Shown piece after piece: positions 1 through 64,000 of a stretch of DNA of 64,000 nt (positions are counted from its first letter, which is position 1; each line of letters begins with the position of its first letter). This DNA comes from Phaeodactylibacter luteus. Lineage in GTDB: Bacteria > Bacteroidota > Bacteroidia > Chitinophagales > Saprospiraceae. The DNA lies in contig NZ_VOOR01000018.1 in NCBI RefSeq assembly GCF_007993045.1, forward strand, positions 1 through 64,000, given 5' to 3'. Under the pieces are notes generated by a model that made no database searches, was not told the origin of the DNA, and was given only the letters and a program-made list of their open reading frames with translations. The translations under genes were made by a program, and so were the position numbers.

Positions 1-198
1 GCTTTTCGGGCTTTATAGCCTGGCATCGGCCTAGCGCTGCGAAGGGGGGGCGAAGGCCAGACCCGACGCCCGTAGGGCGAGGGGCCGAGCGGGCAGCGAG
101 CCCCGTAGCATAGCGGCACCTGCCCGCTGCCCCCTCCTTGCGGCAGGGGCAGGCCCCTATCCTTACGGAGGGGGCAGGCCAAAAAAGCGACCATCTGG
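1..198 (+). repeat. Dispersed GC-rich intergenic repeat, copy A
   Basis: First of seven related copies in this window. The core reads GGGGCCGAGCGGGCAGCGAG then CCCCGTAGCATAGCGGCACC, and the copy ends at CCATCTGG. It carries the long middle variant (GGCCAGACCCGACGCC). The right arm of the internal hairpin is disrupted. The left end runs to the window edge and may continue beyond it. It lies upstream of mtaB. Confidence 0.9.
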
Positions 199-248
199 TT
201 GGCGCCCAGTATAAACTGCTGATGGCTGGCGAAGTACGCATTAATCGC

Positions 249-256
249 TAACTTTG
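249..256 (+). promoter_or_regulatory. Candidate -7 box for mtaB
   Basis: TAACTTTG fits the Bacteroidota -7 consensus TAnnTTTG and lies about 80 bases upstream of the mtaB start. I see no good TTG at the -33 distance, so the call is tentative. It sits just downstream of repeat copy A. Confidence 0.4.
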
Positions 257-296
257 CAGGGCCCCAACGGGTTATCTATCCGTTAATCATATTACG

Positions 297-313
297 GGCC
301 CGCCTACCGGGCC
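297..313 (+). other. Leader hairpin next to the mtaB ribosome-binding site
   Basis: GGCCCG and CGGGCC form a perfect 6-bp stem with loop CCTAC. It lies a few bases before the AAGGAAGG sequence that precedes the mtaB start codon. If transcription starts near 263, it would be in the 5' leader and could affect translation. The effect is inferred. Confidence 0.4.
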
Positions 314-334
314 TTCAAAAGGAAGGGATACAGC

Positions 335-1684
335 ATGGCTACACCACGCAGCGTTGCATTTTATACCTTGGGCTGCAAGCTCAACTACTCGGAAACCTCC
401 GCCATAGGGCGTTTGTTTGAAGATGCCGGCTATGCCGTTCAGGAGTTCCAGGACGGTGCCGATATTTACGTCATCAACACTTGTTCGGTCACAGATTTTG
501 CAGATAAAAAGTGCCGGCAGATAGTGAGGCGGGCGCTCAAGAAAGCCCCTGATGCGAAGGTAGTGGTAGTAGGCTGCTACGCACAGCTCAAGCCTGAAGA
601 AATTGCTGAGATAGAAGGCGTAGACCTTGTGCTTGGCGCAGCCGAAAAGTTCCGTATCCTCGATTTTGTAGAAGAGCTCAGCAAGGCGCCTGGCAAAGGG
701 ATGGTCCGCGCAGGAGAAGTGGCCGAGGCCAACGAGTTTGTCAATGCTTTTTCCTTTGGCGACCGCACCCGCTCCTTTCTGAAAGTGCAGGATGGGTGCG
801 ATTACAAATGCACCTTCTGTACCATCCCGCTCGCCCGGGGGCGCAGCAGGAGCGACACAGTGGAGAATGTACTGGCCAACGCTCGCCGGATAGGAGATAT
901 GGGCGTGCGCGAAATTGTGCTCACCGGTGTCAATATTGGCGACTTCGGCAATGGCACAGAGGTGATCGAAGGGGTACGCCCTAAGAAAGAGGCGATGTTC
1001 ATTGACCTTATCCGCGAGCTCGACGAGGTGGAGAATATAGACCGGTTCCGTATCTCTTCCATTGAGCCCAACCTCTGCACGGATGAAGTCATCCGCTTTG
1101 TGGCGCAGTCCCGGCGCTTTGTCCCGCACTTCCATATGCCTTTGCAATCGGGCAACAATAAGCAGCTGCGCGAAATGCGACGGCGCTACAAACGGGAGCT
1201 TTATGAAGACCGGGTGGCCCAGATCAAGGCGCTGATGCCCCACTGCTGCATAGGAGTTGATGTGATTGTAGGCTTCCCGGGCGAAACGGAGGACGATTTC
1301 CTGGAAACCTACCGTTTCCTCAATGCGCTGGACATCTCCTACCTGCATGTCTTCACCTACAGTGAGCGGCCTAATACACCGGCTTATGAGCGAGCCGACC
1401 ACGTAGATATGGAAGAGCGCCGGCGGCGCAATAAGATGCTGACCATCCTCAGCGAGAAAAAGCGCCGCCATTTTTATGCACAGTTTGAGGGCGGGACAAG
1501 GGAGGTCCTTTTTGAGCAAAGCAAAGAGGAGGGCCGGATGTCGGGCTACACTGACAACTATCTCAAAGTAGATCTGCCCCTTCAGCCAGAATTGATCAAC
1601 CGCCTTGGCGCTGTACATCTGGGCCAGCCACTGCCCAATGGGAGCATGAGCGCAGTACTGGCAGCACATCTTCCGGCAAGCTGA
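335..1684 (+). CDS. mtaB: tRNA t6A37 methylthiotransferase MtaB
   Basis: Radical-SAM methylthiotransferase of the MiaB/MtaB family. It adds a methylthio group to the t6A base at position 37 of ANN-decoding tRNAs. The N-terminal UPF0004 domain has the three expected cysteines (C14 in TLGCKLN, C50 in NTCSVTD, C81 in VVGCYAQ), which bind one Fe-S cluster. The radical-SAM cluster motif CDYKCTFC (C155, C159, C162) follows, then the TIM-barrel and a C-terminal TRAM-like part. At 449 residues it has the normal length. The ATG follows an AAGGAAGG sequence 10 bases upstream, which supports this start. MtaB is chosen over MiaB because of the TLGCKLN and DFADKKCRQ pattern. A longer open frame on the opposite strand is a shadow. 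Confidence 0.95.
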   Translation: MATPRSVAFYTLGCKLNYSETSAIGRLFEDAGYAVQEFQDGADIYVINTCSVTDFADKKCRQIVRRALKKAPDAKVVVVGCYAQLKPEEIAEIEGVDLVLGAAEKFRILDFVEELSKAPGKGMVRAGEVAEANEFVNAFSFGDRTRSFLKVQDGCDYKCTFCTIPLARGRSRSDTVENVLANARRIGDMGVREIVLTGVNIGDFGNGTEVIEGVRPKKEAMFIDLIRELDEVENIDRFRISSIEPNLCTDEVIRFVAQSRRFVPHFHMPLQSGNNKQLREMRRRYKRELYEDRVAQIKALMPHCCIGVDVIVGFPGETEDDFLETYRFLNALDISYLHVFTYSERPNTPAYERADHVDMEERRRRNKMLTILSEKKRRHFYAQFEGGTREVLFEQSKEEGRMSGYTDNYLKVDLPLQPELINRLGAVHLGQPLPNGSMSAVLAAHLPAS

Positions 1685-1764
1685 TACCGCTTGGCTTTTG
1701 TATCCAAACCACTCGCTTTCAGTAGTTGGTGCCTTTACCTTAACCCTGTTCAATACGCCTCTGT

Positions 1765-2919
1765 ATGTACCCGGACTTATCGTACTTTTTTCATGACTTG
1801 CTGGGCACCCCGGCCGACAACTGGCTATCGATTTTCAAAACGTTTGGCGTATTTCTGGTGCTCGCCATCCTTTCGGCTGCGTTCATCTTACAGCGGGAGC
1901 TGAAGCGGAAAGCCCAATTGGGGGTTTTCGAGCCAGAGAAGGTGCGCATTGAGCTCAACAAGCCGCCCAAGCCCATGGAGATCGCCTCGAGCGGCATATG
2001 GGGGTTTCTGCTTGGCTACAAGCTGGCCTATGCCCTGCTCAACTTCACGGCATTGAAAGCCGACGCAGCGGAAGTCCTCCTTTCCACAGCAGGCCACTGG
2101 CCCGCCGGGCTGTTGCTGGGCGCGGCTTTTGCCGGCTACCGCTACTGGGATGGCAACCGCAAAGCAAAGAGCGGTGGCAAGGCTGTAGTGCAACACCTTT
2201 ATCCCCACGACCGCATAGGAGAAATCACCATGATAGCTGCGCTTTCTGGGGTAATAGGGGCGAAGTTTTTTGCTGTGATTGAAGATATCCCTGCCCTCCT
2301 GGCCGATCCGCTGGGCACTTTGCTTTCTGGGGGCGGGCTGGCCATATACGGCGGGCTTATTTTTGGCTTCCTCTTCGTGGCGCTCTACCTGAAGCGGAAA
2401 AACATCCCAATTGTACCCGTGCTCGATGCAGTGGCGCCAGCCTTGATCATCGCATATGGCGTGGGGCGGCTGGGCTGCCATTTCTCTGGAGACGGCGACT
2501 GGGGCATTGTCAATGCAGCGCCTGTGCCTGTTTGGTGGTTCCTTCCGGACTGGGCATGGGCTTACGACTACCCGCACAATGTGCTGCGCAGAGGGGTAGA
2601 GATTGCAGGCTGTGAGATGAAGTACTGTACCCGCCTGAGCCCGCCGGTCTACCCTACGCCAATTTACGAAACGGCTATGGCTTTTGGCATAGGCGGGCTG
2701 TTGCTTGGCCTGAGGAAAGCTGCCGCCGGCTACCCAGGGATATTGTTTTTCCTTTACCTTACGCTCAACGGGGTAGAGCGCTTTTTCATAGAGAAGGTGC
2801 GCATCAATGAAGTATACGAGCTGGGCGGGCTAGGCTATACACAGGCTCAGCTCATTGCCATAGCCTTATTCCTTATTGGCCTGGGCGGAGCTGTTTTCGT
2901 TTATCGCCGCCACCGTTAG
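1765..2919 (+). CDS. lgt: Prolipoprotein diacylglyceryl transferase Lgt
   Basis: Inner-membrane enzyme that transfers diacylglycerol from phosphatidylglycerol to the lipobox cysteine of prolipoproteins, the first step of lipoprotein maturation. The family signature is visible as GVGRLGCHFSGDGDWG around residues 230-250, and the protein has several hydrophobic membrane segments. At 384 residues it is about 100 longer than the E. coli enzyme. The extra length is an N-terminal helix-rich segment and a loop before the C-terminus, which I believe is common in Bacteroidota. It lies 80 bases after mtaB on the same strand, so cotranscription is possible. Its last 47 bases overlap the 3' end of the convergent glycosyltransferase gene. 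Confidence 0.95.
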   Translation: MYPDLSYFFHDLLGTPADNWLSIFKTFGVFLVLAILSAAFILQRELKRKAQLGVFEPEKVRIELNKPPKPMEIASSGIWGFLLGYKLAYALLNFTALKADAAEVLLSTAGHWPAGLLLGAAFAGYRYWDGNRKAKSGGKAVVQHLYPHDRIGEITMIAALSGVIGAKFFAVIEDIPALLADPLGTLLSGGGLAIYGGLIFGFLFVALYLKRKNIPIVPVLDAVAPALIIAYGVGRLGCHFSGDGDWGIVNAAPVPVWWFLPDWAWAYDYPHNVLRRGVEIAGCEMKYCTRLSPPVYPTPIYETAMAFGIGGLLLGLRKAAAGYPGILFFLYLTLNGVERFFIEKVRINEVYELGGLGYTQAQLIAIALFLIGLGGAVFVYRRHR

Positions 2920-4036
2920 CCACTTCGTACAGGCTCGCTGCGACTATTTCGGCCGTTTTCTCCCAAGAGTAATGCTGCTGCTGCTGCCTGCCACAGGCGA
3001 TCAGTTGCTGTTGTAGTGGCTCGTCGTAGGCGAGGCGGGCCATGGCGCTTGAGATATCCTCCACCCGGTAGGGGTCTATGAGCAGTGCAGCTGGCCCGGC
3101 CACCTCTGGCATGGAAGAAACAGCAGACGTGATGATGGGCACTTCCACCTGCATCGCCTCAAGCAGGGGCAGCCCAAAGCCTTCGAACAAGGAGGGGTAT
3201 ACAAAGCCCATTGCGCCCCCCATCAGCAGAGGGAGCTCTTCATCGGGCACGAAACCGGTAAAATGGATGTGGGCCTTGTGGGCTGCTGCCTCGAAAGCAG
3301 CTAGCACGGGGCCCGGCTGCCAGGCAAAACGGCCCGCCAGGATCAAGCGCGCTGGGTGCCCGGTCTGCCTTTTGAAGGCATCGAACGCCTCAATCAGGCG
3401 GTGGATGTTTTTCCGCGGGTGGATGGCGCCAACATATAGCCAATAAGGGGCCCCCTCTGCATAACGGCTGCGGGCTTCTGCTTTTCCTGATTCCTCCAGC
3501 GGCTGCAAACTGCTGCGCCCCGCATTCCCGCATACCGACACCTTCTCCGTAGAGATGCCGTACCGGGCTGCCACATCTTCTGCGGTATAGCCTGATACGG
3601 TCAGTATGTGCTGCGCACGCCGGCAGTATCTTGGGGTGAAATGCCGGTAATACCTGTTGACCAGCCCTGGGACGTGCTCCTGGAAGTGCTCAAAAGCAAG
3701 GTCATGTATGGTAAGCACTGTGGGGGTTTTTGCAGAAAGGGACAAATACCCATCAGGGGAGAACAACACATCGGGCTTGTAGTAGCGAAGGGCAAGGGGC
3801 AAGGCCCACTCAAACCAAGCGTACCAAAGGACAGGGTGGCGGGCTGGAGGAGGCACTACTATAGGGTTGACATTGTTTGCGTAGCAGAATGTTTCTGAGT
3901 AGGGGCGGTCGAAGAAAAAAAAGAACTCGTGCTCCGGGCAGGCTTCTACAAGCCGCCGGCATACCTCATGGGTGTACCGGCCGATGCCTTCGAGCCGACC
4001 GGCGAGCAGGAAACGGGTATTGATGGCTATTTTCAT
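2873..4036 (-). CDS. GT4-family glycosyltransferase (group 1)
   Basis: GT-B fold glycosyltransferase. The N-terminal domain starts MKIAINTRFLLAGRLEGIGR, with the GxGRY loop typical of family GT4. The C-terminal Rossmann domain has the donor-binding segment YVGAIHPRKNIHRLIEAF and the E-x7-E motif in SLFEGFGLPLLEAM. The family transfers a sugar from a nucleotide-sugar donor, usually in polysaccharide or lipid-glycan synthesis; the acceptor cannot be read from the sequence. The start is set at 4036, where the conserved first strand begins, and not at an ATG nine codons upstream. The gene stands alone and its 3' end overlaps the convergent lgt by 47 bases. Confidence 0.9.
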   Translation of the reverse strand: MKIAINTRFLLAGRLEGIGRYTHEVCRRLVEACPEHEFFFFFDRPYSETFCYANNVNPIVVPPPARHPVLWYAWFEWALPLALRYYKPDVLFSPDGYLSLSAKTPTVLTIHDLAFEHFQEHVPGLVNRYYRHFTPRYCRRAQHILTVSGYTAEDVAARYGISTEKVSVCGNAGRSSLQPLEESGKAEARSRYAEGAPYWLYVGAIHPRKNIHRLIEAFDAFKRQTGHPARLILAGRFAWQPGPVLAAFEAAAHKAHIHFTGFVPDEELPLLMGGAMGFVYPSLFEGFGLPLLEAMQVEVPIITSAVSSMPEVAGPAALLIDPYRVEDISSAMARLAYDEPLQQQLIACGRQQQQHYSWEKTAEIVAASLYEVANGGGDKRKQLRPGQ

Positions 4037-4101
4037 GCGCTTCAGCAGATAAAGGGCTGGCAAAGCTAGGGAAAACAGCCGGGCTTTGTGCAGGGCAGAG
4101 G

Positions 4102-4509
4102 TTATTCTACGCTGAAGTAATCACGCAGGGTCTGCCAAAATTCGCTCCGCCGGGCTTGTGCCACCGGTATCTCCTGTCCATTGTCCAATACCACATAGGC
4201 GTTCCTGCCCCGTACATAGCGCTCCAAGCAGGTAAGGTTGACCGTGTGCGAGCGGTGCACCCGCACAAACTCCGCCCGCCCATGCAGCAGGCGCTCCGTG
4301 TGGCGAAGGTTCTGTGACAGCAGGGTCCGGCTGCCATCCTTGAACCAAATACTGGTGTAATTCCCTTCAGCCTGCAGGTAAAGGATATCTGCAGGCTTGC
4401 GGAAGAGCAGCCCCTCCATGACCGGGAAGGCTACTTTGGCCGGTGCTTTCCCTGGCACAGGGCGCAAGCTATTTAGCCGGGAGGCTCCTTTTAGTAAGAT
4501 TGTTTTCAT
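4102..4509 (-). CDS. LytTR-domain DNA-binding regulator
   Basis: Short transcription factor consisting almost entirely of a LytTR domain. The sequence runs through DILYLQAEGNYTSIWFKDG, LRHTERLL, FVRVHRSHTVNL and the closing GQEIPVAQARRSEF, all hallmarks of the family. No receiver domain is present, so it is not a standard two-component regulator. The start at 4509 (MKTILLKGAS) gives 135 residues. An in-frame ATG at 4659 would add about 50 residues with no recognisable domain. It is monocistronic, lies 66 bases downstream of the glycosyltransferase start, and has a 377-base gap upstream. Targets are unknown. Confidence 0.85.
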   Translation of the reverse strand: MKTILLKGASRLNSLRPVPGKAPAKVAFPVMEGLLFRKPADILYLQAEGNYTSIWFKDGSRTLLSQNLRHTERLLHGRAEFVRVHRSHTVNLTCLERYVRGRNAYVVLDNGQEIPVAQARRSEFWQTLRDYFSVE

Positions 4510-4886
4510 AGCACAAGTTTGGAGATCTGTGGAAAATCCAGTTTTGGTTTTACTCATTGCCAGAACTCCGCACAATATGAATGAAAAGACCGCTATTGGC
4601 AATTCAGTATTTGTACAATTGTCAGGTTTCTGAAGTGCAGATAATCTTGTACTTTGCACAGCTATTTCAGCCCGGTCGGCGTTTAGGGGTTGTTCCTATT
4701 GCAGAGCAACGCTTTATGAACCTGGCTTCCTCGGTAAATTTTCATTTAGCCTGCTAAGCTCAAATTTAGTGGCTTTTCCAGATCCCAGGTGGCCATGCTG
4801 GCACAGCAGGCGGGCCTGAATCCTTGATTTTTAAGGCGAAACCGCTCCCAGCAAGCGTTTAAGCCGCACCACAACCACCTCAGTTT
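4510..4886. other. Intergenic gap between divergent genes
   Basis: About 375 bases between the LytTR gene and the helical-repeat protein. I see no RNA gene, repeat or convincing promoter in it. A longer N-terminus of the LytTR gene could use part of it. Confidence 0.5.
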
Positions 4887-6428
4887 ATGCCAAAGACACC
4901 CTCTCATAAGCTTTTCGACCTCATCAAAGGGCTCTCCGGCTCTGAGAAAAGGTACTTTAAAGTATACGCAGGGAAGCAGGCAGGCCCAGATAGCAAGTAC
5001 CTGCGGCTATTCGATGCTATAGATGCACAACAGTCTTTTGATGACGGCCTGCTGCGCAAAGCCGTTTACGGGAACAGCCCTGTACAAAGCCGGAAGTACT
5101 CCGAGCTGAAAAGTTACCTCTATGACTGGGTGTTGAGGAGCTTGCAGGGGTACGATGAGAAGACCTCAGCGGACTACAGGATCAAGCACTATTTGCTGAG
5201 CATACGGGTGTTGTTCCGGCGCTCCCGCTTTGATGCCTGCCAGGAAATATTGGCCAAAGCAAAGAAAACGGCCCGGCAGTACGAGCAGTTTACTGCACTG
5301 CTAGACCTATTGGGGTGGGAAAAGCAGCTGGCTTATGCAAGGGCCGATATCGACTACCTAGACGAGGCCCTCCCCCGCATCAGCGAGGAGGAACGTTTCA
5401 CCATCGAGCAGCTACAGACGGTCTCGGCCTACCGCAACCTTTTCTTCCGGCTGCTAGTCTCCTTGCGCAAAGACGCCTCCCTGATCGGGGCCGATTACCG
5501 GCAGAAGCTGGGCGAAGTAGTGGACGACCCCTTGCTGCAAGAGGCTTCGAGGGCCAACTCCCATCAGGCTCGGGTGTACTACTTCCGGACGCTTTCCATT
5601 TACCGGCTGGCCATCTCAGACCTACAGGGGTTTTATGAGCTCAGCCACGAGCTTATCCGCCTTATGGAGTCTCAGCCACACTTCTTGAAAGAAGACGTTT
5701 CGGAGTACATTTCTGCTCTGAGCAACCTCATCATGAGCTGTGGCCGGCTCGGGCGGCACGAGGAGCTGCAAGCGCATTTGCTGAAACTCAAGCAAGTGCC
5801 CCCGCTCACTTCCGATGACGAGCTGAAGATACACCGGCAATATTATCAAAACCGTTTCTCGCTCTGCATTGCCCGAGGGGAGTTTGAGCTGGGCATGAAG
5901 GAGCTCCGGGCCCACCTAAAAGCCCGGGAGCGTTTTGAGGCTCATTTCTTCGAGACCCCTACGTTTTTCTACAACTACTTCTACATTGCCTTCGGTGCCG
6001 GGGCATACGATGAAGCCCTTGCTTTCCTGAATCAGTGGCTCAACTTAGACTACACGGTAGAGCGGCAAGACCTGCAAGGCATCGCGCGCATACTCAACCT
6101 TATTGTACACTTTGAGCTGGGCAACTATGTATTGCTCGACTCCTTGCTCAGGTCGACTTACCGCTACCTGAAGAAAAGAGGGCAGCTGCACAGAATGGAG
6201 CAGGAGCTGCTAAGCTTGCTCAGGAAGGCCATCAATGCGCCATCGAAGCAGGATTTATTAGGGGCCTACAGCAGCATTAAAGATGCGTTTGAGCGGGGCG
6301 AGCCCGCTCAAACGCAAAGCTTTTTCACCAAAGCATTTGACATCATGGCCTGGCTGAAAAGCAAAATTGAAGGCCGCACCTTCGCTGAAGTGCTGCAAGA
6401 TCAATATGAGCGGGCGCGTTCTGCCTGA
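4887..6428 (+). CDS. Conserved hypothetical all-helical protein
   Basis: A 513-residue protein I cannot assign to a named function. The N-terminus (SHKLFDLIKGLSGSEKRYFK) is a pattern I associate with a Bacteroidota family of cytoplasmic hypothetical proteins. The rest is rich in Leu, Arg, Tyr and Glu, with helix pairs that resemble degenerate TPR-type repeats, for example LSNLIMSCGRLGRHEELQAH and FGAGAYDEALAFLNQW. There is no signal peptide or membrane segment. It is likely a soluble scaffold or regulator, but that is a guess from composition. The 3' end contains a strong hairpin followed by a T run (6285-6325). Confidence 0.8.
   Translation: MPKTPSHKLFDLIKGLSGSEKRYFKVYAGKQAGPDSKYLRLFDAIDAQQSFDDGLLRKAVYGNSPVQSRKYSELKSYLYDWVLRSLQGYDEKTSADYRIKHYLLSIRVLFRRSRFDACQEILAKAKKTARQYEQFTALLDLLGWEKQLAYARADIDYLDEALPRISEEERFTIEQLQTVSAYRNLFFRLLVSLRKDASLIGADYRQKLGEVVDDPLLQEASRANSHQARVYYFRTLSIYRLAISDLQGFYELSHELIRLMESQPHFLKEDVSEYISALSNLIMSCGRLGRHEELQAHLLKLKQVPPLTSDDELKIHRQYYQNRFSLCIARGEFELGMKELRAHLKARERFEAHFFETPTFFYNYFYIAFGAGAYDEALAFLNQWLNLDYTVERQDLQGIARILNLIVHFELGNYVLLDSLLRSTYRYLKKRGQLHRMEQELLSLLRKAINAPSKQDLLGAYSSIKDAFERGEPAQTQSFFTKAFDIMAWLKSKIEGRTFAEVLQDQYERARSA
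6285..6325 (+). terminator. Terminator-like hairpin inside the 3' end of the coding region
   Basis: GCGTTTGAGCGGG and CCCGCTCAAACGC form a perfect 13-bp stem around loop GCGAG, followed by AAAGC and a run of five T. This is the form of an intrinsic terminator, but it lies about 100 bases before the stop codon of the gene that contains it. Confidence 0.5.
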
Positions 6429-6474
6429 CAGCTTGAGCAGCTGCGGTGCATAGTTGAAAAGGAGGGGGCTGCTT

Positions 6475-6684
6475 CTAGCCAAATAGCGTGCTCTGCTTGT
6501 TGGTGTCCGATTTGAGGTCGCGCTGAATGAGCTCATTGCGCACATCCACGCCTTCCCAAATAAAAGATCCCGTAAAACCTGGGCCTGATGGGCTGTACTT
6601 ATAGCCACCTTTTACCTTTACGGCTTTGCCCTTTTCAAGCCTTGCCGATTCGAATTGATTGATGCTGAGTTTACGTTTTTTCAT
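6475..6684 (-). CDS. Small protein with double-glycine leader, possible peptide precursor
   Basis: A 69-residue protein. A clear AAGGAG ribosome-binding site lies 4 bases before the ATG, which is unusual in this window and supports a real gene. The first 27 residues (MKKRKLSINQF... ending KVKGG) look like the GG-type leaders of Bacteroidota natural-product precursors. The rest (YKYSPSGPGFTGSFIWEGVD and a polar tail) would be the mature part. No maturation enzyme, LanB/ATP-grasp protein or peptidase-containing ABC transporter lies nearby, so the function is unproven. It could equally be a small conserved cytoplasmic protein. It lies downstream of a tRNA and its terminator. Confidence 0.65.
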   Translation of the reverse strand: MKKRKLSINQFESARLEKGKAVKVKGGYKYSPSGPGFTGSFIWEGVDVRNELIQRDLKSDTNKQSTLFG

Positions 6685-6850
6685 GACGCTCCTTATTTTC
6701 TCCTAAAAATGAATAGCCCACGGCCCTTGATATCAAAGGCTACTCCGGGCAATGTACAATATAAGGCTTTATGCTCCACGGATTCAAACCTAAAAGTGCT
6801 ATAAGTCAGCATGCTAACAAGCCTGACTACAAAAACTTCAGCTGATACGC

Positions 6851-6879
6851 AAAAAGCCCCAGCTGTCGCTGAGGCTTTT
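6851..6879 (-). terminator. Intrinsic terminator of the tRNA gene
   Basis: On the minus strand AGCCTCAGC pairs with GCTGGGGCT (nine pairs, one G-U) around loop GACA, followed by TTTTT. It begins a few bases after the tRNA 3' end. Confidence 0.8.
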
Positions 6880-6884
6880 CTGTG

Positions 6885-6958
6885 TGGTCCCACTTGGGCT
6901 CGAACCAAGGACCTACTGATTATGAGTCAGTTGCTCTAACCAGCTGAGCTATGGGACC
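6885..6958 (-). tRNA. tRNA with CAU anticodon (elongator Met or Ile2)
   Basis: A 74-base cloverleaf. The acceptor stem GGTCCCA pairs with TGGGACC and the discriminator is A. The D arm contains AGCTCAGCTGGTTAGAGC, the anticodon stem is ACTGA/TCAGT with loop CTCATAA (anticodon CAU), and the T arm has GGTTCGAGCCC. The 3' CCA is not encoded. A CAU anticodon can be elongator Met or lysidine-modified Ile2, and I cannot decide between them by eye. It is not an initiator tRNA, because the first pair is matched and the anticodon stem lacks the GGG/CCC run. Confidence 0.96.
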
Positions 6959-7028
6959 CTAAGGCGGCTGAATGCAGCATGATCAAGCTTTACAAAGCTG
7001 TAAAAGGAACAGCTGCATCCGGCACGCG

Positions 7029-7059
7029 CAAAATTACAGATAATTGCTTTCTCTTGCAA
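7029..7059 (-). promoter_or_regulatory. Bacteroidota-type promoter for the tRNA gene
   Basis: On the minus strand TTG, a 20-base spacer, then TAATTTTG, an exact match to TAnnTTTG. It would start transcription near 7022, about 64 bases before the tRNA 5' end. Confidence 0.7.
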
Positions 7060-7119
7060 GAGGCTTCTACATAAAAGAGAGAGCTGTTGCCGCTCGGCTA
7101 CTCAAAAAAGGAAACCCTT

Positions 7120-7935
7120 TTAGTTCAGCTTATCTAAGTGAATGTCCATTTGTGGAAAAGGGATCCCAATATCATTGGCATCAAATTCCTTTTTGATGCG
7201 CTCGAAAAAGACCTTGTAGGCAGGCCAGAAGTGCTCGTTCTTTGCCATAAAGCGGACCGCAAAATTTACTGAGCTGTCTGCCAGCTCCTTCACGAAGATG
7301 TCGTAGCCCGCATCGAGTTCGATATTCGGCAGCCCTTTTACGACTTCCTCTATGATATTGCGCGCCTTATCGATATCGTCATCGTAGCCTATGCCTACAG
7401 TAAGATCGTGGCGGCGGATGCCTTGTACGGTGTAATTTTGGATCGCCCCGCCGGTCACCTGCCCGTTCGGGATGATGATCAGCCGGTTGTCTAGTGCTAC
7501 AAGGACCGTATGGAAGATGTGGATGTCCTTGACGGTACCGGCATGCCCTCCGGCTTCGATAAAGTCCCCTACGCGGAAGAACCGGAAGATCAGGATCAGC
7601 ACCCCACTGGCAAAGTTGGCCAAATTGCCCTGTAGCGCCAAGCCTACTGCAAATGCCATTGCGCTGAAAATAGCGACAAAGGAGGTCACTTCTATCCCGA
7701 ACATGGAAGCAACGCTCAATAGGAGCAGCACCTTGAGCCCTATACTGACCAAAGAGCCCAAAAAGTCGCGAACGGCTTCATCCTCTATGGTTTTCGACAT
7801 CGCTTTTTTCGCCACGCGCGTAATGCGCCCGATCACCCAAAAGCCGATGATGAGGGTCAGAATAGCCCCCACAACTTGCATGGCATAGGCAGCGATAAAA
7901 GTTTGTACTTGTGCTAGAATTTCGTTAAAATCCAT
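7120..7935 (-). CDS. Small-conductance mechanosensitive channel (MscS family)
   Basis: Inner-membrane channel that opens under membrane tension to release osmolytes. At 271 residues it has the size of the minimal MscS. Three hydrophobic helices come first. The third, pore-lining helix is rich in Gly and Ala (FSAMAFAVGLALQGNLANFA). The beta domain follows (FFRVGDFIEAGGHAGTVKDI, then LIIIPNGQVTGGAIQNY), then the alpha/beta cytoplasmic vestibule. It stands alone on the minus strand, with the tRNA downstream and repeat copy B upstream. Confidence 0.93.
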   Translation of the reverse strand: MDFNEILAQVQTFIAAYAMQVVGAILTLIIGFWVIGRITRVAKKAMSKTIEDEAVRDFLGSLVSIGLKVLLLLSVASMFGIEVTSFVAIFSAMAFAVGLALQGNLANFASGVLILIFRFFRVGDFIEAGGHAGTVKDIHIFHTVLVALDNRLIIIPNGQVTGGAIQNYTVQGIRRHDLTVGIGYDDDIDKARNIIEEVVKGLPNIELDAGYDIFVKELADSSVNFAVRFMAKNEHFWPAYKVFFERIKKEFDANDIGIPFPQMDIHLDKLN

Positions 7936-8147
7936 AAGTTGATAATTACTGTTTTAGGGTTGAACAAAGGTCTGTTTTGCTAAGGAAATAAATTTCCGGA
8001 CTTTAGCCGTGCCTGGCTGCTATATGATGAGGGAAATTTAACGTTCTCTTCACTTGTGCCAGGCTTAGCATGTTTTATAGCAACGGGATAAACTGCCGGG
8101 GGTTCGCTACGGCTATAGCCTAGACGAGCAAGTGGGCCGCTGCAAAA

Positions 8148-8341
8148 CAGATTGTCTTTTTGGGCCTGCCCCTGCGCAATGTGAGGGGGCCTGCCCCTGC
8201 CCGATGGCAGGTGCCGCTATGCTCCGGGGCTCGCTGTCCGCTCGGCCCTACCGGGCTTGCCACCCCTGCGCAGCGCTAGGCCGATGTCAGACCATAAAGC
8301 CTAAACGCCTGCGGCATTTTGGTTTACGCTCAAGTAGGTAA
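8148..8341 (-). repeat. Dispersed GC-rich intergenic repeat, copy B
   Basis: Full-length copy in minus orientation, from GAGCGTAAACCAAAATGCCG to CAATCTG. It has the short middle variant (GGCAAGCCCGGTAGGG) and the hairpin with one A-G mismatch. It fills most of the 460-base gap between the divergent mscS and recX genes. A short open frame through it reads GAAMLRGSLSARP and is not a gene. Confidence 0.93.
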
Positions 8342-8397
8342 AGGCCACTCCAAAGGCCTGTTCCCTGTACGCTCAACTATTAGAAACCTGTCCAACT

Positions 8398-8886
8398 ATG
8401 CCCAAATGGTACTCAAAAGAAGAAGCCCTGGCCAAGCTGCAGCACTTTTGCGCTTACCAAGACCGCTGCCATCAGGAGGTACGCCAAAAACTGATGGATA
8501 TGGGCGTATACCCGGATTGGCGGGAAGAAATCATCACAGAACTGATACAAGATAACTTCCTCAATGAGGAACGGTTTGCCCAAAGCTTTGCCCGGGGGAA
8601 GTTCCGGATGAAGCAGTGGGGGCGGCAGCGCATTGCACGGGAGCTGAAGCAACGGCAAATTTCCGACTACTGCATCAAAAAGGGGATGGCCGAAATCTCA
8701 GAGCCGGACTACCAGCAGGCACTTCGGGAGCTGCTCGAAAAGAAGGACAGGCAGCTGCAGGAAAGCGACCCTTGGGCAAGAAAGGCTAAGCTCGTCCGCT
8801 ATGCGCTCAGCAAAGGCTTCGAGAGCCAGCTCACCTGGCCTGCCGTACATCAGTTGGTTGACAGCGGGGCGGAGGGGAATAGCTAG
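8398..8886 (+). CDS. recX: RecX family regulator of RecA
   Basis: RecX binds along the RecA filament and limits recombination activity. At 162 residues it has the usual size. It shows three-helix repeats with family landmarks: CHQEVRQKLMDMG, LIQDNFLNEERFAQSFARGK and WGRQRIARELKQR. No recA is adjacent. The stop codon overlaps that of the convergent VWA gene within a CTAG sequence, a 4-base overlap. Confidence 0.92.
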   Translation: MPKWYSKEEALAKLQHFCAYQDRCHQEVRQKLMDMGVYPDWREEIITELIQDNFLNEERFAQSFARGKFRMKQWGRQRIARELKQRQISDYCIKKGMAEISEPDYQQALRELLEKKDRQLQESDPWARKAKLVRYALSKGFESQLTWPAVHQLVDSGAEGNS

Positions 8887-10037
8887 CGCAACTGCCGTTG
8901 GAGCGCCTTCAGGCTTTCTGCATTGTGGCCAGGTGCAAAAACATCAATATATGGCATGGCGGCTTGCATCCCTTGGGTTTCCGGTTCGTAGGCTTGGCTG
9001 CCAGCCAGAGGGTTCAGCCAGATGACCTTGCCAGCCCTTTGATGAATACGCTTCATGCTCTCGCCAAGCAGGGCGGTATCGCCAGTGTCCCAGCCATCGC
9101 TCATGATGATGACCACCGTCTGTTTGTTCAACAGCCGGTTGGCATGTTCATTGCTGAAGGCGTGAAAAGACTCGCCAATACGGGTCCCCCCAGACCAGCC
9201 GGGCACTCGCCCGGAGAGCTCCGAAAGGGCCTGCCCAAAATCGCGCTGCCGCAGCGCCGCTGTTGCCCGGTAGAGCTGTGTGCTGAAAACAAACGTCTCT
9301 ATGTGCTGATAGGCAGACTGTAAACCGTACATGAACTGTATAAGGAAACGGCTGTACAGGTCCATGGATTTGCTCACATCGCAAAGCAGGACAATCTGCT
9401 TCTTGTGGCGGGCAGGCTTGTAATAGCGCAGCTCCAGCAGCTCCCCGCCCCGGCGCATATTGGTGCGCAGGGTACGCCTGAGGTCCAGCTGCAAAGGTTT
9501 GGGGCTGGCTTTCCTGCGCCGGCTTTCCCGCCTGGCCAGGGCACGCGCAATGCGTGCTATGAGCTGCCTCATCTCTTCCATTTCGGCTTCGGCCAAAACC
9601 GAAAAATCTTTATGCGACAAAGCCTCTTGAGCGCTGTAAGCGGCCATTTCGGCCTCCTCCTGCTGGGTGTTGCCCTGCAGCCAGTTTTTGATGTTCATCA
9701 GGCTGGGCTCCTGAGCGCCCCTTTTGGGCTTCTGCTTTTGGCCTGGCTCAGGCGCTCCGTCTTTCAGCTTCGAATCAACAGCTTTGTCTAGTTCCCGCCA
9801 GTATTGTGTGTACAATTCATCAAAGGTGTGGAGCTGGGCGTACGTCCGTGCCAAAGCTGCGCGCAGGCAGAGCTGCATGGCCTCAGGGCTGTGGAATGGC
9901 GCGATGGCCAGTAAGGCTTGCAGCGCATCCGCCTCTTCCCTGGGCCCGACGGTGTACCCTTTCTGCCGTAGGAAGCGGCAGAAGGCTACAACATTTGCGG
10001 TCAGCGTGGTTTGCCTTTTGATCAGCGGGCGGTCCAT
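8883..10037 (-). CDS. CoxE-like VWA-domain protein
   Basis: Cytoplasmic protein with an N-terminal helical region and a C-terminal von Willebrand A domain of the CoxE type. The metal site is visible: DVSKSMD (DxSxS), then GGTRIGES for the Thr and IIMSDGWDTGD for the Asp. In carbon monoxide dehydrogenase clusters, CoxE works with the AAA ATPase CoxD in metal-centre maturation. Here no MoxR/CoxD ATPase is within the window next to it, so the client is unknown. I place the start at 10037; an upstream ATG at 10112 would add 25 residues. It ends on a 4-base overlap with recX. Confidence 0.88.
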   Translation of the reverse strand: MDRPLIKRQTTLTANVVAFCRFLRQKGYTVGPREEADALQALLAIAPFHSPEAMQLCLRAALARTYAQLHTFDELYTQYWRELDKAVDSKLKDGAPEPGQKQKPKRGAQEPSLMNIKNWLQGNTQQEEAEMAAYSAQEALSHKDFSVLAEAEMEEMRQLIARIARALARRESRRRKASPKPLQLDLRRTLRTNMRRGGELLELRYYKPARHKKQIVLLCDVSKSMDLYSRFLIQFMYGLQSAYQHIETFVFSTQLYRATAALRQRDFGQALSELSGRVPGWSGGTRIGESFHAFSNEHANRLLNKQTVVIIMSDGWDTGDTALLGESMKRIHQRAGKVIWLNPLAGSQAYEPETQGMQAAMPYIDVFAPGHNAESLKALQRQLR

Positions 10038-10206
10038 AAGCGAGCGGGTTGTTCTTTTCCCCAGGCGGAGGGCTCCTCTGCCATCGGGCACCCACAGTTG
10101 TAAGTGCGGCAAGAGCTGAATGCCAGCATGGCGAAAATCAAAATACAGGTTATCTTTCGGGGCACCATTTTACAGTATTTCTTCTAAATTAACGAAACCA
10201 GAGCAA

Positions 10207-10233
10207 TTGCCGGTAATGAAATCGGGTACTTTG
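10207..10233 (+). promoter_or_regulatory. Candidate promoter of the GT28-like gene
   Basis: TTG, a 17-base spacer and TACTTTG, close to the Bacteroidota consensus. It lies about 39 bases before the start codon at 10272, in the gap shared with the divergent VWA gene. Confidence 0.45.
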
Positions 10234-10271
10234 TCTCAAAGGGGTACTTTCCTGTCTTTTCAAATAGTGCG

Positions 10272-11372
10272 ATGCCCAAGAAGCTGAATATCCTTGTTGC
10301 TGCCTTAGACTGGGGGCTGGGCCATGCTGCCCGTTCCTTGCCCCTTATTGATGAGCTCCGGCATCAGGGCGCTCAGCCTGTTCTGGCCTCAGCAGGCCGG
10401 GCCGGGCGGTTCCTACAGGCTGAGCGGCCCGGATTGCCCTATCTCCCGCTGCCAGCCTATGACATCCGCTACGCCTCTGCTTCTATGGTCTGGAACATGG
10501 CCAGGCAAGGGCCCGGGCTTTTGAAAACGGTCATGGCAGAACACCATGCACTGCAAGGCTATATCCGGCGGCACCAAATAGGAGGGGTCATCTCCGACAA
10601 CCGTTTTGGATGCTTTACCAAGGCCTGCCCAACGGTTTTCCTCACTCATCAGCTCCACATCCGCACCCCGTCTCAATGGACAGGAGCGTTGGCCAATTGG
10701 CTCAACACGGGTTTCATCCGCCGATTTGGGGCTTGTTGGGTGCCCGATTACGAAGGGCATGCCAACCTAAGCCATGAGCTCGGGCACCCGCCCCTCAGCG
10801 GTTTGCCCACTTGCTACATTGGCGCACTTTCGAGGTTTTCTGCTCAAGGCCAGCCCGTATTGCCCCCACCTGCCTACGAGAGCATGACCGTGCTTTCCGG
10901 GCCAGAGCCTCAGCGCAGCCGGCTGGAGCAAGAGCTGCTGGCACAGTTGACGAGGCTGCCGGGGCGGCATTTGCTGGCACAGGGCATCCCAGTGCAAGGG
11001 GGGGCAAAACAGGTTGGCCGCGTAACGGTCTACCCTTACCTTGGGCAGCGGCAATTGGCTGTGCTGGCCCGCCAAAGCCAGGTGGTTATCAGCCGGCCCG
11101 GGTATAGCAGCCTGATGGACTGGTCAGCCCTTGGGGTACGACACCTCCTGCTCATCCCTACCCCAGGGCAGACCGAGCAGGAGTACCTTGCTCAACATTG
11201 GGAAAACAATGGGATGGCTGCCGTACAGCAGCAAGGGAGGGTTGCCTTGGCCCAAGGCTTGGCTGCAGCCAAACGCACTGCCGAAAGCCCACTGCTGCCA
11301 GCGACCGGCAACAGCCTGCTGCGGCAGGCTGTTGCCGGTTTCCTGTCGCGGTGCAGGGCCTCGGCTGGCTAA
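10272..11372 (+). CDS. Glycosyltransferase family 28-like protein
   Basis: A 366-residue GT-B-like protein related to MurG-type and MJ1255-type glycosyltransferases. The N-terminus [20 protein letters not shown] has the GxGHxxR nucleotide-sugar enzyme loop. The C-terminal half has the donor-site segment [20 protein letters not shown] followed by [15 protein letters not shown], the Gly/Pro-rich pattern of this superfamily. The substrate is not evident. It may act in cell-surface glycan synthesis, consistent with the neighbouring rmlA on the opposite strand. A long perfect hairpin lies in its last 70 bases. The stop overlaps the rmlA stop by 4 bases. Confidence 0.85.
11304..11339 (+). other. 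Perfect 16-bp hairpin inside the 3' end of the GT28-like gene
   Basis: ACCGGCAACAGCCTGC and GCAGGCTGTTGCCGGT form a perfect 16-bp stem with loop TGCG, all in coding sequence about 33 bases before the stop. TTTCC follows. It lies where two convergent transcripts meet and may act as a terminator for one or both. Confidence 0.6.
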
Positions 11373-12235
11373 TCTTGCCGCAGCAGGTTCAGCAAATATT
11401 CCCCATATCCGCTTTTGAGGTATTTGTGCCCTAGTTTTTCCAGCTGCCCGGCATCGATAAAGCCTTGCTCATAGGCCACTTCTTCAATGCAGCCAATCTT
11501 CAGCCCTTGCCGGTCCTCTATAACTTCTATGAACTGCCCAGCCTGGATAAGGGACTTGTGGGTGCCGGTGTCTAGCCAGGCCACCCCACGGCCCAAGACG
11601 CCAACCTTGAGCTTCTCCTCCCGTAGGTAGTGCTTGTTGACATCGGTGATCTCATACTCCCCTCTTGCACTGGGCTTTAGGTTTTTGGCAATATCGACCA
11701 CTTCATTGTCGTAGAAGTAAAGCCCGGGCACTGCATAATTGGACTTTGGCTTGGCTGGTTTCTCCTCAATGGAGATGGCATTGAACCCTTCATCGAACTC
11801 TACGACCCCATAGCGCTCGGGGTCAGCGACCCAATAGGCAAACACCACGCCGCCTTCAGGGTTGGTGCTCTCCTTGAGCAGCTGGTCCAGGCCAGCCCCG
11901 TAAAAGATGTTATCCCCTAAGATCAGGGCTGCAGGGTCGCCGTCGATAAAATCTTCGCCCAGTACAAAAGCCTGGGCCAGCCCATTGGGCTCATGTTGGG
12001 GGATGTAGGAGAAATTGCACCCGATTTCGCTCCCGTCCCCCAGGAGTTTCCGGAAATTGGGAAGGTCATGGGGTGTGGAGATGATGAGGATATCCCGTAT
12101 GCCAGCAGAAAGGAGCGTGGACAAAGGATAGTAGATCATCGGCTTGTCATAAACAGGCATGAGCTGTTTGCTGACAGCTAGCGTGAGCGGGTAGAGGCGG
12201 GTGCCGAGCCCGCCGGCAAGGATAATTCCTTTCAT
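11369..12235 (-). CDS. rmlA: Glucose-1-phosphate thymidylyltransferase
   Basis: First enzyme of dTDP-L-rhamnose synthesis: dTTP plus glucose-1-phosphate gives dTDP-glucose and pyrophosphate. The N-terminal pyrophosphorylase signature [20 protein letters not shown] with [17 protein letters not shown] is diagnostic. [10 protein letters not shown] supplies the metal-binding Asp, and GTGTHKSL-like [10 protein letters not shown] is near residue 220. At 288 residues it is full length. rmlB, rmlC and rmlD are not next to it. It starts 10 bases after a response regulator on the same strand, so the two are probably cotranscribed. Confidence 0.96.
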
Positions 12236-12245
12236 GAGGATTTGG

Positions 12246-12632
12246 TTATTTTAAAGCAGCCTGAGCTTCGAAAATGCACCTGATTCGGATGACCAGCTCT
12301 ACCGGCTTAAAAGGCTTGGTTACAAAGTCGTTAGCCCCTAAGCGCATGGCTTCGGCAATGGCCTCTTCGTCATCCATAGGGGCTATCAGTATCACAGGGG
12401 TATCTTTTTGCTGGCTTTCCCGCAGGAAGGTGACCAGCTCTGTGCCTGAGATGTTTGGCAGGCTGATGTCCGTGACCAGGAGGTCAGGCGGGTCGCTTTG
12501 GAGCAGGGCTTTGGCTTCTTCTCCATCAGAAGCTAGGGTCAGCTCGTAGCCTTGCTTTTGCAAACGGAACTTGAGCGCTGTCAAAAGGATTTCCTCATCT
12601 TCGCAGATCAGGATTTTCTTGATGTCTTTCAT
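12246..12632 (-). CDS. Single-domain response regulator
   Basis: A 128-residue CheY-like receiver with no output domain. The acidic pocket is E11-D12-E13, the phosphoacceptor is D55 (LLVTDISLP) and the conserved Lys is K106 (TKPFKP). The Ser/Thr normally found before the loop after beta-4 (as in VIxLSA) appears to be Ala84 in [10 protein letters not shown], which would weaken the usual phosphorylation switch. It lies 10 bases upstream of rmlA. No histidine kinase is adjacent. The partner and the reason for pairing with rmlA are unknown. Confidence 0.9.
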
Positions 12633-12752
12633 AGGCGGTGGGTATGCAAACGGGCACAGCAGCCAAGGGGGTTAGTTTTAGAGGCCTTGTGCCGGCATTC
12701 TCCCAAATATAAGACAAGTTGTGCAGAGTCGCCGAATATGGGGAGGGCCTTA

Positions 12753-12946
12753 GGGCGTAAACTAAGATGCTACGGGCGTTTATGCCTTTAGGGCTTTAGC
12801 CTGGCATTGGACTAGCGCTGCGAAGGGGTTTAAGCCCGATAGGGCCGAGCGGATAGCGAGCCCCGTAGCATAGCGACCCCTGCTGTCAGGCAGGGGTAGG
12901 CCCATCACATTGCGCAGGGTCAGGTTAAAAAGAAACGGCAATCTGG
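12753..12946 (+). repeat. Dispersed GC-rich intergenic repeat, copy C
   Basis: Full-length copy from GGGCGTAAACTAAGATGCTA to CAATCTGG, with the short middle variant. The internal hairpin is ACCCCTGC/GCAGGGGT, a perfect 8-bp match at 12876-12897. It lies between the response regulator start and the TonB receptor 3' end. Confidence 0.93.
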
Positions 12947-12997
12947 CTGTCGCCCGGGCCTTGCTGCTGCAAACGGTATGCCTGCTGGGGAGCGCCA

Positions 12998-13030
12998 AAT
13001 AAAAGCCCTGGGGTGTTCATGGCCCCAGGG
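12998..13030 (-). terminator. Intrinsic terminator of the TonB receptor gene
   Basis: On the minus strand CCCTGGGG pairs with CCCCAGGG (8 bp) around CCATGAACA, followed by CTTTTATTT. It lies 30 bases after the receptor stop codon. Confidence 0.85.
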
Positions 13031-13059
13031 TGCTTAGATGGTTTACTTTCGTGGAATGG

Positions 13060-15507
13060 TCAATCTCCCCCCAAGCGGCCAGCCTCATCTTCCAGGCCTG
13101 TATTGCGGCGGCGCGACTTGATATTTGGGTTGCCAAAGCTGTAGTTCATGCTTACGCTGATGCGCCGGCTGTCCCAGCGCCCGCTGCCGCGGGAAACCAA
13201 GCCTGCAAAATCTGAGCGCCCGTCCCAGCCTGTCTCGTAGAACAAGTCGTCTGCACTGACGCGGAGGTTGAGCTTGTCTTTGAAGAACTTGCGCTGCAGC
13301 CCCAGGTTGAGGCTCCAGTTGCTTTCGTACTCAAAGACCCCGCCCCATACGCCCGGGCCGCTATAGTAGCCAGAGATTTCGCCCTGCAGCTGGAACGGCA
13401 GGTTGAAGGTGTGCTGCTGATAAACGGTATAGGTAAAGGCCTGTAGATCTACGACCGCACCGTTCCCATAATCGGCCTGATTGTCCAGGTGAGAAGCGCT
13501 AAGGTTGAAGTAAGCATTCCATTTTTCCGAAAACTGAACGGGTGCGCTAGCATTGAAGCTGACCACCGTTTGGCTGGCGAGGTTGTCCCAGGTGATGAAG
13601 CCGGCCCGGGGGTCGTTCTCATCGGGCGCCATAAGGCGGGTGATCTGATCGGTTGTTTTGCTGTAAGCCAGCTTGAAGTTGTAGCGGTAGGCCAGGGTAT
13701 AGCCTAGCTCAATATTGTTGACGATCTCCGGCTGAAGGAAGGGATTGCCTTTTTCGTAAGACAGCTCACTGATTTGGTTGTTGAAGGGGTTGAGGACGTT
13801 GTAGTCCGGGCGGTTGATCCGGCGGCCGTAATTGAGTGCAAGGGAATGATTGGGGGCGGCCTGCCAAGTCAGGCCTACATTGGGGAAAAAGTTGAGGTAG
13901 TTGAGCTCCACGGGCGGCTCCTGCAGCTCCGGCCTGAAGGCTTGCAGATCTCCGGTAGCATCGGTCTGCTCTGCGCGCACCCCTGCGGTAAAGTTCCACT
14001 TTTCGCCCAGCTGCCGCGCATAATTGATGTAACCGGCATAGACATTTTCATCGTAATTGAAAAGGTTGGAGGAGTTGTCGTTCCTTACCGGCTCCCCGGC
14101 CAAAACATCAAAGAAGAGGAAAGTATTATCAGATACGACTTTGCTCAGCTTTAGCCCGGTGCTCATTTTGCCGCCCCACAGCGCCTGTTCGTAATCTGCT
14201 TTGAAGGTATAAATATCGATATCGGTTGGGGTGTCAAAGCTATTGATGACCTCGCTCAGCAGCTCGCCTTCATTGGCGTCAAAGTACTGATTGGGCTGGA
14301 AGCGCACGCTCTCGTTGCGGAAGCGGCCATAGTCGGCATCGATATTGAGCGTACGCCCTTTGCCATTATCGAAGCGGTAATTGAGGTTGAAGGTCTGCTG
14401 CTGCCGCTCGTCCATAGATGTATTGCGGGCGACGAGGATGCTATCAGGCTGCTCTCCTGATATAGACAAGTTGAAAATTTCGATCCGGTTGAAAGCCCGG
14501 TGTTCACCATTGAAGCCACGGCCGTCAGCCAAGAACCCGATGGTGTGCTTATTGCCAAGGAAGAAGTCGGCGCCAAGCCGGTAATTGAAGTTTTGGCGCT
14601 CATGCCGATGGTCGTTGATTTCATCAAGCCGTAGCCCGTTTTGTAGGCTGAGGAACTTCATCTCATTGAAGCCTTCCCCCTCTGCTATGCCGGCGGCAGC
14701 AAAAACGTTGAGGTGCTTGTTCCGGAAGTTACCGCTAGCGTTCAGGTTGGAGCGGTTGAACCGGCCTTGGCTAAAGGTGCCGTTGAGGGAGCCGTTGGCG
14801 CCTACTTTGTCGTCTTTTTTCAGGCGGATATCGATGATGCCTGCATTGCCTTCCGCTTCGTATTTGGCGCCCGGGCTGGTGATGATGTCTATGCGGTCGA
14901 TCTGATCGGCAGGGAGGTTTTGCAGGAAACTGCTCAGGTCTTCCCCGCTCAGCGGCATGCGTTTGCCATCCACGTAGAGCAACACCCCTGAGCGGCCGAG
15001 CACATTGATGTTGTCGTTGTTGTCTACGGTCACCCCTGGCGCTTTGCGCAGCAAGGTGAGCCCATCCGAGCCTGTGCTGTTGATGGTGCCTTGAACGTTG
15101 AACACCGTGCGGTCGGGCTTGACCTCCACCATGGCCCTTCGGGCAGTGACAGTGGCTTCGGCCAGCTCTATCGAAGTGGAGCCGAACTGAAGGGCCCCGA
15201 GGTCATAGGGGGCGCCAGGCTGTAGTTGTATGCCGGCTTTCCAAATATCAGCAGCGCCAACATAGGAAGCTTTGAGCAGGTATTCCCCTACAGGGAGGGA
15301 TTGGAACCGGAACAGTCCAGCGTCGTCGCTCACTTCCACTTTGACCATGGCTGTATCCGAGGCCTGGTAAAGGATGACATTCGCAAAAGGCACGGGCGCT
15401 TTCGTTTCATCGAGCAGCTGCCCGCGCAGGCTGCCCTCCTGAGCCCAAGCTGGCATGATGAGCGCCAACGCGAGGGACAATGATAGCAATGAGATAAAGT
15501 TTTTCAT
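13060..15507 (-). CDS. TonB-dependent outer-membrane receptor with N-terminal regulatory domain
   Basis: An 815-residue outer-membrane beta-barrel protein. A signal peptide ends PAWA|Q. A carboxypeptidase-regulatory-like domain follows (GSLRGQLLDETKAPVPFANV, about residues 24-105), then a plug domain (VLGRSGVLLYVDGKRMPLSG, DRIDIITSPGAKYEAEGNAG, about 125-240). The large C-terminal barrel matches the OMP_b-brl_3 type (ending MNYSFGNPNIKSRRRNTG). Such proteins take up substrate using TonB-ExbBD energy. The ligand is unknown, and no SusD-like partner lies next to it. An intrinsic terminator follows, and a 14-bp palindrome lies just upstream of the start. Confidence 0.92.
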   Translation of the reverse strand: MKNFISLLSLSLALALIMPAWAQEGSLRGQLLDETKAPVPFANVILYQASDTAMVKVEVSDDAGLFRFQSLPVGEYLLKASYVGAADIWKAGIQLQPGAPYDLGALQFGSTSIELAEATVTARRAMVEVKPDRTVFNVQGTINSTGSDGLTLLRKAPGVTVDNNDNINVLGRSGVLLYVDGKRMPLSGEDLSSFLQNLPADQIDRIDIITSPGAKYEAEGNAGIIDIRLKKDDKVGANGSLNGTFSQGRFNRSNLNASGNFRNKHLNVFAAAGIAEGEGFNEMKFLSLQNGLRLDEINDHRHERQNFNYRLGADFFLGNKHTIGFLADGRGFNGEHRAFNRIEIFNLSISGEQPDSILVARNTSMDERQQQTFNLNYRFDNGKGRTLNIDADYGRFRNESVRFQPNQYFDANEGELLSEVINSFDTPTDIDIYTFKADYEQALWGGKMSTGLKLSKVVSDNTFLFFDVLAGEPVRNDNSSNLFNYDENVYAGYINYARQLGEKWNFTAGVRAEQTDATGDLQAFRPELQEPPVELNYLNFFPNVGLTWQAAPNHSLALNYGRRINRPDYNVLNPFNNQISELSYEKGNPFLQPEIVNNIELGYTLAYRYNFKLAYSKTTDQITRLMAPDENDPRAGFITWDNLASQTVVSFNASAPVQFSEKWNAYFNLSASHLDNQADYGNGAVVDLQAFTYTVYQQHTFNLPFQLQGEISGYYSGPGVWGGVFEYESNWSLNLGLQRKFFKDKLNLRVSADDLFYETGWDGRSDFAGLVSRGSGRWDSRRISVSMNYSFGNPNIKSRRRNTGLEDEAGRLGGD

Positions 15508-15533
15508 ACAGTCGGGTGTTTGTAGCTGGAGCA

Positions 15534-15547
15534 GGCAGGTACCTGCC
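15534..15547 (-). promoter_or_regulatory. Palindrome upstream of the TonB receptor
   Basis: GGCAGGTACCTGCC is a perfect 14-bp palindrome centred about 33 bases before the receptor start codon. It is a possible operator or leader hairpin. No regulator can be named. Confidence 0.35.
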
Positions 15548-15696
15548 CCATTTGAATAATGGCCTGGCTATTGGGTATAGCCTTGACTAACCGACTGCAA
15601 TATTCGGGCGTAGTTGCAGTACCGCCTATTTTTTTCGATAAACGTAAAAGGGAAGAGGGAAGTAAGCAATTTTAGCCCCTTCGGGAGCGGGCCGGG

Positions 15697-16083
15697 CTAC
15701 AGTTTTTCATCCACTTCCGCCAGGGCTTCTTCATCATAAGCCCCAAACCAAGTGGACAGGCGGCTTTTGGCTTTTGAGCGGACCCCTTCATCCACATAGG
15801 CGGCAATAGTGACCAGGCCGAAAGCCAGGACGCCTATATCGTCAGTGTACCCCAGCACGGGGGTCAGGTCTGGTACTGCATCGATAGGAGAAAGAAAGTA
15901 GCCCAAGGTGCCTAGCATGATATTCTTGGCCCAGGCAGGGGTCTCTTTTCGGCGGTAGGCATAAAACAGCAGGAGGGCTGTGTACACCGTTTTCAGCCCG
16001 GCCTGCCGGCCGTAATTTCGTATCTTCTGCCAGAAAGCCTGCTCAGAAAATTTCTTGATATAGGGCTTAAATGGATTCTTCAT
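15697..16083 (-). CDS. YkvA family (DUF1232) membrane-associated protein
   Basis: A 128-residue protein with the DUF1232 core: LGYFLSPIDAVPDLTPVLGY then TDDIGVLAFGLVTI. This is the short SPIDLIPD-like motif plus hydrophobic segments that defines the YkvA family. The biochemical function of the family is not established. It starts 96 bases downstream of the tocopherol-cyclase-like gene on the same strand, and the two may be cotranscribed. A GCCCGGC-AG-GCCGGGC hairpin at 16149-16164 separates them. Confidence 0.88.
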   Translation of the reverse strand: MKNPFKPYIKKFSEQAFWQKIRNYGRQAGLKTVYTALLLFYAYRRKETPAWAKNIMLGTLGYFLSPIDAVPDLTPVLGYTDDIGVLAFGLVTIAAYVDEGVRSKAKSRLSTWFGAYDEEALAEVDEKL

Positions 16084-16179
16084 GTTTCGGCTGTGGTTTG
16101 TCCCGGCTTCTCAAATTAGGAATTAACTGGGGGAATAACAACCCGGATGCCCGGCAGGCCGGGCTGAGTGCGGTTATTT

Positions 16180-17181
16180 CTACGAACCGCCGCCCAGCAC
16201 CGTCGAAAGCTCGCCTATCACATTGCCGGCTACTTCCAGCCCTGCATGCCGCCCTACGCCCTGGTACAGGCATTCCCCGCCTTTGAAGAATGCTGCCTTT
16301 AGCTCTGACTGTAGGCTTTCGCTCACCTTTCCGGCCATGGCGCCGCTTACCGGGGCAGCGAGCGCTCCCTGCCCGCCCCGCTGATGTGCCGTAATGGATA
16401 AGCGGTAATTTTTGCGGGAAAAGTCTAGCTGTACCGTTTTATGCTCCGTATCCACTTCAAGGGCGAGCTTTGCCCCGTTGTAAGTTGTGAAGGGGAATAT
16501 CCTGCCCTCCCAGTGCCAGCCGGCGAGGTAGCCCGGGAAGTGGGTGCCTAGCCAAGGAATACGGGCTACTGATGCCATAAAGGACGTTCCTTCCTGCCCA
16601 TCGAAGTGGTTGCTCTGCATCCATACCCAGCTTGAGGGGAAGGACCGCCCCCAATCCTTTTCCACATACCCCCGCCCGCCAGTGAAGTCTACTTCTTCCC
16701 CTTTTATTTTCAACACCCCTTCCAATCGGTGCCCCATGCTCACCACGCCATGGTAGCATTCCATGAATGGCACGAATGTATACCAGCCCATGATGCCTGG
16801 AGACCAGGGCCGGCTGGGCCAGGGGGCGAGGCGAGAAAAGGAGAGGGCCCCTTCGAGCTGTGGCAAGCCCAGCTGCAGCCCGCTTTCCCAAAACCGGTGC
16901 GGGCCCAGCTCTACCTCGAACCGGCCCGCAGAAGGGGCAAAGGCAGCTGCTGGATAAGCATGATATGCTGAAGTACAGGCTTTGCCATCCAGCACTTGCA
17001 AGAAAGCTTCGGCCTTGCCCTGCGGGTCCATAGCGATGCCCGGTATGAGGGCCAGGGCATGGCGCTCACAAGGGCTGACAATTTTGTAGTACCAGCCCTC
17101 AAAATAATTCCGGGTACGCCCCCAGCCGTGGTATTGGCTGGGGTTCCATAGCGCTTGCCAACGAGCCTGCCAGTTCTTCAT
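16180..17181 (-). CDS. Tocopherol-cyclase-like protein
   Basis: A 333-residue protein matching the tocopherol cyclase (PF14249-type) family. Visible marks are NPSQYHGWGRTRNYFEGWYY at the N-terminus, YHGVVSMGHRLEGVLKI in the middle and GGRGYVEKDWGRSFPSSWVW. In plants and cyanobacteria this family closes the chromanol ring of vitamin E. In other bacteria the substrate is unknown, and no homogentisate prenyltransferase is present here. The start at 17181 places the conserved NPSQYHG close to the N-terminus. An ATG at 17226 would add 15 residues. It is divergent from the exbD-like gene with a gap of about 90 bases. Confidence 0.85.
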   Translation of the reverse strand: MKNWQARWQALWNPSQYHGWGRTRNYFEGWYYKIVSPCERHALALIPGIAMDPQGKAEAFLQVLDGKACTSAYHAYPAAAFAPSAGRFEVELGPHRFWESGLQLGLPQLEGALSFSRLAPWPSRPWSPGIMGWYTFVPFMECYHGVVSMGHRLEGVLKIKGEEVDFTGGRGYVEKDWGRSFPSSWVWMQSNHFDGQEGTSFMASVARIPWLGTHFPGYLAGWHWEGRIFPFTTYNGAKLALEVDTEHKTVQLDFSRKNYRLSITAHQRGGQGALAAPVSGAMAGKVSESLQSELKAAFFKGGECLYQGVGRHAGLEVAGNVIGELSTVLGGGS

Positions 17182-17272
17182 GGTGGTAAGAGTTTGGCCG
17201 GGCACCAAAAGCGGTAGCCACAGCATCTTGGATAAAGATAGAAGTATAGCCCTTGATTTCTACGGGCGCATC

Positions 17273-17848
17273 ATGTCTAATCAAAACCTAAGGCTCATGT
17301 TTAACAAAAAAACACGCAGATCGGCTGCTGCTATACAGGCCGGGTCCATGGCTGATATCGCCTTCTTGTTGCTCATTTTTTTCCTAGTGACTACTACCAT
17401 TGCATCAGACACTGGCATCCGGGCATTGCTCCCCCCTTGGGGCAATCAGCCGCCTACGCCCCTGGCTGAGCGCAATGTCCTAAGCCTTTTCGTCAATGAG
17501 CAAGGGCAGGCCTTGTTCGAAGGGGAGCCCATGCCGTTAGCCGAGCTCTCTGTACGCCTACAGGAGAGCATACTCAACCGTCAGCAGCGCTCAGATTGGC
17601 CACGCAGCCCGCGCCATGCTGTCATAGCACTTCAGCACAGCAGGAGCACGCCTTACCAATACTACGTACAAGTGTATGATGCCCTACAGTCTGCCTATGC
17701 TGCTCTGTGGGAAGAGGAAGCACAGGCGAGGTTCGGGCAGGCGTACAGCCGCCTCAGCTCTACACAACAGGGGGCCATACGGAGCAGCTTGCCTATGACC
17801 ATTTCCGAATCGGAGCCTTTCGGGGCAGAAGTGGCCGGGCAGCAATAA
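17273..17848 (+). CDS. ExbD/TolR-family biopolymer transport protein, orphan
   Basis: A 191-residue protein with a short cytoplasmic N-terminus, one transmembrane helix with the family Asp (AGSMADIAFLLLIFFLVTTT), then a periplasmic domain. In ExbB-ExbD or TolQ-TolR complexes this Asp lies in the proton channel that powers TonB or Tol. No exbB or tonB is adjacent. The periplasmic part is extended at its C-terminus with a Gln/Ser-rich segment. I chose the ATG at 17273; an ATG at 17297 is also possible, and starts further upstream would run into the divergent gene. Confidence 0.85.
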   Translation: MSNQNLRLMFNKKTRRSAAAIQAGSMADIAFLLLIFFLVTTTIASDTGIRALLPPWGNQPPTPLAERNVLSLFVNEQGQALFEGEPMPLAELSVRLQESILNRQQRSDWPRSPRHAVIALQHSRSTPYQYYVQVYDALQSAYAALWEEEAQARFGQAYSRLSSTQQGAIRSSLPMTISESEPFGAEVAGQQ

Positions 17849-17875
17849 AAAAAGCCGCTCCCTTTGCCGGGGAGC
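17847..17875 (-). terminator. Intrinsic terminator of the deacetylase gene
   Basis: On the minus strand GCTCCC and GGGAGC form a stem around CCGGCAA, followed by GGC and seven T. It begins at the stop codon of the convergent exbD-like gene. Confidence 0.7.
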
Positions 17876-17942
17876 AGCCCTCAATTCGTAATAACATTGC
17901 AGAATTCTTATCGCAGCCCGGGCTGAGCCGGTAGGATTGTCG

Positions 17943-18617
17943 TTATGCGCTTACCCGCACCTCAGGGAGGATCAGCTCGCGCTCGTTCAGCTTGCCAAAC
18001 TGATAGCCTTCTTCAGCAAAGTGGCGGAGTACCTGCGGGAGCACTTCCTGCAGCTTGTCCTTGGCTTTAAGGCTATCGTGGAACACAATAATAGATCCAG
18101 GCTCCGCATTGTTCACCACATTGGACAAACATTGCTCTGCAGATATTTTCGGGTCGAAGTCTCCGCTGAGCACATCCCACATTACAATGCGGTAATGTCG
18201 CTGCAGGAACTGCGCCTGTTTAGGCTTCAAACGGCCGTAGGGCGGGCGGAAAAGCACCGAGTTCACACGGTTGGCGCAATGCCGTACGTTGTGGAAGTAC
18301 GGGATGTTCTCTGTAGTCCAGCCGTTGAGGTGGTTGAAGGTATGATTGCCTACGGCGTGGCCAGCATCCACTACCTGCTGAAAAACGTCGGGGTACTTGC
18401 GCACGTTGTCGCCTACGCAGAAGAAAGTGCCTTTGGCATCAAAAGCTTTTAACTGCTCCAGCACCCAAGGGGTGACTGCCGGGATAGGGCCATCATCGAA
18501 AGTAAGGTAAACCACCTTCTCTTGTGCAGGGATCTTCCAGGTGAAGTTCGGGAAGAGGTTTTGGATAATTTGAGGCGTCTTAACGAGATACATTTGTTTT
18601 GGATTAAATATGTTCAT
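17943..18617 (-). CDS. Polysaccharide deacetylase family protein (NodB domain)
   Basis: Carbohydrate esterase 4-type enzyme that removes acetyl groups from N-acetylated sugars such as peptidoglycan or chitin fragments. Motif 1 is TFDDGP (the second Asp is the metal ligand), motif 2 is HAVGNHTFNH (HxxxH metal ligands), motif 3 is FRPPYGR, and motif 5 is IIVFHDS. All key residues are present. No signal peptide is evident, so it may act in the cytoplasm or be exported another way. I chose the ATG at 18617; one at 18635 would add six residues. It is divergent from gltX. Confidence 0.92.
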   Translation of the reverse strand: MNIFNPKQMYLVKTPQIIQNLFPNFTWKIPAQEKVVYLTFDDGPIPAVTPWVLEQLKAFDAKGTFFCVGDNVRKYPDVFQQVVDAGHAVGNHTFNHLNGWTTENIPYFHNVRHCANRVNSVLFRPPYGRLKPKQAQFLQRHYRIVMWDVLSGDFDPKISAEQCLSNVVNNAEPGSIIVFHDSLKAKDKLQEVLPQVLRHFAEEGYQFGKLNERELILPEVRVSA

Positions 18618-18960
18618 GGTATGGGAATACGACAAATTGCTGACCTAAACACCTGAAAAACCTTAGCAAGCAGCTTGAACGGCATTCCATTCGTGCAAGC
18701 AACCCGAAAGGTGATCAGCAGTGCATTTCAGTCAGGGCAGGCTACAGGTTGTACGGCGGGCACATTGTAGCGAGAATAACTTGTTGAGGTTAGTTCAGTT
18801 GAATAAGACAACGCATGAAACTTGAAATTTGCTGCCTGAAAATTCACTTTTTTGCATTTTTTTTCTAAAAGCATTTTTTTTGGGCAACAGTTGGCTGTAC
18901 AACGTGCGTGAAGGTTACAAATTGCTACGCTGGCCCCCTAAAAATCAGGATACCCGTGAA
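18618..18960. other. Intergenic gap upstream of gltX
   Basis: Non-coding sequence between divergent genes. It has two long T runs (around 18849-18893) that flank TTCTAAAAGCA and is AT-rich compared with its surroundings. I see no RNA gene. It probably holds the promoters of both neighbours. Confidence 0.5.
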
Positions 18961-18986
18961 TAATTTTGGATATTCGTGCACGAATA
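18961..18986 (+). promoter_or_regulatory. gltX -7 box with overlapping operator-like palindrome
   Basis: TAATTTTG (18961-18968) exactly fits TAnnTTTG, although I see no clear -33 element. It is followed at once by the perfect 16-bp palindrome TATTCGTGCACGAATA (18971-18986), where transcription would start. The layout suggests a repressor site; the regulator is unknown. Confidence 0.45.
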
Positions 18987-19035
18987 AGGGCGGCTTGCCG
19001 GCCTGTTTTACCAAAATCAAAAACAAACTTGATAT

Positions 19036-20772
19036 ATGAGGCTTCGTTTCGCGCCCAGCCCGACAGGTGCCCTGCACATTGGCGGCGTCCGCACTGCGCT
19101 TTACAACTACCTGCTGGCCCGTAAAGAGGGCGGAACTTTTATCCTGCGCATTGAAGACACCGATCAGTCCAGGTATGTCCCTGGAGCGGAGGCTTATATA
19201 CTCGAAGCCCTGCAATGGCTCGGCATTTCTCCAGATGAGGGCCCGGGCATTGGCGGCGATTATGGCCCTTACCGGCAGTCTGAGCGCAAAAACACCTACC
19301 AGCAGTATGCACAACAGCTGCTCGAGGCTGGCCATGCTTATTATGCCTTTGATACGGCTGAAGAGCTGGAAGCTGCAAGGGAAAAAGACGCCACCTTTAA
19401 GTATGATGCCGGTGCCCGGATGCGGATGCGCAACAGCCTCAGCCTGCCGGGCAGCGAGGTAGAGGCCCTGCTGCAAAATGGCACTCCTTATGTGGTGCGC
19501 ATGAAGATACCGCAGCACGAAACGATACTTATACAGGATGAAGTGCGGGGGGAAGTGGCTTTTGACAGCAACGAGCTGGACGACAAGGTCTTGGTGAAGA
19601 CGGACGGTATGCCCACTTACCACCTGGCCAACATCGTGGATGACCACCTGATGGAGATCACGCATGTCATACGGGGGGAAGAATGGCTTTCCAGCACCGC
19701 CCATCACGTACTGTTGTACCGTTTTTTGGGCTGGGAAGACAGTATGCCCACATTCGCCCACCTGCCCCTCATCCTGAAGCCTGCGCCGGAGAGCTTCCTG
19801 GACAAATCCTCTACCCCAGTCCTGGCCGCCCGCCTAACAGAAGAGTTTGCCCGCAAAATGCCCGAAGCAGCGGACAGCCTCGGCGGCAAAGCTGAGCAGC
19901 TGGCCTTGCAGATCCTGCAGGACAAAAAAAACCTGGCCTCGGGCTTGAAGGTGAAAGACAAAGATGACGAGGGCAAGGCTGCTCTCAAGGCTTTTCTGAA
20001 AAGCGCGCTGTACGGCAAGCTCAGCAAGCGCGATGGCGACCGCCTTGGCTTCCCCGTATTCCCATTGTCATGGAAAGGCAGCTCAGAAGCGGAGAGCTTC
20101 ATCGGCTTCCGGGAGTATGGCTTTTTGCCCGAAGCGGTCATCAACTTCCTGGCCCTGCTGGGCTGGAACCCCGGCGACGAGCAGGAGCTTTTCTCAATGG
20201 AGCAGCTGATTGCCGCTTTCTCTCTGCCCCGTATCAACAAATCGGGCAGCCGATTTAGCATTGACAAAGCCCATTGGTTCAATCAGCAGTACATCCTCAA
20301 AGCCCCTATAGAAGAGCTGGCCGGGCAAGTCGCGCCTTTGCTGAAAGCGCAAGGCCACGAGCCAGGGCAAAACTTCCTCTACGCTTTCATTGGGCTGATG
20401 CAGGAGCGGGCCACGCTGCTGACCGACTTCTGGGAAAATGGCTACTACTTCTTCGAGCCGCCAAGGGGCTACGAGGAAAAAATGGTGCAGAAACGATGGG
20501 ACCCCGAACGCAGCGAACTTTTCGAGGCCCTCGTTAACAGCCTGGAAGGGCTGCCCGACTTTTCGGCCGGAGCCATCAACACCGCTACAGAGCAATTCAT
20601 GGAAGCGCACGGGCTGAAGTTTGGCGAAGTGCTGCCTATGCTCCGCCTGGCCAACGCGGGCACTATGAAAGGGCCGGCTGTTTTCGAAATGATGGAACTG
20701 CTCGGGCAGGAGGAAGTCGCCAACCGTATGCGCAGGGCGTTCAAGGCATTCAACCAAATGGTGGGAGCGTAG
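19036..20772 (+). CDS. gltX: Glutamyl-tRNA synthetase with an insertion before the KMSKS-like loop
   Basis: Class I aminoacyl-tRNA synthetase charging tRNA-Glu. The HIGH motif is in APSPTGALHIGGVRTALYNY. The catalytic domain continues through RIEDTDQSRY and HVIRGEEWL. The KMSKS equivalent is KLSKRDGDRLGFP. At 578 residues it is about 70 longer than usual. The extra part lies between LPLILKPAPESF (about residue 245) and YGKLSKRDG (about 328), is Lys/Glu/Ala-rich and probably helical. It is in frame and the flanking motifs are intact, so it looks like a lineage insertion, not an error. A small gene follows 36 bases later. Confidence 0.96.
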   Translation: MRLRFAPSPTGALHIGGVRTALYNYLLARKEGGTFILRIEDTDQSRYVPGAEAYILEALQWLGISPDEGPGIGGDYGPYRQSERKNTYQQYAQQLLEAGHAYYAFDTAEELEAAREKDATFKYDAGARMRMRNSLSLPGSEVEALLQNGTPYVVRMKIPQHETILIQDEVRGEVAFDSNELDDKVLVKTDGMPTYHLANIVDDHLMEITHVIRGEEWLSSTAHHVLLYRFLGWEDSMPTFAHLPLILKPAPESFLDKSSTPVLAARLTEEFARKMPEAADSLGGKAEQLALQILQDKKNLASGLKVKDKDDEGKAALKAFLKSALYGKLSKRDGDRLGFPVFPLSWKGSSEAESFIGFREYGFLPEAVINFLALLGWNPGDEQELFSMEQLIAAFSLPRINKSGSRFSIDKAHWFNQQYILKAPIEELAGQVAPLLKAQGHEPGQNFLYAFIGLMQERATLLTDFWENGYYFFEPPRGYEEKMVQKRWDPERSELFEALVNSLEGLPDFSAGAINTATEQFMEAHGLKFGEVLPMLRLANAGTMKGPAVFEMMELLGQEEVANRMRRAFKAFNQMVGA

Positions 20773-20808
20773 CCGCTGCACTGCCCGAATCAATAAAATG
20801 CTGGCTAT

Positions 20809-21003
20809 ATGGCAAAGAACAATCCAAAAAAAGAGGACAGTAAAGCTGAAAAGCCCGGTGTGCACAAAGACTTGGAAGGCTTCGAGATCAAAATCAACGA
20901 GTTTGGGGAAGTGACTACCAGCTTTGATGTAGACCGTGTGAACGAATTCCTCAATAAGAACCTGGAAGACAAAAAGCTAAAAAGCCGGGACGAGGAGGAG
21001 TAA
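20809..21003 (+). CDS. Small conserved acidic/basic hypothetical protein
   Basis: A 64-residue charged protein. After a Lys-rich start it has VHKDLEGFEIKINEFGEV and FDVDRVNEFLNKNLEDKKL, a pattern I recall from short Bacteroidota hypothetical proteins. There are no membrane segments or cysteines. The function is unknown. It lies 36 bases after gltX on the same strand and is probably cotranscribed with it. Confidence 0.75.
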   Translation: MAKNNPKKEDSKAEKPGVHKDLEGFEIKINEFGEVTTSFDVDRVNEFLNKNLEDKKLKSRDEEE

Positions 21004-21433
21004 TGCCATCCCGCTGGCCATTTCGCTGATTTACAACCCATTCCAGTACTGGGAATCCTAGTTTACTGGCTGGAATTTGATATTTTGCGGACATCTGTGC
21101 TTGAAGGTGCCCTGAGCGTGCCCTTCCAGGCTTTCCCAAAAACAAACAGCCCCTGCTTTGTATGCAGGCCTGTTTTTAACCACAAACCGATTGAAACATG
21201 CTGACCAAGGGTCTACAGAAGGCGCTTGAGGCCAACACAGACAACACCCCCGCAGCCGGTCATGGCTATATGCCTGCAGCCTATCACCGGTATCTGATAC
21301 CATCCCCTTGCTGCCTGTCAGGACTAGGACCTGGCTTGCAGCTTTCTTTGTTGCACAAGCTAAGGCTATGGCCTTGCCTTGTGCCTGTTTGTTTACCCGC
21401 TTTGGCTGAATAGCCCCACAAATAAACGCAACG
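21004..21433. other. Intergenic region upstream of the giant type B protein
   Basis: A 430-base non-coding gap. It holds the hairpin at 21144-21177. It also holds a possible -7 box, TATTTTG, around 21080 that lacks a clear -33. I see no convincing small gene in the rest. Confidence 0.45.
21144..21177 (+). terminator. Intrinsic terminator after gltX and the small gene
   Basis: AAACAG...CCTGC pairs with GCAGG...CTGTTT (11 pairs, one internal mismatch), followed by a T run. A-rich sequence on the other side means it could also work in reverse. Confidence 0.6.
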
Positions 21434-24400
21434 ATGACGAAAACTGCACACCCGTTGATATTTCTGCACAAATGCAAGGCACTGCTCGCACTGCCGGCAC
21501 TATTGCTTTGGGCCATGCCCCCTGCAGCGGCTGCTGAGGGCACAGCCTCGATGTTGAGCGCCCTCACGGTACCGCCCAACGACACTATTGTGAACGGCGT
21601 TTGTGATATACCGGCCCCCGATACCTTGCTGCTCTTCAATCCTGGCAACCCTTTGGATAGTGTATTCCTGTTCCCGCCAACCGACAGCACTTCCAGCAAT
21701 GGCTTAACCGGCGTGGTAGACCCTTGTATGCAGGACACCCTCTACCGGACTTGGTCTGGCGCTTTCGCCGATATGAGCCTGGCCTCCTACACACAGCGCA
21801 TCATTATCCGGCCAGACATGGCACCGCCCACGACCAACCCCGATGGGATTGTGCTCGACACCACCGTCTCCTGTGCCGTAGCCGATATGGCTTTCGATAA
21901 CTGGCGGCAGTCGAGGCTTACCATCATGCGGACCAATGTCATGGATTGTAGCCCCACCCCGCTCAATATGCTTATCACCGATGATATGCCGGGCTCTTCC
22001 TATATCCCTGCTCCTTGTGATACCCTCCTCGTCACCTTTAGCCTACAGGATGTATGTGGGAACGATACCGCTTACCTGGCCCGGTTCATTACGATTGATA
22101 CGGTGGCCCCGGTTTTAGCCAATGTGCCTGCCGGGCTACAGCTGGAATGCGACGAAACGGACGGCTACCTCGCCAACAATCCAAGCAGCATGGTGACAGC
22201 CACCGACGACTGTACTGCCATGCCCAATATTACCTTTGTACAAGATACTTCCTATAGCATACCTGATGTAAATGGCAACCTGGACTGCCGCCCACGGGAG
22301 TTCAATATCCGCCGGATATGGACGGTGGCCGACGACTGCGGGAACCTCTCCACGGCCATACAGATCATCGAAGTCCGCGACCGCACTGCCCCTACTTTCA
22401 CCGTCCCGCCAGCTGTTTCTATTTCCTGCTCAGACGATGAGCTGGACCTCAGCATTACCGGCAATGTGACTAATGCTATGGACAATTGCGGGGACACCGT
22501 CTTGGTCTCTTTCACGGATCAGCTGTTCCCCTTTCCGGGAGAATGCTCGTACAATTACCAAATCAGGAGGCAATGGCGGGCAGAAGATGTCTGTGGGAAC
22601 GCTACCGCTACCAACCAAGTGATCACTGTGCGGGACCTCGAAGCGCCTGCATTTACCGTGCCTGCCGATACCACCGTCAACTGTGGGCTGGAGAGCAGCC
22701 TGGCTGTTACCGGGGAGCCTACGATGGTAGCAGACAACTGTGCACCTCTAGATTCCCTGACGGTGGAGATTTTATCTGAAACGGTGATTGCCGGTTCTTG
22801 TGAGAACAATTTCACCATTGAACGGCAATGGCGCGTAGCAGATGTGTGCGGCAACGATAGCATACAGTTACAGCGCATTACGGTTATCGATACCATTGCG
22901 CCCACTATCAATACGCCGGCGGGCGACCTCGTTATCAATTGTATGCAAGGCATGAGCGTAGAGGATGCCTACAACGATTGGATCAGCACCAACGGCGGCG
23001 CGTTGGCGGCCGATCTGTGTGCGGTAGCCGATAGCCTTTCTTGGAGTGCCCTGCTTTCCGGCACCGGGCAGTCAGCTGTGGGCATGCCCCCTATCAACTG
23101 CCCTGCCAACAGCGATACCCTTGTCAACCTATTGGTCGATTTTGTGGTGAGCGATGGCTGTGGCAACAGCTCACAGACCACAGCTGCTTTCGTCATTATT
23201 GATGATACGCCACCTGCTTTTGAGGCGTGCCCGGCTGATGTGGTTGTTGGGACCAACTTCGGGCAATGCTCTGCCAATTTTACACTTGAGGTCCCCTTCC
23301 TTTCAGAAGCCTGTGCAGCTTCAGTCTCCAACATCAGCGTGAGCGACAATGCCGCCATCACTTCCAATGCCGCACCAGGCCAGGAAGGGAGCACACCGGT
23401 CAACCCCGTTCAGCTCACGTTTGCTGTCAGCCAGCCCTTGCCGATCAATGCGCAAGGCAACGGGCTGCTCAACCTACAGCTCACCAATGTAGATGCTGAA
23501 GGCGCCACCGAATACTTCCGGGTGATAGGAGAAGATGGCACGCTGATTGGCCGCAGTGGGCGTTCTGGGGTGCAATGCGGCAATGCCGACACCGTGCTCA
23601 CTGTGCCTAAGCCCCTGCTCGATCTTTGGGCAGTGGACGGGGTCATCAACATCACCCTCGAGCCAAATATCCCTCCGACCAACCCCGGCAGCTTTGCCAT
23701 CAACGATATTTGTGAGCCCAATGGCAGCACAGTGAATGCTACCCTGTCCTTTCAGGCTGCCAACCTCGATGGGCTGCGATACGAGTATAAGGTGAACGGG
23801 GGCAGCCGGAACGTCGTGGCCCCTATTGCGCCGGTGACGGTCACCCTGCCCATCGGGCCGAATCAGATCACCTATTACGCTACAGATTGTGCTGGGAACG
23901 TGGACAGTTGTTCCTATCAAGTGCTGGTTGAAGACCAGGAAGCGCCGCAGCTCGCCTGCCCTGCAGACATCGCCGTGCCGCTGGATACAGGGGAGTGCTC
24001 TGCAGTAGTGACGCTGCCACTGCCTGCTTCTGCTACAGACAACTGTGGGCTAGAACAACCATTTACACAAACCCTGCCCGGCGATACAGCGAGCGCATGG
24101 CTCAACTTTACTTTCGACCCCAACCTCAACGACTATCTGGCCAGCTCCAAAAGCTACTCCTTCAGCGGGGTAGCTGCCAACGCAGTGGGGAATGTGGCTC
24201 TATCGCTAGACCTCAGAGGGGACTTCAGCACTGCCGGGGCTTTCTTCAACATCCTGAGCGAAACCGGGGATACTCTCAGCAGTACGCCTATTGGAGCAGC
24301 CTCCTGCGCAGCGCCCGGGCAATTCACCCTGAGCATCCCGGCTGCCAGCTTCAACGAATGGGCCGCAGATGGGGAAGTCTCCTTTACCTTGGAGCCCAAT

Positions 24401-27400
24401 ACCATCCTGGTGCCGCCGGGCATGCCAGGAGACGGCATCAACCCCTGCAGCCCGGGGGCAGTCAGTATGGACGGACAGCCGGACAGCCTCAGCTATGCGT
24501 TCATGAGCCTGACCTATCAGCAGGTGACGCCTTTTTACTATGCAGAAGGGGCTACCGATCTGCCCTATACTCAGATGCCGCTGCCAGGCTTGGCTCCGGA
24601 GCACGAGTTCAGTGTCGGGGCCACTACGGTTTACTATGTGATTGAAGATGCCGTGGGCAACCTCGACACTTGCAGCTTCCAAGTGGAAGTGCTGGACAAC
24701 GAGCCGCCCGTCGCGCTGTGCAATGCTACTTTTGTCGACATCAACCCTTCCGGCCTCGATGTGGATACCGTCAGCGTAGCGCAGTTTGATGCTGGCAGCT
24801 ACGATAATTGCGCCATAGACACCATGTTCCTTTCTCCCAATACCTTTACCTGCGATCAGGCAGAAACGACCATTATGGCTACGCTCACAGTTATAGATGT
24901 TGCTGGAAACACCTCTACCTGTACCCGCCCTATTAGGATTGAAGCAGAGAAGCCTATGCCAACCTACACCTCAGGCATCTGCGGTGGGGATACCCTTTAT
25001 CTGTTTGCCAACCCGCCTGCAGCAGAGGGCGGCATCGTGTATTCTTACGAATGGAGGGGCCCCAACGGGCAGCTCGTTTCTACTTTGGAAAACCCCATAC
25101 TCCCTAATGTAGACCAAGATGATGCCGGTGCCTACGTATTGAGCATAGAAGGGATTACCGGGTGTATTGCAGAGGAAGTAGTAAATGTGGACGTTACCGG
25201 GCAGCCGTTGGCCGCTACCGTACTGGCAGCTGGGCAGCAGTGTGCTGAAGACCCTATCGTGCTGAACTCCTCGGTGGTTTTAAACAATGCAACTTACTTC
25301 TGGTACGAAGGGCAAGCCCCGAATGGCAGCCTTGTGGGCACGACCAACGAGGCCATGATTGCCATTCCGCCATCGAACCCGGGCAGCAGTATCATCCGTT
25401 TCTTTTACGTAGTGATAGAAGCCAACGGCTGCCTGTCAGAGCCTTCGCCGGCTAAAGCCGTACAGGTGACCCCGCGCCCACAAGCTTTTGTGGATTTTGC
25501 AAATACTACCGTCTGTGAGGGGGGGGCGGTATCCTTGGGCTCGCCTGTTGCCGGCCCGGGCATTTCCTATCAGTGGACCGGGCCCGATGGTTTTTCCTCT
25601 GCACTCCAATACCCACCGGTCATTTCCCCTATCGGGCTTGAGGATTCCGGCCCCTATCAGCTGACGGTTACCCGCAACGGTTGTGCTTCCAACCCTGCGG
25701 CTTCCATCATCAACGTACTGCCCAAGCCCAACCGGCCTAGCCTGGCGGTCGAGGACAATCAGCTGTGCGAGGGAGAAACCCTTGTTTTGCGGGCAGAGCC
25801 TGCCGGAGCGGCATCCTACACTTGGACAGCGCCCGACCTGAGCACCATCACTACCCCTGTCAACAGCCTTACCATAACGGATGCCGATAATGGCTTTTCA
25901 GGGGTGTGGACGGTACAGTCCACACAATTTGGCTGCGATTCGGATATGTCCTTTGGGCTGAACGTCGCCATCAATACACAGCCTGTGGCTATGGTCAGTA
26001 CCAATATCGCTCCCGAAGACCCGCTCTGCGAGCGGTCTTCTCTTGAGCTGTACAGCGCTCCCAACCTGCCGGGTGCCAGCTATATGTGGACCGGCCCCAA
26101 CGGCTATACTTCTGTTGCCCAGAACCCGGTGCTCAATCAGGTAGGCCCTGGCCGTACGGGCACCTATACCCTGAGGGTGACTACCGCCCAAGGGTGTACG
26201 GATACGTCGAGCGTAGATGTCCAGGTCGTCGAGGCTATTGATATCATCGGCGTGAGCAATAACGCCACCGAGTGCCTTTATGGAGAAACCGATGTGGTGC
26301 TAGAGGCCACTGTATTCCCTATAGACAATGGCTCCTACAGCTATCTTTGGTCGGGCCCTGGCTTCAATTCTACGAACGCTGTGGCCACCATACCCGATGT
26401 GACAGGCATTCAAAATGGCTTCACCTACTCGTTGACGGTATTTACCCCTGAAGGCTGCCCTTCTTTGCCGGCTTCAACCACTTTGCAGGTTAAAGATGCC
26501 CCGGGCCGGCTGCCCTCTCCGGTAGCCACGGGCTCGAGCTACACTTTCTGCGAGGGGGAGCCCCTCGAGTTGAGCACTGCTTTCATCCCAAATGCTACCT
26601 ATTTTTGGATTACCCCAGCCGGTACCATAAATACTGGGCCAGACCCTGTGCTCAATGTCGACAACCTAACGGTAAACGATGCCGGCGGGTACCAAGTCTA
26701 CATTGCTGTAAACGGCTGCTCTTCCATCCCTTCTCCAGTGCGCAATGTGACCGTCAACGCTGCGCCCAGCGTGGAAGCATCGAGCAACAGCCCGGTCTGT
26801 GAAGGCACTCAGCTGCAGCTGTTTGCGAACGGCTCAGCAGGGGCTACCTATGCTTGGTCCGGGCCGTTCACTTCTGCTATGCAAAACCCTGCAGTGCCTA
26901 GCGCAGACCCCTTGCTGCACAGCGGTACTTACCAGGTTGTTGCTTCCCGCAATGGGTGCGAATCAGCCCCGGCTAGCGTTGAGGTCATCGTTAATGAAAC
27001 CCTTCCTGCTCCAGCTTTGCTGGAGGCCAACAGCCCGATATGTATCGATGCGCCGGGCGCTACCGCTGCTGTATCCGTGCCCAATGGCAGCACGGGCACT
27101 GGCATCTCTTACATTTGGTATAATTTTGGGGTGCCTGTAGATACGACCGTGACCCCCAACCTATTGTTCAATGATTTTGGCAGCGCTGGGAGCCTCAATA
27201 TAGATGTAGAAGCCGTTTTGGGCGATTGTATTTCGGACCCTTCGCCTACTATTGTCATCATGCTGGATACCATTCCGGAAGAAACGGCATTTGCAGGTAT
27301 GGACACCACAGCTTGCCAAGGCGCTACCATTTCGCTGAATGCAGCTGCCCCTGCCCAAAGCAGCGGAAGGTGGTCTTTGCTCAATACGACAGGCAATGTG

Positions 27401-28609
27401 CCCAATATCGAAATGCCAACTGTACCGGGCACTTCAGTGAGCGGGCTTGAGGGGAATACGGCTTATGCGCTGTTGTGGGCCCTTTCTAATGGCGCTTGCG
27501 AAAACTTCAGTATGGACACGCTTATACTGAGCATAGCGGTCCCTGCCCCGGCTATTGCCGGCATGGATACGCTGATCTGCCCGGGCAGCCTGCTCAACCT
27601 GAATGCCGTTGCACCGGGAGAGGGCGAAGGTGAGTGGTCTCAGACACCCGTGCAGGAAGACTTCAATATTTTTATTGACAACCCTGCCGACCCACAGACC
27701 TCCATATCTGGTGCAGGGCTTCTTCCGGGCAATACTTATGCCTTTCTCTGGACCGTGGTCAGCGAGTGCGGAGTAGACAGCAGCCAAGTGCTCGTCAGCA
27801 TAGCAGATAATGACCCTTTCGCTGGTTTTGACCAAATTGTGTGTGACGACGAGGGCCTGGCCTTGCTAGCTGCCGGTGAGCCTGCATTCGGGAGTACGGG
27901 CCGGTGGTCTTCGCCCGATCCGGGCCTGGTATTTACCAACCGGAACAATACCGATACGGAAGTACTGAACCTGGCTGTAGGCGACAACCTCATCGTATGG
28001 ACCCTGGATCAGGGGCTGTGCGGGCCAGATTCGCGTGATACCTTGGTGATTGATTATCAGACACCCCCCGTTGCACAGGATGACGCGCGTACGATTGCAT
28101 TTGCTATTGAGTCGTTTACCAACGTGCTGCTCAATGATATGGTGCCGGAGGGTGCTACAGTGGAAATTGCGGTAGCCCCGGCCAATGGCACAGCCCGGGT
28201 ACTGGCTGACAATCAGATCGCCTATACGCCTGCCCCTGACTTCGCAGGGACAGATCAGCTCGTTTACAGGGTGTGCCGGGAAGGGTGTGCCTGTGACGAA
28301 GCCGTCCTGCGGCTTACGGTTGGCGAAGGGCTAGTCTGTGAGGCGCCCAATGTCATCACCCCCAACGGGGACGGGGTCAATGATGCCTTCATTATCCCCT
28401 GCCTTTTGGAAGGCAATGAATTCCCGAATAGCCGGTTATCGGTATTCAACCGTTGGGGCGACGAGGTGTACAACTCTCCTGTCCCTTACCCCAACAATTG
28501 GAGCGGGACTTTCAATGGGGAGGACCTCCCGGTAGATACCTATTTTTATATACTCGACTTGGGCGACGGCTCGCAGCCGATGAGCGGTTATCTGCTGATA
28601 CAACGTTAA
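21434..28609 (+). CDS. Giant multidomain surface protein with T9SS type B sorting domain
   Basis: A 2391-residue secreted protein, SprB-like in layout. After a signal peptide (hydrophobic stretch ALLALPALLLWAMPPAAAA) come about 1150 residues of HYR-like immunoglobulin-fold repeats. These have recurring DNC and CGN cysteines and the linker DTxAPxxxxP. Next are Ig/PKD-like repeats with YxWxGPxG and GxYxLxVTxxGC (about 1180-1930), and repeats starting AGMDxxxC (about 1950-2200). A cadherin-like/VCBS-type domain (FTNVLLNDMVPEGATVEI) precedes the type B domain starting at about residue 2300 (NVITPNGDGVNDAFIIP, FNRWGDEVYNS). Type B substrates are secreted by the type IX system and in known cases need a linked PorP/SprF partner, which follows here. 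It is probably an adhesin or gliding-related surface filament. Confidence 0.9.
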   Translation: MTKTAHPLIFLHKCKALLALPALLLWAMPPAAAAEGTASMLSALTVPPNDTIVNGVCDIPAPDTLLLFNPGNPLDSVFLFPPTDSTSSNGLTGVVDPCMQDTLYRTWSGAFADMSLASYTQRIIIRPDMAPPTTNPDGIVLDTTVSCAVADMAFDNWRQSRLTIMRTNVMDCSPTPLNMLITDDMPGSSYIPAPCDTLLVTFSLQDVCGNDTAYLARFITIDTVAPVLANVPAGLQLECDETDGYLANNPSSMVTATDDCTAMPNITFVQDTSYSIPDVNGNLDCRPREFNIRRIWTVADDCGNLSTAIQIIEVRDRTAPTFTVPPAVSISCSDDELDLSITGNVTNAMDNCGDTVLVSFTDQLFPFPGECSYNYQIRRQWRAEDVCGNATATNQVITVRDLEAPAFTVPADTTVNCGLESSLAVTGEPTMVADNCAPLDSLTVEILSETVIAGSCENNFTIERQWRVADVCGNDSIQLQRITVIDTIAPTINTPAGDLVINCMQGMSVEDAYNDWISTNGGALAADLCAVADSLSWSALLSGTGQSAVGMPPINCPANSDTLVNLLVDFVVSDGCGNSSQTTAAFVIIDDTPPAFEACPADVVVGTNFGQCSANFTLEVPFLSEACAASVSNISVSDNAAITSNAAPGQEGSTPVNPVQLTFAVSQPLPINAQGNGLLNLQLTNVDAEGATEYFRVIGEDGTLIGRSGRSGVQCGNADTVLTVPKPLLDLWAVDGVINITLEPNIPPTNPGSFAINDICEPNGSTVNATLSFQAANLDGLRYEYKVNGGSRNVVAPIAPVTVTLPIGPNQITYYATDCAGNVDSCSYQVLVEDQEAPQLACPADIAVPLDTGECSAVVTLPLPASATDNCGLEQPFTQTLPGDTASAWLNFTFDPNLNDYLASSKSYSFSGVAANAVGNVALSLDLRGDFSTAGAFFNILSETGDTLSSTPIGAASCAAPGQFTLSIPAASFNEWAADGEVSFTLEPNTILVPPGMPGDGINPCSPGAVSMDGQPDSLSYAFMSLTYQQVTPFYYAEGATDLPYTQMPLPGLAPEHEFSVGATTVYYVIEDAVGNLDTCSFQVEVLDNEPPVALCNATFVDINPSGLDVDTVSVAQFDAGSYDNCAIDTMFLSPNTFTCDQAETTIMATLTVIDVAGNTSTCTRPIRIEAEKPMPTYTSGICGGDTLYLFANPPAAEGGIVYSYEWRGPNGQLVSTLENPILPNVDQDDAGAYVLSIEGITGCIAEEVVNVDVTGQPLAATVLAAGQQCAEDPIVLNSSVVLNNATYFWYEGQAPNGSLVGTTNEAMIAIPPSNPGSSIIRFFYVVIEANGCLSEPSPAKAVQVTPRPQAFVDFANTTVCEGGAVSLGSPVAGPGISYQWTGPDGFSSALQYPPVISPIGLEDSGPYQLTVTRNGCASNPAASIINVLPKPNRPSLAVEDNQLCEGETLVLRAEPAGAASYTWTAPDLSTITTPVNSLTITDADNGFSGVWTVQSTQFGCDSDMSFGLNVAINTQPVAMVSTNIAPEDPLCERSSLELYSAPNLPGASYMWTGPNGYTSVAQNPVLNQVGPGRTGTYTLRVTTAQGCTDTSSVDVQVVEAIDIIGVSNNATECLYGETDVVLEATVFPIDNGSYSYLWSGPGFNSTNAVATIPDVTGIQNGFTYSLTVFTPEGCPSLPASTTLQVKDAPGRLPSPVATGSSYTFCEGEPLELSTAFIPNATYFWITPAGTINTGPDPVLNVDNLTVNDAGGYQVYIAVNGCSSIPSPVRNVTVNAAPSVEASSNSPVCEGTQLQLFANGSAGATYAWSGPFTSAMQNPAVPSADPLLHSGTYQVVASRNGCESAPASVEVIVNETLPAPALLEANSPICIDAPGATAAVSVPNGSTGTGISYIWYNFGVPVDTTVTPNLLFNDFGSAGSLNIDVEAVLGDCISDPSPTIVIMLDTIPEETAFAGMDTTACQGATISLNAAAPAQSSGRWSLLNTTGNVPNIEMPTVPGTSVSGLEGNTAYALLWALSNGACENFSMDTLILSIAVPAPAIAGMDTLICPGSLLNLNAVAPGEGEGEWSQTPVQEDFNIFIDNPADPQTSISGAGLLPGNTYAFLWTVVSECGVDSSQVLVSIADNDPFAGFDQIVCDDEGLALLAAGEPAFGSTGRWSSPDPGLVFTNRNNTDTEVLNLAVGDNLIVWTLDQGLCGPDSRDTLVIDYQTPPVAQDDARTIAFAIESFTNVLLNDMVPEGATVEIAVAPANGTARVLADNQIAYTPAPDFAGTDQLVYRVCREGCACDEAVLRLTVGEGLVCEAPNVITPNGDGVNDAFIIPCLLEGNEFPNSRLSVFNRWGDEVYNSPVPYPNNWSGTFNGEDLPVDTYFYILDLGDGSQPMSGYLLIQR

Positions 28610-28632
28610 AAACCGGCCATCAATAAATACAG

Positions 28633-28657
28633 CAGCCCGGTGCTAAGTGCCGGGCTG
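28633..28657 (+). other. Intercistronic hairpin between the giant gene and porP
   Basis: CAGCCCGG and CCGGGCTG form a perfect 8-bp stem with a 9-base loop and no T run. It probably partly limits transcription or stabilises the upstream message, giving unequal expression of the two genes. Confidence 0.5.
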
Positions 28658-28674
28658 TAACAACTGCTATCCCT

Positions 28675-29646
28675 ATGAAAAACTACTATCTGCACCTGAT
28701 GCTATTTGGAGCTTTGCTGATGGCTGCTCAAGTGGCCTTCGCCCAACAGGAAGACCATTTTACCCAATTTATGCACTACAAATTGGGCTTCAACCCTGCC
28801 TATGCCGGCTCCACGGGCAATACCCGGATCACTGCCATGGGGCGGCAGCAGTGGATTGGGCTCGAAGGGGCGCCACAAGCACAGCTGCTTACTTTCAATG
28901 CGGCCCCACTGCCCAGCCTTGGGGTAGGGGCCAGCCTGATCCGCAGTTCCGTGGGCATCATCGATCGTTATACGCTGGAGGGCAACTATGCCTACCGCTT
29001 CCGGCTGGGCAATGGCTACTTCGGCATTGGGCTTGCAGCTTCTATCCGCTTGCTCCAGGCCAATTATGACGAGCTGAGGGCCAACCAGCCTATAGAGACA
29101 GACGAAGCCCTGCCCATGGGCATACAGAGCCGTACGGTGCCCAATTTCGGGTTTGGCCTTTACTACAATACCAACAACTTTTACGCAGGGGTGTCTTCAC
29201 CCCGCCTTATCCGGAGCAGTATCGACCTGGCCAATACAGGGGGCACTACCATTTCCAGAGAAGACATTCATATTTATGCCATGACCGGCTTTACGGTTAA
29301 GCTGGTAGACGATGATGTCCTCCTACAGCCCAATGTCCTGATGAAGTATGTGAAAGGCGCTCCTTTTGACGCCGATTTCAACCTCATGTTCACCTTTTTT
29401 GAGAATTACTCCTTGGGCGCTTCTTACCGCTTGGGCGGCAACAAAGCTAATAGTATAGGTGAGTCCGTATCAGGCTTGTTGTCGGCTAAGATTGCAGACC
29501 GGATGATGTTCGGGCTGTCTTATGACTTTACCTTGTCCGACCTTAGGGATTACAACGACGGAAGCGCTGAGCTTTTCCTGCATTACTTTTTTGGGAATAC
29601 CTCCACGGCTTCCAAGTATGACAGCCCTCGTTTTTTTGGGAACTGA
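28675..29646 (+). CDS. PorP/SprF family type IX secretion membrane protein
   Basis: A 323-residue outer-membrane beta-barrel of the PorP/SprF family. A signal peptide ends VAFA|Q. The N-terminal family motif is DHFTQFMHYKLGFNPAYAGS, followed by RQQWIGLEGAPQAQ. The C-terminus FGLSYDFTLSDLRDYNDGSA and LFLHYFFG is typical. In Flavobacterium, SprF is needed for surface display of the adjacent type B protein SprB. By analogy this protein probably serves the 2391-residue protein just upstream, 65 bases away. Confidence 0.93.
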   Translation: MKNYYLHLMLFGALLMAAQVAFAQQEDHFTQFMHYKLGFNPAYAGSTGNTRITAMGRQQWIGLEGAPQAQLLTFNAAPLPSLGVGASLIRSSVGIIDRYTLEGNYAYRFRLGNGYFGIGLAASIRLLQANYDELRANQPIETDEALPMGIQSRTVPNFGFGLYYNTNNFYAGVSSPRLIRSSIDLANTGGTTISREDIHIYAMTGFTVKLVDDDVLLQPNVLMKYVKGAPFDADFNLMFTFFENYSLGASYRLGGNKANSIGESVSGLLSAKIADRMMFGLSYDFTLSDLRDYNDGSAELFLHYFFGNTSTASKYDSPRFFGN

Positions 29647-29701
29647 TGCCAAAAGCAGCACAGCCCTTACAGAAGGCAGCCTAGGGATATGCAGGGCGCA
29701 A

Positions 29702-29913
29702 CAGATTGTCGTCTTTTTGGCCTGCCTTTGCCATAAGGAGGGGCCTGCACCTGCCATCGGGCAGGTGCCGCTATGCTACGGGGCTCGCTATCCGCTCGGC
29801 CCCTCGCCCTACAGGCGTCGGGTCTGGCCTTTGGCCACCCCTTCGCAGCGCTAGGCCAATGCCAGGCTAAAGCCCGAAAAGCGTGAACGCCTGTGACAAT
29901 TTTGGTTTACGAC
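29702..29913 (-). repeat. Dispersed GC-rich intergenic repeat, copy D
   Basis: Full-length copy in minus orientation with the long middle variant. The hairpin GCACCTGCC/GGCAGGTGC is a perfect 9-bp stem at 29747-29768. It occupies most of the 390-base gap between porP and the OmpA-family gene. Confidence 0.93.
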
Positions 29914-30036
29914 CATATGCCAGAGCTGCCTTTTGTGTAGGCAGGCTCCACATTTTTGTTGAATTATCTTTAATTTGGCATACGAGTGCAAGGTAAGCAA
30001 GCCTGAGGCATTCCATTAATCAGCAGACGACCACAT

Positions 30037-32079
30037 ATGAGATTACTATACCTCTTGGCAGGCCTGTGCTTATCTATGAGTTTGATGGGGCAGCGAGGGC
30101 GGCGGGCAGAGCTCCGGGCGGCGGAGTCCCTCAATGCCTCTGTTGAGGTCATGAATGCACAACGGCTCAACTCCAAGACTTCTGAGTTTGCGCCAGCTTA
30201 CTATGGAAGAGGCTTGGTCTTTGTTTCGGCAAGGCATATGGCAGGGCCCAAAGACCCGGCTACGAAGCTCCCTTTCTACGACCTCTACTATTCAGCATTC
30301 GACGCCAACGGCAACCCGCTCCGGCCGGTCAACTTTTCGCTCAACCTCAACTCCGACACTCACGAAGGGCCAGTAGCTTTTGACAACAATACCAATAAGA
30401 TATACTTTACCCGCAGCAATATTGACCACACCACCGGCAAAGCCGAGGATGGGGGGCGGGTGAGGCTCAAAATTTATGAGGCTACCTTCGGTGGGCTTGA
30501 CTGGGAAGACATCCGAGAGCTCCCGTTTAATGGAGACGACTACTCCACCCTACACCCGGCCTTGTCTAGCGATGGGCGGCTGCTCTTTTTTGCTTCCGAC
30601 CGGGAAGGCGGCAATGGCGGTTTTGATATTTACCTCTCTATACGGGATGGCAATGGCTGGTCGGAGCCCTACAACCTCGGCAACAAGGTCAATTCAAGTG
30701 ATGATGAGCTATTCCCTTTCTACCACGACAGCGGTACCCTCTTCTTTGCCTCCAACCGCAAAAATGGTTATGGGGGGGCTGATATCTTCATGATGGAGCG
30801 CAACGAAGAGAACGGCTGGAAGGACCCCGTCAATATCGGCAAGCCATTCAACAGCGCGGACAACGATTTTGGGCTCATCCTCAACCCGGAGGGCAATGCG
30901 GGCTTCTTTACCTCCAACCGGCCTGGGGGGAAAGGCGATGACGATATCTACGCTTTTTTTGCCCCTGACGGCATTCAGGGGATCACTTTCCCGGATCTGC
31001 TCACCACTACTTTTGAAGTGTACAATATCAACAGCAGAGCCCCGATCTCTAATGCGGCCATTCAGATTTATGAGCTGGCAACCGGGGCGGACGGCCAAGA
31101 GGAGCTCCTGCCGCTCCAATGGCAGCTGGAAGCCCCTGACACAGAGGACGATGAGCCCGCAGTGGCCCAGGGCTCAGGCAGTGCCCTTTCAGCGCCTAAC
31201 GAACTGACCAACCGGGAGGGAAAGGCCTACATATTGCTCGATGTCAATAAGTCCTACCGCATTTCCATCTCCCGAAGGGGGTACCGGACGATTGAACAGG
31301 ATTACCGCCCCCGGGAGAATACTTACAACCGGCCTGTTGAAATCCCAATGGACCGCAACGACTGTATGACAGTGGATGGCTTTGTAACGTACAACAACGG
31401 CAACCGGCCTGCAGGAGGGGCGACTATCCTCATTACCAACCGGCAGACCAACCGCATGAAGACCCTCAGCTCGGATATGAGCGGCAAGTTTACCGACTGC
31501 CTGGAAAACGGATATGACTATCACATCTTGGCTGAGCAGGTTGGGTACTTGCCGTATGAAACGGAAATCAGCACCAAGAACAACCGCAGCAGCTACTCCA
31601 AGGGGGTTATCCTCAAGTTGGCAGCTGCTCCAGAAGGGCAGGATGGCAATCAGGCCCGCTCCTCTACCCCTGCAACTACTGGAAACGAGCAGCCCTTGTT
31701 CCCGCTGCCGATACGCCCAGGGCAGGAAGCTGTGCTCAGCGGCCTGGCCTTCAGCTACGGCTCCGCTATAATCGACTTGGAAAGCACAGCCGCTTTGGAG
31801 CAGCTGGCCCGCCTTATGCTGCAATACCCCAAAATGGAGGTCGATATCACTGTACATACCGACTGCCAGGGCACACGAGATTACAACCTCCGCCTTTCAC
31901 AGGAAAGGGGGCTGGCCATTCAGGCCTACCTGGCAGGCAAAGGGGTGGCTGAAGGCCGGGTCAAAACCATTGGGAAAGGGGAAAGCCAGCGGCTCATCGA
32001 TTGCCCTTGCGAATCTTGTAGCGCAGAGGAGCAACGCCAAAACCGCCGGGTGGAAGTGTTCATTACCCGGGCCAATTAG
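30037..32079 (+). CDS. OmpA-family protein with PD40 repeats
   Basis: A 680-residue periplasmic or outer-membrane-associated protein. A signal peptide ends SLMG|Q. WD40-like PD40 repeats follow at about 50-330 (PALSSDGRLLFFASDREGGN, TLFFASNRKNGYGGADIFMM, FGLILNPEGNAGFFTSNRPG). A carboxypeptidase-regulatory-like domain comes next (about 445-530), then a C-terminal OmpA domain (about 570-680) with VDITVHTDCQGTRDYNLRLS and RQNRRVEVFI, which carry the peptidoglycan-binding Asp and Arg. Proteins of this layout are often encoded beside PorP and type B substrates. It probably anchors the secretion or gliding machinery to the cell wall. Confidence 0.92.
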   Translation: MRLLYLLAGLCLSMSLMGQRGRRAELRAAESLNASVEVMNAQRLNSKTSEFAPAYYGRGLVFVSARHMAGPKDPATKLPFYDLYYSAFDANGNPLRPVNFSLNLNSDTHEGPVAFDNNTNKIYFTRSNIDHTTGKAEDGGRVRLKIYEATFGGLDWEDIRELPFNGDDYSTLHPALSSDGRLLFFASDREGGNGGFDIYLSIRDGNGWSEPYNLGNKVNSSDDELFPFYHDSGTLFFASNRKNGYGGADIFMMERNEENGWKDPVNIGKPFNSADNDFGLILNPEGNAGFFTSNRPGGKGDDDIYAFFAPDGIQGITFPDLLTTTFEVYNINSRAPISNAAIQIYELATGADGQEELLPLQWQLEAPDTEDDEPAVAQGSGSALSAPNELTNREGKAYILLDVNKSYRISISRRGYRTIEQDYRPRENTYNRPVEIPMDRNDCMTVDGFVTYNNGNRPAGGATILITNRQTNRMKTLSSDMSGKFTDCLENGYDYHILAEQVGYLPYETEISTKNNRSSYSKGVILKLAAAPEGQDGNQARSSTPATTGNEQPLFPLPIRPGQEAVLSGLAFSYGSAIIDLESTAALEQLARLMLQYPKMEVDITVHTDCQGTRDYNLRLSQERGLAIQAYLAGKGVAEGRVKTIGKGESQRLIDCPCESCSAEEQRQNRRVEVFITRAN

Positions 32080-32082
32080 AGG

Positions 32083-32165
32083 GTGTTGGGACTTTAGTAA
32101 TCGGTCTATCCCGCTAGACAGCGGGACACTTTTTCGCTTATACTTCGCCCCGAAAGTCCCAACAC
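32083..32165. repeat. Short element with perfect 13-bp inverted ends
   Basis: GTGTTGGGACTTT at 32083-32095 is repeated in inverse as AAAGTCCCAACAC at 32153-32165. A second, nested hairpin lies inside. It fills the gap between two convergent genes. Confidence 0.65.
32109..32134 (+). terminator. Terminator of the OmpA-family gene
   Basis: TCCCGCT and AGCGGGA form a perfect 7-bp stem with loop AGAC, followed after four bases by TTTTT. It lies 30 bases after the stop codon. Confidence 0.6.
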
Positions 32166-32169
32166 GCTC

Positions 32170-33765
32170 TTAGTGGACGACCAAGGGCAGCACCCGCTGC
32201 GATTGGCCTGCGCTCAGGTGCAAGAGGTAAGCCCCAGCAGGAAGCTGAGCGGTGTCTATCCATTCTTCATACTGGCCAGGCAGCTGTAGCCCCAAACCTT
32301 TCTGACGGATGATCTGGCCATTCATATCTGCTATCGTCACGTTTACCTGCAAAGGGCTCGATAGCCGATAAGACAGCGCCACCTGTCCTGAAGCAGGATT
32401 GGGAGACAGGCTCAGTTCAGCAATCCCTGAGGGCTGGTTGACTTCCTCTGCTGCGGATACGCTTTCAGCCTTTAGGTATACGCTGAACAAAGTGCCGGAG
32501 GGCGCACTCTGAGTGCCATTGTTTACAAAAAATATGTTTTCGCTGCTGCTCTCAATGCCACCGACCAGGTAGCCGATGAAGAGGCTGTCGCCCGCAGCAG
32601 GGTAGCTCATTTGCTGTACCTCGGGCCAGCCGCTATAGCCATTGCCTACCGGTATAAACTCTGAACCAGCTCCAAGCAGTGCAGGCAGCTCTCCCACTTT
32701 ATACTCCGACATGGTGCCGTCGCTGTAGCGGGTAACTGCACCTATGGTAGGGACAAAAGGCACCTGATCATCTTGCCGCAAATCGCCTTCCGGGGTGAAA
32801 TAATATTGGCTCATGCCCCCAAAAAACAAGGTGTGCATTTCGCCTGTTGCCGGGTCGTATAATGGGGCAGTGCCACAGTGGTAATGATTTAGGAACTGCT
32901 CAAAATCATTGTTGACAGTATAGCCTTCCGCTGTGATGTCTACGCTGTTCAGGAAAGGCAGGTCAGCAGCATGCTGGAAAACACCAGAAAAAGCGGTGAA
33001 GCCATGTATGCCCCCGGGGAAGACCTGCGGCACTAGGTTGTAGTCCCGGCGGTGGAGGTTCATCTCGTCCGTCCAAGCTTCATAAAACCCGATGGCAGGG
33101 GAGCCCTCCATGTCCAGGGTGAAGCGGCGCACTTGATTGGTATACTCCTGTACAAAGGAAGGCCCGTTGTGAGGGTTGTACCTTCCGGTAAATTTATGCC
33201 CGCCCACCAGGTAAAAGGTATCCTGCAGGTGGTGGAGGTAACCACCGGTGACCGCCATCCGGGCATCAGGGGCAAACTCAAATGCAGCGGCCAAATCACC
33301 GTCATTGATCACGGCATTGATGAGGGTTGGCACATCGGCTACCGTCAGGAGGGCGTGCGTAATATGGTCCCCTACGCTTTCGCTGTACCCATAGCCGCCA
33401 GTAATGACAAGCTGCTCGCCAGACTGATGAAACTGCATATTGGTCGACTGCAGCTGCTCCTGCAGCGCTTCAGGAAGGCCGGAAAGGGCTGTGCTCCAAT
33501 ACGCTCCAGACGCTGGCTGTAAGACGTGGATTGTGGCGTTATTGCCTGCTGCCGCAAAAGAAGCAAAAGGCTGCCGCTGATGCAGCCCATCTTTGCGGCC
33601 GCCCAATAGCACTATGTAGCCGTTGTGTGTAGCAGAGACAAAGGATTGTACCCCCTCGAAGCCGGGGATGGAAAAAGGGCTTACGCCAACTGAGAAAGCA
33701 GGCTGTGCCTGAGCTAGCAAGGGGAATGCCAAGGCAAACAAGAGCGCGAATAAGCTTCTGAACAT
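32170..33765 (-). CDS. Kelch-like secreted protein with T9SS type A sorting domain
   Basis: A 531-residue secreted protein. A signal peptide (MFRSLFALLFALAFPLLAQA|Q) is followed by five or so kelch-like blades, marked by IVLLGGRKDG, LVITGGYGYSE, FYLVGGHKFTGRY, LFFGGMSQYY and GYLVGGIESS, so a beta-propeller is likely. The last 80 residues are a type A sorting domain (LSLSPNPASGQVALSYRL, MNGQIIRQKG, LPAGAYLLHLSAG). The ligand is unknown. The true start is 33765. The frame stays open another 103 codons upstream only because it runs through repeat copy E, and that extension should not be annotated. Confidence 0.88.
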   Translation of the reverse strand: MFRSLFALLFALAFPLLAQAQPAFSVGVSPFSIPGFEGVQSFVSATHNGYIVLLGGRKDGLHQRQPFASFAAAGNNATIHVLQPASGAYWSTALSGLPEALQEQLQSTNMQFHQSGEQLVITGGYGYSESVGDHITHALLTVADVPTLINAVINDGDLAAAFEFAPDARMAVTGGYLHHLQDTFYLVGGHKFTGRYNPHNGPSFVQEYTNQVRRFTLDMEGSPAIGFYEAWTDEMNLHRRDYNLVPQVFPGGIHGFTAFSGVFQHAADLPFLNSVDITAEGYTVNNDFEQFLNHYHCGTAPLYDPATGEMHTLFFGGMSQYYFTPEGDLRQDDQVPFVPTIGAVTRYSDGTMSEYKVGELPALLGAGSEFIPVGNGYSGWPEVQQMSYPAAGDSLFIGYLVGGIESSSENIFFVNNGTQSAPSGTLFSVYLKAESVSAAEEVNQPSGIAELSLSPNPASGQVALSYRLSSPLQVNVTIADMNGQIIRQKGLGLQLPGQYEEWIDTAQLPAGAYLLHLSAGQSQRVLPLVVH

Positions 33766-33830
33766 GGTTCTCGTTTTTTCAGTGCGCACCCCAATGAGGT
33801 GTGCTGTATTAACAGATGGAAGGGTAAAAT

Positions 33831-34047
33831 GGGCGTAAACTAAAATGCCGCAGGTGTTTATGTTTCCGGGCTTTATAGCCTGGCATTGGCCTAGCGCTGC
33901 GCAGGGGTGGCCAAAGGCCAGGCCCGACGCCTGTAGGGCGAGGGGCCGAGCGGACAGCGAGCCCCGTAGCATAGCGGCACCTGCCCTTTGGCAGGGGCAG
34001 GCCCCCTCCTTGCGGCAGGGGCAGGCCCTAAAAAAATGGCAATCTGG
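33831..34047 (+). repeat. Dispersed GC-rich intergenic repeat, copy E
   Basis: Longest copy, from GGGCGTAAACTAAAATGCCG to CAATCTGG, with the long middle variant and the hairpin with one A-G mismatch. It lies in the gap between the divergent kelch-like and hydrolase genes. I use it as the reference for the family. Confidence 0.94.
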
Positions 34048-34144
34048 CCTACGCCCGGTAAACCTAGCACACATTTCCGCTTTCTAGCGTGACCAAAGTC
34101 ATATAAGCACTAGTTTTTAACTTACCTTTAACGGAAAAAGCGAG

Positions 34145-35143
34145 GTGAAGAAAGCACAGTTATCTCTGGCAGTGGTTGTTGTGGGCCTGATGGTGGGGTA
34201 CCTGCTTGGCCCCAAGCCAGCACCCCCTGTACTGCAAGTCAGGCTCCCTGAGCTAGACAGCAGCTTGCAGGCATTAGCAGACAGCATTGCGCGGGCAGAA
34301 AGCGAGGTTCTTGATCTCAAGCCTGACAATGAAGCCCGCATTATCTGGGCCGATAGCATGCACCGGCCCACGCCATGGTCGGTAGTCTACCTTCCTGGGT
34401 TCACAGCCACTTATATGGAGGGCGAGCCTACCCACCGGGAGTTTGCACAGCGGTACGGGTGCAACTTGTACGTCGCTCGTTGGCCCGGCCACGGGCTTGA
34501 TGTCCCTGACAAACTGCTCCACTATCACCCGGATTCTGTTTTGGCTACAGCCGCCCACGCGATTGCCGTGGGGAAACGCTTGGGCGAAAAAGTATTGGTC
34601 ATGAGCACTTCCACTGGGGGCACCCTATCCCTTTTTCTGGCCGCCCACGCTCCTGAGGCGGTAGACGCGCTCATTGCATTCTCCCCCAACATCGCGATCA
34701 AGTCGGGCAGTGCCAGCTTGCTGACCAAGCCCTGGGGGCTACAGATTGCCCGGCAAATGATGGGCAGCAAAAACCGGTCTTTTGAAGCTGACGAGGAGTT
34801 CAAAAAATACTGGTACAACAGCTACCGGCTGGAAGGGCTTGTGCAGCTGCAGAACCTGGTAGAACATACCATGTTGCCTGAGACCTTCGCTGGGGTCCGG
34901 CAGCCGCTATTCTTGGGGTACTATTACAAAAACGAGGAGGAACAGGATGAGGTCGTATCTGTGCCTGCTATGTTGCAGATGTATGAGCAGATCAGCACCC
35001 CCGGCCCTCTTAAGCGGAAGGCCGCCTTTGCCAACGTTGCCAATCACGCATTAGCCTCCTACGTTGGTTCAGCCGATTTGCCAGCCGTTCAAAATGCGAT
35101 CAACGACTTTGCAGAGGGCGTGCTAGGGTGGGCGCCTCAGTAG
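34145..35143 (+). CDS. Alpha/beta hydrolase with N-terminal membrane anchor
   Basis: A 332-residue alpha/beta-fold hydrolase. The N-terminus (LSLAVVVVGLMVGYLLG) is a single hydrophobic segment, either a membrane anchor or an uncleaved signal. The oxyanion region is VVYLPGFTATYMEGEPTH, the nucleophile elbow is VMSTSTGGTLS (Ser in SxSxGG, with Ser in place of the usual first Gly), and the catalytic His is likely in NVANHALASY. The substrate is unknown. The start codon is GTG with a GAG a few bases upstream. It lies 51 bases before kynU and may be cotranscribed with it. Confidence 0.85.
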   Translation: MKKAQLSLAVVVVGLMVGYLLGPKPAPPVLQVRLPELDSSLQALADSIARAESEVLDLKPDNEARIIWADSMHRPTPWSVVYLPGFTATYMEGEPTHREFAQRYGCNLYVARWPGHGLDVPDKLLHYHPDSVLATAAHAIAVGKRLGEKVLVMSTSTGGTLSLFLAAHAPEAVDALIAFSPNIAIKSGSASLLTKPWGLQIARQMMGSKNRSFEADEEFKKYWYNSYRLEGLVQLQNLVEHTMLPETFAGVRQPLFLGYYYKNEEEQDEVVSVPAMLQMYEQISTPGPLKRKAAFANVANHALASYVGSADLPAVQNAINDFAEGVLGWAPQ

Positions 35144-35194
35144 CGGGCTGTAGCCCACTACTCTACGGTTGTTTTTTTATCTTTACAAGAAAAA

Positions 35195-36499
35195 ATGCCC
35201 ACGGCCATTACCGGCTTAGAAGCCGCCCGTCAGCTAGACGAGCAGGACCCCCTGCGCCACTTCCGCGATCAGTTTTACATCCCTCAGCACGAAGGGAGGG
35301 ACAGCCTTTACCTTTGCGGCAACTCCTTAGGCCTGCAGCCCAAGTCTGCAGAGCCCGCGCTACTGCATGAGCTGGAACATTGGAGGGCACACGGTGTAGA
35401 AGGGCACTTCCGCGGGGAGATGCCTTGGATGGACTACCATAAGTTTTTGTTGGCACAATCGGCCCACGTGGTCGGCGCAAAGCCCGAAGAGGTCGTGGTC
35501 ATGAATACACTGACCACCAACCTCCACCTGATGATGGTGAGTTTTTACCGCCCTACGGCTCAACGGTACAAGATCATTATGGAGGCAGGGGCATTCCCTT
35601 CGGATCAGTATGCGGTAGAGAGCCAAGTGAAGTGGCATGGCTACAGCCCGGCCGAAGCCATAGTAGAAGTGAAGCCCCGCCCGGGCGAGGACACCCTTCG
35701 CACGGCCGATATCCTGGAGGCGATAGATGAGCACGGGGCAGCAACCGCATTGGTTTTGTTCGGCGGTGTCAATTATTTCACGGGGCAGTTGTTTGATATG
35801 GCGGCGATTACGGGAGCCGCCCACCGGGTAGGAGCCTATGCAGGCTTTGACTTGGCTCACGCAGCGGGCAATGCCCCTTTGGCGCTGCACGACTGGGGCG
35901 CCGATTTTGCGGTTTGGTGCAGTTATAAATACCTCAACTCCGGGCCCGGCGGGCCAAGCGGGGCTTTTGTGCACGAGCGCCACGGCCGGTCCCCTGAGCT
36001 GCCCCGGTTCGCAGGGTGGTGGGGCCACGATGAGGGTGAGCGCTTTTTGATGCGCAAGGGGTTCAGCCCTATGCCGGGAGCTGCCGGCTGGCAGCTGAGC
36101 AATGCCCAAATCTTTAGCTTTGCGGTACATAAAGCGAGCCTGGATATTTTTCAGCAAGCCACTATGCCGGCTTTAAGGGCGAAAAGCGAAAAGCTTACCG
36201 CCTTCCTCCTTCAGGAGCTTGCCGCTTTGCCCGGCAGTGCAGCCCGATTCCGGGTCATCACTCCGGCTGCCGCAGCGAGCCGTGGCTGTCAGGTCTCTAT
36301 TTATACGGAGAAGGAGGGCAGGGCCCTGTACGACTACCTTGGGCAGAAGGGCGTAGTCTGTGACTGGCGGGAAGACAACCTCTCTGGCCGGGGCTTGGAA
36401 GCAGGGCAAGCCGGTGTGATAAGGGTCGCCCCCGTCCCGCTGTACAACACGTTCGAAGAGGTACACCGGTTTGTAACTTTGCTGGGCCAAGCGGGATAG
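35195..36499 (+). CDS. kynU: Kynureninase
   Basis: PLP-dependent enzyme that splits kynurenine to anthranilate and alanine (or 3-hydroxykynurenine to 3-hydroxyanthranilate) in tryptophan breakdown or NAD synthesis. Landmarks are LYLCGNSLGLQPKSAE near the N-terminus, TTNLHLMMVSFYRPT, the cofactor Asp region AGFDLAHAAGNAPL, and the PLP Lys in WCSYKYLNSGPGG. At 434 residues it is the standard size. Other kynurenine-pathway genes are not adjacent. The upstream hydrolase is not obviously a kynurenine formamidase, though that possibility is worth keeping in mind. Confidence 0.96.
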   Translation: MPTAITGLEAARQLDEQDPLRHFRDQFYIPQHEGRDSLYLCGNSLGLQPKSAEPALLHELEHWRAHGVEGHFRGEMPWMDYHKFLLAQSAHVVGAKPEEVVVMNTLTTNLHLMMVSFYRPTAQRYKIIMEAGAFPSDQYAVESQVKWHGYSPAEAIVEVKPRPGEDTLRTADILEAIDEHGAATALVLFGGVNYFTGQLFDMAAITGAAHRVGAYAGFDLAHAAGNAPLALHDWGADFAVWCSYKYLNSGPGGPSGAFVHERHGRSPELPRFAGWWGHDEGERFLMRKGFSPMPGAAGWQLSNAQIFSFAVHKASLDIFQQATMPALRAKSEKLTAFLLQELAALPGSAARFRVITPAAAASRGCQVSIYTEKEGRALYDYLGQKGVVCDWREDNLSGRGLEAGQAGVIRVAPVPLYNTFEEVHRFVTLLGQAG

Positions 36500-36510
36500 G
36501 GGGGCAGGCT

Positions 36511-38151
36511 CTAACTTTTTCCTGCTTTCACATATTCGCCAGGGGTAAGCCCTGTGAATTGTTTGAATGCCCGGTAAAAAGTAGCCCGGCTATTGAAGCC
36601 CACCTCTTCACTGAGGCTGTCTGTATTGAGCTCGGGGTTGGCTTCGAGCAGAGATTTGGCATATTCAATCCTGAATTCATTGACAAACTGATTGAAATTT
36701 TGACCGTGGTGGATGCGCAGGGCATCTGTAATATAGCGTTTGTTGGTACCGATTCTCTGAGCCAGCATATCGAGGTTGAGGTTGGGGTCTTTAAAAAGTT
36801 TTTCCTCTGCTACGGCTCTATTGATGAGCAAGAATAAGTCTTGCCCCTTCTGTTTTTCGGGGTTGGTAGATAGCCGCCATTTTAGGGAAAGCTCTTTGTT
36901 GAGGCGCAGCAAATTCTGGTTTTGGCTGAGCTGTTTTCTCCATAGCCTAAAGATGGTATAGGTACTGCCGCTGAGCAGCAGAAGGAACAGCCCTAGCCCT
37001 TGTATCACCCTGCGGTGTGCAGTTTGTTGGGCTTCCTTCAGTGCGAGGTCTTTTTCCAGCAACTTCACGCCAAAGGCTACCTCGGCGCGGCTCAGGTTTT
37101 GAGCGACTTTATTGGAGAAGATGGCATTATTGTAGGCGGTGTACTTGCGAAAGTAGGCATTGAAGGCATCTTGCTCTGACTCGGGCACAAAAGACATTAG
37201 GACGTATTCAAGGGCTTGAATGACGCTTTGTTTGATTTCCAGAGAATCGTAGGCAGTAATAGCTTGGTCAAGTTCGGCCCTTGCTGCATGAGGGTAGCCC
37301 TGTTGAACGAGAAGCTCGCCTTTCAGCAAGTGGTAGGACGCCCTTAGGACAGGGAAGTCCTTATATTGTCCATAGCGGGGTTCCACTTTTTTGAAATAGT
37401 AGCTGGCCAGCTCTGTATCTTCATTAGAAAGGGTGCCAATGATGATGTTGTGAAGCGTATTGGCATAATTGAAAAAAAGCCCTTGCTCCTGGTAATAATC
37501 AAGTGCAAGCTGATTGTAGAAAAAGGCCGTATCCTTCTTGTTTTTTCTAATGTACAGGGTGCCTAGGTTTTGGTGGCACAAGGCAAGGCTTGTGCTATCT
37601 TGTTCTGCTTCGAAATACTCGAGTGCCCCATTTAGGTAGCGATGGGCTTGTTCTAGGCCGTTGATTTTTTGATAAAGGATGCCCAAGTTGATCCACGTCA
37701 GGTATTTCCCACGGATATTCCCTCTCTCTTCTTCAAGGAGTATAGACTTCAGATAGTTGTCGATGGCCAGGTCGAAATTATCCATGACCTCGTGATTGAT
37801 GCCTATATTGTTGTAAATAGAAGAGGCAAAGGCTTTATGCTGCTCTACGTAAGGAGCCCCAATCACCTGCTCATAGTAGTAATTGGATAATAGAGAATTG
37901 CCGGAGAAATAATGGGCGTAGCCTAAGGCGTAATAGGCTTTAGCGAGCAGTGAGTCCTCTACCGTGGATTGTGCATATTCCAAAAGTTGATTGCCGATCA
38001 CTATGCTCGAATCGGGGGCACGATGTGCAAGTTGTTGTGCCTGTACAAATACCTGCTGAAAGTTTTTACGGGAAACCTGAGCTGTCCCAAGGAAAAACAG
38101 CAATAGGAAAAAACATACTAAGCTGCCTGTGCGAAATGTGGCTGTAGACAT
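36511..38151 (-). CDS. Membrane-anchored TPR/AraC-type regulator
   Basis: A 546-residue protein. A signal-like N-terminus ends FFLGTAQ. It is followed by tetratricopeptide repeats (YYALGYAHYFSGNSLLSNYY, KYLTWINLGILYQKINGLEQ, LALCHQNLGTLYIRKNK; about 30-330). One transmembrane helix follows (GLGLFLLLLSGSTYTIFRLW, about 390-410), then a C-terminal AraC helix-turn-helix (DMLAQRIGTNKRYITDALRI, LSEEVGFNSRATFYRAFKQF). The layout suggests periplasmic sensing by the TPR part and DNA binding in the cytoplasm. ATGs at 38151 and 38160 are both possible, and 38151 gives the better signal sequence. It is convergent with kynU. Confidence 0.88.
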   Translation of the reverse strand: MSTATFRTGSLVCFFLLLFFLGTAQVSRKNFQQVFVQAQQLAHRAPDSSIVIGNQLLEYAQSTVEDSLLAKAYYALGYAHYFSGNSLLSNYYYEQVIGAPYVEQHKAFASSIYNNIGINHEVMDNFDLAIDNYLKSILLEEERGNIRGKYLTWINLGILYQKINGLEQAHRYLNGALEYFEAEQDSTSLALCHQNLGTLYIRKNKKDTAFFYNQLALDYYQEQGLFFNYANTLHNIIIGTLSNEDTELASYYFKKVEPRYGQYKDFPVLRASYHLLKGELLVQQGYPHAARAELDQAITAYDSLEIKQSVIQALEYVLMSFVPESEQDAFNAYFRKYTAYNNAIFSNKVAQNLSRAEVAFGVKLLEKDLALKEAQQTAHRRVIQGLGLFLLLLSGSTYTIFRLWRKQLSQNQNLLRLNKELSLKWRLSTNPEKQKGQDLFLLINRAVAEEKLFKDPNLNLDMLAQRIGTNKRYITDALRIHHGQNFNQFVNEFRIEYAKSLLEANPELNTDSLSEEVGFNSRATFYRAFKQFTGLTPGEYVKAGKS

Positions 38152-38379
38152 AAGGGGCATAGTTTGAATTGGGGCAATAGGCCGGCTGTTTTCCTGCGTA
38201 TCAGGTAGTTTTTGGCCAGACGGCACGACTTTTATAGCTCGCGTAGCAGTGGCCTAAGCAAAAAGCCGAGCACAATAGGGGTATACCTGCAGCTATGTTG
38301 GCGTAGGATAGTTGGTTTTCAACACAGCAGCATTTATCCTTCAGCGATTTGCTGATCGCTACGTGAGCATGCACAGGAT

Positions 38380-38546
38380 TAGTGCCTCAAGCCATAAATC
38401 CTTGACCCCCCAAGTTTCGTTGTTTTCCGCCTACTCTTCGTTAAAGAACCGCTCCTTTAGCTCGGGCTAAAGCCGCGAACCTTCGCCTTGATTAGCCGGA
38501 AAACAACTTCAACTTAAGTATCAGAGATTTATGACTTAAGGCATTA
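38380..38546. repeat. 167-bp imperfect palindrome, MITE-like
   Basis: The whole stretch is an imperfect inverted repeat centred at 38463, where CTTTAGC and GCTAAAG face each other across TCGG. The outer ends are AGTGCCTCAAGCCATAAATC and its counterpart GATTTATGACTTAAGGCA. Inner arms share GTTGTTTTCCG/CGGAAAACAAC. It has no open frame and no relation to the GC-rich repeat family. Confidence 0.75.
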
Positions 38547-39049
38547 GGGAAAGGCTTGGTATGAAGCCAAAGATAAAGCAGATGGGCAACATCAAGTGCT
38601 ATAGCGCAGTTCCCCTTTTTTTTATTTTACAGTTCCCGGACATAGAGCCTTAGCGGCTAATAGGCTGTACGGCAATAAAAAGGGGCAACAAACCTCAATT
38701 TGCTGCCCGTAATAGTAGTTGTGTTTATTTGCAGGGCAGAAGCCTGCAACAGAGTGGGCAGCTCAGCTGCCTCAACGAAGGTACAGTAGAGGGATGGGCA
38801 ATCAGGGTAAAAGAGAGGAATGAGCTTATGCACTAGCCCACTCCCCTGACTAGCATGATAATAAATTGACATCTTGTGCCAGGCTGTGGAGCAGCCTAAG
38901 CAAAGCGTTGAAGTGAAGTTCAGAGAAGTGTTACAGGAGTGGATTGGGCAGGTAGCGAACTAGGTGCTTTCGCTATCAAGCTGCAAATTAGGATAAGGGT
39001 AAAGCAATTCCAAATTTTGTCCGCAAATAGTTTAAAAGGTATAAATAGA
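38547..39049. other. Non-coding gap upstream of the collar/giant cluster
   Basis: AT-richer sequence with no recognised gene or RNA. A 71-codon open frame at 38657-38872 on the minus strand has no recognisable features and is left out. Confidence 0.5.
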
Positions 39050-39239
39050 CTTTAGCCCTCTTGATGGCATCGGACTAGCGCTGCGGAGGGGTGGCAAGCC
39101 CGATAGGGCCGAGCGGATAGCGAGCCCCGCAGCATAGCGACCCCTGCTGCTAGGCAGGGGGAGGCCCCTATCCTTTCGGAGGGGGCAGGCCCATCTTGCA
39201 AAGCAGGCTGGGCAAACTCCAAAAGAAACGACAATCTGG
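39050..39239 (+). repeat. Dispersed GC-rich intergenic repeat, copy F
   Basis: Truncated at the 5' end, with the short middle variant and hairpin ACCCCTGC/GCAGGGG. It carries an extra stretch (CATCTTGCAAAGCAGGCTGG) before the CAATCTGG end. It lies about 290 bases before the first collar-like gene. Confidence 0.9.
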
Positions 39240-39468
39240 TTTTTGTTCTAGTGATTGAGGTGCCTGCCGCTTGTTTTTACCCGATGGTTTTGGAGCCGGG
39301 GCAGTGCAACAATTCAATGGAAGGGGCCTAAAGATGTGTTGGGTTCTTTAAAGTCAAGATTCTGATTTTAAGTGTTTTATGGTGTTTTGTTGCTGCTGGA
39401 TTAGTTAAAAAAAAAGGCGGTCTCATTTATTTTCGTGATTTGAGACAGAGGCTAAAGGGAAGGGGCTA

Positions 39469-39476
39469 TATGTTTG
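39469..39476 (+). promoter_or_regulatory. Candidate -7 box of the collar/giant cluster
   Basis: TATGTTTG fits TAnnTTTG. A TTTG lies 26 bases upstream, farther than usual. A start near 39483 would leave a 45-base leader before the ATG at 39528 and exclude the earlier in-frame ATG at 39474. Confidence 0.35.
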
Positions 39477-39527
39477 AGTAGAGACGGAAAGAATACGTCA
39501 AACCCAAACTTAATTGATGCATTGACC

Positions 39528-40415
39528 ATGAAACAGCTCCTTACTTTCCTAATGCTTTTCTCCGCCTTTGCCCTTTGGGCACAGGTAGGCGCCCCCCGCC
39601 TGAATGTACAGGGCGCCCTCAAAAACTCCGATGGGGCCGCTATACCCGATGGCACCAAGACCATGACCTTTAAGCTGTACCACGATGGGGCTGGAGGGAC
39701 GGCACAGTGGCAAGAGACTGCTGAAGTAACCGTCACAGGAGGCGTGTACAACTACAACCTGGGGAGCACGACCCCTATCGATTTGGATGTTTTTTCCCAG
39801 CGCGTATACCTCGGGGTAACGGTGGATGGCACCGAGCTGACCCCCCGCGTGGAGCTGACCTCTGCCCCCTACGCCCTACATGCCCACTCTGCAACTACTG
39901 CTGTCTCCCTGACCGGCTGCAAAGGGGCGGTGGGCGATGTCAAGTACTCCATCCTCCCGCTCGATCAGTTCAGGCAGGAAAACGGCGATTGCTGGGTATT
40001 GATGAATGGGGTCGGGCTCTCTTCGGATACCAAGCTCAATGCCGCTTACGGCATAGCTGAGCTGCCCGATGCCCGGGGGCTCTTCCTGCGGGCGCACGAC
40101 GACCGCAACAGCAACCGCCAAGACCCCAGCCGCTCGGCTGATACGCCGCCCGGTACCTACGTAGGGGACGAGATACGGTCGCATAATCATGGGGTGAATG
40201 ATCCTGGGCATAGTCATAATAGGGGTGTAAGCCATCCAAATACATTTCCAGAAGCTGTCTCAAATGCCGAGCAAAACCAAAGTGGAGGTGTAGAAGACCG
40301 AAGCCATTTTGGCCCTACAACGACTTCCACCACTGGCATTTCCATTCAGCACACCGGCGGAGCCGAGACCCGGCCGAAGAGCATCAACCTCTACGTCTAC
40401 ATCCGCATCAATTAA
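39528..40415 (+). CDS. Secreted tail-collar-like fibre protein 1
   Basis: A 295-residue exported protein. A signal peptide ends FALWA|Q. An N-terminal beta domain follows (RLNVQGALKNSDGAAIPDG, TMTFKLYHDG, VYLGVTVDG, LTPRVELTSAPYAL; about 20-125). The C-terminal half resembles phage tail-collar/fibre tips: NGDCWVLMNG, PDARGLFLRAHD, then the His-rich SHNHGVNDPGHSH. A variable segment of about 46 residues and the closing GGAETRPKSINLYVYIRIN come last. In phage fibres, HxH sites bind metal in a trimer. There is no T9SS sorting domain. It is the first gene of the 22-kb cluster, 33 bases before giant 1. The function is unknown; an adhesin tip is the best guess. Confidence 0.85.
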   Translation: MKQLLTFLMLFSAFALWAQVGAPRLNVQGALKNSDGAAIPDGTKTMTFKLYHDGAGGTAQWQETAEVTVTGGVYNYNLGSTTPIDLDVFSQRVYLGVTVDGTELTPRVELTSAPYALHAHSATTAVSLTGCKGAVGDVKYSILPLDQFRQENGDCWVLMNGVGLSSDTKLNAAYGIAELPDARGLFLRAHDDRNSNRQDPSRSADTPPGTYVGDEIRSHNHGVNDPGHSHNRGVSHPNTFPEAVSNAEQNQSGGVEDRSHFGPTTTSTTGISIQHTGGAETRPKSINLYVYIRIN

Positions 40416-40448
40416 GAGAGGACTTCACAACCGGTAAAAAGCAGGGCA

Positions 40449-43400
40449 ATGAAAGAACAAATACGTAGGGCCGTATACCTGGTCATTTTATGCCTACCCT
40501 TTGGGCTGAACGGACAGGTGGATACCGTCTGCTACCCGGAGCCGGCCTCAACGGTTGCAGCCGTGGAAGCCTACTTTACCTACGGCAGCAAGGCCAATGC
40601 AGTGAGCAATACCAGCCGGTTGGACATAACGGTAGGGCAATCCCTGACCGAGCAGTTCTTCTCCGGCGACATCCTGATGAGCACAGGTTTTTGGGGGCGT
40701 TTCCTTGCTCCCCCGCTGAAGCCCACCGTGGTAGCCACCAAAGGAGAATACCCGGACCGCATAGACATCACCTGGAACCTTGGCCCCTTTAGCCCAAGGG
40801 CTACGGATGGATGGATCATCCGGCGCAATGGCTCCGTCATTGCCAACCTTGACCGGTCGGCTAAAAAATTCATTGACTTCAACGCACAAGCCGGAGAGGT
40901 CTATGTTTATGAAGTCATTGGCTTGAATGTCTTTGGCGATGGCTCGGCAGGTTCTGATGTCGGCTTCGTCAACCCTAATGGAGTGGTGGCTGGCAAGGTA
41001 GAGACCAATAGCCAAAACCCGGTCAGGGAAGTGGCGGTAACCCTTACCCCAACGGTAGGCTATGCCCTCCGCTTTGACGGAGTGGACGACTACCTGTGCA
41101 TGGACTATAAAGAAGCCCTGCCCGATACGGCATTCACTTTCACCGCATGGGTGAAGATAGCCGAAGATGCCCCACAGCGTGCCGGCATTATTGATCTAGG
41201 TAGCGACCTCAGCCAAAATTGGTGGGTGCACGCCGTTTCCACTCCTCAGGGCAAAGGGATTGTTGCGGGGGTGGGCGATGGTACCCCCCACGAGCTGACC
41301 TATATATTCGAGCACAACCCGGAGGGTTGGCATCAGGTCAGTTTTGCTTACGCTTCCGGCCTATGCCTGCTGTATGTAGACGGTGTATTTGTGCAAGCCA
41401 TGCAAGCCAGCATGCAGCCTGCCCCGGCCCGGTACCGCATAGGGTCCTTCCGCAATGAAGGCGGGAACTTCAAGGGGTTGATCGACGATGTACGGATTTT
41501 TGACCGCCTGCTCAGTCAGCGGGAACAGCTGCTGTACGAAGGCATCACCGTTTCGAGAAACACCCCCGGATTAGTAGCTTACTGGAAGTTTGACGAGGGC
41601 ATGGGGGAGAAAGTTTTTGACATTACCGATAACGACTTCGATACCCTACTCGAAGGCCCGGCTTTTGATGCGGATGATGCGGGAGTCAGGAACGGGGCCA
41701 TCACCGACGAAGCAGGCATTTATGTTATCGAGTCCATCAATTACAGCGCTGCTCAGACCTTTCAGGCCCGGCCAAATAAGAGTTTCTACGAAAATTACGC
41801 TTTGGAGTTCAACCCTGTATTTCAAAGCAAGGTGAAATTGCCAGCATTTGATCTGCCGGATAGCAGCCTTACTGTGGAATTACTGCTCAAACCGTTTAGC
41901 GGCAGCTTCCGGCAGACCCTTCTGGCACACGAAAGCGGTAATTTCGAGTGGTACATAGAAGATGGAAGCTACTATTTATCTACAGGCGGGGCACCCATCC
42001 AACTCGGGGCCGTAGATACCGGCTATCAGTTGCTTGCGCTTCGTATCGATCGGTTGGGGCAGTCTGTGAGCAGTTATATTGGCAGTACAGAAGTAGCAGC
42101 GGCCCAAGGGCTGGCTTGGTCTTCTGATTACAGCAATGGGCATTGGTATGTAGGCTCCGGGCCTGACGGCGAGCATACATTGCTCGGGCTGGTAGACGAA
42201 CTGGCTATATTTGATACCCTCCTCCCAATGGCAGATTTGTTGGAGCATGTAGATGTGAATGTAGGGATAGACCCTGGTGATGCCCGCCTCGCCAATTATT
42301 TTGCTTTCAACGAAGGGAGCGGTACGGAAGCCCGGGATGCCGGCGAAATGATGACGGGCTTTGGGCAGCTTTCCGGGGTGGAGTTTACGCCTCAGGCCTA
42401 CCGGCAGAAAGCTACGCCACATGCTTTTTCCCCCGGTGTGCGCGTGGTCAGCCTGAACAGTAGCAATACTGCGGTTGGTGAAGTAGACTTTACGGACCAA
42501 TCTTCAGTGCCCATTGCCGGAGTAGTCCGCTACATCGATACGGACTGTTATGCGCCCAATACCGAGATTTTTGTAAATGGGGCCGCTGCCCTTCCTCCTA
42601 TCAAGACCGATGCTGACGGGCGCTTCGTAGCTGATTTTGAACCGGGCTCGACCATCCGCCTGCAACCGGTGCGCGGCGAACAGACTTTTTTGCCAGTTAT
42701 TTTTGAAGCCCCCAGCCTGCAAACGCCCATAGCCGGAGTCTTATTCCAAAACCAAACCAAACGGACGGTGGTCGGGCAGGTAGCTGGCGGGCTGTGCCGG
42801 AAATCCATCATCCCCAGCCCCAATGAGGGGGTAGTTCAAGTCAAAGCCCGTACCCTGAATGGATGTTACGAAAAAACCCTGAACGTCCCAGCTAATGGCA
42901 AGTTCGCCTTCACCGATCTGCCCCCGGATTCTGTATCCATAGCGGTGGTAACCCACCCGGACCCTGATGTACAGTCGTTCATGAGCGAGCTTGGAGGAGT
43001 TGTCCTCGATATGCGCTTCACCGAGCGGGATACGGTAGACTTCATTTACCGCTCCAGGCCTGAGCTGGAGTTTTCCGACCTCCCCACCAACAGCCGGGGC
43101 GATTTTATGCTGCAGATGAAGCAGCCCAACCAATTGGATATCCGGGTGTATGAGCCTTACTACGATGGGGTGTGTTATCTGGATACCGCAGAGTTGGTCA
43201 TCACCAATGATTTGGCCGATTACACCGAGGACATTGATACCCTTATGACGGAAGGTATCCTCCGGCACCGGTTCAGAGCCGGTTGGCCAAGGACGGTAGG
43301 CGACTATAAAAAGCCTATTGTTGTAAAAGCCAGAAGAGACAGTGCCGATACCTACGTAGACGGGCAGATCAGAGCGGTAGTCTTGGGCAAAGTCCCCCTT

Positions 43401-46400
43401 TCCACTCCGTTTGCCACCACATCCCCGGCTATCCCTTTTCTCGTTTTGCATGACCCCCCGGGCGACGGCAGCTTCGCTTATGTAGAATCCGGGCAGACGA
43501 CCTGTAATCAGATGAGCTTTACCATAGGCGGAGGGGGTGAGGCTGTGAATAGCAGACAAGTATCCCTTGGCCCCGATATTTCGGTAGACGTGGGCCCACC
43601 GGTGGCCCAAATCTCTATACCCATAGAGACCACTCTTGATTTTGGATATTCCGTCAGTCTGGGGTTTGATGCCTATTTGAGCAATGAGATGGAAGTATGT
43701 GTAACCACCACAGAGACGATTTCCACTTCGGATGAAGATTTGATCGTAGGCAGCAGTATGGGCGGAGATGTATTTGTGGGCGCAGCGGTGAACATCCTGT
43801 ATGGGAAGTCGCTGGAGTTGAGCTACAATGACACTACAGAGCAATATGTGATCAGCGAAGGCATCTTGGTACAGCCCGATGGGTTTGAGACGACCTTTAT
43901 TTACACAGAGCGGCAAATCCGGGATATCGTCATCCCGGCTCTTATACTTATAAACGATACCGAGTCTGTTGATGCCTGGAACAGGATACTGGCGTACAAC
44001 GAGCAAAACCGGGCGAATGCTCCCTTCCGGGAAAACATCTCTTTTGCTTCCGGCACCGTGTACGAGGAATCGTTCACTTCTGAGGAGACAACCATTTCTA
44101 CATCCGGCAATGAGTTTAGTACCCGCCTTGGCGGATTTGTTGCCACAGGGGGGACACTAAACGGTGTAGGGGCACTGGAAGAGTTATCGTTGGGCATTAC
44201 TTTCAACAGGAGCACCGAGAACAGCAGCAGCAGCCAAACTTCGCGCACGGTAGGGTATACCCTTGCTGATGATGACGTATTCGACAACTTCACGGTGGAT
44301 ATCCGGGAGGATAGGGTTTATCAAGTGCCGGTCTTTGACCTCAAAGCTGGTCAATCTTCCTGCCCACACGAGCCCAATACGCAGCACCGGGAGGAAGTAT
44401 CACTTTCCGTCGGCAATGCAGTAGCGACCAATATCAATTCCACCGATGCGGCCGTATTCAACCTTAGCTTGGGCAATTTGGCCCCTTCCGGGGATGTCGG
44501 CTTCTACACTTTGGCCCTTGTACCGGAGAGCAACCCCGATGGAGCAGCATTTACGATCAATGGAGATGCACTCCTGGGCGACGGGCAGGTCTACCAAATC
44601 CCAGCAAACGGCAGCCAAACGGTAACCCTGTCTGTAGAAAGAGGGCCGGAGGCTTATGTTTATGAAGACCTCAAGGTAGCACTGTACTCTGAGTGCGAGT
44701 TTGAACGGGCTGTCGGGCTGGGCATCCCACGGGCAGGGGTCAATCCGCTTTTTTACAAAGAGCTGGAGCTAGATGTCTATTTCCTGGAGCCTTGCAGTGA
44801 GGTCAACATCAGCGCACCTATGCAAGATTGGGTCATTACGCCTCAAGATCAGGATACGCTGTTCATTACTTTGAACGGTTACGATAAAAACGACGACGAC
44901 CTCGTCTTGATCCGCTTGCAGTACCGTCCAGAGGTTGGAGATGGCAGCTGGATCAACATAGCCGAGATCCCCAAAGATTCACTAGGCGAGGTCTTCGAGG
45001 TGGCCACTTGGAGTTTGTCAAACCTCAACGATGGCGCCTATGAGCTCAGGGCGGTTACTCAATGTGATGACCCAGCCCTGAACCCTGGTTTTTCGGAGGT
45101 CATTCGTGGAAGGAAAGAAACCCGCCCCCCGAGGCTGTTGGGCACCCCGCAGCCCTCTGATGGGGTACTGGGCCCTGGGGATGAAATCTCTATCCGCTTC
45201 ACCAAGCGTATCGATTGTAATGATATTACACAGGCAGAGGGCATAGGGACGAACATACAAAACAACAACGTGGGGTTGTACGATGCGGCCACTGGTGTTT
45301 TGATAGACGCCATTATTACCTGCAATGAGGACGAGCTGAAAATCGTGCCCAATGTCCCCAATCAGTATATCGAAAACCGGCTGCTGAGGGTGAAAGTAGA
45401 AGCAGTGGAAGACCTCTTTGGCAATGCATTAGCTGTGCCTGTGGTATGGGAGTTTCAGGTCAACCGCTCTGCGCTGTACTGGTCGGAGCCCCGTATCAAA
45501 GAAGCGGTTGTGGAAGGCAGCGGCCTGGCTGTGGCGCGAGAGATCATTAATCAGGGAGGAGCAGCATTTAGCTATCAGCTGCAGAACATCCCGGATTGGC
45601 TAGAGGTATTCCCCACTACGGGTACGGTCCCACCTGGTGTATCTGAGACGGTCATGTTCCAAGTAGATAATGACTTGCCGCCCGGAGAGTATCAGGAGGT
45701 GCTCAATATGGTGACCGCTCAGGGGGTAGAGCCATTCGATTTAGATATCAGGGTGGTATGCCCTCCTCCGGTTTGGGAGGTCAACCCCAATACTTTCAGC
45801 TATTCGATGAGCTTCACTCTGGCATTGGATATTGAAGGGGCAATGTCTCAAGACCCCCTAGACCAGATTGGGGCTTTTGTTGGCGGGGAGTTACGGGGAG
45901 TTGCCAATGTGGAGTTTGTCCCCGAACTGAGTGCCTATATGGCCTTTCTCACCGTCTATAGTAATCAGCCTACAGGTGAGAGCATCGCTTTCCGTGTTTG
46001 GGACGCCCGGGAGTGCATACTCTACGGCAGCACTGCGGAGTCTTTTTCTTTCATAGCCGACGAGCTCGTTGGTTCGCCGGGAGCTCCTCAGGTACTGCAC
46101 ACGAACAACCTGCTGCTGCGTAAAATAGCGTTTGATCCAGGCTGGAACTGGTTCTCTTATAATGTAGAAGCACCTGAGCCGGCCCTCAACAATATACTCG
46201 CTGCACTGAGCCGTCCGCAGGGAGGGACAATAAAGGGCCAGGCTGCGTTTAGTGTTTTTTTTGATGCAGGCAATGTATGGACTGGCGCGCTGCAAGCTTT
46301 GTCCCACGTCCAAAGCTATCAGTACAAATCCTCCGTCCAAGATTCCCTGCTCATTTTGGGCCACCCGGTCAATCCGGATTCTGTCCTCATCCCCCTTCAG

Positions 46401-47303
46401 CCGGGCTGGAATTGGATCGGCTATCTGCCGCAGCAGGGGCTCAGTATAGACAGCGCCCTGACGGCACTTGAGCCCGCAGCGGGCGATATCCTGAAATCAC
46501 AGGATGCATTTGCACAATTTGTTCCCGGTATTGGCTGGATTGGCAGCCTCGGTTTTATGCAGCCCACGCGTGGTTATCAGCTTTATTTGCAAAATGGAGG
46601 GACATTGGCCTACCCGGCCCTGAGCGGAGGTGAGGCACCACAGCTCAGTGGTGGCACTAGCGTAGAAGAGCGCAGTACTCCTTTATTTTGGAAGGCAGAC
46701 CCAAGGGCTTTCGAAAGGAGTATGAACATCATCGCGCTCGTGGAAGCATCGGATAAAGGCGGCAACATCTTGGAGGCATATGATGAGGTTGGCGCATTCT
46801 CAGGGGGAGCGCTTCGAGGGAGCTGCCGCCCGGTTTATGTCCCTCATCTCGATGCTTACCTCGCTTTCCTCACGGTATATGGAGCAGAAGATGCTGGCGA
46901 TATCCGTTTCCGCTACTACGAGGCCGAGAGTGGAGCGGTTATCCCCCTGGAAGAGTCGGTCCCTTTCGTATCAAACGCGGTACTCGGCACCGTAGCAGAA
47001 CCTCAGCCGCTGACTCTGGGCAGCAATACTGTAGAAGGACAAGAGCATGACAGGCTACGGGTATATCCCAATCCGGCAAGCGAATCCATCAGCCTCCACT
47101 TTTATGCCCCGCTCCCTGGGCCTGCAACTATAGGCCTTTACGATGCCTTGGGGCGAAAAGCAGCAGAGCAGAGCCTGAGCGCTATTGCCGGAGAAAACCA
47201 ACTCGATTGGCAGCTTCCCGGCACATTGCCATCCGGGCTTTACTTCCTGCGGCTGCAGCTGGGCAATCAATATTTTACAAGCAGACTGGAAATTCAAAAG
47301 TAA
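40449..47303 (+). CDS. Giant LamG/FnIII surface protein 1 with T9SS type A domain
   Basis: A 2284-residue secreted protein. In order it has a signal peptide (LPFGLNG|Q), a domain ending in STGFWGRF (24-92) and an FnIII-like domain (95-178). Two LamG-like domains follow (about 204-385 with LRFDGVDDYLC and VAYWKFDEGMG; about 449-625 with LANYFAFNEGSG), then a carboxypeptidase-regulatory-like segment (687-745) and a long middle region (1000-1440) opening with LHDPPGDGSFAYVE. A Big_5-like domain comes next (1558-1672), then a BACON-like domain. Then come the W-x-V-N-P module (1773-1865) and two PGWNW repeats (1895-2055). A second copy of the module precedes the type A sorting domain (RLRVYPNPASESISL to the end). 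It is paralogous along its length to the protein at 50231-57124 and is probably a surface-anchored, ligand-binding fibre. Its stop overlaps the next start (TAATG). Confidence 0.9.
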   Translation: MKEQIRRAVYLVILCLPFGLNGQVDTVCYPEPASTVAAVEAYFTYGSKANAVSNTSRLDITVGQSLTEQFFSGDILMSTGFWGRFLAPPLKPTVVATKGEYPDRIDITWNLGPFSPRATDGWIIRRNGSVIANLDRSAKKFIDFNAQAGEVYVYEVIGLNVFGDGSAGSDVGFVNPNGVVAGKVETNSQNPVREVAVTLTPTVGYALRFDGVDDYLCMDYKEALPDTAFTFTAWVKIAEDAPQRAGIIDLGSDLSQNWWVHAVSTPQGKGIVAGVGDGTPHELTYIFEHNPEGWHQVSFAYASGLCLLYVDGVFVQAMQASMQPAPARYRIGSFRNEGGNFKGLIDDVRIFDRLLSQREQLLYEGITVSRNTPGLVAYWKFDEGMGEKVFDITDNDFDTLLEGPAFDADDAGVRNGAITDEAGIYVIESINYSAAQTFQARPNKSFYENYALEFNPVFQSKVKLPAFDLPDSSLTVELLLKPFSGSFRQTLLAHESGNFEWYIEDGSYYLSTGGAPIQLGAVDTGYQLLALRIDRLGQSVSSYIGSTEVAAAQGLAWSSDYSNGHWYVGSGPDGEHTLLGLVDELAIFDTLLPMADLLEHVDVNVGIDPGDARLANYFAFNEGSGTEARDAGEMMTGFGQLSGVEFTPQAYRQKATPHAFSPGVRVVSLNSSNTAVGEVDFTDQSSVPIAGVVRYIDTDCYAPNTEIFVNGAAALPPIKTDADGRFVADFEPGSTIRLQPVRGEQTFLPVIFEAPSLQTPIAGVLFQNQTKRTVVGQVAGGLCRKSIIPSPNEGVVQVKARTLNGCYEKTLNVPANGKFAFTDLPPDSVSIAVVTHPDPDVQSFMSELGGVVLDMRFTERDTVDFIYRSRPELEFSDLPTNSRGDFMLQMKQPNQLDIRVYEPYYDGVCYLDTAELVITNDLADYTEDIDTLMTEGILRHRFRAGWPRTVGDYKKPIVVKARRDSADTYVDGQIRAVVLGKVPLSTPFATTSPAIPFLVLHDPPGDGSFAYVESGQTTCNQMSFTIGGGGEAVNSRQVSLGPDISVDVGPPVAQISIPIETTLDFGYSVSLGFDAYLSNEMEVCVTTTETISTSDEDLIVGSSMGGDVFVGAAVNILYGKSLELSYNDTTEQYVISEGILVQPDGFETTFIYTERQIRDIVIPALILINDTESVDAWNRILAYNEQNRANAPFRENISFASGTVYEESFTSEETTISTSGNEFSTRLGGFVATGGTLNGVGALEELSLGITFNRSTENSSSSQTSRTVGYTLADDDVFDNFTVDIREDRVYQVPVFDLKAGQSSCPHEPNTQHREEVSLSVGNAVATNINSTDAAVFNLSLGNLAPSGDVGFYTLALVPESNPDGAAFTINGDALLGDGQVYQIPANGSQTVTLSVERGPEAYVYEDLKVALYSECEFERAVGLGIPRAGVNPLFYKELELDVYFLEPCSEVNISAPMQDWVITPQDQDTLFITLNGYDKNDDDLVLIRLQYRPEVGDGSWINIAEIPKDSLGEVFEVATWSLSNLNDGAYELRAVTQCDDPALNPGFSEVIRGRKETRPPRLLGTPQPSDGVLGPGDEISIRFTKRIDCNDITQAEGIGTNIQNNNVGLYDAATGVLIDAIITCNEDELKIVPNVPNQYIENRLLRVKVEAVEDLFGNALAVPVVWEFQVNRSALYWSEPRIKEAVVEGSGLAVAREIINQGGAAFSYQLQNIPDWLEVFPTTGTVPPGVSETVMFQVDNDLPPGEYQEVLNMVTAQGVEPFDLDIRVVCPPPVWEVNPNTFSYSMSFTLALDIEGAMSQDPLDQIGAFVGGELRGVANVEFVPELSAYMAFLTVYSNQPTGESIAFRVWDARECILYGSTAESFSFIADELVGSPGAPQVLHTNNLLLRKIAFDPGWNWFSYNVEAPEPALNNILAALSRPQGGTIKGQAAFSVFFDAGNVWTGALQALSHVQSYQYKSSVQDSLLILGHPVNPDSVLIPLQPGWNWIGYLPQQGLSIDSALTALEPAAGDILKSQDAFAQFVPGIGWIGSLGFMQPTRGYQLYLQNGGTLAYPALSGGEAPQLSGGTSVEERSTPLFWKADPRAFERSMNIIALVEASDKGGNILEAYDEVGAFSGGALRGSCRPVYVPHLDAYLAFLTVYGAEDAGDIRFRYYEAESGAVIPLEESVPFVSNAVLGTVAEPQPLTLGSNTVEGQEHDRLRVYPNPASESISLHFYAPLPGPATIGLYDALGRKAAEQSLSAIAGENQLDWQLPGTLPSGLYFLRLQLGNQYFTSRLEIQK

Positions 47304-48352
47304 TGGGCAATATCAATAATCATTTTTCTGGGCTAATGCAAAACCAACACTATGGGCAGAAGGTGGCAGTTTCAGACAGTTGGCAGCAGTTCCGGGTTAT
47401 ACTAAAGGCTGGCGCGTTGCTACTGCTCGGCCTGCTGCCGCTGCCGCTGCTGTCGCAGGAGGCCGGCTCCCTGCTCAATGTACAGGGCTTTGTACGGGAT
47501 GTGCTCGATGGCCCTCTGGCCGATGGGGCACAGACCATGACCTTCAAATTATACCGTAGCGAGAACGGTGGATCTGTGCTCTGGCAGGAAATTGCCGAAG
47601 TGAATCTTTCCGGGGGTGTCTTTAGCCATAACCTGGGCTCCGAAAACCCCCTCGACCCTGAGGTTTTTGACGATCAGTTGTACCTGGGCATAACAATTGA
47701 CGGGCAGGAGCTGCGCCCGCGGGTGGCTTTCACTAGTGCCCCTTACGCTATGCGCGCGCTTACAGCAACTACGGCTGATCAGCTCATCGGCTGCCTGGGG
47801 GCTGTGGGGGATGTGAAAATCTCGGCACTCGCGCCCGATAAGTTCCGGGAGCAGAACGGCGATTGTTGGGTGCTTATGGATGGGCAGGGGCTAGGGTTGA
47901 ATACCCAATTGCGGGAACTGACGGGCATGGAGGAGGTGCCGGATGCCAGGGGGATGTTCTTGCGTGCCTTTGACGACCGGGGCGATCAGGGGCGGGACCC
48001 CGACCGGGGGAATAGCCCGGCTGTCGCCACGGTGCAGTTGGATACCTTTGCCAGCCACACCCATAGCCTGAATGACCCGGGGCATAAGCATGCGTTTACC
48101 GATCGGTTCAATCCCGACAATCGACGGTTTAATGATGGAAATCTCTGTTTGTTCAAAAAAGATGTGGCGGGTTGGATTAATGCTGCTGAAACAACCCGGA
48201 CTACGAATGAGATACCTAATCCACTTTTTCCGTCACTCCCCCCTGAGAACGAGAAAATCCCCACCGGAATTACCCTTCTGGAAGGCGGGTCAAGTGAGGT
48301 GGAAACCCGGCCGGAAAACCTCAACTTTTACATTTACATCCGCATCGATTAA
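47303..48352 (+). CDS. Secreted tail-collar-like fibre protein 2
   Basis: A 349-residue paralogue of fibre protein 1. The start at 47303 shares one base with the stop of giant 1 (TAATG), which implies translational coupling. An internal ATG at 47336 could also serve. The hydrophobic signal sequence (LLLGLLPLPLLS|Q) is preceded by an unusually long N-terminal stretch of about 40 residues. The beta domain (LLNVQGFVRDVLDGPLADG, YLGITIDGQEL) and collar part (NGDCWVLMDG, PDARGMFLRAFD, SHTHSLNDPGHKH) match. The variable tip is the longest of the four at about 69 residues. It ends VETRPENLNFYIYIRID. Confidence 0.85.
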   Translation: MGNINNHFSGLMQNQHYGQKVAVSDSWQQFRVILKAGALLLLGLLPLPLLSQEAGSLLNVQGFVRDVLDGPLADGAQTMTFKLYRSENGGSVLWQEIAEVNLSGGVFSHNLGSENPLDPEVFDDQLYLGITIDGQELRPRVAFTSAPYAMRALTATTADQLIGCLGAVGDVKISALAPDKFREQNGDCWVLMDGQGLGLNTQLRELTGMEEVPDARGMFLRAFDDRGDQGRDPDRGNSPAVATVQLDTFASHTHSLNDPGHKHAFTDRFNPDNRRFNDGNLCLFKKDVAGWINAAETTRTTNEIPNPLFPSLPPENEKIPTGITLLEGGSSEVETRPENLNFYIYIRID

Positions 48353-48374
48353 CACAAGGAAAACTACAGTAGCA

Positions 48375-49280
48375 ATGATAAACAGGATACAACTATGGGC
48401 CTTCGTGGTATGGATAACCCTGCCTTTTACCCTAATGGCACAGCCGGGCACGGTAACCATCAATGTGCAGGGCAGTTTTAAAAATAGTGCCGGAGAAGCG
48501 GTGTCTGACCGTACCGAGTGGGTAACCTTCCGGCTGTACGATAGCCCACAAGCGGGCAACCTGCTCTGGGAAGAATCTGATTCCCTGGAAATCCGGGATG
48601 GTTTTTACAACCATGATTTAGGTTTCAACAGCCCTCTGGAAGGCAATCTTTTTAATGATGGTCAGGTCTATCTGGAAACGGCAACTGAGAAGGTGACCAT
48701 TGCTCCTCGTTCAGAGATCACCGCCGCCGCTTATGCTGTACGGGCCAACCACGCAGGCGTAGCTGAAAATGTAACCGGCTGCCTGGGTGGTGTGGGGCAG
48801 ATTAAATTGTCGGTACTCCCTCCTGATCTCTTCACGGAGGTCAACGGCGATTGTTGGGTGCTTCTGCAGCAGCGGACCCTGGCAGCGGATACCCGCCTCA
48901 AGCAGCTCTTGCCAGAAATGGATACGATACCGGAAGGAAGGGGGGCATTTTTCCGGGCGTTTGACCCCACCGGGCAGTGGGACCCCGAACGGGGAGGCAA
49001 CCCGCAGGCTGTGGGCAGTTATCAGGCGGATACCTTTCAGTCTCATAGCCATGAAGTCTCAGACCCCGGGCACAAGCACAATTACCTGGACACTCGTAAT
49101 GGGCAAACAACGGCAGCAACTGATGCAACCGCGCAAACAAACAGAGCTGCAGATATTTCACCAAATAGCGAACAGCGCACTACTTCAACTGATAGTACAT
49201 ATATTTCTGTGCTTGCTTTTGGAGGAGTGGAGACCCGCCCCAAAAATATCAATCTCTATGCTTACATCCGCATTCATTAA
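48375..49280 (+). CDS. Secreted tail-collar-like fibre protein 3
   Basis: A 301-residue paralogue. The signal peptide ends PFTLMA|Q. The beta domain is TINVQGSFKNSAGEAVSD with YDSPQAGNLLWEE; the collar part is NGDCWVLLQQ, PEGRGAFFRAFD and SHSHEVSDPGHKH. A Thr/Ala/Gln-rich variable segment of about 47 residues follows, then GGVETRPKNINLYAYIRIH. An upstream in-frame ATG at 48072 lies inside the previous gene and would lose the signal peptide, so 48375 is used. It lies 22 bases after gene 2 and 10 bases before gene 4. Confidence 0.86.
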   Translation: MINRIQLWAFVVWITLPFTLMAQPGTVTINVQGSFKNSAGEAVSDRTEWVTFRLYDSPQAGNLLWEESDSLEIRDGFYNHDLGFNSPLEGNLFNDGQVYLETATEKVTIAPRSEITAAAYAVRANHAGVAENVTGCLGGVGQIKLSVLPPDLFTEVNGDCWVLLQQRTLAADTRLKQLLPEMDTIPEGRGAFFRAFDPTGQWDPERGGNPQAVGSYQADTFQSHSHEVSDPGHKHNYLDTRNGQTTAATDATAQTNRAADISPNSEQRTTSTDSTYISVLAFGGVETRPKNINLYAYIRIH

Positions 49281-49290
49281 AAATCATGCC

Positions 49291-50208
49291 ATGCAAAATT
49301 ATTGGATACTCGGGCTAATGTTCTTGCTGGGAGGTAGCCCCCTTTGGGCACAGACGAAGGTGAAATGCGAAGGCGTACTGCGGCCCACGGCAGCCGGGCT
49401 CGTACTGAATGGGCAGTGCCCGCTTACTTTTCACCTCTACGATGAAGGGCAAGGTGGCACCCCCCTATGGTCAGAAACCGGTCCGGTACAGCTTATAGAA
49501 GGCAGTTTTATACATTTCCTGGGCAGCTACGAGCCCCTCGATGGGCAGTTGTTCAAAACGCAGCTCTACCTTGGGGTAGTTTACGAAGGGGAAGAGTTTG
49601 AACCCCGGTTTCAGCTGACGACCATCCCTTACGCCCTGAGGGCGGCAAGCGTGAACGCTGTCTTCGAAATAACGGGCTGTAAGGGGGCTGTGGGCGATGT
49701 AGCCTGGTCCCTGTTACCGGAGGCCCTCTTTAAGGAGCAGCACGGCGATTGCTGGGAGCTGATGCGGGGTCAGGCCATACCATCTGACAGCCCTCTTGCA
49801 CAGCTGTCCGGGCTATCTGCAGTACCCAATGCCTACGGCAAATTCATTCGGGGGCACGATAACCGGAGCCTGAGTGAGGGGCGTCAGGATCCCGGTCGCA
49901 GCCCGGATACTCCTGTGGGCACCTATCAGGCAGATAGCCTCAAAAGGCATGTACACGAGGTGGAAGACCCTGGGCATATACATAATTATACTGAAAAGTA
50001 TATTTCAGAGACATCCGAGGTTGATCAACCGGAAGTCATATTGTGTCAAGATATTGATCCAGAGCCAGTAGTTAGTACAGAGCTTAACACCCCTGAAGAT
50101 GGGCACGATACCGCCCTTGCTACTACAGGAATAACGGTCAATCCTAGCGGAAGTGGTGAAACCCGGCCCCAAAACATAGCCGTGTACATGTATATGCGGG
50201 TCCGATAA
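49291..50208 (+). CDS. Secreted tail-collar-like fibre protein 4
   Basis: A 305-residue paralogue, the most divergent of the four. The signal peptide ends GGSPLWA|Q. The N-terminal domain has CEGVLRPTAAGLVLNGQC in place of the NVQG motif, which adds cysteines not seen in the others. The collar part is HGDCWELMRG, PNAYGKFIRGHD and RHVHEVEDPGHIH. The acidic variable segment of about 55 residues (QPEVILCQDIDPEPV) is followed by SGETRPQNIAVYMYMRVR. It lies 22 bases before giant 2. The start at 49291 gives the signal peptide; a longer upstream frame lies inside gene 3. Confidence 0.86.
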   Translation: MQNYWILGLMFLLGGSPLWAQTKVKCEGVLRPTAAGLVLNGQCPLTFHLYDEGQGGTPLWSETGPVQLIEGSFIHFLGSYEPLDGQLFKTQLYLGVVYEGEEFEPRFQLTTIPYALRAASVNAVFEITGCKGAVGDVAWSLLPEALFKEQHGDCWELMRGQAIPSDSPLAQLSGLSAVPNAYGKFIRGHDNRSLSEGRQDPGRSPDTPVGTYQADSLKRHVHEVEDPGHIHNYTEKYISETSEVDQPEVILCQDIDPEPVVSTELNTPEDGHDTALATTGITVNPSGSGETRPQNIAVYMYMRVR

Positions 50209-50230
50209 AACAACGAAAAAGTTTGAGCTT

Positions 50231-53200
50231 ATGAAGGCTTATCCATACTTACTTTACTTACTCCTGCTTTGCCCCGTCCTGGGGCAGGCGCAGCCCGAAA
50301 CGGAGTGCAACCCGCTTGCAGCGTCGGACATCGCCTCCGGGGAAGCATCCGTATATTTTGGCAGCGTGAGCAATGCCCTTTCCGCTACCCGCAAAGCCAA
50401 CTTTACCGTTGGGCAGCCGGCTACCGGGCAGGCGTATTCGGGCACGGGCCTATTGAGCGGTGGTTTTTGGGGCCGCCTGCTTGCCCCTCCTATTGGCCCG
50501 GTGGTGCGCGCTTCGCAGGGGGATTTCCCCGACCGCATCGAGATCCGATGGACGATGGACCCCTTTAGCCCCAAGGCGAGCGGCGGCTTCATTCTCAGAC
50601 GCGACGGGTCCACAATAGCCAACCTCAACCGGTCTTCCACCAGCTTCATTGATTTTAACGTTCAGGCGGGTGAATTTTACACCTATGAGGTCATTGGCAT
50701 CAACGCTTTCGGGCAGGGCTTCCCGGGAAGCAATGTAGGGTTCGTCAATCCCAATGGGGTCGTAACGGGTAGAGTGGAGACGGCCAGCCAAAACCCGGTG
50801 AAGGAGGTCGTTGTCACCCTTACGCCCACAGCCGGGTACGCTTTGTCATTCGACGGGCAAGACGATTTCCTCTGTATGAGTTATCAGGATGCGCTGCCGG
50901 ATACCGCCTTTACGGCTACGGCCTGGGTAAAAGTGGGTGGCGCAGAAGAACGCACAGGCATCATCGACCTGGGGAGCGACCTGAATAAAAACTGGTGGCT
51001 GCACGCCGTGAATACGCCCGAGGGCAAGGGGCTCATTGCCGGAGTGGGCGATGGCGCGCCGCATGAAGTCGTTTACTTATTTGAGGACGCCCCTTCCGGC
51101 TGGCACCACGTAGCGTTCACCTATGCCTCCGGCTTAGGGATGTTGTACGTAGATGGCAAATTTGCCGGGCTCCTGCAAGCGCCTATGCTCACCGAGCCAG
51201 CCCGTTTCCGGCTGGGTGCTTTCCGGGAAGAAGGCGGCTTTTTTGCCGGAAGGCTGGATGATGTGCGCATCTACGACCGCATGCTTACACAACGCGAACT
51301 GCTTCTTTTTAAAGGGATTACGGCGTCAAGCCTGGCTGATGGCCTGGTCGCTTACTGGAAGTTTGACGAAGGCACCGGCGCAAAAATATTTGATATTACC
51401 GCCAACGACTTTGATACTGAACTCGATGGGCCTGCCTTCGACACCGATAGCGCTCCTGTCCTGAACGGCGGCGTGACCGATGAGGCTGGGCTGTATTATA
51501 TAGAAGGGGTCAATTACAGTCAGGCGCAGTCTTTCCAGGCCAAGCCATCCAAAAAATTCTACGATAGCTACGCGCTGGAGTTTAACCCGGCATTTGATAG
51601 CGAGGCCCGGCTACCTGCTTTTGACTTGCCGGATAGCCTGTTCACCCTCACCTTGGCCGCCAAGCCATTCAGCCAGCAATTGCGGCAGACGCTGCTGGCC
51701 CACGAAAGCTATGAGCTGGAGTGGTATGTGGAAGACGGAAATTATTGGCTGACAACAGGCGGCAGCCCAGTCAATCTCGGCCCTGTAGATACGGGGTATC
51801 AGGTCTTGTCCCTGCTCATTGACCGGGTCGGGCAGACCGTTAGCAGTTATATCGATAGCAATCAGGTAGGCGGTAGTCAGCCGTTGCAACTGTCGCAAGA
51901 TTACAGCGGGGGGCATTGGTACATTGGCTCACGCCCAGATGGGCAACACACCCTCTTAGGGCTCGTGGATGAATGGGCTGTTTTCGATACCCTCCTGCCT
52001 GTTGCCGACCTACAGCTCCATGCTGCTTCTACGGGGGGGATAGATCCTGGCGATACTCGCCTGGCCAATTACTTTGGTTTCGATGAAGGGAGCGGTGCAG
52101 AGGTGCGGGACGCAGGGGAACTGATGACCGGGTTTGGCCAATTAAAGGGTATTGTGTTCACTCCGGATGCCTACCGGCAGCGGGCCCGCCCCCATTTGTT
52201 CAGCCCGGCTTCGAGGATTGTCAACCTGAATACCAGCAATACCGCCATTGGAGAAATCAACTTCCGGGATAATTCCACGGTACCGGTTGCTGGCGTAATA
52301 CGGTACCTGAACACAGATTGTGCGGCCCCCAATACCGAAATTTATGTCAACGGGGCGCCCCGCATCCCGCCGGTGAAGACCAACGAGGAAGGGCGCTTTA
52401 TCGCGGAGTTCGAGCCGGGAGCCACCGTCCGTCTACAGCCTGTACGCGAAGGACAGGCCTTTCTTCCCGCTGTGTTTGAAACCTTTAACTTACAGTCCCC
52501 GATTGCGGGCGTACTCTTTCAAAATCAGACCAAGCGCACGGTGGTAGGCCGGGTGGCCGGCGGCCTTTGCGGGGCGACGATCATTCCTGAAACCGGCAGT
52601 GTGAAAGTAAAAGCCCGTACCCTGAACGGATGCTACGAGAAGGAAATTACCATTAGCCCGGGCAATACAGCAGGCACCTTTGTATTCGATGACCTACCCC
52701 CCGATTCCATAGAGATAGCGGTCAGCCACCATGACATTCCGGAAATTAAATCCTACTTGCAGAGCCAAATCGGAGGGGTGACGCTAGATATGCGGTTTAC
52801 CGAAAGGGATACCGTAGACTTTGTTTACCGTTCCAGCCCGGAGCTGGAATTTTCAGAGCTCCCCCAGAACAGCATAGGCGATAATATGTTAAGCATGACG
52901 CAGCCTTCTCAGCTTAACATCAAAGTCTTCGAGCCTTACCTCAGAGGGGAAACCTGTTATCTGGACACGGCTGAGCTAGTCATTACCAACGAAATAGCCG
53001 ATTTGACGGAAGATATTGATACGCTGATGACAGCGGGCGTGTTGATACACACTTTCAAAGCTGGGGCGCCAAATATTATCGAGTCGGAAGGCTTCCGCAA
53101 GAAAATAGAAGTCAAAGCCAGAAGGGACTCCTCCAGCAACTATGTCGCCAAAAGTGTGGAAGCGGTAGTTTTAGGGCGCCGGCCCAGGGAGACACAGTTT

Positions 53201-56200
53201 GCCACTACTTCACCCGGTATCCCAATGCTCATTCTGCACGACCCGCCAGGAGATGGCAGCTATGCTTTTGTAGAGGAAGGGGAAACGACCTGCTCTGCCC
53301 TCACCTTTTCTGGGAGCATCGGTGGCGATGCTTCAGTGGAGGCCGTGGTTTCGCTTGGAGCAGACCTATCTGTCGACGTTGGGATCGGGGCAGGGATCTC
53401 GCTTGATGTTGATAACACCCTTGACATCGGGGCCACCTTTGAAATGTCGTACAACAACTTTACCAGTAAAACGGCAGAGCTCTGTATGACGACTACCAAG
53501 ACCATTTCTACTTCCGATGAAGACCTGGTAGTCGGCAGCAATATGGGGGGCGATGTCATTATGGGGGCAGCGCTGAACCTGCTGTACGGCATAACAGATG
53601 AGCTCAACTACATTGAGGCAGATTCGGCCTACGACCTTAGCCAGGGTATCTACGTTTTCCCGGAAGGCTTTGCCACCACCTTTTTATATACAGAGCGGCA
53701 GATTAGGGATATTGTGATACCGGGTTTACAGACCATTGGAGATATGGCCTCTGTAGATCGTTGGAACAGCATACTAAACACCAATGAAACCATTCGAAAT
53801 GTAGCCGCATTCAAGGAGAACATCTCCTTTGCTGCGGGGACGGTTTTTGAAGAAACCTACACTTCAGAGGAGGCCACTAGTGCAACCCTTGGTGGAGGAG
53901 TTACTACAAGATTTGCCATATCAGGGGCGGTCGGAGCTGCCGTTGCTGGTATTGGCGGGGAGGTCAGTACGGAGTTAGGCGTTACGCTTAGCGGCGGGAG
54001 CGAAATAACGGACACAGAGCAATCTACCCGTACGGTAGGCTATGTGCTGACCGACGATGATGTATTTGATAATTTCACAGTAGACATCCGCGAGGATAAG
54101 GTATTCAAAGTACCGGTATTTGACCTCAAGGCGGGCACAACTTCTTGCCCGAACGAGCCCACTTCCTCTTTTTTGGATGCCCAACAGCAGTATTCCGAGC
54201 ACCGCGAAGAGGTAGGCCTTTCGGCGGATCGCCTGGCCGCGACAAACGTGAACGCGGAAGATGCAGCAGTCTTCACCCTTTCATTGGAAAACACAGCCCC
54301 TTCCGGGGATATTGGGTTTTATATCCTGGCCCTAGTGCCGGAGAGCAACCCGGATGGTGCTGCGCTGAGTGTAAATGGAGATGCCCTCCTCGGAGACGGG
54401 CAGATGTATCAAATCCCGGCTAATGGCACGCAAACAGTCACCCTGACGATAGAACGGGGGCCGGAAGCGTACACTTATGAAAACCTGCGCATCGCCCTAT
54501 ATTCAGAATGCGAGTTTGAGCGGGCAGTAGGGCTCGGCATCCCCCGGGCAGGGGTGGATCCACGCTTTTATAAAGAGCTGGAGCTCGATGTCTACTTTCT
54601 GGAGCCTTGCAGTGAAGTCAGCATTGGCTCGCCCATGCAGAACTGGCTGATTACCCCTGAGGATACCAACCGGCTCCTCATTACGTTGAATGGATACGAC
54701 AAGTCAGATGCTGACTTGCAGCTCATCCGGCTGCAGTACCGGCCGACCATGGGCGACGGCAGCTGGATCAATATTGCGGAAGTGCCCAAAGATTCACTAG
54801 GAGCGCTTTTTGAAGTGGTGGAATGGGATTTATCCCCTCTGAACGATGGCCCCTATGAGATACGGGCAGTAACCCAATGCTCCGGTACGAGCCTGCCGCC
54901 GGGGTTCTCCAAAGTCATTAAAGGGCGTAAAGAAACACAGCCTCCCCAATTGTTTGGCACTCCCAAACCTGCCGATGGCATCCTGAATTTGGGCGATGAA
55001 ATTTCGGTCATGTTTACCAAGCGGGTAAACTGCAACCAAATCATACAGGCTGCAGGCATCGGTTCCAATATTCAGAACAACAACTTGGGGCTTTATGATA
55101 CAAGCACGGGGGAATTGGTCGATGCGGTCATTTCTTGTAGCGAAGATGAAATTGTCATTGTGCCCAATGTAGCCAATCCGTTTATTGAGAACAAAACGCT
55201 CCGTGTGAGGGCAGAGGGGATTGAAGACCTCTTTGGCAACGCTATGCAAACCCCTATCGTATGGGAGTTCTTTGTCAACCGTTCGGCATTGTACTGGTCT
55301 GAGGCCCGGATCAGCGAGGTGGTTACGGAAGGGAATACCTTAGTCATCGAACGGGAAATCAAGAATCAAAGTGGGCTGGTACAGAGCTTTGAGCTGCAGA
55401 ATATACCAAGTTGGGCACAAGTGTCCCCTATGATGGGGAGCATACTGCCCGGAGGCACTGAGACAGTTACCTTCACCGTAAGAGATGACTTGATCGCTGG
55501 CGCGTATAGTGGCCTGCTGCAGATGGTCACCGCAGAGGGTTCAGAGCCGCTCACTATGGATTTGCGGGTCGTCTGCCCTCCTCCTGCATGGAGTGTCAAT
55601 CCTATGGCGTTCAGTTCTTCCATGAACCTTACCCTAGCCCTGAGCATAGAGGGGGAGCCCTCTTCTGACCGGCTCGATAAGGTAGCCGCTTTTGTCGGGG
55701 GAGAGCTGAGGGGCACTGCAGATGTTGAGTTTGTGCCTCAGCTCAATACCCATCTGGTATTCCTAACTGTATACAGCAATCAGCCTACAGGAGAAGAGGT
55801 TACCTTTAAAGTCTGGGATGCAGAAGAATGTATCCTTTACAACAGCACGCAGGAGTCTTTCCCCTTCACCGCAGGTGGGTTTGTCGGCAATCCCACCTCA
55901 CCTCAGGCCTTGAATACCAATGTCAGGCAGTTGAAACGTATCCCTTTGTACCCCGGCTGGAACTGGATCTCCTATAACGTGGAGGTGGACAACCCCGCTA
56001 TTGGGCAAGTGCTTTCTAGTGTTTCAAGGCCAGAAGGGGCGACCATCAAAGGGCAGTCGGCTTTTGCGCTGTACTTTGAAGCGGGCAACGCCTGGGCAGG
56101 TACATTGACAGCGCTCAGCCACACTCAAAGCTATCAGTATAAGTCTACCTTTATTGATTCTTTATGGGTTGAGGGGCGGCCTGTCGATACGGATTCTACC

Positions 56201-57124
56201 GTCTTGTCGCTGCAGCCGGGCTGGAACTGGATCAGCTACTTGCCACAGCAAGGGCTTCCTGTGGATACTGCTTTGGCTTCCCTCTCCCCCTCCAATGGGG
56301 ATGTTGTCAAAGGGCAAGGGACTTTTGCACAGTATGTAGCCGGTGTGGGCTGGGTAGGCAACCTCAACTTTATGAGCCCAACTAAAGGGTATCAGATACG
56401 CTTGCAAAATGGAGGGGCTTTGGCCTATCCACAAAGCTTGAGTGGCGCGGGCGAAGAAGAGCTGCGCGTTCCGTACCGCTTAGCAGAGCGGCTGCCTTCT
56501 GCCTATTGGGAAGTTGATGCTTATGATTATGAGCTCAACATGAACTTGGTGGCTATTGTGCAGGGAGAAGACGGCGAGGTACTGCTCCAAGAAGGAGATG
56601 AAGTAGGTGCATTTGTCGGCGAACAACTGCGCGGTGCAGGGCCGGCCATATACATAGAGGCCCTCGGTGCTCACCTGGTGTTCCTTACGGTCTTTGCTAA
56701 TGAAGAGGGAGAGCCTCTGTCTTTCCGCTATTATGATTCAGCTGTAGGCGAGGAACGCCTATTGTCCGAAGAGCTCACCTTTATCTCCAATACGGTCTTA
56801 GGGGAAGTGGAGAGCCCGGTACTTTTGTCATTGTTACCTCCCAGCAGTAGTAACGGCTATCGGTCTAAAGGGTTGTCCTTCCGGGCTTACCCAAACCCTG
56901 CCCAAGACGTAGCCTCAATGGAGTATCATGCCCCAAGAGCAGGCGAATCATTGGTATGCCTATACGATTTACTCGGCCGGGAGGTCGGCAGACTGGAGGG
57001 TACTGCTCAGCCTGGTCTCAATGTTCTAGAGTGGCATGTACACCATTTGCCAGATGGGCTATACTTGGCTGTGCTGCGCACTGGCGGACAGCAAGCCGTA
57101 CAAAAAATAGAAATCCGAAAATAA
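50231..57124 (+). CDS. Giant LamG/FnIII surface protein 2 with T9SS type A domain
   Basis: A 2297-residue paralogue of giant 1 with the same domain order. It has a signal peptide (VLGQA|Q), the SGGFWGRL domain and an FnIII-like domain. Two LamG-like domains follow (LSFDGQDDFLC, VAYWKFDEGTG; LANYFGFDEGSG), then a carboxypeptidase-regulatory-like segment. LHDPPGDGSYAFVE opens the middle region, which is the part most different from giant 1 (about residues 1020-1320). Big_5-like and BACON-like domains, the W-x-V-N-P module, two PGWNW repeats, a second module and a type A sorting domain (SFRAYPNPAQDVASMEY) complete it. It is the last of the tightly spaced genes; a terminator-like hairpin follows. 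Confidence 0.9.
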   Translation: MKAYPYLLYLLLLCPVLGQAQPETECNPLAASDIASGEASVYFGSVSNALSATRKANFTVGQPATGQAYSGTGLLSGGFWGRLLAPPIGPVVRASQGDFPDRIEIRWTMDPFSPKASGGFILRRDGSTIANLNRSSTSFIDFNVQAGEFYTYEVIGINAFGQGFPGSNVGFVNPNGVVTGRVETASQNPVKEVVVTLTPTAGYALSFDGQDDFLCMSYQDALPDTAFTATAWVKVGGAEERTGIIDLGSDLNKNWWLHAVNTPEGKGLIAGVGDGAPHEVVYLFEDAPSGWHHVAFTYASGLGMLYVDGKFAGLLQAPMLTEPARFRLGAFREEGGFFAGRLDDVRIYDRMLTQRELLLFKGITASSLADGLVAYWKFDEGTGAKIFDITANDFDTELDGPAFDTDSAPVLNGGVTDEAGLYYIEGVNYSQAQSFQAKPSKKFYDSYALEFNPAFDSEARLPAFDLPDSLFTLTLAAKPFSQQLRQTLLAHESYELEWYVEDGNYWLTTGGSPVNLGPVDTGYQVLSLLIDRVGQTVSSYIDSNQVGGSQPLQLSQDYSGGHWYIGSRPDGQHTLLGLVDEWAVFDTLLPVADLQLHAASTGGIDPGDTRLANYFGFDEGSGAEVRDAGELMTGFGQLKGIVFTPDAYRQRARPHLFSPASRIVNLNTSNTAIGEINFRDNSTVPVAGVIRYLNTDCAAPNTEIYVNGAPRIPPVKTNEEGRFIAEFEPGATVRLQPVREGQAFLPAVFETFNLQSPIAGVLFQNQTKRTVVGRVAGGLCGATIIPETGSVKVKARTLNGCYEKEITISPGNTAGTFVFDDLPPDSIEIAVSHHDIPEIKSYLQSQIGGVTLDMRFTERDTVDFVYRSSPELEFSELPQNSIGDNMLSMTQPSQLNIKVFEPYLRGETCYLDTAELVITNEIADLTEDIDTLMTAGVLIHTFKAGAPNIIESEGFRKKIEVKARRDSSSNYVAKSVEAVVLGRRPRETQFATTSPGIPMLILHDPPGDGSYAFVEEGETTCSALTFSGSIGGDASVEAVVSLGADLSVDVGIGAGISLDVDNTLDIGATFEMSYNNFTSKTAELCMTTTKTISTSDEDLVVGSNMGGDVIMGAALNLLYGITDELNYIEADSAYDLSQGIYVFPEGFATTFLYTERQIRDIVIPGLQTIGDMASVDRWNSILNTNETIRNVAAFKENISFAAGTVFEETYTSEEATSATLGGGVTTRFAISGAVGAAVAGIGGEVSTELGVTLSGGSEITDTEQSTRTVGYVLTDDDVFDNFTVDIREDKVFKVPVFDLKAGTTSCPNEPTSSFLDAQQQYSEHREEVGLSADRLAATNVNAEDAAVFTLSLENTAPSGDIGFYILALVPESNPDGAALSVNGDALLGDGQMYQIPANGTQTVTLTIERGPEAYTYENLRIALYSECEFERAVGLGIPRAGVDPRFYKELELDVYFLEPCSEVSIGSPMQNWLITPEDTNRLLITLNGYDKSDADLQLIRLQYRPTMGDGSWINIAEVPKDSLGALFEVVEWDLSPLNDGPYEIRAVTQCSGTSLPPGFSKVIKGRKETQPPQLFGTPKPADGILNLGDEISVMFTKRVNCNQIIQAAGIGSNIQNNNLGLYDTSTGELVDAVISCSEDEIVIVPNVANPFIENKTLRVRAEGIEDLFGNAMQTPIVWEFFVNRSALYWSEARISEVVTEGNTLVIEREIKNQSGLVQSFELQNIPSWAQVSPMMGSILPGGTETVTFTVRDDLIAGAYSGLLQMVTAEGSEPLTMDLRVVCPPPAWSVNPMAFSSSMNLTLALSIEGEPSSDRLDKVAAFVGGELRGTADVEFVPQLNTHLVFLTVYSNQPTGEEVTFKVWDAEECILYNSTQESFPFTAGGFVGNPTSPQALNTNVRQLKRIPLYPGWNWISYNVEVDNPAIGQVLSSVSRPEGATIKGQSAFALYFEAGNAWAGTLTALSHTQSYQYKSTFIDSLWVEGRPVDTDSTVLSLQPGWNWISYLPQQGLPVDTALASLSPSNGDVVKGQGTFAQYVAGVGWVGNLNFMSPTKGYQIRLQNGGALAYPQSLSGAGEEELRVPYRLAERLPSAYWEVDAYDYELNMNLVAIVQGEDGEVLLQEGDEVGAFVGEQLRGAGPAIYIEALGAHLVFLTVFANEEGEPLSFRYYDSAVGEERLLSEELTFISNTVLGEVESPVLLSLLPPSSSNGYRSKGLSFRAYPNPAQDVASMEYHAPRAGESLVCLYDLLGREVGRLEGTAQPGLNVLEWHVHHLPDGLYLAVLRTGGQQAVQKIEIRK

Positions 57125-57140
57125 CCATTTCCCCTTTTCC

Positions 57141-57170
57141 GGGGGTGCAACTGATTTGTACCCCCCTTTT
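57141..57170 (+). terminator. Intrinsic terminator after giant 2
   Basis: GGGGGTGCAA and TTGTACCCCC form a 10-bp stem (one G-U) around CTGAT, followed by CTTTT. It lies 17 bases after the stop codon and separates the cluster from the HYR-repeat gene. Confidence 0.8.
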
Positions 57171-57188
57171 GGTTAAAACCCTACAGCA

Positions 57189-60100
57189 ATGAAGCTCCTT
57201 TTTGACAACTTAAAGTATTTGGCCTGCCTGGCAGTTTGGGCTGTTTTGCCATCACTTGCTTATGCTCAGGCTCCGGACTGGCAGGCTCCTGCACCCGGTA
57301 CTTACAATTATAGCGCAACAGTCACCGCGATCATCTCTATAGAAGGGCAGCTGTCCAACCGTCTGGAAGATCAGGTAGCCTTTATTTCCGATGGGGAGGT
57401 CGTTGGCTTGAGCAGCCCTTTCATGATCAATGGCATTACCTATCATTTTGCTACTGTTTTCTCCCATGAGCCAATGGCCGAGATCGAGGTTTGGGTTTAC
57501 AGTGATGAAGAAGATGAAGTTATCGAAGCCCTCTCTGCGCTCTCTTTTTCTCATCAAGCCGAGTTTGGCAGCCTTTTAGCTCCTTACGTAATCGATGCTT
57601 ACCCCGGAGGTGATGCCCCGATTTTGCTCAACGGCATACCTACCCGTTTCTCCTTGCAGGGGCAGGCGTTCAGCCCGTTTTCCTTGAGCCCCTACTTAGT
57701 ACAACTTGATGACGACCCCGTCTCTTGGACCGCCGAGCCCAACCCTAGCCTTGAGGTAGCTTTTTCTGGCGACACCCTTTTGGTGACACCTGTGCCGGAG
57801 TTCTTTGGGACGACTTATCTGATTGTGCGCGCTACAGAGCAAACGGCCAATGCCTACACTGCTGCTACTGTTATAGAATTTAAAGTAGAGCCAGGTTTCG
57901 ATGGGCCTTCCTGGGAGGAAATCCCCGGGCAATACGCCCCTCCCGGAAGTAGCTTCATGGAGGTAGACTTGGCTGCCTATGAAACGCAGTATTCGGGCTC
58001 TTGTCTGGATTTCGCGGTAACGCCAGTATTGGATACAGGCATGGTAACTACTCCGCCTGCCTGGGCGGCAGAAGTCAACACCGGATTGCCCCAGGAAATG
58101 TCGATCGTGGCGAGAGCTTATTTCACGCCGTCTTATATGTTCAACCAACCTGGAGACTTGTTGGTGTTCCGTTCGGCGGGTGTTGTCCGGGGGGTTGCTG
58201 CCCCTACTTTTGTCAATCAATCTGCAATGTTTTTCGCTACGGTCTACAATGAGGTGCCAGTGGATAGCCTCGAAGTACAGTTGTACAGCGCAGCTCACCA
58301 ACGGGTATTTGACCTGCCGGTAAAGGTGCCCTTCAGTACCAACGGTGAGCTAGGGAGCGCTCAAGGGCCCTACCGTCTAGACTTTTCCCCATTCAATCTT
58401 GAAATAACGGCGGAGGGCATTCTTTCTGTACAACCACAGTCCCCATTGTTTAAAGGGGCTCAGTATTACACCTTTGAGGCTGCCGATTGCGATTATCCGG
58501 CACTTTTTCAGGATACCGTGAGTACTTATATTTGTTACGATGAGGATACCGATGAAGATGGGCTCTGTGATGCATTAGACCCCTTTCCTACAGACCCTTG
58601 TGCACCTGATAATGACATGCCGCCTCTGTGGGTGCTGAATGCCGAAGGGGATACCCTGGTTAGCGGGGATACGCTTTATCTGAATACAGCCCCAGATACC
58701 TGTGGGCTGCTCCTCTCTTGGCGTACGATTTCTGCCGAGGATTGTGCGTTGCCTGTCGTCCTGGCAGAACTTTTCAGCCCAGACGCGCTCTCTACGGCTT
58801 TTTTGGAGTTGGTCAACCCGGACTCTGGCTGGTATGAATTGTCATTATATGCAGCCAGAGGATGGAATGAGCTTAGCATGAGCAGTGAAGATGAAACGGG
58901 TAACCGAACGGCTTTTGTCTATTACCTGGCTGTGGCCGATAGCACAGCACCGGTGCTTTCCTGCCACAATTATACAGCTTACCTTGACAGCGCCGGAACG
59001 TTCGCTTTAGCGCCTTTCCACCTTTTACAACAGGATGCTTACGACAACTGTAGCATAGACAGCCTATGGCTTAGCACAGATACCCTAGGCTGTAACCTTG
59101 CTGGAACTGCCCCGGCCATTACGCTCTCTGCTCTAGACCCTACGGGCAATCTCTCTTCCTGCACAGTGGAAGTAACGGTGCTGGACACGATAGCGCCAAG
59201 TTTCAGCTGTACGGATATTGCCGTAGAGGTGGGCCTGGACGGCAGCGTTCCGATTGCGGCCCCGGACATTGCCACGGATATTTCAGACAACTGCGGCATA
59301 GACAGCACCTGGCTCAGCGTGTACAGCTTCGCCTGCGGGGATGCCGGTACGAACGCAGTGATGTTCACCGCCTTAGACGTCAACGGCAACAGCGCTTCCT
59401 GCATGGTCAACGTAGAAGTTTCGGACCCTCATTTGCCCGAGGTGAGCTGCAACAACCTGACGGTCTACCTGGATGAAGACGGCGCAGCCTCCATCGTATA
59501 CGGAGATGTATTGGCGTACAGCGACAATTGCGGCACAGTGGACATCCGCCTGGAGCGGTCTGCATTCGGTTGCATGGACACCGGCGCCCCGGTCAGCCTT
59601 GGCATAGAAGTAGAAGACCCGGCGGGCAACCTCAGCAGCTGCACAGTGGAAGTGACAGTGCTGGACACGATACGTGCAGCCTTGTCGTGTACAGACGTAT
59701 CAGTAGAGGTAGGCCCATCCGGGACCACCGGAGTAGGCCCTGATGATATTATCGTGTCTTTGTCAGACAACTGTGGGGTGGACTCGGTCTGGCTGGCCGG
59801 AGGCACTTTCGATTGTGCCTCAGCTGGCACCAATGAGGTGACCGTGAGCGTTTTGGACGTGAACGGCAACCTGTCTTCTTGCACGATTGATGTTTCGGTA
59901 TCCGACCCTACCGCGCCCAGTGTGACCTGCTTGGACATTGTACGCAACCTATCGCTGTCGGGCACCGCTTCTGTATCTGTTGATGACCTGCTGCTGGCTG
60001 TGTCAGACAACTGCAGCGATGTATCCCTGAGTTTGTCGCAAGAGTCGTTCGATTGTAGCGAAGCCGGGACAATAGTGCCAGTGGTGTTGTCTGCAGAGGA

Positions 60101-61745
60101 CCCTGCGGGCAATGTGAGCAGCTGTACGGCATCCGTGCAAGTGCGTGATGTCAGCCCGCCCCAGTTATTGTGCACAGATGTGACAAAGCTGGTCGGCAGC
60201 AATGGGGCCGTTTCGCTCGCTGTAGAAGATGTGGTCTTGTCTTTAGGCGACAACTGTGGGGTGGACACCATGTGGCTGAGCGAAGAGCTGTTTAACTGCA
60301 GCGATGCGGGCATCAACGAAGTGTCCTTTACGGCAATGGATGTGAACGGCAATACTTCGAGCTGCAGCGTATCCGTAGAAGTTGTCGACCCGGTATCGCC
60401 CCAGCTGTTCTGCACAGGCATCTTTCGCCAGCTAAACAACAATGGGGAGCGGACGATCACGCCTAACGAGCTGCTGCAGGGCTACACAGACAACTGTATG
60501 GGCGAGCTGCAGCTGAGCCTCTCGCAGAGCTATTTTGATTGCAGCAATGCTGGGCAGGACATCCCCGTTGTGCTTACTGCCGAGGATGAGGCAGGCAATA
60601 TCTCGAGCTGCGAGGTAGCGGTCTCCATCAGAGACACCTACGCCCCGGAAGCCGTCTGCATGCCCGCCACCGTGGAGCTGGGGCCTGATAATGGAGAAGG
60701 CTTCCTGCCTGCATTTTCGGTAGACGGAGGCAGTACCGACAACTGTGTATTGGGCATTGAGCTGGAGCTGAGCCAAGCCTACTTCACTTGTGAAGATGCC
60801 GGGGTGCAGGAAGTAGAGCTGTATGTGCGCGATGCAAGCGGCAACGAAAGCAGCTGCACGGCTCTAGTGGAGGTCATCGTTACAGGCGAGCTGAGCGATG
60901 GCTGGCAAGGCGAGGATATCGGCGCTGGCGCAGCAGGCGGTGTCTACGCATATACCCCCTGCTCTGGCGAGGGGCTGTTCTCCGTAAGCACGCCGGGCTC
61001 ACAGCCGCTGTCTTCACTGCAAGACGAACTGGGCATGATCAGCCGGGAAATGTGCGGCAATTTTGAAGCTTACGCAAGGGTAGTGGAGACCAATGGCAGC
61101 TACGGCGGCCTGATGGTGCGCGAGAGCAGTGCGCCAGATGCGCGGTACGCGGCCCTGTTCACGAACTGGTCACAGACGATGCGGTGGGAGGTGCGCACCA
61201 ACCCTGGCGGCGGCCGTCAGGTGCAGTTGCGTACAGGCTTCTCGCCCCGTGGGCTCTATTTAAGGCGTACCGGGTATTTGTTCCGTGCCTATTACCAGCC
61301 GCTCGGGAGCCTGACGTACACATTGGTCTCCCAGGCCAACCTGTTCATGCCCGATTGTGTGGAGGTGGGCATGGCTGCCTTCCGCGCAGGCGGGCAGGTG
61401 ATCGGTGAGGTGACCTTCGGGGAGGTATTTTTTGAGGAAGATGCTTTCCAGCCATCTGCGCCTTGGGGCTTGCAGGGCGGAAGCCCGGGCACCGCAGGAG
61501 AGCTGAAGGCCTGGCCCAACCCCGCACGCAACTCGGTGCAGGCATCTTGGGGCACTCCTCTGGAAAACGGTGGGCAGCTTAGGCTGCTGAGCCAGCTGGG
61601 GCAGGCCGTCCTAGAGCTGCAGCTATTGCCGGGCGAAGCAGCTGCTAGCGTACCCCTCGATGGCATTGCGCCAGGCTTGTATTACCTGAGTATAACCGGT
61701 GCCGGGGCCGCCCCGATGCGTACCGCTATCACAGTAGTACGGTAA
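57189..61745 (+). CDS. HYR-repeat surface protein with T9SS type A domain
   Basis: A 1518-residue secreted protein. The signal peptide ends SLAYA|Q. Its N-terminus (PDWQAPAPGTYNYSATVTAI) is a copy of the W-x-V-N-P module found near the C-termini of both giants, and a second partial copy lies at about 235-400. After a calcium-binding-like DTDEDGLCDALDPFPTDPC stretch (thrombospondin-3-like, about 455) come eight HYR-like repeats of about 80-85 residues (about 580-1235). Each has four cysteines in the order C...DNC...C...SSC. A lectin-like or LamG-like domain (about 1250-1415) precedes a type A sorting domain (KAWPNPARNSVQASWG to the end). The shared module suggests it works with the giants, although a terminator lies between them. 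Confidence 0.9.
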   Translation: MKLLFDNLKYLACLAVWAVLPSLAYAQAPDWQAPAPGTYNYSATVTAIISIEGQLSNRLEDQVAFISDGEVVGLSSPFMINGITYHFATVFSHEPMAEIEVWVYSDEEDEVIEALSALSFSHQAEFGSLLAPYVIDAYPGGDAPILLNGIPTRFSLQGQAFSPFSLSPYLVQLDDDPVSWTAEPNPSLEVAFSGDTLLVTPVPEFFGTTYLIVRATEQTANAYTAATVIEFKVEPGFDGPSWEEIPGQYAPPGSSFMEVDLAAYETQYSGSCLDFAVTPVLDTGMVTTPPAWAAEVNTGLPQEMSIVARAYFTPSYMFNQPGDLLVFRSAGVVRGVAAPTFVNQSAMFFATVYNEVPVDSLEVQLYSAAHQRVFDLPVKVPFSTNGELGSAQGPYRLDFSPFNLEITAEGILSVQPQSPLFKGAQYYTFEAADCDYPALFQDTVSTYICYDEDTDEDGLCDALDPFPTDPCAPDNDMPPLWVLNAEGDTLVSGDTLYLNTAPDTCGLLLSWRTISAEDCALPVVLAELFSPDALSTAFLELVNPDSGWYELSLYAARGWNELSMSSEDETGNRTAFVYYLAVADSTAPVLSCHNYTAYLDSAGTFALAPFHLLQQDAYDNCSIDSLWLSTDTLGCNLAGTAPAITLSALDPTGNLSSCTVEVTVLDTIAPSFSCTDIAVEVGLDGSVPIAAPDIATDISDNCGIDSTWLSVYSFACGDAGTNAVMFTALDVNGNSASCMVNVEVSDPHLPEVSCNNLTVYLDEDGAASIVYGDVLAYSDNCGTVDIRLERSAFGCMDTGAPVSLGIEVEDPAGNLSSCTVEVTVLDTIRAALSCTDVSVEVGPSGTTGVGPDDIIVSLSDNCGVDSVWLAGGTFDCASAGTNEVTVSVLDVNGNLSSCTIDVSVSDPTAPSVTCLDIVRNLSLSGTASVSVDDLLLAVSDNCSDVSLSLSQESFDCSEAGTIVPVVLSAEDPAGNVSSCTASVQVRDVSPPQLLCTDVTKLVGSNGAVSLAVEDVVLSLGDNCGVDTMWLSEELFNCSDAGINEVSFTAMDVNGNTSSCSVSVEVVDPVSPQLFCTGIFRQLNNNGERTITPNELLQGYTDNCMGELQLSLSQSYFDCSNAGQDIPVVLTAEDEAGNISSCEVAVSIRDTYAPEAVCMPATVELGPDNGEGFLPAFSVDGGSTDNCVLGIELELSQAYFTCEDAGVQEVELYVRDASGNESSCTALVEVIVTGELSDGWQGEDIGAGAAGGVYAYTPCSGEGLFSVSTPGSQPLSSLQDELGMISREMCGNFEAYARVVETNGSYGGLMVRESSAPDARYAALFTNWSQTMRWEVRTNPGGGRQVQLRTGFSPRGLYLRRTGYLFRAYYQPLGSLTYTLVSQANLFMPDCVEVGMAAFRAGGQVIGEVTFGEVFFEEDAFQPSAPWGLQGGSPGTAGELKAWPNPARNSVQASWGTPLENGGQLRLLSQLGQAVLELQLLPGEAAASVPLDGIAPGLYYLSITGAGAAPMRTAITVVR

Positions 61746-61789
61746 AGGGCAAGGCAAGAGCAGGAGTTTGCATGCGGAGCGGGCAGCGC

Positions 61790-62086
61790 CTAGCCGGCCT
61801 CGCCTATAGCAGCGAGCCATGTCCGCAGCGCCTTTGATTCTTCCGGGGTCAGCTTTACTTCATCCCCCTTGGGCATCTTGGCTTTGACAAACACCTGTTT
61901 GTAGATGCTGCCGGCGTACTGTCCCATATTTTCCTGGGTGAATACCCGCCGGGGCTTGTCTTCCAAGTGGCAGGGGTTGCATTTTGCCTCGAGCACTTCG
62001 AACGCAGCCTCTGCAGGCCCGGGGCCCGGGGCTGCGCTGCTCAGTACAGTCAGGGCAACAAAAAGTGTTAAGGCAGATTTTAGCAT
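61790..62086 (-). CDS. Small exported c-type cytochrome-like protein
   Basis: A 98-residue protein. A signal peptide (MLKSALTLFVALTVLSSAAP) is followed by one heme-binding CxxCH (AKCNPCHLEDKP), then a MPKGD segment whose Met could be the sixth heme ligand and LTPEESKALRTWL at the C-terminus. This is the pattern of small periplasmic c-type cytochromes. The electron partner is unknown. I chose the ATG at 62086, which gives a clean signal peptide; one at 62119 would add 11 residues. Confidence 0.82.
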   Translation of the reverse strand: MLKSALTLFVALTVLSSAAPGPGPAEAAFEVLEAKCNPCHLEDKPRRVFTQENMGQYAGSIYKQVFVKAKMPKGDEVKLTPEESKALRTWLAAIGEAG

Positions 62087-62148
62087 GAGTGGGATATTTC
62101 TGATAAAGCGTAAGGCCAAAATTCACCACACCTTGAAAAGGCGCAGGA

Positions 62149-62290
62149 CAGACGGCCATTTTAGGGCCTGCCCCTGCATGATTTGAGGGGGCCTACCCCT
62201 GCCCGACGGCAGGGGTCGCTATGCTTCGGGGCTCGCTACCCGCTCGGCCCTACCGGGCTGGCCACCCCTTCGCAGCGCTAGTCCACAGCC
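62149..62290 (-). repeat. Dispersed GC-rich intergenic repeat, copy G
   Basis: Minus-orientation copy truncated at its 5' end, with the short middle variant. The hairpin ACCCCTGCC/GGCAGGGGT is a perfect 9-bp stem at 62195-62216. It lies between the cytochrome and peptidase genes. Confidence 0.92.
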
Positions 62291-62354
62291 ATCATTGAAT
62301 AGGCGGTGTTTGGGTTGGTGCCCCATTAAAATTGGGCATCAGCGCTCTAAGCCA

Positions 62355-62387
62355 CAAGCACCTGTAACGGAACGTTACAGGCGCTTG
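62355..62387 (-). terminator. Hairpin after the S9 peptidase gene
   Basis: CAAGCACCTGTAACG and CGTTACAGGCGCTTG form a 15-bp stem with one mismatch and loop GAA. It lies 24 bases after the peptidase stop. No T run follows, so termination is only probable. Confidence 0.5.
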
Positions 62388-62410
62388 AAGCATTAAGGCA
62401 ATATGGGAGG

Positions 62411-64000
62411 TTATTGTTCCTCGTACTTGCCATCTTTTTTCAAAGGGGCAGACAGTTTTTGCGAAGGTGCAATCTGTAGGCGCGGGCTAACTTTTTTCTT
62501 ATCTGATTTCATGGACTGCTCTGCCCGGTTGATGACCGTTTTCTCCGGCTCAAGGCTGTCTTCCAAAAAGTCGGTCATCTTTTGATAGAGGTGCAGGCGG
62601 GCATTATCCCCATAAATGCCATGATTGCGGTTGGGGTAGAAGTAGGTGTCAAACTGCTTATTGGCAGCAATAAGCGCATTGGCCATTTCAGCCGTGTGCT
62701 GGAAGTGGACGTTGTCATCCCCAAGGCCATGTACCAGCAGGTAATCGCCTTTGAGGCGGTCCGCAAAATATACCGGAGAGTTGTCCCGGTAGCCTGCTTC
62801 ATTCTCCTTATAAGTCTGCATGTACCGCTCAGTATAGATGGTATCATACCATTTCCAATTGGTGACCGGGGCTACAGCAATCGCTGCCTTGAACACCTCA
62901 TTGCCTTTGAGCAGGCACAGGGAAGACATATAGCCGCCATAGCTCCAGCCAAAGATGGCTATACGGCTCTCATCGGTATAAGGCAAGCCGCCTAGATAGC
63001 GGGCCGCCTCGATCTGATCTATGGTCTCGTAATGGCCGAGCTGCTTGTAGGTCATCTTTTTGAATTCCTCCCCCCGGCCGCCTGTGCCGCGGTTGTCTAC
63101 ACAAGCCACGATATAACCCTGCTGCGCCAGCATTTGGAACCACCAGTAATTGCTGCCTTTCCAGCTGTCCGTGACTTGTTGGCTGCCAGGCCCGCCGTAG
63201 AGGTACATAAACACAGGGTATTTCCGGTTGGCGCGGAAGTCAGTAGGCTTGATCATCCAGCCATTCAGTGCTACCTTGTCTTTGGTCGTGAAAGAGAAAA
63301 ACTCAACCGGCTGTGTGCCGTACTCTACCTGTTTGCCCTTGAGGCTCTTGTTCTCTTCAATGGTGCGCAAGCGCCGGCCTTTCTGGTCAAAAACAGTATA
63401 AGTGGTGGGCGTATTGGCCGTAGAGAAGGAGGCTACGTAGTAATCGTAGGTACTGCTGAACTGCGCACTGTTCCAGCCAGAAGCGCCAGCAATAATGATT
63501 TTGTCTTCCCCGTCTAGCCCAATGCTATAGACCTGACGCTCCATAGGCGATTTCTCGGCCGCCTGATAGTATACCCGGCCATTGGCTTCGTCCACCCCAT
63601 AGAGGGTGCTCACTTCCCATTTGCCCTTGGTGATCTGACGGAGCGCCTTGCCCTTCATGTTGTAGAGGTAAATGTGGTGCCAGCCGTCTTTTTCGCTGCT
63701 CCAGATAAAGCGCTTGCCATCCTTGAGGAAAGTGAGGTTGTCCAGTACGCTTTCCGCAATGTAGTATTGGTTTTTCTCCTCCAAGAGCAGCTTTGTCTGC
63801 CCATTTTTGGCATTGGCCAGCAACAGCTCCAAGTGGTTTTGATGACGGTTCATGCGGTATACGCACAGCTCATCTGAGCTGGCCGTCCATTTGATGCGGG
63901 GCACATACTCCTTGGCAGAGCCCAAGTCCACTTTAACCGGCTCGCCGCCTTGAGTGCTGTAAATGAAAACATCAACCTCGGCATTGTCCTCCCCTACCTT
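62411..64000 (-). CDS. DPP-IV-type S9 prolyl peptidase, 5' end outside the window
   Basis: Serine peptidase of family S9B (dipeptidyl-peptidase IV type), which removes dipeptides with Pro or Ala in second position. The frame is open to the window edge, so 530 C-terminal codons are seen and the start is missing. The beta-propeller part shows FLKDGKRFIWSSEKDGWHHI. The catalytic domain has the nucleophile in IFGWSYGGYMSS, the Asp in LVHGLGDDNVHFQ and the His in YPNRNHGIYG. YLYGGPGSQQV is the oxyanion region. A Lys-rich tail of about 40 residues follows the usual end of the domain. A GTG inside this sequence at 63931 is not the start. Confidence 0.93.
   Translation of the reverse strand, partial: KVGEDNAEVDVFIYSTQGGEPVKVDLGSAKEYVPRIKWTASSDELCVYRMNRHQNHLELLLANAKNGQTKLLLEEKNQYYIAESVLDNLTFLKDGKRFIWSSEKDGWHHIYLYNMKGKALRQITKGKWEVSTLYGVDEANGRVYYQAAEKSPMERQVYSIGLDGEDKIIIAGASGWNSAQFSSTYDYYVASFSTANTPTTYTVFDQKGRRLRTIEENKSLKGKQVEYGTQPVEFFSFTTKDKVALNGWMIKPTDFRANRKYPVFMYLYGGPGSQQVTDSWKGSNYWWFQMLAQQGYIVACVDNRGTGGRGEEFKKMTYKQLGHYETIDQIEAARYLGGLPYTDESRIAIFGWSYGGYMSSLCLLKGNEVFKAAIAVAPVTNWKWYDTIYTERYMQTYKENEAGYRDNSPVYFADRLKGDYLLVHGLGDDNVHFQHTAEMANALIAANKQFDTYFYPNRNHGIYGDNARLHLYQKMTDFLEDSLEPEKTVINRAEQSMKSDKKKVSPRLQIAPSQKLSAPLKKDGKYEEQ

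What the first reader, a model, noticed from the sequence alone, without database searches (positions are those of the whole stretch)
39528..61745. A 22-kb cluster alternating tail-fibre-like exported proteins with giant LamG surface proteins
Four paralogous exported proteins with phage tail-collar-like tips and two paralogous 2.3k-residue T9SS giants are arranged collar-giant-collar-collar-collar-giant, all on one strand. Gaps are 33, -1, 22, 10 and 22 bases. An HYR-repeat protein that carries a domain also found in the giants follows. The order looks like duplication of an ancestral collar+giant pair with extra collar copies in the second unit. A fibre or adhesin complex built from both protein types is inferred. 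I do not know a described system with this layout.
Basis: partly seen in the sequence, partly recalled or inferred. Interest (0 to 1): 0.75.

Follow-up and report, generated by a model that had tools for sequence, protein, structure and literature searches.

The report
Phage-fibre-like adhesins paired with giant proteins
This bacterium carries a gene cassette, kept in the same order across a whole bacterial family, that makes phage-tail-tip-like adhesins with swappable, fast-changing tips next to a giant secreted surface protein, probably so the cell can recognise and hold changing targets.

Summary
In detail: four exported collar-tip proteins and two 2.3k-residue T9SS giants alternate on one strand with the stated gaps, followed by an HYR protein sharing a domain with the giants. 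It is not a local oddity. In 398 genomes of the same family, a query with the giant's N-terminus found the giant in 51 genomes (21 genera). Of 50 fetched giants with enough upstream sequence, 48 had a gene with the collars' N-domain directly upstream on the same strand (median gap 48 bp). That N-domain resembles the N-domain of Bdellovibrio "mosaic adhesive trimer" (MAT) fibres, below the curated cut-off. The window's tips match the T4 gp12/gp37 receptor-binding tip. Among homologues the tip is exchanged (collar, S74 chaperone, Lcl_C, others), while N-domain and giant persist. Between near-identical loci, the segment between the tip's HxH motifs is the most diverged stretch: 37 of 87 bases differ, against 3 of 882 in the rest of the gene. 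Best reading: a regulated MAT-like recognition-fibre cassette functionally tied to a T9SS giant, plausibly its surface anchor. Docking, trimerisation and target are inferred. I found no published description.

The parts
36511..38226 (-). TPR + AraC-type (HTH_18) regulator, divergent from the cluster; orthologues stand beside the orthologous clusters in G005 and G001
   Evidence: Pfam; 43-44% identity to L058 and L059 neighbours
38227..39527 (.). 1.3-kb stretch between regulator and first collar; presumed promoter region (no promoter consensus found)
39528..40415 (+). Collar 1: Sec-type signal peptide by eye, MAT-like N-domain, gp12/gp37-like HxH collar tip ending ETRPKSINLYVYIRIN
40449..47303 (+). 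Giant 1 (2284 aa): two LamG domains, conserved beta-rich core with Big_5-like domain, T9SS type A sorting domain
47303..48352 (+). Collar 2, start overlapping the giant 1 stop (TAATG)
48375..49280 (+). Collar 3
49291..50208 (+). Collar 4, directly upstream of giant 2 (the conserved position)
50231..57124 (+). Giant 2 (2297 aa), paralogue of giant 1
57141..57166 (+). GC-rich stem-loop just after giant 2; position, not sequence, is kept after giants elsewhere
57189..61745 (+). HYR-repeat companion whose N-terminal module is shared with the giants (giant residues 1774-1883); a related protein directly follows 24 of 36 testable giants

Best explanation
The cluster is a regulated surface-recognition cassette. 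The collar proteins are short MAT-like fibre proteins: an N-terminal domain resembling that of Bdellovibrio mosaic adhesive trimers, joined to an exchangeable receptor-binding tip, here a T4 gp12/gp37-like HxH collar tip (shown by sequence; trimer inferred). The N-domain and the giant are the constant partners, and the tip is the variable part that meets the target (pattern shown, binding inferred). Between HxH motifs the tip carries a hypervariable segment, so specificity is renewed by local diversification, and over longer times whole tips are exchanged for S74, Lcl_C or other tips (shown). The T9SS giant is secreted and surface-attached through its sorting domain and most likely is the anchor or export partner of the fibres (inferred from near-invariant adjacency). 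Target: bacterial surface glycans or proteins, as for MATs and phage tips, possibly prey (inferred).
For: Giant-first search of 398 genomes found the giant in 51 genomes and 21 genera. 48 of 50 fetched giants with upstream sequence have an N-domain ORF directly upstream, 43 of them within 100 bp; one of the two exceptions, L145, has a contig-truncated S74-like ORF there (judged from sequence). The N-domain matches NF053851 Bdello_MAT_N in 11 of 21 members, best E 1.9e-7. The tip profile matches T4 gp12 (E 1e-4), T4 gp37 (E 3e-4) and another short tail fibre (E 1.6e-9); the ETRP-N terminal motif is shared with gp12. The L060 collar passes Pfam Collar at E 2e-18. At least six unrelated tip clusters sit on the same N-domain, with S74 and Lcl_C above Pfam cut-off. 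L123/L124: giants 76%, N-domains 90%, tips unrelated. G001/G003: 97.3% DNA identity over 14.7 kb, yet 37 of 87 bases differ in the loop against 3 of 882 elsewhere in the gene (Fisher p 4e-39), 15 nonsynonymous to 3 synonymous codons. G005/G001: the 13 lowest-identity windows of 493 are all collar tips.
Against: NF053851 scores are about half its curated cut-off, so the MAT relationship is distant. Collars have no T9SS sorting domain, so how they cross the outer membrane is unknown. Nothing shows contact between collar and giant. Core-only giants (L070-L077) have no N-domain neighbour, so the giant fold does not always need fibres. The collar model was poor (pLDDT 62), so trimer and fold rest on homology. 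Loci are mostly from draft genomes.
Confidence: 0.58

Rival explanations
1. Co-expressed but separate products: collars and giants answer the same signal and are made together, but act independently (fibres for recognition, giant for matrix or polysaccharide binding).
For: Operon-like layout explains adjacency without contact. Conserved dedicated regulators suggest joint regulation. Core-only giants exist without fibres.
Against: Near-invariant order with the fibre gene directly 5' of the giant in 21 genera, and tip exchange that spares the N-domain and the giant, suggest more than shared regulation.
Confidence: 0.27
2. Contact-dependent antagonism or predation device: fibres aim, and the giant core, with two long beta-hairpins, acts on the target membrane.
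For: The AlphaFold model of the giant core has two pairs of roughly 30-residue beta strands with helices between the pairs; these stretches keep length but vary in sequence and are among the less conserved parts of the giant between G005 and G001. MATs serve predation in Bdellovibrio (PMC10769870).
Against: No Pfam pore-former family was shared by the 28 members; the PDB fold search gave only whole-chain beta-domain matches with TM about 0.1; hydrophobic alternation is not consistent.
Confidence: 0.08
3. Phage-derived leftovers or decoys: collars are domesticated phage tail tips that cover the cell's own phage receptors.
For: Tips match phage tail proteins by profile.
Against: No phage record has a tblastn match to collar 1; no other phage genes seen nearby; signal peptides and the adjacent T9SS giant point to a cellular surface system.
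Confidence: 0.05

Closest known systems
Mosaic adhesive trimer (MAT) fibres of Bdellovibrio bacteriovorus (PMC10769870; NCBIfam NF053851)
   Same: Conserved N-domain with exchangeable C-terminal tips, including S74 and non-S74 types; several copies per genome; phage-tail-fibre-like.
   Different: Here mostly short (about 250-630 aa; Bdellovibrio MATs are typically about 1000 aa), encoded directly upstream of a T9SS giant; HxH collar tips are common; the N-domain match is sub-threshold. The Bdellovibrio surface partner is stated to be unidentified.
Bacteriophage T4 gp12 / gp37 receptor-binding tips (PDB 1OCY, 5IV5, 2XGF)
   Same: Profile match across the tip, HxH motifs, ETRP-N terminal segment (gp12); in gp37 the residues after an HxH (H929, H931 onward) are critical for function (PMC6957217).
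   Different: Chromosomal, signal-peptide-bearing, no tail; a MAT-like N-domain replaces the fibre shaft.
T9SS giant adhesins such as Flavobacterium SprB and the Aureispira GhpA grappling hook
   Same: Very large T9SS-linked surface proteins; GhpA serves prey capture (PMC11205867, PMC13319060).
   Different: No DUF11 repeats found; LamG plus a conserved unnamed core; near-obligate fibre-gene neighbour; not next to PorP/SprF.

Membership tests
MAT fibre superfamily | MAT N-terminal domain (NF053851) at curated cut-off | tested here: not met
   Best 31 bits against 60; significant (E 1.9e-7) but sub-threshold; 11 of 21 members match at E<=0.01. Filed as MAT-like, not as a member.
MAT fibre superfamily | One conserved end, diversified tips, S74 and non-S74 subfamilies | tested here: met
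   Six or more tip clusters; Peptidase_S74, Collar and Lcl_C above Pfam cut-off on the same N-domain.
MAT fibre superfamily | Trimeric beta fibre on the cell surface | not testable with these tools
   Monomer model only, pLDDT 62.
T4 gp12/gp37-type collar tip | Profile similarity over the tip and terminal ETRP-N segment | tested here: met
T4 gp12/gp37-type collar tip | HxH motifs (metal ligands in gp37) | tested here: met
   Two or more in all 15 collar-type proteins; metal binding itself not tested.
T4 gp12/gp37-type collar tip | Pfam PF07484 Collar above cut-off | tested here: inconclusive
   Met by the L060 collar; no Pfam hit for the window's own four.
T9SS type A cargo | C-terminal sorting domain above cut-off | tested here: met
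   Both giants (40.7 and 31.3 bits against 23). Not met by the HYR protein (18.2) and no hit in the collars.
GhpA grappling hook | DUF11 repeat array | tested here: not met
   No DUF11 match in either giant.
Diversity-generating retroelement target | Reverse transcriptase and template repeat | tested here: not met
   No RVT_1 in the window genome; the loop has no second copy in G001 or G003 (G003 is 61% complete); loop differences include an indel.

The most novel reading that the evidence does not exclude
The T9SS giant is the dedicated surface dock for the MAT-type N-domain, making this a self-contained, tip-swapping recognition system with a hypervariable receptor loop; it would supply a genetic candidate for the kind of MAT surface anchor that is unidentified in Bdellovibrio.
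Probability: 0.38. Interest if true: 0.87.

Novelty: new variant of a known kind. Interest (0 to 1): 0.74.

Why it matters
MAT fibres were described in a predator whose anchor for them is unknown (PMC10769870). A family-wide, near-invariant fibre-plus-giant pair points to a concrete partner that can be deleted and pulled down. The hypervariable loop between fixed HxH motifs in a cellular adhesin parallels phage host-range tips, so recognition specificity and its diversification can be studied outside phages. The extreme case (97% identical loci whose largest difference is one 87-base loop in the fibre gene) gives ready-made natural allele pairs for binding tests.

Tried and rejected
Diversity-generating retroelement as the source of loop variation: no reverse transcriptase in the window genome, no template copy, and an indel. 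Silent donor cassettes: none found for the G003 loop in six congeners. Recent phage acquisition: no phage tblastn match. GhpA-like grappling hook: no DUF11. Pore-forming core: suggested by long hairpins but no family or fold support and no consistent amphipathic pattern. Collar structure model too poor to use (fold search without significant match). Bacteroidota promoter consensus TTTG-N-TANNTTTG: none in the window. Organism name: the tools give only anonymous handles, and the named-genome scan returned only distant relatives.

Full report
What is there. The cluster is real and as described. On the + strand lie collar 39528-40415, giant 40449-47303, collars 47303-48352, 48375-49280 and 49291-50208, giant 50231-57124 and the HYR protein 57189-61745. 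Gaps are 33, -1, 22, 10, 22 and 64 bases; the -1 is a TAATG stop/start overlap. All four collars begin with what reads as a Sec signal peptide (by eye; no predictor was run). The giants have two LamG domains and a T9SS type A sorting domain above cut-off; the HYR protein's sorting domain is below cut-off.

What the collars are. They have two parts. The C-terminal half is a phage tail-tip module: PHROG tail collar fibre families match at up to 2.5e-14, and the collar profile matches T4 gp12 and gp37 receptor-binding structures. A homologue in L060 passes the Pfam Collar model at 2e-18. Every collar-type protein has at least two HxH motifs; in gp37 such histidines bind iron, and residues after H929/H931 are essential for function (PMC6957217). 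The N-terminal 110 or so residues match the Bdellovibrio MAT N-domain model NF053851 at 1.9e-7 (collar 1), 1e-5 (collar 2) and 1e-3 (collar 3), well under its curated cut-off; 11 of 21 homologues match at E 0.01 or better. I therefore call them MAT-like.

The pair is conserved. This genome holds a second unit at G000:C248 with three N-domain proteins, a giant and an HYR protein. Units occur across the genus and in other genera. To avoid choosing by collars, I searched 398 genomes of the family with the first 650 residues of giant 1 only: 51 genomes in 21 of 112 genera have it. I fetched 57 regions. Of 50 giants with at least 700 bases upstream, 48 have an N-domain ORF directly upstream on the same strand, median gap 48.5 bases, 43 under 100; 37 have one copy within 4 kb, 7 two, 4 three. 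The two exceptions are L145, where the upstream ORF is cut by the contig end and reads as an S74-type C-terminus, and L127, where the giant itself is truncated to 922 aa and a LytTR regulator lies upstream. Giants that share only the core (L070-L077) have no such neighbour, so the link belongs to this clade of giants.

The tip varies, the rest does not. Sixty-one adjacent pairs fall into at least six unrelated tip clusters on one N-domain. Above Pfam cut-off these include Peptidase_S74, the hallmark of one of the two Bdellovibrio MAT subfamilies, and Lcl_C, besides Collar. L123 and L124 have 76% identical giants and 90% identical N-domains with unrelated tips. At the orthologous locus G000:C248 / G005:C433 (giants 72%, flanking regulators 71-78%), one collar-tipped gene in G005 stands where three genes with another tip type stand in G000.

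The loop is hypervariable. G001:C90 and G003:C8 are 97.3% identical over 14.7 kb. In the collar gene 37 of 87 bases differ between the HxH-coding sites and 3 of 882 elsewhere (Fisher p 4e-39); the giant differs at 54 of 6933 positions and the part of the HYR gene present at 1 of 1308. The loop is the most diverged 90-base window in the 14.7 kb. Fifteen codons change the residue and three do not in the 50-codon block that holds the loop. In G005/G001 the three orthologous collar pairs are 81-90% identical up to the first HxH, 26-35% in the loop and 94% in the last 16 residues; of 493 windows across all proteins of the locus, the 13 lowest are collar tips. L148/L150 repeat the pattern (giants 95.5%, N-domain 98%, tip 61%). 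These pairs were examined after the first was noticed, so the exact p-value is descriptive; the repetition across independent pairs is the stronger argument. No reverse transcriptase occurs in the window genome and no template copy was found, so a diversity-generating retroelement is unlikely.

Regulation and transcription. Cluster types have their own regulators next to them: TPR-AraC in the window, G005 and G001:C18 (43-69% identical); a TPR histidine kinase plus LytTR regulator at G000:C248 and G005:C433; a LuxR-type (GerE) regulator at G001:C90 and G003:C8. After the giant there is usually a strong stem-loop: 30 of 47 giants have z below -2 in the next 90 bases, against 7 of 64 after N-domain genes (Mann-Whitney p 2e-6). 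Some are followed by a T run and look like terminators, others not. In the window it follows giant 2 and is absent after giant 1. This fits one transcript from collar 1 to giant 2, with the companion gene behind a partial barrier. No expression data exist here.

History. Giants g1 and g2 are sisters with full support, next to the G005:C389/G001:C18 giants, so the giant duplicated within this lineage.

How it likely works. Shown: conserved module, constant N-domain and giant, variable tip, T9SS signal on the giant. From known families: gp12/gp37-type tips and MAT tips bind surface glycans or proteins. Inferred: the fibres are trimers, sit on the cell surface, and are anchored or exported with the giant. 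How collars without a sorting domain leave the periplasm is open. The giant core model (pLDDT 80, pTM 0.48) shows a chain of beta domains with two pairs of very long strands; no fold or family match explains them, and a membrane-active role is only a possibility.

Novelty. The components are of known kinds; the family-wide fibre-plus-giant pairing and the hypervariable HxH loop in a cellular adhesin were not found in the searched open literature, which lacks most subscription papers.

Noticed in passing
window 21434-32079: A separate CHU_C-type T9SS giant (2391 aa) followed by PorP/SprF and an OmpA/PD40 protein: the ordinary SprB/SprF-like arrangement, unrelated to the collar cluster.
   Followed up: partly
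window 36511-38226; L028, L058-L061, L067: Cluster types have their own regulator (TPR-AraC, TPR kinase plus LytTR, or LuxR type) next to the first fibre gene.
   Followed up: partly
window 57141-57166 and after giants in L028, L058-L060, L063, L067, L068 and many of L110-L163: Stem-loop kept in position but not in sequence just after the giant; often but not always terminator-like.
   Followed up: yes
window 43400-44270 (giant 1 residues about 1009-1092 and 1204-1273): Predicted long beta-hairpins of near-constant length but variable sequence in the giant core, without a fold match.
   Followed up: partly
L105 (G005:C308) 1517-4964: Three tandem stand-alone collar-type tail-fibre-like proteins with a diverged N-domain and no giant hit in the fetched 6 kb.
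   Followed up: no
L108 (G063:C30) 2979-4192: Two tandem short proteins that are collar tips without the MAT-like N-domain.
   Followed up: no
L141, L143, L146: N-domain proteins with an Lcl_C-type tip directly upstream of the giant (Lcl_C tested on L141; the other two tips cluster with it).
   Followed up: partly
L084-L091 (Prevotella and other gut Bacteroidota): The giant's C-terminal modules (around residues 1890-2190) recur in otherwise different large proteins of rumen Prevotella and relatives.
   Followed up: no
L062/L109 (G002:C29 6441-7392): The collar gene upstream of this giant appears split between two frames; sequencing error or pseudogene not distinguished.
   Followed up: no
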